Shown piece by piece: positions 1-25,883 of a stretch of 25,883 nucleotides of DNA. The notes beneath the pieces were generated by a model. That model ran no database searches. It was not told the DNA's origin and saw nothing but the letters and a program-made list of their open reading frames with translations. Origin of the DNA: a virus; the IMG/VR virus record IMGVR_UViG_3300042544_002123, positions 1 through 25,883 of that record. The stretch is one strand, 5' to 3'. Position numbers and translations under genes: made by a program. The first letter of the stretch is position 1. Each line of letters begins with the position of its first letter.

Positions 1-42
1 CAAGAACTTGACTATATAATAGAAAAACACCAAACAAAGTAG
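1..42 (+). CDS. C-terminal tail of an upstream gene (partial)
   Basis: Frame 1 is open from the window edge and reads QELDYIIEKHQTK before a TAG stop; the other two forward frames stop at once. With only 13 residues visible no function can be given. It is followed by a small inverted repeat (GGTA/TACC around 43-61) without a clear T-tract, so its transcript may run on into the structured RNA downstream. Confidence 0.5.
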   Translation, partial: QELDYIIEKHQTK

Positions 43-73
43 GTAGTAAATTTTATTACCTATAACGGTTGAA

Positions 74-182
74 GATATATGAAGTGGGAGCATCAAGGAG
101 GTTCGATTCCTCAGGAGAACTATGGTATAAGTGTGAGTAGTGGAGATAGTGGGTTCGACTCCCACCTCCCATTTCATATATC
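74..182 (+). ncRNA. tRNA-like structured RNA with two T-loop hairpins
   Basis: Bases 74-90 pair with 166-182 over 17 positions with one G-U pair. Inside, 149-165 is a textbook T-arm (GTGGG, loop TTCGACT, CCCAC) abutting the 3' strand CTCCCAT, exactly as a T-arm abuts an acceptor stem. A second T-loop hairpin (GAGG, TTCGATT, CCTC at 98-112) sits where the D-arm would be. The 89-nt inner unit (84-172) is tRNA-sized, but the central part (113-148) gives no convincing anticodon arm. It may be a degenerate tRNA, a tRNA mimic, or a precursor whose leader and trailer pair. No promoter lies directly upstream, so it may be cut from the preceding transcript. Structure is directly visible; function is unknown. 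Confidence 0.55.
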
Positions 183-305
183 TTTTGTTATAAAATCGTT
201 TTAATGTTTTATAACTATTATATATACGCAAGTTTTTATAAAATATTGATTATCTATTTTATATAAGATAAAAATCAATTATTTTCTTAAAATTGTGAAA
301 ATAAT

Positions 306-336
306 TTTGTGGTTTCATTTATTTTACTTATCTTTG
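306..336 (+). promoter_or_regulatory. Bacteroidota-type promoter
   Basis: TTTG 306-309, 19-nt spacer, TATCTTTG 329-336; drives the gene at 360. Confidence 0.85.
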
Positions 337-359
337 TATTCTAATCAAAACCCAGTATC

Positions 360-875
360 ATGCAAATAGAACTAAAGAACATCAAGTTTAGTGAAGCACT
401 ATCGGAAGAAACCAATGCGTTTGTTGCTGATGTGTATGTAAACAAAGTAAAGGTAGCCTATGCCAAAAATGATGGTCATGGTGGTTGTACCTTTTATCAT
501 GCCTACTTGGGCAAAGGTGAAGTTGTCAAACAAGCTGAAGATTTTTGTAAAGCGTTGCCACCTTTGAAGTATGGTGGTATGGAATTGCCAATGAGTTTGG
601 AAATGAAAATTGACAATTTATTGAGTGATTGGTTAAAAGCCAAAGACCAAGCCAAGTTTGACAAAAAGCTACAAAAGGATATGCTCACAAGTTTGTGTAT
701 AAAAACACCTAATGGTTACACACAACTTACATGGAAAAGTGGCAGTCGTAATATTACCATAGCTGAATTGGTTAGTGTGCCGAATGGTCGTGAGGTATTA
801 AAGAAGACCATAGCCCAAGCCAAAGCAGAGGGCAAAGAGGTATTAAACACAAACATACCACAACATTTATTTTAA
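360..875 (+). CDS. hypothetical phage protein, 171 aa
   Basis: The ATG lies 23 nt after the -7 box in an A-rich leader. The N-terminal half (residues 1-65) looks like a beta-rich domain with a glycine patch (NDGHGGC at about 37-43) followed by FYHAYLGKGE. The middle (about 85-110) is lysine-rich and helical (SDWLKAKDQAKFDKKLQKD), and the C-terminus is predicted helical. I recall similar 'MxIELKNIKFSE...' proteins in phages of Bacteroidota, but no function is known to me. It is transcribed alone, with the next promoter starting 8 nt after its stop. Confidence 0.88.
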   Translation: MQIELKNIKFSEALSEETNAFVADVYVNKVKVAYAKNDGHGGCTFYHAYLGKGEVVKQAEDFCKALPPLKYGGMELPMSLEMKIDNLLSDWLKAKDQAKFDKKLQKDMLTSLCIKTPNGYTQLTWKSGSRNITIAELVSVPNGREVLKKTIAQAKAEGKEVLNTNIPQHLF

Positions 876-882
876 AAATAAA

Positions 883-914
883 TTTGGAAGTATCATTTAT
901 TTTTCTTATCTTTG
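883..914 (+). promoter_or_regulatory. Bacteroidota-type promoter
   Basis: TTTG 883-886, N20, TATCTTTG 907-914; drives the gene at 942. No clear hairpin in the spacer. Confidence 0.85.
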
Positions 915-941
915 TATTCTAATCAAAACAAATAAATAATC

Positions 942-1412
942 ATGGGAACAAGAAGTTTAACACACGTTATCGAAACTTACAAGGATAACGGTAAAAAGAA
1001 AAAGCAAACTCTATTAACTATGTATCGTCAGTATGACGGTTATCCAAGCGGACATGGTGCTGACCTTGTTGAGTTTTTGGAAGGTAGTAGAGTAGTTAAT
1101 GGTTACTCAACATCTGATACAGAAAGTGAAAAACGAGTATTCAATGGCACAGGTTGTCTTGCGGCTCAATTGGTTGCTCACTTCAAAAAAGGTATTGGTG
1201 GGTTCTACTTACACAGACCTAACGCCAAAGATTGTGGCGAGAACTACACTTATGACATCGAGGTTGATTCCGACACCAACCAAGTAACCTTGCGTTGCTA
1301 TGAAATCGGCTACATGAATAAGAAAAACGAATACGTAAATAAAAAGTGTATTTTGTTTGAGGGCAAAGCGGAGGCGTTTTTGGAAGCTGTAAAAGAAAAA
1401 CAGGAAGCCTAA
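942..1412 (+). CDS. conserved phage protein starting MGTRSLTHVIE, 156 aa
   Basis: The first 11 residues match a start I associate with phage hypothetical proteins of several hosts. The protein contains MYRQYDGYPSGHG at about residues 27-39, which looks like a conserved loop, and a later beta-rich stretch (TYDIEVDSDTNQVTLRCYEIGY). It has no signal peptide or membrane segment. Codons here are less AT-biased than in the later small genes. It is a single-gene unit that ends at a terminator carrying the next gene's promoter. The role is unknown. Confidence 0.9.
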   Translation: MGTRSLTHVIETYKDNGKKKKQTLLTMYRQYDGYPSGHGADLVEFLEGSRVVNGYSTSDTESEKRVFNGTGCLAAQLVAHFKKGIGGFYLHRPNAKDCGENYTYDIEVDSDTNQVTLRCYEIGYMNKKNEYVNKKCILFEGKAEAFLEAVKEKQEA

Positions 1413-1417
1413 AAAAA

Positions 1418-1452
1418 AAGTGACACCATTATTTGGTGGTGTCACTTATTTT
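1418..1452 (+). terminator. intrinsic terminator with promoter -33 box in its loop
   Basis: An 11-bp perfect stem (AAGTGACACCA / TGGTGTCACTT, 1418-1428 with 1437-1447) is preceded by A's and followed by a T-rich stretch. The loop 1429-1436 is TTATTTGG, which holds the TTTG of the next promoter. Confidence 0.85.
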
Positions 1453-1463
1453 CTTTATCTTTG
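1432..1463 (+). promoter_or_regulatory. promoter embedded in terminator
   Basis: TTTG 1432-1435 lies in the terminator loop; N20; TATCTTTG 1456-1463. Drives the genes at 1482 and 1759. Confidence 0.85.
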
Positions 1464-1481
1464 TATTCTAAATAAAACAAT

Positions 1482-1739
1482 ATGGCAAAGTTACCAAAAC
1501 CAAGATTCTATCAAGCAGTCCTAAAACCAATCAAAGGGAATGTCCTTGACCACGTATACCCACACTTCAAAGGCAAGAACCAACTAACCATGACCGAACG
1601 TATGGGTAGTGAGGAGGCTAAGTGTCCCGACTGTAGCAACAATGAATGGTTCCTTTTGCCCGATGACAGTGTAGCTGTTAGGGAGGGTGGCAAACCTTAT
1701 ATCGAATGTATCAACTGTGGATACCACACACATCTTTAA
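1482..1739 (+). CDS. zinc-ribbon protein, 85 aa
   Basis: Two CxxC knuckles (C48-PD-C51 and C76-IN-C79) about 25 residues apart predict a zinc ribbon in the C-terminal half; CINCGYHTH gives additional histidines. The N-terminal 40 residues are basic (KLPKPRFYQAVLKPIKG) and could contact nucleic acid. It is the first gene of a two-gene unit; the next ATG is 19 nt after its stop, with no promoter between. The partner also has a Cys-rich motif. The specific role is unknown. Confidence 0.88.
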   Translation: MAKLPKPRFYQAVLKPIKGNVLDHVYPHFKGKNQLTMTERMGSEEAKCPDCSNNEWFLLPDDSVAVREGGKPYIECINCGYHTHL

Positions 1740-1758
1740 TCAATTAAATCTAGATACT

Positions 1759-2049
1759 ATGGCTCAATCAAATCTTACGAAAGCGTTCAAAGCCCTACGC
1801 AAAAAGGGTTACTTTGCAAGACAAAACTTTTGGTGTTGTCAATCATGTGCGTGGTCAGCGATGACCGATGAGCAAGCCAAGAAGACTGTGTTCTATCACC
1901 AACAGGATGCGGATGACCTCCGTGACAGCGGAACGTGTCACCTAGCGTGGAGTGGAAATGGACAGGAAATCGTGGATGTCCTAAAAGAGAACGGCATTGA
2001 AGTGGATTGGAATGGCAGTGACGGAACAAGGATTAATATCACTGTATAA
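1759..2049 (+). CDS. Cys-rich protein resembling DUF6891, 96 aa
   Basis: I chose ATG 1759 because the in-frame upstream extension overlaps the preceding gene. The hallmark is FWCCQSCAWSAM at residues 24-35, followed by a VFYHQQDADDL segment and a CHLAWSGNG segment. That order (WCCQxC, then a YHQQD-like motif, then HLAW) reminds me of DUF6891 proteins, a family without assigned function. Three cysteines in WCCQSC suggest metal binding or redox chemistry. It is co-transcribed with the zinc-ribbon gene. Confidence 0.85.
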   Translation: MAQSNLTKAFKALRKKGYFARQNFWCCQSCAWSAMTDEQAKKTVFYHQQDADDLRDSGTCHLAWSGNGQEIVDVLKENGIEVDWNGSDGTRINITV

Positions 2050-2067
2050 ATAAAAGGTACCAATTGA

Positions 2068-2099
2068 TTTGGTACTTTCGAATAATTTAAATACCTTTA
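2068..2099 (+). promoter_or_regulatory. promoter overlapping a hairpin
   Basis: TTTG 2068-2071, N20, TACCTTTA 2092-2099 (last base departs from consensus). An inverted repeat GTACCAA/TTGGTAC (about 10 bp with flanking pairs) overlaps the -33 box. The start codon 2104 follows within 5 nt, so the mRNA is probably leaderless. Confidence 0.7.
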
Positions 2100-2103
2100 C
2101 AAA

Positions 2104-2316
2104 ATGGGTGCAGAAGAAACATATATAAAAAATATCATAAATGGAATTCGAGGGTTACGGTTACGTAGTAAAACACCATCTGAGGTTAACGTTGGTTCGA
2201 ACCTGAATCGTCTTAAGATACTAAATGAAGGGTTATATGATGAGTACTTAACCAAATATACAAAAGCTTTAAAAGAATATAATAAACACAATGCGACAAA
2301 GAACCATATTAGTTAA
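2104..2316 (+). CDS. hypothetical protein, 70 aa
   Basis: A small basic protein, predicted helical, with a KYTKALKEYNKHN tail. The start is only 4 nt past the -7 box, implying a leaderless mRNA. Its 3' end overlaps the next gene by 26 nt in another frame, suggesting translational coupling. I do not recognise a family. Confidence 0.75.
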   Translation: MGAEETYIKNIINGIRGLRLRSKTPSEVNVGSNLNRLKILNEGLYDEYLTKYTKALKEYNKHNATKNHIS

Positions 2317-2551
2317 CAGCAAGGTAATCAAAACGGTACTGGGTGATTATCACCGTGCCATGGAAACACCTAACCACATTTATTTTGTGCTTTTTGAAGA
2401 ATGTGATGAGAACAACAGCGTCAAGATGTTCAATCGTAACAGGGAGATTGTGAGTGACAATTACTTTGCATATCAAGCTTTTATGGAAGACATTGAGACC
2501 AAGCAGTATACGTGGGTATCAGAAAAATTGAAAGAAAATTTGGATAAGTAA
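2291..2551 (+). CDS. hypothetical protein, 86 aa
   Basis: It starts inside the preceding gene and has no promoter of its own, so the two form an operon. It is a mixed alpha/beta protein, with IYFVLFEECDENN in the middle and an aromatic, acidic C-terminal half. The last codons contain the -33 box of the lysozyme promoter (TTTG 2539-2542), so coding sequence and promoter overlap. No family recognised. Confidence 0.82.
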   Translation: MRQRTILVNSKVIKTVLGDYHRAMETPNHIYFVLFEECDENNSVKMFNRNREIVSDNYFAYQAFMEDIETKQYTWVSEKLKENLDK

Positions 2552-2570
2552 AATTAATTTTGTATCTTTG
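2539..2570 (+). promoter_or_regulatory. Bacteroidota-type promoter
   Basis: TTTG 2539-2542 (inside the previous CDS), N20, TATCTTTG 2563-2570; drives the lysozyme gene at 2591. Confidence 0.85.
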
Positions 2571-2590
2571 TATCAACCAAAACATATATT

Positions 2591-3169
2591 ATGATTTACA
2601 AATATGATTATAAGAATCTTACTTATAAGAACGTAACCAAAAACCTAGCATTTATTTTGATTGGGATTATCGTGTTATTCACAGGAATAACATCAATCCT
2701 TATGCTAACCAGAATCAATGATATACGGTATATTTCGTCTGAAACGAAATCTATCATTATCAAAGAATCAGCCAAAGAGAATGAGTTTAGTCCAGAAAAG
2801 TTAAGGTCATATATTCTGGAATTGAACATCAAATTTCCACATATTGTATATGCACAGGCTCGTTTGGAAACTGGAAACTTCAAAAGCCAGATATTCAAAA
2901 CCAACCACAATCTATTTGGAATGAAGGTTGCCACATTGCGACCAACTACCAACAAGGGTGAAGAAAACGGTCATGCTTATTATGAGGGGTGGAGAGAATC
3001 GGTTGTTGATTATGCTTTTTACCAAGCACAGTATTTATCTGATATAAAAACAGAAGCAGAGTATTTGCAGTATCTAAAAGCCAATTATGCCGAAGACCCT
3101 AACTACATGGCACAGTTACAGGTTATCATTGATAAACAAAAGGGTAATAAAAATTTATTTAAAAAATAA
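2591..3169 (+). CDS. membrane-anchored GH73-type glucosaminidase (endolysin candidate), 192 aa
   Basis: Residues 19-41 form one hydrophobic segment (FILIGIIVLFTGITSILML) after a basic N-terminus, so the enzyme is predicted to be anchored in the inner membrane with its catalytic domain in the periplasm. Residues about 68-185 match the glucosaminidase fold of glycoside hydrolase family 73. Seen are QARLETGNF with the likely catalytic Glu93, NHNLFGMK (105-112), YEGWRESVVDYAFY (131-144) and YAEDPNYMAQLQVII near the end. Enzymes of this family cut the glycan strand of peptidoglycan. A phage lysozyme with an N-terminal anchor could act as a signal-anchor-release endolysin; an entry or piggy-backed cell-wall function is an alternative. 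Confidence in the enzyme family is high, in the lysis role moderate. Confidence 0.92.
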   Translation: MIYKYDYKNLTYKNVTKNLAFILIGIIVLFTGITSILMLTRINDIRYISSETKSIIIKESAKENEFSPEKLRSYILELNIKFPHIVYAQARLETGNFKSQIFKTNHNLFGMKVATLRPTTNKGEENGHAYYEGWRESVVDYAFYQAQYLSDIKTEAEYLQYLKANYAEDPNYMAQLQVIIDKQKGNKNLFKK

Positions 3170-3174
3170 TCACG

Positions 3175-3204
3175 AAAAAGTTTGGAATATCCAAACTTTT
3201 TTTT
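3175..3204 (+). terminator. strong intrinsic terminator with promoter -33 box in the stem
   Basis: A 12-bp perfect stem AAAAAGTTTGGA / TCCAAACTTTTT (3175-3186 with 3190-3201), loop ATA, and a T-tract to 3204. The left arm contains TTTGG. Confidence 0.9.
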
Positions 3205-3211
3205 ATCTTTG
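3181..3211 (+). promoter_or_regulatory. promoter embedded in terminator
   Basis: TTTG 3181-3184, N19, TATCTTTG 3204-3211; drives the gene at 3248. Confidence 0.85.
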
Positions 3212-3247
3212 TATCATAACAAATTATTAATAAAACTCAAATTAAAA

Positions 3248-3622
3248 ATGGATTATCCAAAATTTATAATAGAAACACTAGACCAAGAAGGTGATTGTTT
3301 AATAGTGGGTGAATGTACTTATCATAAAGAACTTGCTACCGATATTAAAAAGGTAAAAGGTGGTGGTGTTGAAAATAACTTAGTAGATTGGTTTGATAAT
3401 ACTTATGGCAAAATGACTAAAAAAGAAATAGAAACAGCTATAGTAAAAGAAAACGAAAAGTTTAATAAACTAAAAAAAGAAAATTCACAATTGCCATATC
3501 ATTACGAATCTGCTCATATTCAAAATATACAGTTTTTAAATAGAAGATTGACTGCAATTGAAAATAAAAAAGAAAATGGTGGTGGAATTTTAGATTTGGA
3601 AACGTATGGTAGCAATGACTAA
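3248..3622 (+). CDS. hypothetical protein, 124 aa
   Basis: I chose ATG 3248 because the longer open frame runs back through the promoter. The protein is Lys/Glu-rich, with a short beta-like N-terminus (FIIETLDQEGDCLIVGE) and a helical middle (about residues 55-110: KKEIETAIVKENEKFNKLKKE). Two Gly triplets (GGG, at about 38 and 113) flank the helical part. No membrane segment, and no family recognised. Monocistronic. Confidence 0.85.
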   Translation: MDYPKFIIETLDQEGDCLIVGECTYHKELATDIKKVKGGGVENNLVDWFDNTYGKMTKKEIETAIVKENEKFNKLKKENSQLPYHYESAHIQNIQFLNRRLTAIENKKENGGGILDLETYGSND

Positions 3623-3639
3623 AAATACTTAAAAATAAA

Positions 3640-3671
3640 TTTGGTAGTGTCATTTCTTTTACTTATCTTTG
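3640..3671 (+). promoter_or_regulatory. Bacteroidota-type promoter
   Basis: TTTG 3640-3643, N20, TATCTTTG 3664-3671; drives the gene at 3702. Confidence 0.85.
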
Positions 3672-3701
3672 TATCATTAATTAATCAAAAACATATATAT
3701 C

Positions 3702-3968
3702 ATGGCAACTTATTTAGACGGAATGGAAGGTGGTAAACACAACAGCGATAACACAGAAACAAGCATTAGCCCAAAGACATTCAAGGTATCATTGACCTTT
3801 GATGGTATCACAGGCAAAAATCCATTGGAAGTGGCAAAGACCATAGCCAAATGGTGTAAAGATGCCGACACATTTACTTACGATGTAGTGAATGAAGAAA
3901 CCAACGAGGCGTTTACCGTAGATTTGTCAGAAGATGATGAAGATGCTGTACTACCAAATAAAGATTAA
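3702..3968 (+). CDS. hypothetical acidic protein, 88 aa
   Basis: The N-terminus is polar and probably disordered (GGKHNSDNTETS), followed by a beta/alpha segment (FKVSLTFDGITGKNPLEVAKTIAKWCK) and an acidic C-terminal tail (DLSEDDEDAV). No recognised domain. Single-gene unit. Confidence 0.83.
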   Translation: MATYLDGMEGGKHNSDNTETSISPKTFKVSLTFDGITGKNPLEVAKTIAKWCKDADTFTYDVVNEETNEAFTVDLSEDDEDAVLPNKD

Positions 3969-3974
3969 AATAAA

Positions 3975-4006
3975 TTTGGATTATTCAAAAATAAAAACTA
4001 TCTTTG
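3975..4006 (+). promoter_or_regulatory. promoter giving a leaderless mRNA
   Basis: TTTG 3975-3978, N20, TATCTTTG 3999-4006; the start codon at 4011 is 5 nt later, leaving essentially no leader. Confidence 0.82.
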
Positions 4007-4010
4007 TATC

Positions 4011-4277
4011 ATGAGCAAATTCAAACCACAGGTAACAGTGATTACCACAGAAACAAGAAGGGATTATAGCAACAGTTATCAAAAAGGAAATCCTTATAAA
4101 ACACTGGTGTATCCTACATACAGGGAATTGTGTAAGAACGTGAAAAGACATCTGGATGAAAATCTGGAGGCTAACATATCTGTATCAAGAAGTCGTAGAG
4201 GCGAGTGGGGTGAATGGTACGAGATATGGACATTGGTTGACGGGAAAGCTAAAATTATAAAAGAAGGTTGGCAATAA
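4011..4277 (+). CDS. hypothetical basic protein, 88 aa
   Basis: An Arg/Lys-rich small protein. The C-terminal part alternates basic and aromatic residues (SRSRRGEWGEWYEIWTLVDGK), typical of a beta-hairpin. The start lies 5 nt after the -7 box, so translation is probably leaderless. No family recognised; nucleic-acid binding would fit the charge but is only inferred. Confidence 0.83.
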   Translation: MSKFKPQVTVITTETRRDYSNSYQKGNPYKTLVYPTYRELCKNVKRHLDENLEANISVSRSRRGEWGEWYEIWTLVDGKAKIIKEGWQ

Positions 4278-4278
4278 A

Positions 4279-4309
4279 TTTGGATATTAAAAAATAAATA
4301 CTATCTTTG
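4279..4309 (+). promoter_or_regulatory. Bacteroidota-type promoter
   Basis: TTTG 4279-4282, N19, TATCTTTG 4302-4309; drives the gene at 4334. Confidence 0.83.
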
Positions 4310-4333
4310 CATAACAATTAAAAAATAAAGAAT

Positions 4334-4600
4334 ATGAGAAACAAGGTAATCGTTTACGGACTAGTAAAGAATAATACAAATAAAAAAGTTTTGGTAGGTA
4401 CGATAGAAGATATCCGTACCTTCATCAAGAATCGTTGGAAAGATGTTGATACCTATATAACTCGAATTACGGGTATCAAGGTTGAAGAAGACTTCTACGC
4501 TTACGTGGATGACACAAAGAACCTATTCACAACAATGGATAAAATGGGTTATGAGGCAACTAACCTTTGCGAAGTACCCATAGAAGACTTCATGAATTAA
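4334..4600 (+). CDS. hypothetical protein, 88 aa
   Basis: A small alpha/beta protein: strand (KVIVYGLVKN), helix (IEDIRTFIKNRWKDV), strand (ITRITGIKV), then an acidic C-terminus. No membrane segment, no known motif. It is followed directly by a strong terminator that also carries the next promoter. Confidence 0.83.
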   Translation: MRNKVIVYGLVKNNTNKKVLVGTIEDIRTFIKNRWKDVDTYITRITGIKVEEDFYAYVDDTKNLFTTMDKMGYEATNLCEVPIEDFMN

Positions 4601-4638
4601 AAAAAAGTGACAATACTATTTGGTATTGTCACTTTTTT
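4601..4638 (+). terminator. strong intrinsic terminator with promoter -33 box in its loop
   Basis: A 16-bp perfect stem (4601-4616 with 4623-4638; core GTGACAATAC/GTATTGTCAC), loop TATTTG, ending in a run of T's. The loop plus first stem base give TTTGG. Confidence 0.92.
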
Positions 4639-4650
4639 TTCTTATCTTTG
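4619..4650 (+). promoter_or_regulatory. promoter embedded in terminator
   Basis: TTTG 4619-4622 in the terminator loop, N20, TATCTTTG 4643-4650; drives the gene at 4676. Confidence 0.87.
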
Positions 4651-4675
4651 TATTCTAATCAAAAACATATATATC

Positions 4676-5155
4676 ATGCCAAACCATGTAACCAATCGCC
4701 TTACCATTGTAGGCGATGAACAAGAAGTAGCGAAGTGCCTCGCTGAAATCAAAGGCACAAAAAAAGACCAATTTATTGACTTCAATACCTTTGCACCAAT
4801 TCCAAAGGAACTGGAAGGTACACAAAGCCCTGTGAAAATCATATCTCAAGAAGATTATGATGACCAAGAAAAACGTATTGCACATAACGAACTAACCGAA
4901 ACTGAAAAACTTCATGGTGTAAGTCGTGGGATTACCAAAGAGATGTCAGAAAAATTCCAAGAAGAATTTGGGTATGACAACTGGTATGACTGGCAAATCG
5001 CCAACTGGGGTACAAAATGGAATGCTTACGACCAATTCTTTAATGGCGATAACATGATTGAATTTAGCACAGCTTGGAGTACGCCTTACCATGCAATTAC
5101 AATCTTGTCTATAAAGTATCCTACACTACAGTTTAAATTGGCTACTAAAAAATAA
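4676..5155 (+). CDS. Api92-like (ferredoxin-fold) protein, 159 aa
   Basis: ATG 4676 is chosen because the open frame upstream passes through the terminator-promoter. The N-terminus MPNHVTNRLTIVGD and the motif FNTFAPIPKEL (residues 36-46), followed by NWYDWQIANWGTKWNAYD (102-119), are the signature I know from the Api92/YubB-type proteins of phages and plasmids, which carry a ferredoxin-like fold without iron-sulfur cysteines. Function is not established. The motif order and length fit the family well. Monocistronic. Confidence 0.9.
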   Translation: MPNHVTNRLTIVGDEQEVAKCLAEIKGTKKDQFIDFNTFAPIPKELEGTQSPVKIISQEDYDDQEKRIAHNELTETEKLHGVSRGITKEMSEKFQEEFGYDNWYDWQIANWGTKWNAYDQFFNGDNMIEFSTAWSTPYHAITILSIKYPTLQFKLATKK

Positions 5156-5158
5156 TTG

Positions 5159-5190
5159 GGAAAAGATTTGGAAAAGTCAAATCTTTTCCT
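5159..5190 (+). terminator. hairpin terminator overlapping promoter spacer
   Basis: A 12-bp perfect stem GGAAAAGATTTG / CAAATCTTTTCC (5159-5170 with 5178-5189), loop GAAAAGT. An alternative pairing GGAAAAG/CTTTTCC lies wholly inside the promoter spacer. Confidence 0.75.
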
Positions 5191-5198
5191 TATCTTTG
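5167..5198 (+). promoter_or_regulatory. promoter overlapping hairpin
   Basis: TTTG 5167-5170, N20, TATCTTTG 5191-5198; drives the gene at 5223. Confidence 0.87.
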
Positions 5199-5222
5199 TA
5201 TTCTAATCAAATAAATAATATC

Positions 5223-5528
5223 ATGGCAAAAGCAACAAAAACATGGAAATTGGGTGAGGTAGCACAAGGTGGCGTTATCACAGCCGAAATAAACGGTAAG
5301 GTTATTACCATTATTGGAAAGGAGTGGGATTTCTCAACTGGTAGTAGAAGGTCGTCTAACCAAAGCAATGCAAAAGAATTTACACGAGGTAGTGTACTTG
5401 CCAATGAGCAAGATGCCGAACGTAAATTATATATGTTCCTTAGCGACTTATCGACTTCATATTGGGCTGACGAGATTATCAAGTGGGTAAAAACAAAGGT
5501 TAAAATAGAAACCGAATTTGGGTATTAA
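5223..5528 (+). CDS. hypothetical protein, 101 aa
   Basis: ATG 5223 is the first start after the promoter; the upstream in-frame extension would begin within the -7 region. The first half is beta-rich (GGVITAEINGKVITIIGKEWDF), then a polar, flexible stretch (STGSRRSSNQSNAKE), then a helical C-terminus (DAERKLYMFLSDLSTSYW). No recognised family. Confidence 0.85.
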   Translation: MAKATKTWKLGEVAQGGVITAEINGKVITIIGKEWDFSTGSRRSSNQSNAKEFTRGSVLANEQDAERKLYMFLSDLSTSYWADEIIKWVKTKVKIETEFGY

Positions 5529-5545
5529 AAATAAATGAAAAAAGA

Positions 5546-5577
5546 TTTGGAAAAGTCAAATCTTTTCCTTATCTTTG
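5546..5577 (+). promoter_or_regulatory. promoter overlapping hairpin
   Basis: TTTG 5546-5549, N20, TATCTTTG 5570-5577; a 10-bp stem AAAAGATTTG/CAAATCTTTT overlaps it. Drives the gene at 5604. Confidence 0.87.
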
Positions 5578-5603
5578 TATTCTAATCAAAACAAAATAAT
5601 ATC

Positions 5604-6176
5604 ATGGGACAGTATTACAACGCAGTCATTTTGGCTGACAACAAGAAAACAGTAAAAGCGTGGGTTTATTCTCACGACATCAAGTACACATTCAAACGTG
5701 CTGACGGTACGGAGGTAGTGCATGGCAATGGGCTTAAACTCATGGAACATTCCTATATTCGTAATGAGTTTGTGAGTGCTTTTGAAAGCCTTATCAAAAA
5801 CAAACCTCAAAGGGTTGTATGGGGTGGTGACTATGCCGACTTGTGCAAAGGGTTAAAAACCAATATCTATGACCGTTGCAAAGACAGTAACAAGGTATTG
5901 CCTACTGACAGACCCAATATACGTGAAACTCGTTATGTGGTTAACCACAGCAAAAAGGAGTTTGTGGATAAGTACAAGGTTGCTGAAATCAAAGATTGGA
6001 AAGGTGCAAAGATACATCCTTTGCCTTTATTGACTTGCGAAGGCAATGGTCGTGGTGGTGGTGACTTTAGGGGTGAGAACAAGTACATTGGAACGTGGGC
6101 TAGGGACATCATAAGTGTTGAAAGCAAAAAGCCACAGGGTTATACAGAGATTGTGCCTAATTTTAACGAAGATTAA
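5604..6176 (+). CDS. conserved phage protein starting MGQYY, 190 aa
   Basis: The N-terminus (MGQYYNAVILADNKKTVKAW) is one I associate with hypothetical proteins of phages and mobile elements, with HSYIRNEFV and VVWGGDYAD blocks in the middle. Near the C-terminus is a Gly-rich loop (GNGRGGGDFRG, about 147-157). No catalytic motif, signal peptide or membrane segment. Function unknown. It ends just before a terminator. Confidence 0.88.
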   Translation: MGQYYNAVILADNKKTVKAWVYSHDIKYTFKRADGTEVVHGNGLKLMEHSYIRNEFVSAFESLIKNKPQRVVWGGDYADLCKGLKTNIYDRCKDSNKVLPTDRPNIRETRYVVNHSKKEFVDKYKVAEIKDWKGAKIHPLPLLTCEGNGRGGGDFRGENKYIGTWARDIISVESKKPQGYTEIVPNFNED

Positions 6177-6189
6177 AAATAAATATAAG

Positions 6190-6219
6190 AAAAGGTTTGG
6201 AATATTCAAACCTTTTTTT
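6190..6219 (+). terminator. intrinsic terminator overlapping promoter
   Basis: A 10-bp perfect stem AAAAGGTTTG / CAAACCTTTT (6190-6199 with 6207-6216), followed by T's. The left arm supplies the TTTG of the next promoter. Confidence 0.88.
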
Positions 6220-6227
6220 TATCTTTG
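6196..6227 (+). promoter_or_regulatory. promoter embedded in terminator
   Basis: TTTG 6196-6199, N20, TATCTTTG 6220-6227; start codon 6232 follows at once (near-leaderless). Confidence 0.85.
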
Positions 6228-6231
6228 CATT

Positions 6232-6453
6232 ATGAAACAAGAATATCTTAATACCATAACACAGACAGCCACAGGATTACCTGTAAAGAACTTGCGTTGG
6301 CTAACCATTGATAATATCATTACAGGGCTAGTAGAGTGTCCTATATTGAACAAAACGATAAGTGGGCAATGGCGTAGGAATGGAACGCCTACCAATAGCA
6401 TAAAAGGTAGGGCTGAATTAAAGTTGGAAATAAATTTGGAAATGTCAATTTAA
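6232..6453 (+). CDS. hypothetical basic protein, 73 aa
   Basis: ATG 6232 is used because the longer open frame overlaps the preceding gene and crosses the terminator. The sequence contains LTIDNIITGLVECPILNKTISGQWRRNGTPT-type alternation of hydrophobic and basic segments, ending in an alternating Lys/Glu/Leu strand. The -33 box of the next promoter lies in its last codons and its TAA lies inside that promoter's spacer. No family recognised. Confidence 0.78.
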   Translation: MKQEYLNTITQTATGLPVKNLRWLTIDNIITGLVECPILNKTISGQWRRNGTPTNSIKGRAELKLEINLEMSI

Positions 6454-6466
6454 TTACTTATTTTTG
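6435..6466 (+). promoter_or_regulatory. Bacteroidota-type promoter
   Basis: TTTG 6435-6438 (inside the previous CDS), N20, TATTTTTG 6459-6466; drives the gene at 6487. Confidence 0.8.
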
Positions 6467-6486
6467 TATTCTAATCAAATAACATT

Positions 6487-6801
6487 ATGCAAAAGAAAAC
6501 AATAATCAAGAAAATCAAACGTGTTATTACAGAGTGGGGTGCGTTTGGCTGTGGTGAAGTCCCAATGGGTAATGGTGTATCAATAAACTCAATGGGTGAC
6601 CTTGTAGCCATAGGTGAATACTTTAACAGCAAGACAGTTGAGGTTGAAGTATTTGATACTGGAAGTATGAGTAGCGACAGCATACATACATACGAAGTTA
6701 GTTATGAGGATTTGTCAGCAGATATTTTGGCTGAAATTCTGGAATTGGCTAATCAATATGGGGCTGACCAGATACAAACTGAAAAAAGAATCTCAAATTA
6801 A
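6487..6801 (+). CDS. hypothetical protein, 104 aa
   Basis: A basic N-terminus (QKKTIIKKIKR) precedes a beta-rich core with Gly-rich turns (WGAFGCGEVPMGNGVS) and a helical C-terminal end (ILAEILELANQYGADQ). No membrane segment or recognised family. Monocistronic; the next promoter starts one base after the stop. Confidence 0.85.
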   Translation: MQKKTIIKKIKRVITEWGAFGCGEVPMGNGVSINSMGDLVAIGEYFNSKTVEVEVFDTGSMSSDSIHTYEVSYEDLSADILAEILELANQYGADQIQTEKRISN

Positions 6802-6833
6802 TTTGGTAGTGTCAATTTAATTCCGTATATTTG
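6802..6833 (+). promoter_or_regulatory. promoter giving a leaderless mRNA
   Basis: TTTG 6802-6805, N20, TATATTTG 6826-6833; start codon 6838 is 5 nt later. Confidence 0.8.
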
Positions 6834-6837
6834 CAAC

Positions 6838-7116
6838 ATGGAATTAGTAATCATTGAAGTAGAAAGCCCAGAGTGGGAATATATGTGGAACTGGCTAACA
6901 GTTCATCCAATCAATTCTGGTCTGGAAGAACCAAGCGTAGCCAGACATCCAGAATCTGGTGAGGCATGGCAGTATATGGGTAGCTTTAAACAAGGCAACA
7001 GGGTAATATCAGAATTTCGCCATCGCCATCATCCAGTAACCAATAAAATAGAAGACTTGAAAGTTAGTCATGAAAACTTTGATGTTAATTGTATTAAGAA
7101 ATCTTTTAAGCTTTAA
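6838..7116 (+). CDS. hypothetical protein with FRHRHHPV motif, 92 aa
   Basis: The N-terminal half is aromatic and acidic (ESPEWEYMWNWL). The C-terminal third carries a His/Arg cluster (FRHRHHPVT) and ends EDLKV...IKKSFKL. The last 33 residues are clearly similar to the 41-residue product at 7813, on the other side of the HNH gene. The 3' end overlaps the convergent HNH gene by 11 bp. The function is unknown; the His cluster could bind metal or nucleic acid. Confidence 0.82.
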   Translation: MELVIIEVESPEWEYMWNWLTVHPINSGLEEPSVARHPESGEAWQYMGSFKQGNRVISEFRHRHHPVTNKIEDLKVSHENFDVNCIKKSFKL

Positions 7117-7768
7117 CCCATCTATTATGATAACTACATAAAGGTTGTAAGTTAGAATAATGATTTAGCTTGATTATTTCTTCAATCGTATTGACAGATG
7201 ATAATTTTACAATATGGTCAATGTCCCACGTTTTATTTGGTTCAAATATACCATCTTTAGGGTTTCCATAATTTCCCCAGTTCATCCAAGGTTGCCATAA
7301 TGATTCTATGTGTTTTTTAAACTCATCAAAAGAGCAACCTAAAATTATTTCTGTTTTTGTCGGTTTATCAACCCCTTTACGTTTAAATGATTGGTTGATT
7401 AGACTTCTAATTGCCGTAATAGTACGAAATAATGGGTCTGTTTGTTTTCTATTGTTTAAATATTGATTTATAGTCGCTCTATTATTACGTCTATACTCTT
7501 TACCTTTATCTTTAATATTATCTTTGTTTTTTTGATAATACTGTTTGTTTATTTCTTTTTTCTTATCAGCATTTTTTATACGATATTCAATATCATAAAG
7601 ACGTTTTTGTTCTTTGTTTTCTTCATGATACTTTCTATCCCTTTCTTTTTTCTTATCAGCATTTTGCTCACGCCAAAGTTTTTCTTTTTGTTTTAATTTT
7701 TCAGCGTTTTGTTTACGATACTCAATATCATAAAGACGTTTTCTTTCTTTTTTCTCTTCTGGTGTCAT
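7106..7768 (-). CDS. HNH endonuclease, 220 aa
   Basis: The C-terminal 60 residues hold the HNH core: WDIDHIVKLSS (181-191), NHYSNLQPLCSYHN (202-215), with the metal-binding/catalytic His and Asn residues visible. Before it, DPLFRTITAIRSLINQSFKR and ILGCSFDEFKKHIESLW...MNWGNYG match free-standing phage HNH nucleases. The first 100 residues are a Lys/Glu/Tyr/Arg-rich helical repeat region with the unit RLYDIEYR occurring twice (11-18 and 56-63), probably DNA-binding or coiled. It lies antisense to its neighbours, between two genes with related C-termini, as expected for a homing nuclease insertion. No consensus promoter is visible upstream. Confidence 0.93.
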   Translation of the reverse strand: MTPEEKKERKRLYDIEYRKQNAEKLKQKEKLWREQNADKKKERDRKYHEENKEQKRLYDIEYRIKNADKKKEINKQYYQKNKDNIKDKGKEYRRNNRATINQYLNNRKQTDPLFRTITAIRSLINQSFKRKGVDKPTKTEIILGCSFDEFKKHIESLWQPWMNWGNYGNPKDGIFEPNKTWDIDHIVKLSSVNTIEEIIKLNHYSNLQPLCSYHNRWVKA

Positions 7769-7773
7769 TTTAA

Positions 7774-7805
7774 TTTGTTTTTATTATAAATATTTCGTAC
7801 CTTTG
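7774..7805 (+). promoter_or_regulatory. Bacteroidota-type promoter
   Basis: TTTG 7774-7777, N20, TACCTTTG 7798-7805; drives the small gene at 7813 with almost no leader. Confidence 0.75.
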
Positions 7806-7812
7806 AAAAGTG

Positions 7813-7938
7813 ATGTCTATGACTAAAAAAAAGTTTAGACACAGGCATCATCCTGTAACCCAGAAGAGAGAAGATTTGAAGGTACAAGCCTCTGGTGAGC
7901 TTACACCAGAGCAGATAAAAAAAAGTTTTAAAATTTAA
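7813..7938 (+). CDS. small FRHRHHPV protein, 41 aa
   Basis: The frame from ATG 7813 (or the in-frame ATG at 7819) gives KKKFRHRHHPVTQKREDLKV and ends IKKSFKI. It aligns over its whole length with the last third of the 6838 product: FRHRHHPVT, EDLKV and IKKSFK are shared. It has its own promoter, so it is probably expressed. It may be a free-standing copy of that domain, or a duplicated tail associated with HNH insertion. No function known. Confidence 0.72.
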   Translation: MSMTKKKFRHRHHPVTQKREDLKVQASGELTPEQIKKSFKI

Positions 7939-7947
7939 GCAAAAAAA

Positions 7948-7979
7948 TTTGGTAGTGTCAAAAAGTTTTTGTACCTTTG
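7948..7979 (+). promoter_or_regulatory. promoter of the large structured RNA
   Basis: TTTG 7948-7951, N20, TACCTTTG 7972-7979. No forward gene follows for more than 1.3 kb, so the transcript is probably non-coding. Confidence 0.82.
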
Positions 7980-7980
7980 T

Positions 7981-8398
7981 ATTGTTGAAAGAGAAATAAG
8001 TTCTTTAAAATATTGGGTTTTTTGGTAATGTACTCCACCTCTGTTAGGTTTAAACACTTTCGAGATACAGCCTCTGTTCTTTACCTATACTTCGGCTCGG
8101 TTTACCGACATAGAAGTTAGGTTTGAGCTCTTCGGAGCGAATGTAGATTATGCGTAACTCCACCGACTGTGAGACCTCTGTCACGTTGAAGGGATGCCTC
8201 TTACCAAAACCCAAGGGTTCTCTGCCAAGGGACGCAAGTCGATGAGAGGGATTCTCATTGAGCCCAGAAGTGCCGTTGGGTGAATCAGATTTGAGCGTTT
8301 GATTCTTTATGGGTCGCAAACTCAACCAGCGGAGCTCACACTTCAAAAAGTAACAATGGGCCCAGCCGCAAATTAAGGTTGGGTCCATTTTATTTTTG
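7981..8398 (+). ncRNA. large structured non-coding RNA (about 415 nt)
   Basis: A good promoter ends at 7979 and a strong terminator at 8357-8398 closes the unit; no credible forward ORF lies between. The interval is visibly richer in G+C than its surroundings and packed with hairpins: GCTC-TTCG-GAGC with a UUCG tetraloop (8130-8141), TCGGT/ACCGA inside CTAT/ATAG, GTGA/TCAC, AACCC/GGGTT, ATGAGA/TCTCAT, CCCA/TGGG, and a long TTGAG..GTTTG / CAAAC..TCAA helix. This fits an ornate phage RNA, but I cannot match it to a named class; it does not read as tmRNA, RNase P, SRP or rRNA. A 157-codon reverse-strand ORF overlaps it and is the main competing explanation. Confidence 0.55.
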
Positions 8399-8523
8399 TC
8401 TATTATCCAGAACATGTTCTGGTCTATATAAAACTGTTGCATGACTGCAATCTGGAGAGTGGTTTCTCCGAGCTGGGTTGTCTCTTCATTGAGGCGGCCC
8501 TTTTGCTTTTTAGGGATACCCAT
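8050..8523 (-). CDS. possible 157-aa ORF antisense to the structured RNA
   Basis: An uninterrupted ATG-to-TAA frame, long for chance in this composition, with a protein-like start (MGIPKKQKGRLNEETTQL). Against it: no Bacteroidota promoter is visible upstream on this strand, codon choice is far more G/C-ending than any neighbour, a stable terminator-type hairpin sits within it, and the later part looks low in protein character. It may be a foreign gene or an accident of a structured RNA on the other strand. No family recognised. Confidence 0.25.
   Translation of the reverse strand: MGIPKKQKGRLNEETTQLGETTLQIAVMQQFYIDQNMFWIIDKNKMDPTLICGWAHCYFLKCELRWLSLRPIKNQTLKSDSPNGTSGLNENPSHRLASLGREPLGFGKRHPFNVTEVSQSVELRIIYIRSEELKPNFYVGKPSRSIGKEQRLYLESV
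8357..8398 (+). terminator. intrinsic terminator of the large RNA
   Basis: TGGGCCCAGCC (8357-8367) pairs with GGTTGGGTCCA (8377-8387) over 11 bp with G-U pairs, followed by TTTTATTTTTG. Confidence 0.8.
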
Positions 8524-8614
8524 ATATACACATTTGTGTACATCGGTCCGATTGGCCTAGCAGCCCAGCTCAAGCTCTGGGTCCAGATAACCAGAAGACC
8601 AGAATCAGCTTCTG
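8399..8614. other. hairpin-rich, GC-richer intergenic stretch
   Basis: No gene is supported. The stretch continues the composition of the structured RNA and holds many inverted repeats: CCAGAACATGTTCTGG, TTGCA/TGCAA, GGAGA/TCTCC, TACACA/TGTGTA, ATCGG/CCGAT, CCAGAA/TTCTGG, and a longer-range pair GAGCTGGG (about 8469) with CCCAGCTC (about 8562). It may be part of the RNA by read-through, or a second RNA. No consensus promoter was found on either strand. Confidence 0.4.
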
Positions 8615-8647
8615 GGAAATAAAAAAGCCCCAGACGAATCTGGAGCT
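8615..8647 (-). terminator. intrinsic terminator of the 8670 gene
   Basis: On the reverse strand CCAGA-TTCG-TCTGG extended by AGC/GCT, with a UUCG loop, followed by TTTTTTATTT. Confidence 0.85.
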
Positions 8648-8669
8648 TAAGTTATCTGGTATCTTGTGG

Positions 8670-8855
8670 TTAAATTTCCTCAGTTTCTCCTGTTTCAGTA
8701 TCTACTGTAAAGCTCTTGCCTTCTGGAGCTACCTCACGTACATCTACAAACCAGTTAGGATTGTTCTGGATATTAGCGATAAACTCTCTAGCAGCCTCTT
8801 CTGGGCTATTGGTATCATAAGTGAATGATACAGTACATTCATACGTTTTTGTCAT
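8670..8855 (-). CDS. hypothetical protein, 61 aa
   Basis: A small acidic protein: a beta-strand start (TYECTVSFTYDTNS), a helix (PEEAAREFIANIQNN), then VDVRE and a C-terminal FTVDTETGET strand. I recall similar short proteins in phages, without function. It lies downstream of 8929-9186 on the same strand, but a terminator separates them and no consensus promoter is visible in the 30-nt gap, so it may depend on read-through. Confidence 0.82.
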   Translation of the reverse strand: MTKTYECTVSFTYDTNSPEEAAREFIANIQNNPNWFVDVREVAPEGKSFTVDTETGETEEI

Positions 8856-8883
8856 GATGTGTTAATTTAAAAGTGTATAGAAA

Positions 8884-8913
8884 TAAAAAAGCCCCAGACA
8901 TTCCTGTCTGGGG
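8884..8913 (-). terminator. intrinsic terminator of the 8929 gene
   Basis: CCCCAGACA / TGTCTGGGG, 9 bp perfect with a 4-nt loop, followed on the reverse strand by TTTTTTA. Confidence 0.9.
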
Positions 8914-8928
8914 TTACTGGTTAATAGA

Positions 8929-9186
8929 TTACTTGCCCATTGCTTTAAGTTCAGCCTTCACACGTTTTGCTGTGTCACCTCTCCATGTACTAGCATTCGA
9001 TAAGAAGTAAAGGATGATACTATTGCCACTGTCATAACCGTATTTGTCTGTTGGCTTGTCTAAGCTTGACATTGCATCTAGGTAAGGTACAGCACCAAAG
9101 TAGATACCATTTTTGGATGTAGCTGTCCAATCCCTTCTGATTTCTTGTGCTATTTCGTATAGCGGACGTTGAGTTGTGTTTGACAT
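8929..9186 (-). CDS. conserved phage protein RPLYEIA...YLDAM, 85 aa
   Basis: The blocks RPLYEIAQEIRRDW (residues 7-20), YFGAVPYLDAMSSL (29-42), YGYDSGNSIILYFLSNASTWRGDTAKRVKAEL (49-80) correspond to a small protein I associate with phages of many unrelated hosts, including actinobacterial ones. No biochemical function is known to me. It has its own reverse promoter, divergent from the 9339 gene, and its own terminator. Confidence 0.9.
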   Translation of the reverse strand: MSNTTQRPLYEIAQEIRRDWTATSKNGIYFGAVPYLDAMSSLDKPTDKYGYDSGNSIILYFLSNASTWRGDTAKRVKAELKAMGK

Positions 9187-9208
9187 GATATATTGTTTGA
9201 TTAGAATA

Positions 9209-9240
9209 CAAATATAAGGATAATATTTTTAATAACCAAA
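9209..9240 (-). promoter_or_regulatory. Bacteroidota-type promoter (reverse)
   Basis: On the reverse strand TTTG (9237-9240), N20, TATATTTG (9209-9216); drives the gene ending at 8929. Confidence 0.82.
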
Positions 9241-9281
9241 TAAAACAGCAAAAATATTTTTTAAAAAAAGTTGAAAATAAA

Positions 9282-9313
9282 TTTGGAGGTTTCAATTTTT
9301 TTATACATCTTTG
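9282..9313 (+). promoter_or_regulatory. Bacteroidota-type promoter
   Basis: TTTG 9282-9285, N20, CATCTTTG 9306-9313 (C at the first -7 position); drives the gene at 9339. Confidence 0.78.
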
Positions 9314-9338
9314 CACCATCATCAAATCAATCAAAATC

Positions 9339-10187
9339 ATGACACAAGTATCAAACGAAAAAATTCAGAAGTTTATATTAAAGAATAATGACAGGCTTAC
9401 TACTTATGAAATGGCAGAGGCTTTGAATGTAAAAACTATTAGAATAGGTGGCAATAAAGCATCTTTAAAAAGACAGGGCTTAATAAGTGTAAGTGAGGCA
9501 AATGTATCTGTTGACAAAGCTATCAATAAGTTAACAAAAGCTTTATCACCTTATAAATTAAAGAAAGCCAAAGGCGAAAATACCTACATTAACCACAATG
9601 GCGAAAATAAAGAAGTGGCACGTAATAAAATGGCTAATGTTATCATTGATAGTAGCATTACAGGGCTTATTCCTACTTTGCCTAACACAGAGTGGGCTAT
9701 CGAACAAAAGGTTGCTAATGGGCTTAATAACGTGAAATTTTTAGGTATTGAATGTGATGAGGCTACCTATGTTACAATGCGTTCAAACCTTAAAAATACA
9801 GGCTTAAATGCTGAAACGTATTTGGGTTACTTTGGCGATAAAGTCTATGGCAAAATTGAAAATAGTTATGCACATCTTATTATGGATTATTGTGGTGAAT
9901 TGCATACAATAAGCAAAGAAGTTGAATATGCTATTACCAATGATTTGGTTGTGGTTGGTGGTTGTATGTGTGTTACGTTTGCCAAACCAATGAGAGGCAC
10001 AACGCCACAGGCTGAAAAATTAAAAGGGCTTGCGGCTATCAATAATGCAGATGACAGATGTATGTCAGACAGGGCTATTGAGGCTTATTTTAACAAGGTT
10101 ACAGGTTGGAACTACGAAGTGGTTGAATTCTTTTACTACCAAGATACGTATCCGATGACTTTGGTAATTATCAAAAGAATAAAATAA
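9339..10187 (+). CDS. methyltransferase-fold protein with N-terminal helix-turn-helix, 282 aa
   Basis: Residues about 8-50 read as a winged or simple helix-turn-helix (LTTYEMAEALNVKTIRIGGNKASLKRQGLI). The rest has the order of a class I methyltransferase fold: LPNTEWAIEQK (114-124), a strand ending in an acidic residue (FLGIECDEATY, 134-144), then HLIMDYCGEL (179-188) like motif IV, and VVVGGCMCVTF (204-214). No canonical GxGxG is visible, so it may be a divergent or inactive enzyme. It is the longest protein here. Possible roles are DNA modification or regulation; both are inference. Confidence 0.85.
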   Translation: MTQVSNEKIQKFILKNNDRLTTYEMAEALNVKTIRIGGNKASLKRQGLISVSEANVSVDKAINKLTKALSPYKLKKAKGENTYINHNGENKEVARNKMANVIIDSSITGLIPTLPNTEWAIEQKVANGLNNVKFLGIECDEATYVTMRSNLKNTGLNAETYLGYFGDKVYGKIENSYAHLIMDYCGELHTISKEVEYAITNDLVVVGGCMCVTFAKPMRGTTPQAEKLKGLAAINNADDRCMSDRAIEAYFNKVTGWNYEVVEFFYYQDTYPMTLVIIKRIK

Positions 10188-10200
10188 AGTTGCAAATAAA

Positions 10201-10232
10201 TTTGGAAGTGTGAAAACTTATTCTTATCTTTG
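10201..10232 (+). promoter_or_regulatory. Bacteroidota-type promoter
   Basis: TTTG 10201-10204, N20, TATCTTTG 10225-10232; drives the gene at 10256. Confidence 0.85.
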
Positions 10233-10255
10233 TATTATAATCAAACAATAAAACA

Positions 10256-10534
10256 ATGGTAAAGACAAGAGAACAAATGATTGAACTATTAGAGGTGAAA
10301 TACCCTAAAATGTTCTTACGCACAACTGAAGAATTCGGTGGTTGGAAGGGTGGAATTTGGTCAAGTGGTGAAGATAGATTACCAGCCAAAGATGGCTACC
10401 CATTATTCAACCACTATGGTGAAGGCAAACGTTACGAGTTGGGAGTGCATACTGAAATCTACAACTTTTTAGAGAAGCATGGTTGGTTTGCTGAATGGCA
10501 TGATTGCGGAACAATAATGTTTTGGATAATCTAA
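10256..10534 (+). CDS. hypothetical protein, 92 aa
   Basis: A helical start (TREQMIELLEVKYPKMF) leads to a Gly/Trp-rich segment (FGGWKGGIWSSGED), then PLFNHYGEGKRYELGVH and a C-terminal WFAEWHDCGTIMFWII. The pattern of conserved aromatic, Gly and His residues suggests a compact globular fold, but I do not recognise the family. Monocistronic. Confidence 0.85.
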   Translation: MVKTREQMIELLEVKYPKMFLRTTEEFGGWKGGIWSSGEDRLPAKDGYPLFNHYGEGKRYELGVHTEIYNFLEKHGWFAEWHDCGTIMFWII

Positions 10535-10551
10535 AAAAACTTTAAAAAAGA

Positions 10552-10583
10552 TTTGGAATTGTGAAAACAATTCCTTATCTTTG
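10552..10583 (+). promoter_or_regulatory. promoter with GAAA hairpin in spacer
   Basis: TTTG 10552-10555, N20, TATCTTTG 10576-10583. Spacer palindrome GGAATTGT-GAAA-ACAATTCC (10555-10574), perfect. Drives the gene at 10604. Confidence 0.87.
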
Positions 10584-10603
10584 TCTTAACAAAATCAAAA
10601 ACA

Positions 10604-10801
10604 ATGAAAGTAAAAGTAAGCATGATTATTCTAAGCCACTTGTCAGATATACAAGAAGATTTGACAGCCCCACAGACAAACACACGTATCAACTTTGTCA
10701 AGTACTTGGTACTGAATTACAAAGATACCAACACCGAAGTTGACCCATATGTCGTTTATAAAGAATTTATAGCCAAACATTCAAGTTTGGTAAACGCTTG
10801 A
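10604..10801 (+). CDS. hypothetical protein, 65 aa
   Basis: ATG 10604 is the first start after the promoter leader; an overlapping frame from further upstream is discounted because it begins within the promoter. The protein is mostly helical, with a hydrophobic N-terminus (MIILSHLSDIQEDL) and a C-terminal DPYVVYKEFIAKHSSL. No family recognised. Confidence 0.78.
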   Translation: MKVKVSMIILSHLSDIQEDLTAPQTNTRINFVKYLVLNYKDTNTEVDPYVVYKEFIAKHSSLVNA

Positions 10802-10810
10802 TGATTGATG

Positions 10811-10844
10811 AAGCAATTGGGGCCTATTGGCTCCTTTGCTTTTT
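10811..10844 (+). terminator. intrinsic terminator, possibly bidirectional
   Basis: AAGCAA/TTGCTT enclosing GGGGCC-TATT-GGCTCC, followed by TTTTT. It ends the 10604 transcript and faces the reverse small RNA at 10845-10918. Confidence 0.72.
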
Positions 10845-10918
10845 GGTGTTAGGTTAAAGTAGGGGCATAGTGGAGTATACCTCCCGATTCATCATCGTCT
10901 CGTTCATCAATTGAACAA
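10845..10918 (-). ncRNA. small RNA family copy A
   Basis: Reverse transcript from the promoter at 10921-10952. The 5' hairpin is GTTCA-ATTGA-TGAAC (10902-10916); the second is CGAT-GATGA-ATCG; then the family motif GGGAGGTATACTCC (10872-10885). There is no open reading frame of note. The 3' end is uncertain and may extend to the terminator at 10811. Function unknown. Confidence 0.7.
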
Positions 10919-10920
10919 TA

Positions 10921-10952
10921 CAAAGATAGAAAAAAGAATTGACATTTCCAAA
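10921..10952 (-). promoter_or_regulatory. promoter of small RNA copy A (reverse)
   Basis: Reverse-strand TTTG (10949-10952), N20, TATCTTTG (10921-10928). Confidence 0.83.
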
Positions 10953-10993
10953 CTTTTATACAAAAATATTTTTTAAAAATAATCAAAAATAAA

Positions 10994-11025
10994 TTTGGTA
11001 GTGTCAAATTAATTCCTTATCTTTG
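10994..11025 (+). promoter_or_regulatory. Bacteroidota-type promoter
   Basis: TTTG 10994-10997, N20, TATCTTTG 11018-11025; drives the gene at 11049. Confidence 0.85.
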
Positions 11026-11048
11026 TATTCTAATCAAATAAAATAATT

Positions 11049-11225
11049 ATGTTAGCATTACTATTAAGTGTTTTTAGCAAAAAAGAAATTACTTGTGAAA
11101 CCAATCCTCGTTGCAACTTTAGAGTTGTTTATCCATTTGAGGGGTATGAAAACTTATCTTTGGGTGAACGTTTTGATGTGATAGGACAAGGTATGATAGA
11201 AAACAAAGTCATTATGAAAAAATAA
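11049..11225 (+). CDS. hypothetical small protein, 58 aa
   Basis: It begins MLALLLSVFSKKEITCE, a short hydrophobic start too brief for a clear signal peptide, then contains CETNPRCNFRVVYPFEGYE and a GERFDVIGQGMIENK strand region. The two cysteines (about 16 and 22) could form a disulfide or bind metal. Promoter, leader and next cassette frame it exactly, which supports a real gene. No family recognised. Confidence 0.75.
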   Translation: MLALLLSVFSKKEITCETNPRCNFRVVYPFEGYENLSLGERFDVIGQGMIENKVIMKK

Positions 11226-11236
11226 TTGCAAAAAGA

Positions 11237-11268
11237 TTTGGAAAGTAGAAATACTTTCCTTACCTTTG
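11237..11268 (+). promoter_or_regulatory. promoter with GAAA hairpin in spacer
   Basis: TTTG 11237-11240, N20, TACCTTTG 11261-11268; perfect spacer palindrome GGAAAGTA-GAAA-TACTTTCC (11240-11259). Drives the gene at 11292. Confidence 0.87.
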
Positions 11269-11291
11269 TATTCTAATCAAATCAAATAACA

Positions 11292-11534
11292 ATGGCTAAC
11301 CAACATAAACTAGCACAAAGACAAATCAGTACCAATGGACACACAATAAGTGTAGGTTTAACAGGTAATATAGGTTATGTGAGTATAACTGATAATAACC
11401 TTTATCCCGATAGTGATAGTCGTACTGAAAGACGTGATTTAGGGTTTAGTTCAATGATGATACCACTAATGACGAGAGAACAGCTAAAAGATTTAAAGAC
11501 AGCTATTGATGAAGTTTTAAAAAATTCTAAATAA
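11292..11534 (+). CDS. hypothetical protein, 80 aa
   Basis: A beta-rich N-terminal part (HTISVGLTGNIGYVSITDNN), a charged loop (SDSRTERRD), then a C-terminal helix (TREQLKDLKTAIDEVLK). It is compact, soluble and single-domain in appearance. No recognised family. Monocistronic. Confidence 0.84.
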   Translation: MANQHKLAQRQISTNGHTISVGLTGNIGYVSITDNNLYPDSDSRTERRDLGFSSMMIPLMTREQLKDLKTAIDEVLKNSK

Positions 11535-11537
11535 AAA

Positions 11538-11569
11538 TTTGGAAATACCAAATCTTTTCCTTATCTTTG
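11538..11569 (+). promoter_or_regulatory. Bacteroidota-type promoter
   Basis: TTTG 11538-11541, N20, TATCTTTG 11562-11569; inverted repeat ATTTGG/CCAAAT at 11537-11553. Drives the gene at 11593. Confidence 0.85.
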
Positions 11570-11592
11570 TATTCTAATCAAATAATAAAAAT

Positions 11593-12267
11593 ATGCAAAT
11601 CATTATCAACAATCAAAAGTTTCCTTACGATATGGGTTGTCGTTTGTTGAAGTTGAAACACAAAGATTGCCCAATGGCTGAACTTGAAGATATTTGGAAC
11701 GATATTGTTCCTTTGACATTCAAAGATATTGCCAAACTACCTAATTTGGAACAACGTAGAGTAGGTGTATTATGCTTGGGGTTGGAACGACTTGCAAGTG
11801 AAGTTCAACCAAAATTATTGAGCAAAAAAACACTAAAAAAATCTACTAATTGGGTAGATGAAAACGGAAAACTTGTTACAACAAAATTCAATGATACCTA
11901 TGAACTTTACGAGGTAAGTGGTGAGTATTTTAACGAGGGGTTGCAAGGTTGGAATAAAATGGAAAATGCTTACTTTGTGAAACTGAAAGATACATCAACT
12001 GATAGAAACTATTTTATTTGGGTTGAGCCACAAAGTGTTTATAATACCAATAATGAAAATCGTTGGGAGTATGATATTAAAAAAATCAATGCTATCCAAT
12101 GTATTGCTTGGACTATCCAAACCAACGTACCACAAGGTAGCATTGAAAAGATTATCCGACAAGGTGATTGCGTATTAATCAAACCCAATGGCAAATACAA
12201 ACCTTTGGATAGTGCAAGACACTTGACTGAAAAAGAATATAAGGAACTTTTGGTTGCTGAAAGTTGA
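11593..12267 (+). CDS. hypothetical protein, 224 aa
   Basis: One of the longer products. Residues 1-80 are mixed (MQIIINNQKFPYDMGCRLLKL, then a helical DIAKLPNLEQRRVGVLCLGLERL), and 80-224 form a Trp/Tyr-rich beta-domain (TYELYEVSGEYFNEGLQGW, NYFIWVEPQSVYN). I see no catalytic motif, signal peptide or membrane segment, and no family I can name. It ends with TGA ahead of a strong terminator. Confidence 0.87.
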   Translation: MQIIINNQKFPYDMGCRLLKLKHKDCPMAELEDIWNDIVPLTFKDIAKLPNLEQRRVGVLCLGLERLASEVQPKLLSKKTLKKSTNWVDENGKLVTTKFNDTYELYEVSGEYFNEGLQGWNKMENAYFVKLKDTSTDRNYFIWVEPQSVYNTNNENRWEYDIKKINAIQCIAWTIQTNVPQGSIEKIIRQGDCVLIKPNGKYKPLDSARHLTEKEYKELLVAES

Positions 12268-12281
12268 TTGATTGATAAAAG

Positions 12282-12308
12282 GGTGGAAATTTATTTTCCA
12301 CCTTTTTT
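12282..12308 (+). terminator. intrinsic terminator
   Basis: GGTGGAAA / TTTCCACC (12282-12289 with 12295-12302), 8 bp perfect, followed by TTTTTT. This one does not overlap the next promoter. Confidence 0.9.
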
Positions 12309-12317
12309 CATAAAAAA

Positions 12318-12349
12318 TTTGGATTTTTCAAATAAATTGCTTATCTTTG
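12318..12349 (+). promoter_or_regulatory. Bacteroidota-type promoter
   Basis: TTTG 12318-12321, N20, TATCTTTG 12342-12349; drives the gene at 12375. Confidence 0.85.
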
Positions 12350-12374
12350 TATCATAATTAAAAAATCATATCAA

Positions 12375-12641
12375 ATGAAACGTAACGTAAAAAAACAAAC
12401 ACTATTGAAAGGTGAGGGTGCAAACCAACATACCTTGTATGGCGAATTTGCCATTGAAAAAGAAACTACCGACTTTGCTGACCTTGTTGTAAAAAAGGAT
12501 AGCTTATTGAAACACGAAATGCCCAATGGTTCTTGGAGTAACGAACATCAAACCCTTGCAGTTGAAAAGGGTAATTGGGTAATGGGTAAACAAGTTGAGT
12601 ACAATCCATTTGACCAAAAAATTAGTCAAATTTGGGACTAA
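12375..12641 (+). CDS. conserved hypothetical protein, 88 aa
   Basis: A basic start (KRNVKKQTLLKGEGANQHTLYGEF) followed by a C-terminal block (SNEHQTLAVEKGNWVMGKQVEYNPF) whose dense pattern of Gly, Asn, Trp and Val looks strongly conserved. I recall a similar small protein in mobile elements, without function. Beta-rich, no cysteines or membrane segment. Confidence 0.85.
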   Translation: MKRNVKKQTLLKGEGANQHTLYGEFAIEKETTDFADLVVKKDSLLKHEMPNGSWSNEHQTLAVEKGNWVMGKQVEYNPFDQKISQIWD

Positions 12642-12656
12642 AAAAATGAAAAAAGA

Positions 12657-12688
12657 TTTGGAAAAGTGAAAACTTTTCCTTATCTTTG
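12657..12688 (+). promoter_or_regulatory. promoter with GAAA hairpin in spacer
   Basis: TTTG 12657-12660, N20, TATCTTTG 12681-12688; perfect palindrome GGAAAAGT-GAAA-ACTTTTCC (12660-12679). Drives the gene at 12712. Confidence 0.88.
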
Positions 12689-12711
12689 TATCATAATCAA
12701 ATCAATCAATT

Positions 12712-13107
12712 ATGGCAAATCCAATGATACATTCAAAATCCAGCGTTAAGCGTTGGGGTGGAAAAGTAGAAGATTATTTAGCTATCCACGAACTTATTGA
12801 TAGTCCAAAAGCTACAATGAACAACAATTCAGCAAGGTTATTAACACATAATACTTGGTTTGCATACACTATCATTCCAAAGATTTTTGGGTATAATATA
12901 ATCAATTCCGATGGCAGAAGTGTTGATAGTGTTGATATTGCTATGCTACATATAGCAGAAGATTTTAGAATGAAATTTGTACCAACACCACAAGATTATT
13001 TGAAGCACGTTGTAGTTCAACCCTGGTTTAACAATGCAGTAAAAAACATTGACAATCCCGAAGCAGAACAAACTGCAAAAGAATTTTTAGAAAAAATTAG
13101 CCAATAA
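12712..13107 (+). CDS. DUF6915-like protein, 131 aa
   Basis: The N-terminus (MANPMIHSKSSVKRWGGKVEDYLAIHELIDSPKA) with HS..S.KR.GGK.EDYL.IH, then LLTHNTWFAYTIIPKIFG, NSDGRSVDSVDIAMLHIAEDF and a C-terminal PTPQDYLKHVVVQPWF, follow block by block a family I know as DUF6915, common in phages and plasmids. The conserved His residues (H7, H26, about H45, about H84) suggest a metal site. Function is not established. Confidence 0.9.
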   Translation: MANPMIHSKSSVKRWGGKVEDYLAIHELIDSPKATMNNNSARLLTHNTWFAYTIIPKIFGYNIINSDGRSVDSVDIAMLHIAEDFRMKFVPTPQDYLKHVVVQPWFNNAVKNIDNPEAEQTAKEFLEKISQ

Positions 13108-13139
13108 TTTGGTAATCTCAATTTAATTACTTATCTTTG
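13108..13139 (+). promoter_or_regulatory. Bacteroidota-type promoter
   Basis: TTTG 13108-13111 directly after the previous stop, N20, TATCTTTG 13132-13139; drives the gene at 13165. Confidence 0.85.
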
Positions 13140-13164
13140 TATCATAATCAAAAATCATAAACAA

Positions 13165-13794
13165 ATGGCAGAAAATATTATCAAAATTTGGAAAGAAAAA
13201 AACATTGACCACGTTAATTTTAATTTTAGTTGTGGTGGTGATAGTATGAATGACACAAGTATTGAAATCTTTGACAAAGAGGGTGAGTTGGTACAAGATA
13301 GTGAACTTGAAACATACTTTGATGACAAAACCTACAACAACGTAGAGTTTTATGTAAATTCTGACGGACATTATCAAGGTGAGTTTGGAGTGGTAACTAT
13401 TGAGTTTGATGAAGATGAAAACGATTTTACCTACTCAAAATCTTCATCAAGTGAATGGAGTGAAAGTTCAGTAAACGAAGCTGAAATTGAACTTACTGAT
13501 GAAGAAGCTAAATTTGTGGCTGACTATGTACTGAATATCAATGGTGGTGAAGATGATATACAAACCAATTACAAAAAGGACTTTATCCTTACCAACGAGC
13601 AAGAAGAAACTTTGAAAGGGTTGGAAGAAAAAATATCCGAATTTGCCCAAGATTATACACCGAATGATGTTAAGGGTGAAATAAATGAGTGGCATACCTA
13701 TACTACAAATGAAGAGGGTGAAGAGTTGAAACTTGTAGATAACGTACTTACGTTAAGTATAACCAAGAGTTTTGATGTTATCAAAGAAGATTAA
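13165..13794 (+). CDS. strongly acidic hypothetical protein, 209 aa
   Basis: By my count it has about 54 Asp/Glu against 15 Lys and no Arg. The acidic residues are spread throughout, with dense runs such as FDEDENDF, ELTDEEAKF and NEEGEEL. Predicted beta strands alternate with acidic turns; there is no membrane segment. Size and charge resemble DNA-mimic or inhibitor proteins that phages use against host nucleases or restriction enzymes, but no sequence family is recognised, so this is inference. Monocistronic. Confidence 0.87.
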   Translation: MAENIIKIWKEKNIDHVNFNFSCGGDSMNDTSIEIFDKEGELVQDSELETYFDDKTYNNVEFYVNSDGHYQGEFGVVTIEFDEDENDFTYSKSSSSEWSESSVNEAEIELTDEEAKFVADYVLNINGGEDDIQTNYKKDFILTNEQEETLKGLEEKISEFAQDYTPNDVKGEINEWHTYTTNEEGEELKLVDNVLTLSITKSFDVIKED

Positions 13795-13811
13795 AAATAA
13801 ACGAAAAAAGA

Positions 13812-13843
13812 TTTGGAAAAGTGAAAACTTTTCCTTATCTTTG
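13812..13843 (+). promoter_or_regulatory. promoter with GAAA hairpin in spacer
   Basis: TTTG 13812-13815, N20, TATCTTTG 13836-13843; perfect palindrome at 13815-13834. Drives the gene at 13868. Confidence 0.88.
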
Positions 13844-13867
13844 TATTATTAATCAAAACAATCAACC

Positions 13868-14188
13868 ATGGCAAAAATTAGTAAAAAGTATCTAGAATTA
13901 GAACCTAATCCAAGAGCAACACATTTAAAAGTTGAAGTATATTATGACAAAGGTGGTGCAAATTATTTTACAGGTGGCGTTGAATCTAGAGGTATCAAAT
14001 TATCTGTGTCGCCAGTTAGTAGAACAGAAAATTCTGAAAGTTATGCAGCTTTTAGTGGCTTTAAAAAGCATTTAAAAGATATGGCAAGGTTCAGTCAAAA
14101 GGCTTGTGATAACTTTGTAGTAGATGCAAACGAAGAAAAAACTTTAATTGATGCAGTCCTAATACAAAACGGAATTAAAATAAAATAA
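13868..14188 (+). CDS. hypothetical protein, 106 aa
   Basis: A basic start (KISKKYLELEPNPRATHLKVEVYYDKGG) leads to YFTGGVESRGIKLSVSPVSR, a beta-rich middle with a Gly turn, and a helical C-terminal half (FSGFKKHLKDMARFSQKACDNF). No metal or catalytic motif, no membrane segment. I do not recognise the family. Monocistronic. Confidence 0.85.
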   Translation: MAKISKKYLELEPNPRATHLKVEVYYDKGGANYFTGGVESRGIKLSVSPVSRTENSESYAAFSGFKKHLKDMARFSQKACDNFVVDANEEKTLIDAVLIQNGIKIK

Positions 14189-14201
14189 ATTTGAAAAAAG
14201 A

Positions 14202-14233
14202 TTTGGAAAGTAGAAATACTTTCCTTATCTTTG
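14202..14233 (+). promoter_or_regulatory. promoter with GAAA hairpin in spacer
   Basis: TTTG 14202-14205, N20, TATCTTTG 14226-14233; perfect palindrome GGAAAGTA-GAAA-TACTTTCC (14205-14224). Drives the small gene at 14258. Confidence 0.87.
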
Positions 14234-14257
14234 TATTCTAATCAAATAATAAAAACG

Positions 14258-14359
14258 ATGAAAGTAATATCAGAAGTTATTTTAATGTGTTGTATTGCAT
14301 TGACATTAGTAAGTCTTATAGTTTACAATGTGATTGTGCATGGTATTCACAACTTTTAG
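14258..14359 (+). CDS. small membrane peptide, 33 aa
   Basis: Almost the whole product is one transmembrane helix (EVILMCCIALTLVSLIVYNVIV), with a single Lys near the N-terminus and a short HGIHNF tail. It has a dedicated promoter and a following terminator, so it is likely translated despite its size. A holin-like, antiholin or exclusion role is possible; none can be shown. Confidence 0.7.
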   Translation: MKVISEVILMCCIALTLVSLIVYNVIVHGIHNF

Positions 14360-14367
14360 ATTGATTG

Positions 14368-14408
14368 AAAAAAAGTGGCATTATTATTTGGTAATGTCAT
14401 TTTTTTTT
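14368..14408 (+). terminator. intrinsic terminator with promoter -33 box in its loop
   Basis: A-run and GTGGCATTA pair with TAATGTCAT and the T-run (14368-14383 with 14392-14407, two G-U pairs). The loop TTATTTGG carries TTTG. Confidence 0.88.
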
Positions 14409-14418
14409 CTTATCTTTG
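14387..14418 (+). promoter_or_regulatory. promoter embedded in terminator
   Basis: TTTG 14387-14390, N20, TATCTTTG 14411-14418; drives the genes at 14442 and 14546. Confidence 0.86.
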
Positions 14419-14441
14419 TACCATAATCAAATCAAACAATC

Positions 14442-14534
14442 ATGAAAAAAGTAACAATACAACAATGGGCAAATATTTTGAAGGTATTAGCAATCTTAGG
14501 TACTATTGCAATCATTTATTCAGTAACATTTTAA
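14442..14534 (+). CDS. small membrane peptide, 30 aa
   Basis: A charged start (MKKVTIQQWANI) is followed by one hydrophobic helix (LKVLAILGTIAIIYSVTF) that runs to the C-terminus. It is first in a two-gene unit with the gene at 14546 (11-nt gap, no promoter between). It follows another single-helix peptide gene, and the two together may form a membrane-active pair. Function unknown. Confidence 0.68.
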   Translation: MKKVTIQQWANILKVLAILGTIAIIYSVTF

Positions 14535-14545
14535 TCTAATCAATC

Positions 14546-14938
14546 ATGACAAAAGAGCAACAATTAGAACATCGTTTAGCCATGGTAGCTGACGATTTAA
14601 AAGTAATCAGAAAATTCATCGCACAACGAGGTTTAACCGAGGCATTCCAAATGCGTTCATCAACATCAGATGAAGCCTTTACGAACCTTAACAACATCGA
14701 AATAGCCTGTGATTTAACAAGCAATGAATCTTTGACTTGGGGTTTTTATAACTATGAAGAAGTGAATGAAATCATCAAGAAACTGAAAGCTATTGATATT
14801 GATGGAGAGAGAATGCAGTATATCCTTGAAAAGGTTGGTATGAGTGACCAAATGCACCGCCAACTTATAATGACAAAAACAATTGCAGATACTGAACTTT
14901 TATTAGAAGAAAAATCAAGTATGTTTGACAAAAAATAA
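14546..14938 (+). CDS. hypothetical helical protein, 130 aa
   Basis: Predicted almost entirely helical: KEQQLEHRLAMVADDLKVIRKFIAQRG, then YNYEEVNEIIKKLKAIDIDG and a C-terminal TIADTELLLEEK. It is soluble and charged. It is the second gene of an operon with the 30-residue membrane peptide, so it could partner it. No family recognised. Confidence 0.85.
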   Translation: MTKEQQLEHRLAMVADDLKVIRKFIAQRGLTEAFQMRSSTSDEAFTNLNNIEIACDLTSNESLTWGFYNYEEVNEIIKKLKAIDIDGERMQYILEKVGMSDQMHRQLIMTKTIADTELLLEEKSSMFDKK

Positions 14939-14949
14939 TTGAAAAAAGA

Positions 14950-14981
14950 TTTGGAATTGTGAAAACTTTTCCTTATCTTTG
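14950..14981 (+). promoter_or_regulatory. promoter with imperfect hairpin
   Basis: TTTG 14950-14953, N20, TATCTTTG 14974-14981; spacer GGAATTGT-GAAA-ACTTTTCC is only partly complementary. Drives the gene at 15004. Confidence 0.86.
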
Positions 14982-15003
14982 TATTCTAATCAAATCAAAT
15001 ATC

Positions 15004-15264
15004 ATGACAACAGTAGGAAAACTAATCGAATTACTAAGTGCTTACCCTAAAGATATGGTAATCACAAACGAACAAAATCAGCCATTTATCCACATGGTTA
15101 ATGGAAGTGAAGAAAGTGTAATTTTATCAACAACAAAACCCATTGGATATTGTAATCGTAGTGGTGAATATGTTTACCCATCAGTTGTTGAGGGCTATTC
15201 AGCTTATAGCCCCGAATTAGATGAAGACCTTTACGATATAGAGTGGACACCATTAGAAAAATAA
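15004..15264 (+). CDS. conserved phage protein MTTVGKLIELL, 86 aa
   Basis: ATG 15004 is preferred because the longer frame begins in the promoter. The blocks TVGKLIELLSAYPKDM, VITNEQNQPFIHMVN, TTKPIGYCNRSGEYVYPSV and YSPELDEDLYDIE form a pattern I associate with a conserved family of phages in Bacteroidota and others. A single domain, acidic at the C-terminus. Function unknown. Confidence 0.88.
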   Translation: MTTVGKLIELLSAYPKDMVITNEQNQPFIHMVNGSEESVILSTTKPIGYCNRSGEYVYPSVVEGYSAYSPELDEDLYDIEWTPLEK

Positions 15265-15275
15265 TTGAAAAAAGA

Positions 15276-15307
15276 TTTGGAAAAGTCATTTATTTTCCTT
15301 ATCTTTG
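15276..15307 (+). promoter_or_regulatory. Bacteroidota-type promoter
   Basis: TTTG 15276-15279, N20, TATCTTTG 15300-15307; a weak GGAAAA/TTTTCC repeat in the spacer. Drives the gene at 15333. Confidence 0.86.
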
Positions 15308-15332
15308 TATCATAATCAAATCAAATAACATT

Positions 15333-15608
15333 ATGCAATTTATTAGCAAAGTAGCCGCAGTTGAGCTTATCAACCAATCCAAAGGTAAAATCTTCACCGC
15401 TGAATTCAGAAAGAAAGACAACACCACACGAGTAATGAATTGCCGTTTGGGTGTAACCAAAGGTGTAACAGGTAGTGGTATGGCTTACAATCCAAGTCTT
15501 AAGGGGTTAAAGCCAGTGTATGATATGCAAGTCAAAGAATGGCGAATGATTAACCTTGACACTATTACAAGGCTAACAATCAAAGGTGAAAATTATCTTG
15601 TACACTAA
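15333..15608 (+). CDS. WYL_2-like (Sm/SH3 beta-barrel) protein, 91 aa
   Basis: ATG 15333 is the first start after the promoter. The sequence reads as a small beta-barrel: GKIFTAEFRKKDNTTRVMNCRLGVTKGVTGSGMAY, then YDMQVKEWRMINLDTITRLTIKGENY. The MNCRxGVxKGVxGxGMAY block and the NLDTI block are what I know from the WYL_2 (Sm-like SH3 barrel) proteins of phages. Likely a nucleic-acid or ligand-binding module; the role is not established. Confidence 0.87.
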   Translation: MQFISKVAAVELINQSKGKIFTAEFRKKDNTTRVMNCRLGVTKGVTGSGMAYNPSLKGLKPVYDMQVKEWRMINLDTITRLTIKGENYLVH

Positions 15609-15626
15609 AAAATAATTGAAAAAAGA

Positions 15627-15658
15627 TTTGGAAAAGTGAAAACTTTTCCTTATCTTTG
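15627..15658 (+). promoter_or_regulatory. promoter with GAAA hairpin in spacer
   Basis: TTTG 15627-15630, N20, TATCTTTG 15651-15658; perfect palindrome 15630-15649. Drives the gene at 15682. Confidence 0.88.
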
Positions 15659-15681
15659 TATTCTAATCAAAACAAACAACT

Positions 15682-15951
15682 ATGTTCAAATCAACATTAA
15701 GAAAAGGCTTTCAAATTACTTTTGAAAACGGGTGGACAATATCTGTACAATGGGGTTATGGAAACTATTGTGATAATAGAAGTATATCACAAGACGGATG
15801 GAACAACACAAAGGACTTGGAGAGTAAAACGGCAGAAATTGCCATGTGGGATAAAGACGATAAATGGTTTGACTTTGGTACTGATGAAGTTAAAGGCTAT
15901 TGTTCGGCAAATGAAGTGGCAGAGTGGATTGACAAGTGTAGCAAATTTTAA
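15682..15951 (+). CDS. hypothetical protein, 89 aa
   Basis: Trp- and Gly-rich: FENGWTISVQWGYGNYCDNRS in the first half, then ETAEIAMWDKDDKWFDF-like and a C-terminal GYCSANEVAEWIDKCSKF helix. Three cysteines. The beginning looks like a beta-sandwich edge. I recall similar 'GWTISVQWG.GNYC' proteins in phages, without function. The overlapping frame from 15722 is a shadow. Confidence 0.84.
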   Translation: MFKSTLRKGFQITFENGWTISVQWGYGNYCDNRSISQDGWNNTKDLESKTAEIAMWDKDDKWFDFGTDEVKGYCSANEVAEWIDKCSKF

Positions 15952-15960
15952 CAAAAAAGA

Positions 15961-15992
15961 TTTGGAAAAGTGAAAACTTTTCCTTATCTTTG
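15961..15992 (+). promoter_or_regulatory. promoter with GAAA hairpin in spacer
   Basis: TTTG 15961-15964, N20, TATCTTTG 15985-15992; perfect palindrome 15964-15983. Drives the gene at 16016. Confidence 0.88.
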
Positions 15993-16015
15993 TATTCTAA
16001 TCAAAAACAAAAGAT

Positions 16016-16231
16016 ATGAGCAATATTAGATTTATTACAGTAACCAACAATTACAACCAAATGATTGGAACCAAAATGGTTTTAAGTGTCAATGGTATTC
16101 AAGGTATGTATCCACATGAAGATGGTATAGGTAGCACATTAAAGCACGATTCACATAACAATGGTGGTTATAAGGTTGTTGAATCAGTTGAAGAAATTTT
16201 GAAACTTATTGAGCAATCAAGAGCAATTTAA
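16016..16231 (+). CDS. hypothetical protein, 71 aa
   Basis: The N-terminal half is beta-like (IRFITVTNNYNQMIGTKMVLSVNGIQGM), followed by a His/Gly-rich loop (KHDSHNNGGY) and a C-terminal helix (SVEEILKLIEQ). No recognised family. Monocistronic. Confidence 0.84.
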   Translation: MSNIRFITVTNNYNQMIGTKMVLSVNGIQGMYPHEDGIGSTLKHDSHNNGGYKVVESVEEILKLIEQSRAI

Positions 16232-16247
16232 AAAAGTTGAAAAAATA

Positions 16248-16279
16248 TTTGGAAATGTGAAAACTTTTCCTTATCTTTG
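16248..16279 (+). promoter_or_regulatory. promoter with imperfect hairpin
   Basis: TTTG 16248-16251, N20, TATCTTTG 16272-16279; GGAAATGT-GAAA-ACTTTTCC has one broken pair. Drives the gene at 16303. Confidence 0.86.
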
Positions 16280-16302
16280 TATTCTAATCAATTAAATAAA
16301 TT

Positions 16303-16848
16303 ATGGAAAAATTTGAAATTGTATCGGGAACACTTGTTTGTTCCGACCCTTGCTACTCAATTCCGACTTGGTGTCAAGGTATCGTAGAAAACGTAAAGAA
16401 AGGCACTTGGGTTGCTGACGTTGAAGAAGATGAATCTTGGGGTCGTAGAATAGCTGAATTACGTATTAACCACGTAAATCATTTTCTATCGGGTAAGTTT
16501 GAAGAAATGCCTTTTAGTGCTGGGGTTGATAGTGGGCAATTTGGCTTCTTTGACAAAGAGTTTTATCGTAATGATGAGAAAGCAAAAGAGTTAAAAAAAC
16601 ACAATTTTGGTGATGATTACGATACGGAAGAAGGTGATGAGTGGTATCGTGCTTGTGCTGATATTACCTTGGCTGATGAACAATGGGGTGTATTACCTAA
16701 TGGTGTTGTATCTTCATCGGGTTTTGGAGATGGCTCTTATCGGGTATTTGGGCAAAAAGATAGCAATGGTGAGTATGTGGCATTCCAAGTAGTTTTTATC
16801 GAAGCAGAAGAAGATGAAGATGAAGATGAATGGGGTGAAGATGAATAA
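16303..16848 (+). CDS. DUF4241-like protein, 181 aa
   Basis: The early motif SGTLVCSDPCYSIPTWC (residues 8-24) and the later AGVDSGQFGFFDKEFY (about 74-89) are features I know from DUF4241-type and related proteins of phages and bacteria. The Cys and Asp residues near the start may form a binding site. The C-terminus is an acidic tail (EDEDEDEWGEDE). No membrane segment. Function unestablished; the family assignment is tentative. Confidence 0.85.
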   Translation: MEKFEIVSGTLVCSDPCYSIPTWCQGIVENVKKGTWVADVEEDESWGRRIAELRINHVNHFLSGKFEEMPFSAGVDSGQFGFFDKEFYRNDEKAKELKKHNFGDDYDTEEGDEWYRACADITLADEQWGVLPNGVVSSSGFGDGSYRVFGQKDSNGEYVAFQVVFIEAEEDEDEDEWGEDE

Positions 16849-16866
16849 AAATTAATTACAAAAATA

Positions 16867-16898
16867 TTTGGAAATGTGAAAACTTTTCCTTATCTTTG
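16867..16898 (+). promoter_or_regulatory. promoter with imperfect hairpin
   Basis: TTTG 16867-16870, N20, TATCTTTG 16891-16898; same imperfect spacer repeat as at 16248. Drives the gene at 16934. Confidence 0.86.
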
Positions 16899-16933
16899 TA
16901 TCATATTAATCAACAATCAAAATAAATAAAATT

Positions 16934-17191
16934 ATGTTAGAAACAGCAACACTTACACCACAAGAAAGAAAAGAAAATTTTATCCAAAGCCTTCAAGAAA
17001 GAATAGAAGGTTGGTTATCGGGAGATGCTCTAACCACCACATTTACAACTTCATCGTGTGCACCGTCTTATGGTTGGAGCGTTGAGGAGTATATGTATAT
17101 GCCGATTGTGGCTGACCGATTGAGAAAGAAAGGATACTCAGTATCGTCTTCGGTAAATTGGGGTGTTACCGATTGGGTAATCGCAGTATAA
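16934..17191 (+). CDS. hypothetical protein, 85 aa
   Basis: A helical start (TPQERKENFIQSLQERIEGWLSG), a Ser/Thr-rich middle (TTTFTTSSCAPSYGWS), a YMYMPIVADRLRKKGYSVSS helix-strand and an aromatic end (VNWGVTDWVIAV). No catalytic motif or family recognised. It ends before a strong terminator. Confidence 0.84.
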   Translation: MLETATLTPQERKENFIQSLQERIEGWLSGDALTTTFTTSSCAPSYGWSVEEYMYMPIVADRLRKKGYSVSSSVNWGVTDWVIAV

Positions 17192-17212
17192 AAATAATGA
17201 TTGATTAAGATT

Positions 17213-17238
17213 GGAGGGATGAAAATTCCTCCTTTTTT
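17213..17238 (+). terminator. intrinsic terminator
   Basis: GGAGG (17213-17217) pairs with CCTCC (17228-17232), extended by inner pairs, followed by TTTTTT. The next -33 box begins just after the T-tract. Confidence 0.88.
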
Positions 17239-17239
17239 A

Positions 17240-17271
17240 TTTGGTAGTGTCAATATAATTCCTTATCTTTG
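17240..17271 (+). promoter_or_regulatory. Bacteroidota-type promoter
   Basis: TTTG 17240-17243, N20, TATCTTTG 17264-17271; drives the gene at 17296. Confidence 0.86.
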
Positions 17272-17295
17272 TATTATAATCAAAACAATAAAACA

Positions 17296-17424
17296 ATGAG
17301 AGTACTAATCGTAACCAAAGAAACCTTTACAAAAATGTTATCCGACCTTATTGCATCAGGTGTAACCTTTGATGCTATCGAAGAAGATGCAAATATCGTT
17401 ATAACATTTACTGGAGGTTATTAA
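17296..17424 (+). CDS. hypothetical small protein, 42 aa
   Basis: The frame reads MRVLIVTKETFTKMLSDLI, then ASGVTFDAIEEDANIVITFTGGY: a beta-alpha-beta mini-fold in appearance. A dedicated promoter, a typical leader and a following promoter frame it precisely. No family recognised. Confidence 0.75.
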   Translation: MRVLIVTKETFTKMLSDLIASGVTFDAIEEDANIVITFTGGY

Positions 17425-17440
17425 AAAACTTTACAAAAGA

Positions 17441-17472
17441 TTTGGAATTGTGAAAATAATTCCTTATCTTTG
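17441..17472 (+). promoter_or_regulatory. promoter with near-perfect GAAA hairpin
   Basis: TTTG 17441-17444, N20, TATCTTTG 17465-17472; GGAATTGT-GAAA-ATAATTCC (17444-17463) with one G-U pair. Drives the gene at 17497. Confidence 0.87.
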
Positions 17473-17496
17473 TATCATAATCAAAACAAATATCAT

Positions 17497-17700
17497 ATGC
17501 CAACCTATTCAGTAGAAACAAGAAACCACTTTAATGATGGGGATTATATTGAAGAATCTTATGACTTCGATACCAAAGATGAGGTAATAGACTTCCTTAA
17601 AAATGAAATGGGTGAAGATGAAACCCTACATAGTGTATTAGAATATGCTGATGGGCAAACTTCCAACCCCAAGGACATCACAAGAAATTTTAGAAAATAA
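17497..17700 (+). CDS. hypothetical protein, 67 aa
   Basis: ATG 17497 is used because the upstream extension runs into the promoter. It is acidic, with a beta strand (TYSVETRNHFNDGDYIEESYDF), a helix (KDEVIDFLKNEMGEDETLHSVLE) and a polar C-terminus. No family recognised. Confidence 0.83.
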   Translation: MPTYSVETRNHFNDGDYIEESYDFDTKDEVIDFLKNEMGEDETLHSVLEYADGQTSNPKDITRNFRK

Positions 17701-17711
17701 ATACAAAAAGA

Positions 17712-17743
17712 TTTGGATAATTCAAATTAATTGCTTATCTTTG
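17712..17743 (+). promoter_or_regulatory. Bacteroidota-type promoter
   Basis: TTTG 17712-17715, N20, TATCTTTG 17736-17743; drives the gene at 17769. Confidence 0.85.
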
Positions 17744-17768
17744 TATCATAATCAAATCAATCAAAACA

Positions 17769-18167
17769 ATGAATACATTAATCAACATCTTTATCAATGG
17801 CACTTGGGATACTGCACACGAAGATAAAACCGATAAGTCACCAGTAAGAATATTTGACAAGGGAACTCACATTCAAATCTTGGCTGACCAATATGACCAA
17901 TATATTGATGACCTTGAAGAAAAAGGTTATGATTGTTATTTGTGTCTTGAAATGTATGCACACCCACAATGGAATGGTGAAATAATTTACATGAAAGATT
18001 TGGATAAAACACCAAAAAAAGTTTTTGAAGAACTGACAAGCCTTTATGATGTTGCTGATGATTTAGAGGATAATGGGCAAGATGAAGATGCAATCAAAAT
18101 GAGAACCAAACTAAATTCTATTAGCAATTTTTTTGTGAAAAAGTTTGAAAAAGATTTGGAAAATTAA
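17769..18167 (+). CDS. hypothetical acidic protein, 132 aa
   Basis: The N-terminus is beta-like (INIFINGTWDTAHEDK), with a middle section YDCYLCLEMYAHPQWNGEIIYM containing two close cysteines, and a helical acidic C-terminal half ending FFVKKFEKDLEN. The -33 box of the next promoter lies in its last codons. No family recognised. Confidence 0.85.
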   Translation: MNTLINIFINGTWDTAHEDKTDKSPVRIFDKGTHIQILADQYDQYIDDLEEKGYDCYLCLEMYAHPQWNGEIIYMKDLDKTPKKVFEELTSLYDVADDLEDNGQDEDAIKMRTKLNSISNFFVKKFEKDLEN

Positions 18168-18186
18168 AATTAATTGCTTATCTTTG
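18155..18186 (+). promoter_or_regulatory. promoter overlapping the end of a gene
   Basis: TTTG 18155-18158 inside the previous CDS, N20, TATCTTTG 18179-18186; drives the gene at 18211. Confidence 0.84.
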
Positions 18187-18210
18187 TATCCTAATCAAAT
18201 CAATAAAGTT

Positions 18211-18414
18211 ATGTCAAAAGTACAAAAATTTAGAATATTATCTCCCGATGGCTTTGATATCCGAATGGACAAAGCAAACTATACCGAAAAGCAAGTCCCA
18301 AAAGAACTTGAGGACTTTGCCAAAAGATATGAAAGACAAGGGTATTATTCCTCCAATCGTGGAAGAATACCTTTAGAAGATATTGCTGACTATTGTTCAG
18401 TAGTGCCTTGTTGA
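18211..18414 (+). CDS. hypothetical protein, 67 aa
   Basis: ATG 18211 is the first after the promoter. It is a compact alpha/beta protein: VQKFRILSPDGFDIRMDKANYT, then a helix (PKELEDFAKRYERQGYY) and a final IPLEDIADYCSVVPC with two cysteines. It stops with TGA, unlike most neighbours. No family recognised. Confidence 0.83.
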   Translation: MSKVQKFRILSPDGFDIRMDKANYTEKQVPKELEDFAKRYERQGYYSSNRGRIPLEDIADYCSVVPC

Positions 18415-18430
18415 TTGATTGATTAAAATT

Positions 18431-18455
18431 GGAGGATGAAAATTCCTCCTTTTTT
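18431..18455 (+). terminator. intrinsic terminator
   Basis: GGAGGA / TCCTCC (18431-18436 with 18444-18449), loop TGAAAAT, T-tract 18450-18455. Very similar to the terminator at 17213, suggesting duplication. Confidence 0.88.
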
Positions 18456-18456
18456 A

Positions 18457-18488
18457 TTTGGTAGTGTCAAAACTTATTCTTATCTTTG
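18457..18488 (+). promoter_or_regulatory. Bacteroidota-type promoter
   Basis: TTTG 18457-18460, N20, TATCTTTG 18481-18488; drives the gene at 18516. Confidence 0.85.
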
Positions 18489-18515
18489 TATCCTAATCAA
18501 TTAAACATTATAGTT

Positions 18516-18728
18516 ATGAAAAAAGAAACCCTAGAACGATTATTAAACAATGCTTGTGAATTGCTTATTATTTTTGAAGATAGCAATTCTGCTACACAAG
18601 AAGATAAAGATAAGATAGACGCTATCTTTAATGAGATAAAATACGCTGATAGTATTGACGATGAAATTAGAATGAGTGCTGATGATGAGGTGCAAGACTT
18701 TGATACCTTTGGGGAGCATAAAATTTAA
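18516..18728 (+). CDS. hypothetical acidic helical protein, 70 aa
   Basis: Predicted mostly helical and acidic: KKETLERLLNNACELLIIFED, then EDKDKIDAIFNEIKYADSIDDEIR and an Asp-rich end. ATG 18516 chosen as first start after the promoter. No family recognised. Confidence 0.82.
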   Translation: MKKETLERLLNNACELLIIFEDSNSATQEDKDKIDAIFNEIKYADSIDDEIRMSADDEVQDFDTFGEHKI

Positions 18729-18739
18729 TTAAAAAAAGA

Positions 18740-18771
18740 TTTGGAGAATTGAAAAATTCTCCTTATCTTTG
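18740..18771 (+). promoter_or_regulatory. promoter with GAAA hairpin in spacer
   Basis: TTTG 18740-18743, N20, TATCTTTG 18764-18771; perfect palindrome GGAGAATT-GAAA-AATTCTCC (18743-18762), a compensated variant. Drives the gene at 18794. Confidence 0.87.
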
Positions 18772-18793
18772 TATTCTAATAAATTAAAATACT

Positions 18794-18943
18794 ATGTTAG
18801 AAAAATCAATCAAAGAATTAGCAAAGCAACTTATCGAAATCAAGTACCTAGTCAAAGTACAAAGCATTGATATGGAAGATGGTTCGGGACGTTGCTTCAA
18901 CGTTGTTCACAAAGATGGAACAAAAAAGTTTTATAGATTGTAA
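18794..18943 (+). CDS. hypothetical small protein, 49 aa
   Basis: It reads MLEKSIKELAKQLIEIKYLV, a helix, then a beta-like DGSGRCFNVVHKDGTKKFYRL. It is framed by promoter cassettes on both sides and uses neighbour-like codons. The overlapping frame from 18867 is a shadow. No family recognised. Confidence 0.75.
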   Translation: MLEKSIKELAKQLIEIKYLVKVQSIDMEDGSGRCFNVVHKDGTKKFYRL

Positions 18944-18960
18944 AAATAATTGTAAAAAGA

Positions 18961-18992
18961 TTTGGAGAATTGAAAAATTCTCCTTATCTTTG
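18961..18992 (+). promoter_or_regulatory. promoter with GAAA hairpin in spacer
   Basis: TTTG 18961-18964, N20, TATCTTTG 18985-18992; perfect palindrome GGAGAATT-GAAA-AATTCTCC (18964-18983). Drives the gene at 19013. Confidence 0.87.
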
Positions 18993-19012
18993 TATCCTAA
19001 TCAAATAACATT

Positions 19013-19225
19013 ATGCAAAACATATCCAAAGAAGATTACGTTATCTTTAATAAAACAACAAAAAAAAGTATTGATTCCTATGATATAGTGTATCATTACA
19101 CGAGCATTGTAGAACTTATCAACAATGGTTTTAAGTTAAAACCTAATGAAGAAATCGTGTGTGTTGCTGAGTTATCTATTGAGGAACAAATGAAACACTC
19201 GGAAGCCATAGAAAATTGCAAATAA
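19013..19225 (+). CDS. hypothetical protein, 70 aa
   Basis: A small alpha/beta protein: basic N-terminal third (SKEDYVIFNKTTKKSIDSYD), then a VYHYTSIVELINNGFKLKPNEEIV segment and a helical ELSIEEQMKHSEAIENCK tail. Just after the stop another frame reads NLFEQELEKEYAKG to a stop at 19279-19281, possibly a gene remnant. A bidirectional terminator lies at 19317-19347. Confidence 0.8.
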   Translation: MQNISKEDYVIFNKTTKKSIDSYDIVYHYTSIVELINNGFKLKPNEEIVCVAELSIEEQMKHSEAIENCK

Positions 19226-19316
19226 ATTTGGATACCAACCTATTCGAGCAAGAACTTGAAAAGGAGTATGCTAAAGGATAACCCCTATATACACAATTGC
19301 GTACATAACCTATACC

Positions 19317-19347
19317 AAAAAAGGCTAGATTAACTCTAGCCTTTTTT
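19317..19347. terminator. bidirectional intrinsic terminator
   Basis: GGCTAGA / TCTAGCC (19323-19329 with 19335-19341), flanked by A-run and T-run, so it can stop the forward gene and the reverse tRNA-like gene. Confidence 0.9.
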
Positions 19348-19348
19348 G

Positions 19349-19419
19349 TGTCAAGGACAGGATTCGAACCTGTACATTTAGAGCAACGCCCTTTGTGTTT
19401 ACCGTTTCACCACCTTGAC
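19349..19419 (-). tRNA. tRNA or tRNA-like gene with aberrant anticodon arm
   Basis: Reverse strand. The acceptor stem GTCAAGG/CCTTGAC (7 bp, then A as discriminator), U8, a D-arm GTG..CAC with GG in the loop, and a T-arm ACAGG-TTCGAAT-CCTGT are all correct. The anticodon region does not fold normally: the best pairing is AGGGC-GTT-GCTCT with a 3-nt loop. Placing a 7-nt loop gives GTT (Asn) or TTG (Gln) as anticodon, with no U before it. CCA is not encoded. It has its own promoter (19424-19455) and terminator. It may be a divergent tRNA or a tRNA mimic. Confidence 0.78.
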
Positions 19420-19423
19420 AATA

Positions 19424-19455
19424 CAAAGATACAAAAAATAAATGGGGAAACCAAA
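19424..19455 (-). promoter_or_regulatory. promoter of the tRNA-like gene, embedded in a terminator
   Basis: Reverse-strand TTTG (19452-19455), N20, TATCTTTG (19424-19431). The TTTG sits in the loop of the terminator of the preceding gene. Confidence 0.85.
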
Positions 19456-19464
19456 TGTTTCCCC
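19444..19464 (-). terminator. intrinsic terminator of the 19472 gene
   Basis: Reverse strand GGGGAAAC-ATTTG-GTTTCCCC, 8 bp perfect, followed by ATTTATTTTTTG. Its loop provides the next -33 box. Confidence 0.85.
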
Positions 19465-19471
19465 AAGTTTT

Positions 19472-19702
19472 TTAATTATAATCCATGATGTCAAAGCTGT
19501 GTGTATCTTGGTAAACACGTTCGATTTTAATACTATAGATTTTAATACATCTATTGTATTCTTCTTCTGATTTGCAAGGGAAGTCACAAGTGTTTAAATT
19601 GCCTGTTTTAACCACCATGCGAACCATGTCATAGCTTTCAATAAAGCCTTTGGATTCTGCTTGGAATAATTCTGCGTCTGTTTTGAATGTGAAGTTGTAC
19701 AT
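19472..19702 (-). CDS. hypothetical protein, 76 aa
   Basis: A strand-helix start (MYNFTFKTDAELFQAESKGFIESYDMVRMVVKTG-type) followed by a DFPCKSEEEYNRCIKIYSIKIERVYQD region with two cysteines and an acidic end. It has its own reverse promoter and a terminator that also serves the tRNA-like gene. No family recognised. Confidence 0.83.
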   Translation of the reverse strand: MYNFTFKTDAELFQAESKGFIESYDMVRMVVKTGNLNTCDFPCKSEEEYNRCIKIYSIKIERVYQDTHSFDIMDYN

Positions 19703-19721
19703 ATTGATTGATTTTATAAAG

Positions 19722-19753
19722 CAAAGATAAGAATAATAAATGACACTACCAAA
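19722..19753 (-). promoter_or_regulatory. Bacteroidota-type promoter (reverse)
   Basis: Reverse-strand TTTG (19750-19753), N20, TATCTTTG (19722-19729); drives the 19472 gene. Confidence 0.85.
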
Positions 19754-19779
19754 TTTATTTTAAAAAAGTTTTGTTTAGG

Positions 19780-19839
19780 ATAAAAACCAGGTTGGAGTAT
19801 ACTTGAGGGTCGTTATGACCGCTATGTTATTTGAACATT
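19780..19839 (-). ncRNA. small RNA family copy B (divergent)
   Basis: Reverse transcript. The 5' hairpin is ATGTT-CAAAT-AACAT, the second hairpin GGTC-ATAAC-GACC (19808-19820), then AAGTATACTCC (motif at 19794-19803) and AACCTGG before TTTTTA. In this copy the left arm GGAG is replaced by TCAAG, so the third hairpin cannot form, while RGTATACTCC is kept. Confidence 0.65.
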
Positions 19840-19840
19840 A

Positions 19841-19872
19841 CAAAGATAAGAATAAAAAATGAGACCACCAAA
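19841..19872 (-). promoter_or_regulatory. promoter of small RNA copy B (reverse)
   Basis: Reverse-strand TTTG (19869-19872), N20, TATCTTTG (19841-19848). Confidence 0.85.
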
Positions 19873-19913
19873 TTTATTTTCAATTATTTTTAAAAAATAT
19901 TTTTATCAAAATA

Positions 19914-19945
19914 TTTGGAATTGTCGATTTTTATTCTCATCTTTG
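19914..19945 (+). promoter_or_regulatory. Bacteroidota-type promoter
   Basis: TTTG 19914-19917, N20, CATCTTTG 19938-19945; drives the gene at 19978. Confidence 0.78.
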
Positions 19946-19977
19946 TATTATTAATCAATCATTAAAACAAATAAATT

Positions 19978-20274
19978 ATGACACAATTTGAACAAGCCCA
20001 AGAACAAGTTCGTGAGGGCAAACTACAAACACCTTCAGTAAGCAATGGTGGTAAACAAATTGATTACTTTGGTTATCAGTTAGCCGTACATCGTTTTAAC
20101 CTTAAAATTATGGCAAGTGGTATGACTTGTAGAGGGGTTAAATTTAGCGATATCAAACGCTATTATGGTTTGAAAGGTCGTTCTGCTTCTGACTGCCTAC
20201 CACAATTTGAAAAGATTTTAGCTGACTATAAAGCCGAGTTGGACAAGCCAAGTATCGAAGAAATATTAAGTTAA
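19978..20274 (+). CDS. conserved hypothetical protein, 98 aa
   Basis: Helical start (QFEQAQEQVREGKLQTPSVSNGGKQ), then IDYFGYQLAVHRFNLKIMASGMTCRGVKFSDIKRYYGLKGRSA, in which the LKIMASGMTCRG..F.DIKRYYGLKGRSA block looks strongly conserved and basic, as in a nucleic-acid-binding domain. The C-terminus is helical (LPQFEKILADYKAEL). I recall relatives in phages of Bacteroidota, without function. Confidence 0.87.
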   Translation: MTQFEQAQEQVREGKLQTPSVSNGGKQIDYFGYQLAVHRFNLKIMASGMTCRGVKFSDIKRYYGLKGRSASDCLPQFEKILADYKAELDKPSIEEILS

Positions 20275-20291
20275 AAATAAATGAAAAAAGA

Positions 20292-20323
20292 TTTGGAATT
20301 GTGAAAACAATTCCTTATCTTTG
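20292..20323 (+). promoter_or_regulatory. promoter of small RNA copy C, with GAAA hairpin
   Basis: TTTG 20292-20295, N20, TATCTTTG 20316-20323; perfect palindrome GGAATTGT-GAAA-ACAATTCC (20295-20314). Confidence 0.87.
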
Positions 20324-20326
20324 TCT

Positions 20327-20406
20327 TGTTATCAAATGATAACGGGACGTTGTTGAAACGGGAGGTATACTCCGACCAGGCCTATAAACCATGCATGTTT
20401 TTTTTT
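20327..20406 (+). ncRNA. small RNA family copy C
   Basis: The 5' hairpin is GTTATC-AAAT-GATAAC (20328-20343), the second CGTT-GTTGA-AACG (20348-20360), the third GGAG-GTATA-CTCC (20361-20373), then GACC and a 3' part ending in a run of nine T's (20398-20406). No ORF. Nearly identical to copy E over the first 50 nt. Confidence 0.75.
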
Positions 20407-20414
20407 AAAATAAA

Positions 20415-20446
20415 TTTGGATAATTCAAATTAATTGTTTATCTTTG
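20415..20446 (+). promoter_or_regulatory. Bacteroidota-type promoter
   Basis: TTTG 20415-20418, N20, TATCTTTG 20439-20446; drives the gene at 20475. Confidence 0.85.
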
Positions 20447-20474
20447 TTTTATTAATCAATCAAAATAATTCAAT

Positions 20475-20897
20475 ATGTCACACGTTATTTCTTCTTCTGC
20501 ACTTTATGAGGTAATCAATCGTAAAGCTAATAACAATGGTTCTGATTTTACTATCAAGTCGATTAAGACTGGCAAGGACTATACCTATAAGATATCTCGT
20601 AGCGAGTACAATGGTGTTTGGTATACACACGTTAAGGTTGAGGTTGAATATCAAAATTTTGTTCGTTTAGGTACATATTTTAATGGCTGTATTCGACACA
20701 AGGGTAATGTAGTTGATTCACCTTCTGCTATGGCTATTGCTTATGTTTTGGGCAAAGCTGAAACCAAAAATTTTGGTCTTTTGGATAGCTTGGTTGAAGT
20801 TATGCATACAGGCAATTGTTTGGTATGTGGTAAAACACTCACAGATGCCAAATCTATTGAGTTTGGACTCGGACCAATATGTAGAGGTGGTTATTAA
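20475..20897 (+). CDS. DUF6011-like zinc-binding protein, 140 aa
   Basis: The C-terminal motif H111-TGN-C115-LV-C118-GKTLTDAKSIEFGLGPI-C136 is the signature I know from DUF6011 (CxxCgrxLtdpxSixxGxGPxC), a small treble-clef-like zinc site found in many phage and plasmid proteins. The N-terminal 100 residues are a beta-rich domain (GSDFTIKSIKTGKDYTYKISRSEYNGVWYTHVKVE), possibly nucleic-acid binding. Exact function unknown. A terminator follows. Confidence 0.88.
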   Translation: MSHVISSSALYEVINRKANNNGSDFTIKSIKTGKDYTYKISRSEYNGVWYTHVKVEVEYQNFVRLGTYFNGCIRHKGNVVDSPSAMAIAYVLGKAETKNFGLLDSLVEVMHTGNCLVCGKTLTDAKSIEFGLGPICRGGY

Positions 20898-20910
20898 ATT
20901 AAACACGTTA

Positions 20911-20940
20911 AAATACCCTTAAAAATAAGGGTATTTATTC
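20911..20940. terminator. probable terminator
   Basis: AAATACCCTT / AAGGGTATTT (20911-20920 with 20927-20936), 10 bp perfect; followed by ATTCT forward. Convergent small RNA copy D ends on its other side. Confidence 0.65.
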
Positions 20941-20944
20941 TAAA

Positions 20945-21011
20945 AAAAATATGGGGTAGGTTGGAGTATACCTCCCGACTCTTACAAGCCGTCACGTTCA
21001 TCAACTGAACA
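20945..21011 (-). ncRNA. small RNA family copy D
   Basis: Reverse transcript: 5' hairpin GTTCA-GTTGA-TGAAC (20996-21010), second hairpin GAC..CTT/AAG..GTC (20977-20993), then GGGAGGTATACTCC (20963-20976), AACCTACCCC and ATTTTTTTT. The second stem differs in sequence from the other copies but still pairs. Confidence 0.72.
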
Positions 21012-21014
21012 ATA

Positions 21015-21046
21015 CAAAGATAAGAATAAAAAATGACACTACCAAA
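21015..21046 (-). promoter_or_regulatory. promoter of small RNA copy D (reverse)
   Basis: Reverse-strand TTTG (21043-21046), N20, TATCTTTG (21015-21022). Confidence 0.85.
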
Positions 21047-21087
21047 TTTATTTTGGATTATTTTTAAAAAATATTTTTTAAAATAAA

Positions 21088-21119
21088 TTTGGATAATTAA
21101 ATAAAATTGCTTATCTTTG
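21088..21119 (+). promoter_or_regulatory. Bacteroidota-type promoter
   Basis: TTTG 21088-21091, N20, TATCTTTG 21112-21119; drives the gene at 21147. Confidence 0.85.
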
Positions 21120-21146
21120 TTTTATTAATCAATCAAAAAAAATACA

Positions 21147-21455
21147 ATGAGAACAATTACAAAAAAAGCAGTAGTAAAATTTTTAAACGCTGAACCCTTT
21201 AATAGTGGTAATACAAGTGTTAAAATATTTCCCAATGTTAGTGTTTTGGTGCTATTTGGCAACGAAATAGCATACAAGTATAACAACCCCGAAAAAACCT
21301 TAGCTATCACAACTTGTGGGTATAAAACCAACACAACAAAAGAACGCTTAAACGCTTTGCCTAATGTACATATACAAGTTAAAAAAGGTGTTTGGTATCT
21401 TAATAGCTTAGAATGGGACGGCAAACTTACTGACGAATTTTTAATAAATGATTAA
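21147..21455 (+). CDS. hypothetical protein, 102 aa
   Basis: Begins with a basic helix (ITKKAVVKFLNAEPFNSGNTSV), then beta strands (VSVLVLFGNEIAYKYNN, TLAITTCGYKTNTTKERLNAL, VHIQVKKGVWYLN) and an acidic C-terminus. Repeated lengths of strand with Gly/Asn turns suggest a small beta-domain. I recall similar proteins in mobile elements of Bacteroidota but no function. Confidence 0.86.
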   Translation: MRTITKKAVVKFLNAEPFNSGNTSVKIFPNVSVLVLFGNEIAYKYNNPEKTLAITTCGYKTNTTKERLNALPNVHIQVKKGVWYLNSLEWDGKLTDEFLIND

Positions 21456-21472
21456 AAATAAATGAAAAAAGA

Positions 21473-21504
21473 TTTGGAATTGTGAAAACTTTTCCTTATC
21501 TTTG
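21473..21504 (+). promoter_or_regulatory. promoter with imperfect hairpin
   Basis: TTTG 21473-21476, N20, TATCTTTG 21497-21504; GGAATTGT-GAAA-ACTTTTCC, partly complementary. Drives the gene at 21536. Confidence 0.86.
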
Positions 21505-21535
21505 TCTTATTAATCAATCAAAAATCAATACAATC

Positions 21536-21868
21536 ATGGCAAAAGCAATCAACTTTGAAAACATTACACTACGTTCTGAAATATCTTCTCGTGGTGGTGG
21601 TGTAGAAATTAGCTTGGACACACTAGGCTTTAAAAATGAAAAAATGTCTGCATACCAAAACTACTTGGGTGGTGGACTATTAGGTAGGGTACAAGCCAAC
21701 AACACAATACAAGCCTATAATAAGCCTTGTACCGATAAGCAAAAAGCTAAATTGGACAACATAGCCGAACAACTAAAAAAATACTTCCACAGCCTTACAA
21801 ACCCCGATACTGAATGGGAGGGACAAACATACGAAAAAAATCAAAATATGCCTACAAGTGCATACTAA
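21536..21868 (+). CDS. hypothetical protein, 110 aa
   Basis: ATG 21536 is the first start after the leader. The first half is beta-like with a Gly-rich loop (SSRGGGVEISLDTLGF, YLGGGLLGRVQANN), the second helical (KQKAKLDNIAEQLKKYFHSL) with a polar tail. No recognised family. It precedes a strong terminator. Confidence 0.85.
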   Translation: MAKAINFENITLRSEISSRGGGVEISLDTLGFKNEKMSAYQNYLGGGLLGRVQANNTIQAYNKPCTDKQKAKLDNIAEQLKKYFHSLTNPDTEWEGQTYEKNQNMPTSAY

Positions 21869-21887
21869 AAAATGTTGATAACTTTAT

Positions 21888-21920
21888 AAAAAAAGGCTTG
21901 GATAATTCAAGCCTTTTTTT
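21888..21920 (+). terminator. strong intrinsic terminator overlapping promoter
   Basis: A 13-bp perfect stem A7-GGCTTG / CAAGCC-T7 (21888-21900 with 21908-21920), loop GATAATT. Confidence 0.92.
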
Positions 21921-21928
21921 TATCTTTG
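21897..21928 (+). promoter_or_regulatory. promoter with CTTG at -33, in terminator stem
   Basis: CTTG 21897-21900 replaces TTTG, N20, TATCTTTG 21921-21928; drives the gene at 21950. The altered base pairs with G in the terminator stem. Confidence 0.78.
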
Positions 21929-21949
21929 TCTTATCAAAACAACAAGACA

Positions 21950-22117
21950 ATGAAAGCTTTTACTATCAAAATTAGCAAAGAACAAATTATCAAAATGAAT
22001 AAAGCCTCTAATAGACAAGCTTCTATTGACGCTAAAATTCCTAACTTCAGTCACAAGGTACACAAAACAAAAAAAGACTACAACAGACAAACCTCAAAAA
22101 AAGTTATGTTTGATTAA
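21950..22117 (+). CDS. hypothetical basic protein, 55 aa
   Basis: ATG 21950 is preferred over a TTG frame start inside the promoter. Highly Lys-rich (KISKEQIIKMNKASNRQAS, HKVHKTKKDYNRQTSKK). It may bind nucleic acid; no family recognised. Confidence 0.78.
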   Translation: MKAFTIKISKEQIIKMNKASNRQASIDAKIPNFSHKVHKTKKDYNRQTSKKVMFD

Positions 22118-22123
22118 AATAAA

Positions 22124-22155
22124 TTTGGAAAGTTCAATTTTTATTCTTATCTTTG
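22124..22155 (+). promoter_or_regulatory. Bacteroidota-type promoter (duplicated copy 1)
   Basis: TTTG 22124-22127, N20, TATCTTTG 22148-22155; drives the peptide gene at 22185. Confidence 0.84.
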
Positions 22156-22184
22156 TATCATTAATCAATCAAAAATCAATCAAA

Positions 22185-22256
22185 ATGAAAGAACTTATCA
22201 TTCTCAAAGTAATCCTTTTAGCAATAACTATTTTATGCGTATTCATTTTTATTTAA
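22185..22256 (+). CDS. tiny membrane peptide, 23 aa
   Basis: MKELIILKVILLAITILCVFIFI: nearly all hydrophobic, one predicted transmembrane helix with two charged residues near the start. Promoter and leader are intact and duplicated before the next gene, supporting expression. Role unknown; small phage membrane peptides can be holin-like or block superinfection. Confidence 0.6.
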   Translation: MKELIILKVILLAITILCVFIFI

Positions 22257-22263
22257 AAATAAA

Positions 22264-22295
22264 TTTGGAAAATTCAATTTTTATTCTTATCTTTG
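22264..22295 (+). promoter_or_regulatory. Bacteroidota-type promoter (duplicated copy 2)
   Basis: TTTG 22264-22267, N20, TATCTTTG 22288-22295; drives the gene at 22325. Confidence 0.84.
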
Positions 22296-22324
22296 TATCA
22301 TTAATCAATCAAAAATCAATCAAA

Positions 22325-22450
22325 ATGAAAGCAATCTTCTCAACACTAAACCAAGCTCGTAAAGAAATTCCTTCAGAATTTTATGGTGGTATCGTTTTTT
22401 TAACAACCTTATCAATGTTATTCTATATCTCAATGTGGTTATTCAACTAA
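22325..22450 (+). CDS. small membrane protein, 41 aa
   Basis: ATG 22325 is the real start; the longer in-frame reading begins inside the previous gene. An amphipathic start (KAIFSTLNQARKEIPSEFYG) is followed by one transmembrane helix (GIVFLTTLSMLFYISMWLF). Second in a row of tiny membrane or secreted products; no family recognised. Confidence 0.7.
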   Translation: MKAIFSTLNQARKEIPSEFYGGIVFLTTLSMLFYISMWLFN

Positions 22451-22468
22451 AAAATAATTAAAAAAAGA

Positions 22469-22500
22469 TTTGGAAAAGTCAATTCTTTTCCTTATCTTTG
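22469..22500 (+). promoter_or_regulatory. promoter with spacer hairpin
   Basis: TTTG 22469-22472, N20, TATCTTTG 22493-22500; GGAAAAG/CTTTTCC in the spacer. Drives the gene at 22530. Confidence 0.87.
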
Positions 22501-22529
22501 TCTTATTAATCAATTAAAAATAAATAATT

Positions 22530-22691
22530 ATGAAAAAGTACCTTGTAATCGTTATCTTATTAGTAGCCTTTGTATGCAATGCCAATGCACTTGATATCAA
22601 TGGCAAACATCATCACAAAAAATGCAAAGGGTGGGGCAAAGCAATGATGAAACCAAAACATAATTGGAAAAACTACGTAAAACATCGTTAA
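22530..22691 (+). CDS. secreted His/Lys-rich peptide, 53 aa
   Basis: Residues 1-20 are a clear Sec signal peptide (KK, hydrophobic core, cleavage after ANA at 18-20). The predicted mature peptide of 33 residues begins LDINGKHHHKKCKGWG, with a His/Lys cluster, one Cys, and a basic tail. It would be exported to the periplasm. It could bind metal or act on the envelope; this is inference. Own promoter, monocistronic. Confidence 0.78.
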   Translation: MKKYLVIVILLVAFVCNANALDINGKHHHKKCKGWGKAMMKPKHNWKNYVKHR

Positions 22692-22708
22692 AAATAAATG
22701 AAAAAAGA

Positions 22709-22740
22709 TTTGGAAAAGTGAAAACTTTTCCTTATCTTTG
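22709..22740 (+). promoter_or_regulatory. promoter with GAAA hairpin in spacer
   Basis: TTTG 22709-22712, N20, TATCTTTG 22733-22740; perfect palindrome 22712-22731. Drives the gene at 22769. Confidence 0.88.
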
Positions 22741-22768
22741 TTTTATTAATAATTTAAAACATATACCA

Positions 22769-22933
22769 ATGGAATTAATTAAAGAACAAATTGAAGCCTT
22801 GAAAGAAACTCATGAAAAAATAAGAAGTATTCTTATTGATTATGGTAGTGAAGAATTTGGGGATTGCATCATTGATGAAATTTGTGTTGCAGTAGGAATA
22901 CCACCAACAAGTGTTTATTACGATGAAAAATAA
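22769..22933 (+). CDS. hypothetical protein, 54 aa
   Basis: ATG 22769 is the first after the leader; the longer frame crosses the promoter. Helical (KEQIEALKETHEKIRSILIDYG), with CIIDEICVAVGIPPTSVYYDE at the end containing two cysteines and an acidic tail. No family recognised. Confidence 0.78.
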   Translation: MELIKEQIEALKETHEKIRSILIDYGSEEFGDCIIDEICVAVGIPPTSVYYDEK

Positions 22934-22944
22934 TCATAAAAAGA

Positions 22945-22976
22945 TTTGGAAAAGTGAAAACTTTTCCTTATCTTTG
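22945..22976 (+). promoter_or_regulatory. promoter of small RNA copy E, with GAAA hairpin
   Basis: TTTG 22945-22948, N20, TATCTTTG 22969-22976; perfect palindrome GGAAAAGT-GAAA-ACTTTTCC in the spacer. Confidence 0.87.
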
Positions 22977-22979
22977 TCT

Positions 22980-23073
22980 TGTTATCAATTGATAACGGGA
23001 CGTTGTTGAAACGGGAGGTATACTCCGACCTACACTATATTCTAACTTATCAACAATCCATATGTGGATAATT
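22980..23073 (+). ncRNA. small RNA family copy E
   Basis: The 5' hairpin is GTTATC-AATT-GATAAC (22981-22996), the second CGTT-GTTGA-AACG (23001-23013), then GGAG-GTATA-CTCC (23014-23026) and GACCTACAC. The 3' end is uncertain; ATCCA/TGGAT (about 23057-23070) may close it. No ORF. Confidence 0.7.
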
Positions 23074-23098
23074 TCAATTAAAAATAATTGCAGAAAAA

Positions 23099-23130
23099 TT
23101 TGGATAATTCAAAAATTATACCTATATTTG
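23099..23130 (+). promoter_or_regulatory. Bacteroidota-type promoter
   Basis: TTTG 23099-23102, N20, TATATTTG 23123-23130; drives the gene at 23162. Confidence 0.84.
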
Positions 23131-23161
23131 TATCATCAATCAATCATTAAAAAACATAAAA

Positions 23162-23710
23162 ATGAAAAACGTAACTGAAAAAGAACTTGCACAAATTTTG
23201 TTTGATGCAAAAATTACCAAAGGTATGCCTACATTTGCAAGTGTATTGCAACAAACACTACCTAAATGCCTTGTAAAAAGTCGTACCAATAACGATATCA
23301 AAAATCCTTATCAATCTATCTTAAAGCAATCAAGGGTATCTATTTTGCTTAATAGCGAATATGAGAAAGCAGTTACCAATCAATTAGCAAAAGAGGGCAA
23401 ACAAGCTACTGACTACATCAAAGGCGAAAATACAATGCCTATTACCTTTGGCGAAAATAACCAATTTATAGGTATCTTTAATGGCGAATTTGTACTACAA
23501 TACCGACCTAATGATAATGTATTCCCACAAACAAAATACTTTGCTGATGGTGTGGAAACTGATAAAAAAACACTTGTTGACTTTTTACCTACCGAAAACA
23601 AAGCTACCAATCAAGGTACTGAACGTGAAATACTTTGGAGAAAATTGTACCTTAAAAATGTACTTGAAATTGCTTTGTTAGGAGAAACTTACAAAGTTAT
23701 AAGATACTAA
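23162..23710 (+). CDS. hypothetical protein, 182 aa
   Basis: Helical N-terminus (VTEKELAQILFDAKITKGMPTFASVLQQT), a basic middle (KCLVKSRTNNDIKNPYQSILKQSRVSILLNSEYEKAV), then a beta-rich part (FIGIFNGEFVLQYRP) and a C-terminal helix (REILWRKLYLKNVLEIALLG). No catalytic motif, signal peptide or membrane segment; family not recognised. It ends at a strong terminator before the C-run region. Confidence 0.87.
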   Translation: MKNVTEKELAQILFDAKITKGMPTFASVLQQTLPKCLVKSRTNNDIKNPYQSILKQSRVSILLNSEYEKAVTNQLAKEGKQATDYIKGENTMPITFGENNQFIGIFNGEFVLQYRPNDNVFPQTKYFADGVETDKKTLVDFLPTENKATNQGTEREILWRKLYLKNVLEIALLGETYKVIRY

Positions 23711-23718
23711 CACAAATT

Positions 23719-23763
23719 AAGTTACCCACACCTAAAAAATGTGGGTAACTTATTCCCTTTTTA
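23719..23763 (+). terminator. intrinsic terminator
   Basis: AAGTTACCCACA / TGTGGGTAACTT (23719-23730 with 23740-23751), 12 bp perfect, followed by ATTCCCTTTTTAT. Confidence 0.85.
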
Positions 23764-23795
23764 TATGGATATGTCAATATAAATGCTTATCTTTG
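23764..23795 (+). promoter_or_regulatory. possible promoter into the C-run region
   Basis: TATG 23764-23767 at -33 (degenerate), N20, TATCTTTG 23788-23795. No forward gene follows, so any transcript would be non-coding or antisense to the HNH gene. Confidence 0.6.
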
Positions 23796-23800
23796 TCCTA

Positions 23801-23930
23801 TACCCCCCCCTATACCACCCCTCCCCCCGTTTTGGCTTGTTACCCCCCTTATATAGCCCCCCCGTGCTAGCCTTAAAAAGGGGGTATGATGATGTTCGTG
23901 AATTTTTTTTTGGAAAAATTTTAAGGTTAA
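23801..23930. repeat. C-run block and left flanking repeat of the second HNH gene
   Basis: Several runs of 5 to 8 C's (for example 23803-23810), then CCCCCCCGT...GGGGGTATGATG...TCGTGAATTTTTTTT (about 23857-23920). The latter is similar to 24641-24700 on the other side of the HNH gene. The C-run can pair with the G-run (CCCCC/GGGGG). No gene seen. Confidence 0.6.
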
Positions 23931-23944
23931 AAATAGGGTTTATG

Positions 23945-24568
23945 TTATATCTTATATAATTCTAATATTTTTTTAGCAAAACAAATTAATTGTTCTTTAG
24001 TTGCTGAGCTTTTCATTTTATTAGCCAATAAAGAAATGATTTGTATATTATCTTTAGTATAACCAAGTTTAGGGTTAATTTTATCTATAGATGCTGAATC
24101 ATCAAGTGCTATATTATTATCATACACTAAAGGAATATTTAATATTGGACAAATTTTAACTAATTTAATATCTTCACTAATCAAATTAAAAAAACAACCC
24201 ATCTTTTTTGAGTTGCTACTAGCATTGGCACATATTTTACCTCTTGCGTTAGTTTTAGAAACACCACTTCTACATGTTTTCATTATATCAATTGTTTCAC
24301 CATATTCGTCATATAAAGTAATTATTTCGTTAACACCAATAATTTTTAATTCTTTTAATTTATTTGGATAAAATAATAATAATTCATATATTTCTTTTTC
24401 ATATGTAATTGGTACATTAAAAATAATTTCACAATCAATTTCATTTATTAACATTTTATTATCATATTGATTGATTATATCATTAATAACATTATCTGGA
24501 TTAGCAAAATATCTTAAATATATTTCTTGACCTCTACGTTTTAATTTTTTTTTAAATTTATTTTCCAT
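23945..24568 (-). CDS. HNH-family endonuclease, 207 aa
   Basis: The C-terminal 70 residues (CPILNIPLVYDNN at 140-152, ASIDKINPKLGYTKDNIQIIS at 159-179, then LANKMKSSATKEQL) match phage HNH nucleases of the 'CPxxGxPL...SxDRIxPxxGYxxxNVxxIS..AN..K' type. D162 and N174 are in place. The first 100 residues are Lys/Ile/Asn-rich and may recognise DNA. It is far more AT-rich in codon use than its neighbours, is antisense to them, and is flanked by similar C-run/ATGATG repeats, all signs of a mobile insertion. A weak reverse promoter (CTTG, N19, TATATTTA) is possible upstream. Confidence 0.88.
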   Translation of the reverse strand: MENKFKKKLKRRGQEIYLRYFANPDNVINDIINQYDNKMLINEIDCEIIFNVPITYEKEIYELLLFYPNKLKELKIIGVNEIITLYDEYGETIDIMKTCRSGVSKTNARGKICANASSNSKKMGCFFNLISEDIKLVKICPILNIPLVYDNNIALDDSASIDKINPKLGYTKDNIQIISLLANKMKSSATKEQLICFAKKILELYKI

Positions 24569-24632
24569 ATTTAGTTTTTATATAAATATACTAATTAATA
24601 TTAAAAAGTCAAGGTATATTGTTATAAAATTA

Positions 24633-24700
24633 TATACCCCCCCGTACCCGTGCCATATGGGGCTATGATGCTATACGTGAAATTTTTTCTGGGAATTTTT
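24633..24700. repeat. right flanking repeat of the second HNH gene
   Basis: CCCCCCGT...GGGGCTATGATGCTATACGTGAAATTTTTT, corresponding in order and spacing to about 23857-23920. Confidence 0.6.
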
Positions 24701-24833
24701 TGACCCTTGTCAAGGGGTACCCCTATTTTAAAAAAATTTTTTTTCCAGAAATTTTCGACTTAAAAATTCAGCCACCCCTATTTTAAAAAAATTTTTTCCA
24801 GAAATTTTTCTGGGGATTTTTAGACCCTTATGG
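24683..24833. repeat. AT-rich block of short direct and inverted repeats
   Basis: ACCCCTATTTTAAAAAAATT recurs at 24719 and 24774, each followed by TTTCCAGAAATTTT. CTGGGAATTTTTTGACCCTT (24690) recurs as CTGGGGATTTTTAGACCCTT (24811). CCAGAAATTTTTCTGG is a perfect inverted repeat and GGGGTACCCC a palindrome. No gene is seen. It could be a regulatory or replication-related site, or remnants of mobile repeats. Confidence 0.6.
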
Positions 24834-24846
24834 AATATTTATTGGT

Positions 24847-25323
24847 ATGGGTCGATACAATTATACACGAGCATTGGACAAGTTGACACACTGGGGTCAT
24901 AATGAGGGTTATGAGAAAATAATTTTTGACCACAATGATGTTTCGTATATTGATTGGAAGACAAAGACACTCAACACTCCATTGGAGATAAAGATACAAG
25001 GCAAGTATCCAATAGAAATCAAGGTTTACATATTATTGCATGAGTTGGGTCATCACATATTGAGGAAGGATTGGGATGAGTTTACAAGGGTATTGCCAAT
25101 TTCCGCATATGCTGAGCATGTTCATTTTTTCAAGAATGATTCAAAATACAAGCGTAGGGTCAAGTATAATGTTTCGTGTATGGAGGAGGAGTTCAAGGCA
25201 TGGGATGAGGGTTATAAATTGGCTTCTATATTGGATATAAGGATAGATGATAAGAAGTGGCAAGATTTTAAGTCCAAGTGTCTTATGAGTTATATGCGAT
25301 ATTATTCAACAAAAAAACCCTAA
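24847..25323 (+). CDS. HExxH metallopeptidase-like protein, 158 aa
   Basis: YILLHELGHHIL (61-72) contains the zinc motif HELGH (65-69), and EEEFKAWDEGYKLA (113-126) supplies a candidate third ligand, as in small phage and ImmA/IrrE-like peptidases. The C-terminal CLMSYMRYYS is a helix typical of this phage family in my memory. It is soluble and basic. Substrate unknown; processing of a phage or host regulatory protein is possible. Codon choice (many G-ending codons) differs from the small genes upstream, suggesting a different module. No consensus promoter is visible directly upstream. Confidence 0.9.
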   Translation: MGRYNYTRALDKLTHWGHNEGYEKIIFDHNDVSYIDWKTKTLNTPLEIKIQGKYPIEIKVYILLHELGHHILRKDWDEFTRVLPISAYAEHVHFFKNDSKYKRRVKYNVSCMEEEFKAWDEGYKLASILDIRIDDKKWQDFKSKCLMSYMRYYSTKKP

Positions 25324-25326
25324 ATA

Positions 25327-25358
25327 TTTGGAAGTCTGAAATATTTTACATACCTTTG
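25327..25358 (+). promoter_or_regulatory. Bacteroidota-type promoter
   Basis: TTTG 25327-25330, N20, TACCTTTG 25351-25358; drives the gene at 25379. Confidence 0.84.
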
Positions 25359-25378
25359 TATCAAAATAAATAATACTT

Positions 25379-25883
25379 ATGAAATTATTAACTCAACCTA
25401 GAATTCCCAAGGATATTACACATCCAGTAAAGAAAGCCAAACGATTCAAGAAAAAGGCTATTGACCCCACTGAAGAGGTAAAGTATACTCTTATAAAAGA
25501 ATCTGACAAAAAAGAGGTCAACGAGTTGTTTCGTATATATAAAGAGGACCCATTTAAGGCTAGGGTCAAATATCACAACAAGGGCAAGGGGTATTTTCAT
25601 TTTACCAGATTGGTATTGTTTGAGTTTAACAACGATGAATTTGAGATATGTCAATTTAGTGTACAGTTTGGTATAAGCACTACTAATAGAATATATTCAT
25701 CACAGAAGAAACTAGCCAGTATATCTTACAAGAAGGGCAAGTTTTGGTATATAAACAACCGTAACAAAAACAAGTCTATACGTCCATTGACCTATGGAGG
25801 CTTCATTTCTTTGATTCAAGAAAGCGAAAACCTTTATACTTGGAATAAAGAGGTTGGTAGTTTTACTGATAAATCTGAAGTCT
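25379..25883 (+). CDS. hypothetical protein (3' end outside the window)
   Basis: Open for 168 codons from ATG 25379 to the window edge. The N-terminus is strongly basic (PVKKAKRFKKKAIDP). The middle holds a helical stretch and FHFTRLVLFEFNNDEFEICQF, followed by SYKKGKFWYINNRNKNKSIRPLTYGGFISLI. The Lys-rich start suggests nucleic-acid binding. The codon use matches the peptidase gene before it. No family recognised; the frame is incomplete. Confidence 0.85.
   Translation, partial: MKLLTQPRIPKDITHPVKKAKRFKKKAIDPTEEVKYTLIKESDKKEVNELFRIYKEDPFKARVKYHNKGKGYFHFTRLVLFEFNNDEFEICQFSVQFGISTTNRIYSSQKKLASISYKKGKFWYINNRNKNKSIRPLTYGGFISLIQESENLYTWNKEVGSFTDKSEV

Follow-up and report, generated by a model that had tools for sequence, protein, structure and literature searches.

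Do five related stretches of non-coding DNA in a viral genome represent genes for a structured RNA and, if so, what might such an RNA do? The stretches lie in IMG/VR record IMGVR_UViG_3300042544_002123, of which positions 1 to 25,883 (25,883 nucleotides, hereafter the window) were analysed. A first-pass annotation, made from sequence alone, had proposed that they form a family of structured small RNAs, each in a promoter cassette of its own. A covariance model was built and searches of phage records and Rfam were run, returning many phage matches and no Rfam family for the stretches searched. The proposal is supported by comparative evidence, namely covariation, promoter linkage, a downstream T run, the absence of a coding frame and the absence of an Rfam match for the elements searched, while transcription is inferred rather than shown.

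Five copies behind promoters in the window

All five copies were recovered at the positions first reported for them, as judged by covariance-model spans and promoter placement (Table 1). Four of the window copies have identical counterparts among the relatives from which the model (R1) was made, so their scores (51-72 bits) are high by construction. Copy 2 is not in the model and is diverged (11.7 bits, E 0.61 with R1); its hairpin 1, as drawn in the annotation, starts 2 nt before the model match. Hairpins 1 and 2 could be drawn for all five copies, using related contigs in which the sequence of each recurs unchanged. Because copies 3 and 5 share the same hairpin-2 arms, the window alone supplies four independent examples. 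The element GGAGGTATACTCC, described as near-invariant, is exact in four of the five copies and reads TCAAGTATACTCC in the fifth, and the RACC said to follow it is present in four, copy 1 having ACTA.

Table 1. Copies, conserved cores and promoters in the window
Feature	Position	Strand	Description
Copy 1	10853-10916	-	hairpin 1 GTTCA/TGAAC, linker, hairpin 2 CGAT/ATCG, GGAG; 51.2 bits (by construction)
Copy 1 core	10872-10880	-	GTATACTCC, then variant tail ACTATGCC
Copy 1 promoter	10921-10952	-	Bacteroidota-type
Copy 2 (diverged)	19775-19838 (model span 19775-19836)	-	hairpin 1 ATGTT/AACAT from 19838, hairpin 2 GGTC/GACC
Copy 2 core	19794-19802	-	GTATACTCC, preceded by CTCAA in place of GGGAG; tail AACCTGG
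Copy 2 promoter	19841-19872	-	
Copy 3	20328-20392	+	hairpin 1 GTTATC/GATAAC, hairpin 2 CGTT/AACG, GGAG; 57.7 bits (by construction)
Copy 3 core	20365-20373	+	GTATACTCC; tail GACCAGG
Copy 3 promoter	20292-20323	+	
Copy 4	20944-21010	-	hairpin 1 GTTCA/TGAAC, hairpin 2 with GTAA loop, GGAG; 64.9 bits (by construction)
Copy 4 core	20963-20971	-	GTATACTCC; tail AACCTACCCCATATTTTTTTT
Copy 4 promoter	21015-21046	-	
Copy 5	22981-23045	+	hairpin 1 GTTATC/GATAAC, hairpin 2 CGTT/AACG, GGAG; 71.5 bits (by construction)
Copy 5 core	23018-23026	+	GTATACTCC; tail GACCTACACTATATT
Copy 5 promoter	22945-22976	+	

The claim that each copy sits just after a Bacteroidota promoter held for all five: in every case the model match begins exactly 4 nt past a strict TTTG-N19-21-TANNTTTG promoter. 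Although strict promoters are frequent in the window (57, compared with 1.3 in Markov shuffles), this identical spacing in five cases is not attributable to chance.

A multicopy family in phages

Searching more widely showed that the core of the family is not GGAGGTATACTCC but a purine run followed by GU(A/G)(U/G)ACUCC, R, three variable nucleotides and YRC. The near-invariance ascribed to GGAGGTATACTCCRACC therefore held only in part, as this is the local form of a wider core. We gathered 190 distinct copies, all behind a -7 box, with the variants GUAGA (105), GUAUA (68), GUGUA (14) and GUGGA (3); part of the invariance of the core reflects the use of exact patterns to find members. Removing five copies without a purine after the core left 185, and removing near-duplicates left 127.

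The family is typically multicopy. More than one copy was present in 34 of the 38 phage records with R1 matches at E 0.1 or better (up to 7 copies) and in 26 of the 32 with matches to model R2 at E 0.01 or better, the R2 maxima being 12 matches in one 39.9-kb contig and 9 in 52.8 kb. Both models include rows from some of the matched records, so part of the matches arise by construction; in the 39.9-kb contig this applies to one of the 12. The family extends to records of up to 362 kb and to a T4-like relative, in which gp23 and gp20 were matched, and single copies were found in two phages of 635-642 kb. The isolate Tenacibaculum phage Larrie (77 kb), a siphovirus by morphology (PMC10013915), carries two copies, with predicted RNA spans at 18767-18842 and 19395-19474. 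Chryseobacterium phage MA9V-1 gave no R1 match. Flavobacterium phage immuto, a capsid-protein relative, had no copy at two or fewer mismatches and one weak R1 match (E 0.45) in apparent coding sequence. Of the blastn relatives five rows were inspected, and further diverged copies may exist among the remainder. Taken together, the data establish a multicopy family of structured non-coding RNA genes, 1 to 12 per phage, in phages that apparently infect Bacteroidota, with transcription inferred.

Promoter linkage extends beyond the window. Within six multicopy contigs a strict promoter lay within 100 nt of 34 of 50 core sites, compared with 111 of 2200 random positions, and a relaxed pattern raised this to 43 of 50. 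The -7 box was absent from 41 of 127 distinct contexts of core matches, several of which (e.g. L301, L313, L346 and L347) resemble members by structure, indicating that the promoter type is not universal. Matches lacking the box had been excluded from the member set. When five records were picked via such a match, R2 matched three (L305, E 0.00125; L346, E 7.8e-7; L347, E 2.2e-12) and not L080 or L318, indicating that the exclusion was too strict.

Hairpins 1 and 2 are supported by covariation

The annotation had named conservation at the sequence level only, with stems lacking covariation, as a result that would refute it. This was checked, and covariation was found for hairpins 1 and 2. In the class to which the window copies belong (26 sequences), 34 double-change cells were counted, compared with 15.2 in shuffles; none of 500 shuffles reached 34, and slid controls gave 3-10. 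Both hairpins are thus backed by covariation in this class. The claim that the arms of hairpin 2 covary held there, and it held for the closing pair of hairpin 2 in a second class. Under a fixed rule (last GGG), this pair formed in 47 of 49 sequences (shuffle mean 36.5, maximum 41, 1000 shuffles); with all tails it formed in 66 of 83 (52.1 shuffled, maximum 60), and under a first-GGG rule in 40 of 53 (31.6 shuffled, maximum 36). These shuffles ignore relatedness. An earlier parse (47 of 47 closing pairs) had taken the GGG giving the longest stem. In 37 rows the closing pair was C-G in 24 and U-A in 13 without exception, but these rows were hand-picked for similar length and the fixed-rule count does show exceptions.

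Other elements of structure lack such support. Hairpin 3 (GGAG/GAG:CUCC) showed no double change in the window class or in the 37 rows, and no excess over shuffles across the 127 non-redundant members; its invariant letters neither support nor oppose pairing. Family-wide, hairpin 1 was unsupported by a single-sequence stem test (78 of 127, compared with 67.7; shuffle maximum 81), and when covarying column pairs were sought without supervision among 185 members drawn from mixed classes, the helices were not cleanly recovered. An alternative terminal helix, pairing the purine run and GUAUA with UAUAYUUU, can be drawn in many copies and is weak or absent in others; inspection by eye of the GUGUA and GUAGA variants gave no confirmation. 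A GG:CC pairing between linker and RACC, also spotted by eye, was dropped when several copies contradicted it.

Coding and cis-acting roles

The absence of an ORF from the copies held, and no consistent reading frame was found across the wider family. Translated, the core would give V-(Y/D)-S-(N/D)-L; of 127 members, however, 73 have this frame closed and only 14 have an ATG that reads through the core, and coding was rejected. That the element acts as a DNA site, for which one may cite a core that can be partly palindromic (GAGTATACTC), or as a short coding sequence is all but excluded, since compensatory changes and a fixed placement behind promoters speak against both.

A second alternative is that the element works in cis on its own transcript, as a terminator, antiterminator or leader switch. 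In its favour, a T run occurs 8-32 nt after CTCC in 54 of 127 non-redundant members (8.3 in shuffles), and by a loose criterion an ORF starts within 150 nt, before the next promoter, in 52 of 199 copies. As the stable hairpin that an intrinsic terminator would place directly before its U run, only a weak alternative terminal helix can be drawn, and this in a subset of members. The put RNA of phage HK022, a phage RNA of two hairpins near an early promoter that acts in cis, offers a precedent and resembles the family in having two hairpins by a promoter. However, in the window the next gene after each copy either is convergent or has a promoter of its own, so that none of the five is placed as a leader of a gene lacking a promoter. 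No such ORF start was found in the other 147 of 199 copies, and neighbouring genes vary: a 95-residue family, the commonest, lies within 700 nt in just 16 of 91 loci, a family of roughly 290 residues in 9 of 91, and neither is universal. A cis role is therefore disfavoured and, as a general explanation, unlikely; the 52 copies leave a leader role open for some.

Searches of Rfam, bacterial genomes and the literature

With curated thresholds, a search of the window against Rfam 15 returned only a tRNA (19349-19419). Searches of two short stretches at E up to 1 gave no match, and in searches of seven loci at E up to 10 no match was seen to follow an element. A literature search found no description of the family, though a row in a supplementary table of predicted RNAs is not excluded. 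The claim that no such family had been described thus stands for the stretches and literature searched.

In bacterial genome contigs the exact 19-letter class-I core had no match. GTAGACTCCRACCTRC occurred in one of 395 Bacteroidota genomes, as a copy that looks genuine, on a contig of 27,453 bases, and GTATACTCCRACCTRC in one of 397 genomes of one family, without a promoter. In the collections searched, the family is therefore nearly restricted to phages.

Two further alternatives appear very unlikely. The RNA might be an aptamer sponge: with variable hairpins holding it in place, the core would bind a small molecule and take it out of circulation, a nucleotide signal used in defence being one example; a conserved core, variable supporting helices and many copies would fit, by inference only, but no Rfam riboswitch matched the stretches searched. 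Alternatively, the copies might mimic CRISPR repeats and act as decoys of defence RNAs, or might provide guide scaffolds for a nuclease of the phage. RNA anti-CRISPRs, or solitary phage repeat units, are likewise small promoter-driven phage RNAs, but the family differs from them in its broad distribution and high copy number. No hypervariable guide segment was seen by eye at a fixed place, and we infer that a factor common to the hosts would account for the spread over many phages better than a defence system of patchy occurrence.

Base pairing and ribosomal RNA

It is possible that the RNAs act by base pairing, with the core and tail serving as a seed that would keep one mRNA or a small number of mRNAs, of host or phage, from being translated, as for the multicopy FopS. 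FopS/GibS of Bacteroides are paralogs about 65-70 nt long, transcribed from sigma-ABfr promoters, and their sequence is also reported from a phage (PMC11697453). The phage family resembles them in promoter type and multicopy habit, and in size class as far as its inferred length allows, and its core is C-rich; such likeness is insufficient for membership. In FopS the conserved 5′ part is the seed, whereas the phage family has variable 5′ hairpins and a conserved 3′ part, a difference noted without direct sequence comparison; and FopS resides in Bacteroidaceae chromosomes, whereas the phage family is almost absent from the bacterial genomes searched. Against base pairing, the core varies (GUAGA/GUAUA/GUGUA/GUGGA) where one target could not follow, and beyond the two matches above no full complement of the 16-nt cores was found in host genes (395 + 397 genomes, both strands), although mRNA targets were outside the search.

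Ribosomal RNA was also considered. The resemblance of the core to 23S helix 71 (TTCCGACCTGCACGA) fell below the 95% shuffle value in both comparisons (5.3, shuffle value 5.96; larger set, 2.8, shuffle value 6.1) and was taken as coincidence rather than mimicry. The best antisense pairing to another 23S stretch reached -24.3 kcal/mol in Flavobacterium (shuffles: 5%, -23.3; 1%, -25.3) and -25.2 kcal/mol for one variant in Bacteroides. This candidate, at the margin of significance, was rejected: it mismatches an invariant A, the site differs in two of four Bacteroidota loci and the GUAUA form pairs best elsewhere. Neither long antisense pairing nor rRNA mimicry found convincing support. Running counter to this, one antisense 23S stretch in one of five loci (L168) scored 13.0, above the 95% value of 6.1 and below the largest shuffle (28.1), and, with the shorter matrix, 13.5 (95% value 11.3); it scored 4.8 in L131 and lay outside the best two in the other three loci.

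Proposed function and significance

The reading we favour is that of an early, trans-acting RNA that presents its conserved element to a shared host factor, although without RNA data or a partner it falls short of being probable. The copies would be stand-alone genes for a structured non-coding RNA of roughly 60-110 nt (length inferred), which host RNA polymerase would start at a housekeeping-type Bacteroidota promoter. Each RNA would comprise a short 5′ hairpin, a second hairpin that drifts in sequence while keeping its pairing, the conserved element and a U-rich end. Acting in trans early in infection, the element may bind a factor common to many Bacteroidota hosts, which could be a protein that binds RNA or the apparatus of transcription or translation, none having been identified; the RNA would inhibit this factor or act as its decoy, in a dose determined by how many gene copies the phage has (1 to 12).

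Other structured RNAs are known from Bacteroidota, among them 6S-flavo, Flavo-1 and Bacteroid-trp (Weinberg 2010, PMC2864571), but the phage family differs from these, with no Rfam match in the searches above. To our knowledge hardly any phage-encoded non-coding RNA recurs across unrelated phages, and few have been described at all. Since Larrie is an isolate carrying two copies, the family can be tested experimentally now.

The spread of the family across phages suggests, by inference and without function having been shown, a role in host takeover. In the phylum Bacteroidota both promoters and translation signals are unusual. A multicopy RNA shared by a T4-like phage contig, a siphovirus and 600-kb phages, with no Rfam match and scarcely any occurrence in the bacterial genomes searched, would point to a weak spot common to these hosts. 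A bolder reading, which remains possible, is that an RNA inhibiting or capturing a core factor of the host phylum has been retained by Bacteroidota phages, from the 77-kb Larrie to those of more than 600 kb, and has been multiplied in them by as much as 12-fold. If true, this would constitute a new functional class of phage RNA.

A multicopy element behind host-type promoters

At 25,883 bases, the window is a virus record with densely packed small genes. It contains 57 strict Bacteroidota-type promoters (TTTG-N19-21-TANNTTTG; 1-25883) versus 1.3 in Markov shuffles; most of the small genes seem to carry a host-type promoter of their own. A common core is present in five elements, and in each the model match starts exactly 4 nt past a strict promoter. 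The first-pass annotation had described a five-copy family with a near-invariant core, carried in promoter cassettes between genes and without an ORF. The family held, with GGAGGTATACTCC exact in only four of the five copies (three mismatches at 19794-19806(-)); the cassettes held for the window (5/5), and no consistent reading frame runs through the wider family. Other window features are tabulated below. Separately, a tRNA-like sequence (19349-19419, (-)) scored 49.1 bits in Rfam tRNA immediately 3′ of its own promoter and was not called by ARAGORN.

Other annotated features of the window
Feature	Position	Strand	Remark
ORF, HNH-type endonuclease-like by eye	7106-7768	(-)	no Pfam match
ORF, HNH-type endonuclease-like by eye	23945-24568	(-)	no Pfam match
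DUF6011 match	20475-20897		
DUF4241 match	16303-16848		
DUF1281_C/Api92-like match	4607-5155		sub-threshold

Family members in other phages

Scanning IMG/VR with exact patterns returned 39 stretches for GGAGGTATACTCCRAC, 78 for GTATACTCCRACCTRC, 29 for GTGTACTCCRACCTRC and at least 120 for GTAGACTCCRACCTRC. For many matches the context suggested a chance origin (coding status was not part of this judgement). The -7 box of the promoter was present in 86 of 127 distinct contexts from the GTGTACTCCRACCTRC and GTAGACTCCRACCTRC scans, and some of the 41 lacking it resembled members in structure. When a -7 box at 22-72 nt was required, 190 distinct members remained over all loci gathered, a few of which may be chance, with core variants GTAGA (105), GTATA (68), GTGTA (14) and GTGGA (3). 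In the consensus, a stretch of purines precedes GU(A/G)(U/G)ACUCC, R, three variable nucleotides and YRC, often followed by UUAUAU and a U run; a second tail type is RNCACGU. Invariance of the core letters is partly due to the exact patterns used in the search. At four loci (L301, L313, L346, L347) member-like copies lack the usual -7 box, and another promoter type is possible. Loci L448, L451, L443 and others carry RNCACGU in place of RACCURC; some such copies could fold a CACGU-CCAU-ACGUG hairpin, and several head towards a convergent gene.

A covariance-model search, as the first-pass annotation had proposed, was run on a set of phage records with two models. R1, built from relatives of the window copies, matched 34/38 phage records at E 0.1 or better, with up to 7 copies each. 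R2, a second model of the family, matched 26/32 records at E 0.01 or better. The highest count was 12, in a contig of 39,928 bases; a 52,764-base contig gave 9, as did each of two larger contigs whose equal R2 scores suggest a close relationship. Both models contain rows from some of the searched records, so part of the matches arise by construction. The six records without an R2 match were two of the window class (copies like those of the window), one whose copy is of a short form, LR756502 (an uncultured phage of 642 kb), and two picked via an exact 16-mer without a promoter. Within one phage the core is constant, the hairpins and tail mostly differ, and a few pairs are identical RNAs. Copy pairs no more than about 150 nt apart lie face-to-face or back-to-back in L343 (near 5821), L094 (near 8249-8283) and L056 (near 8020-8173).

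Among the blastn rows examined, from searches of 50,697 named phage records, only three carriers were recognised. Tenacibaculum phage Larrie, which its 77,515-base record places in the genus Cbastvirus, carries two copies between genes, one at 18767-18842 and one at 19395-19474, with E 0.034 and 0.10 under R1 and 1.6e-12 (by construction) and 3.6e-6 (not by construction) under R2. LR756502 and LR745206 (635 kb, likewise uncultured) have a single copy each, that of LR745206 with TTAGACTCC in place of GTAGACTCC (R2 E 3.4e-5). One relative of the window phage, an 86,858-base contig, has genes for T4-like gp23 and gp20.

A plasmid search with one query found no match, and the exact core of the window class had none in bacterial genome contigs. 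Two other core patterns matched once each, in 395 and 397 Bacteroidota genomes respectively: one looks like a true element and lies on a 27,453-base contig that is phage-like by gene style only, and the other lacks a promoter. R1 found nothing in seven named Bacteroidota genomes, a search in which scoring covered just 150 of the 307-1013 candidates in each genome.

Pasteurella phage Pmp14, a non-Bacteroidota phage, has its parts in the same order (OR544131.1, near 40127-40149; L454 128-180): GAGTTA-GCAA-TAACTC, then GGAG-GAAA-CUCC-AACCUGCUUAUA, with a loop differing from the family. This stretch is intergenic and, by eye, 3′ of a sigma-70-like promoter; it was met by blastn at E 0.6, and its fold has a z-score of -2.8. 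No other record in the phage collection contained one like it; it may be chance or a distant analogue.

Pairing and covariation

Pairing was tested in 26 aligned window-class sequences with hairpins 1, 2 and 3 (the last GGAG:CTCC) specified. Here 81.5% of cells pair versus 73.8% in shuffles and 29-45% in slid controls, double changes occur in 34 cells versus 15.2 in shuffles, and the covariation score was reached by 0/500 shuffles. Double changes affect three of four pairs in hairpin 1 and five of six in hairpin 2; hairpin 3 had none in this alignment.

Members of a second class follow GGG-Y-[hairpin 2]-R-RAGA-core, the Y-R pair closing hairpin 2. Under a fixed rule using the last GGG, this pair is kept in 47/49 non-redundant members (C-G 32, U-A 14, U-G 1) versus a shuffle mean of 36.5 (maximum 41). 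With all tails included the count is 66/83 (mean 52.1, maximum 60), with the first GGG 40/53 (mean 31.6, maximum 36), and 37 hand-picked rows show no exceptions. As weaker support, hairpin 2 reaches at least 5 bp in 81 of 127 non-redundant members versus 55.0 in shuffles (maximum 71); a T run lies downstream in 54 of the 127 versus 8.3. Over the whole family hairpin 1 was not significant (78/127 versus 67.7, shuffle maximum 81), and hairpin 3 showed no surplus over shuffles among the 127. When mixed classes were scanned for column pairs without supervision, the outcome was not clear, and the shuffle statistics take no account of kinship among members. Many copies in L445, L446, L443 and L444 have GAGA (GNRA-type) or ACAA-containing loops in hairpin 2.

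The first-pass claim of covariation thus held for hairpins 1 and 2 of the window class; the refuting outcome it named, conservation of the stems at sequence level only, is countered there and not for hairpin 3. Its remark that it knew of no such described family agrees with the searches: none of the elements searched matched an Rfam family, and no description of these RNAs was found in the literature searched. The elements are likely a new family of multicopy small RNAs, itself a kind already known; a new functional class of RNA is possible.

Possible function

The elements were judged not to be coding sequence. Leaders of downstream genes are probably not the general case either, as 147/199 copies lack an ORF start within 150 nt ahead of the next promoter. 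Neighbouring genes differ among loci. Nine loci (L257, L266, L271, L273, L275, L277, L283, L308, L345) have a member of a ~290-residue phage gene family at a distance of 86-228 nt from the element, and 16/91 loci have one of a 95-residue family within 700 nt.

As a possible target, the full core complement was absent from the genome sets of 395 and 397 beyond the two bacterial matches given above. Similarity of the core to rRNA was at or near chance level, except for a single unexplained antisense match at one locus only.

The most plausible remaining reading is a trans-acting RNA that would bind a factor common to many Bacteroidota. Transcription, action in trans and the partner are all inferred, and we regard this reading as falling a little short of probable. 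Among described systems, the one closest in lifestyle is FopS, a family of multicopy sRNAs in Bacteroides whose members block the initiation of translation (PMC11697453); it is only a possibility that the phage RNAs share its mode of working.
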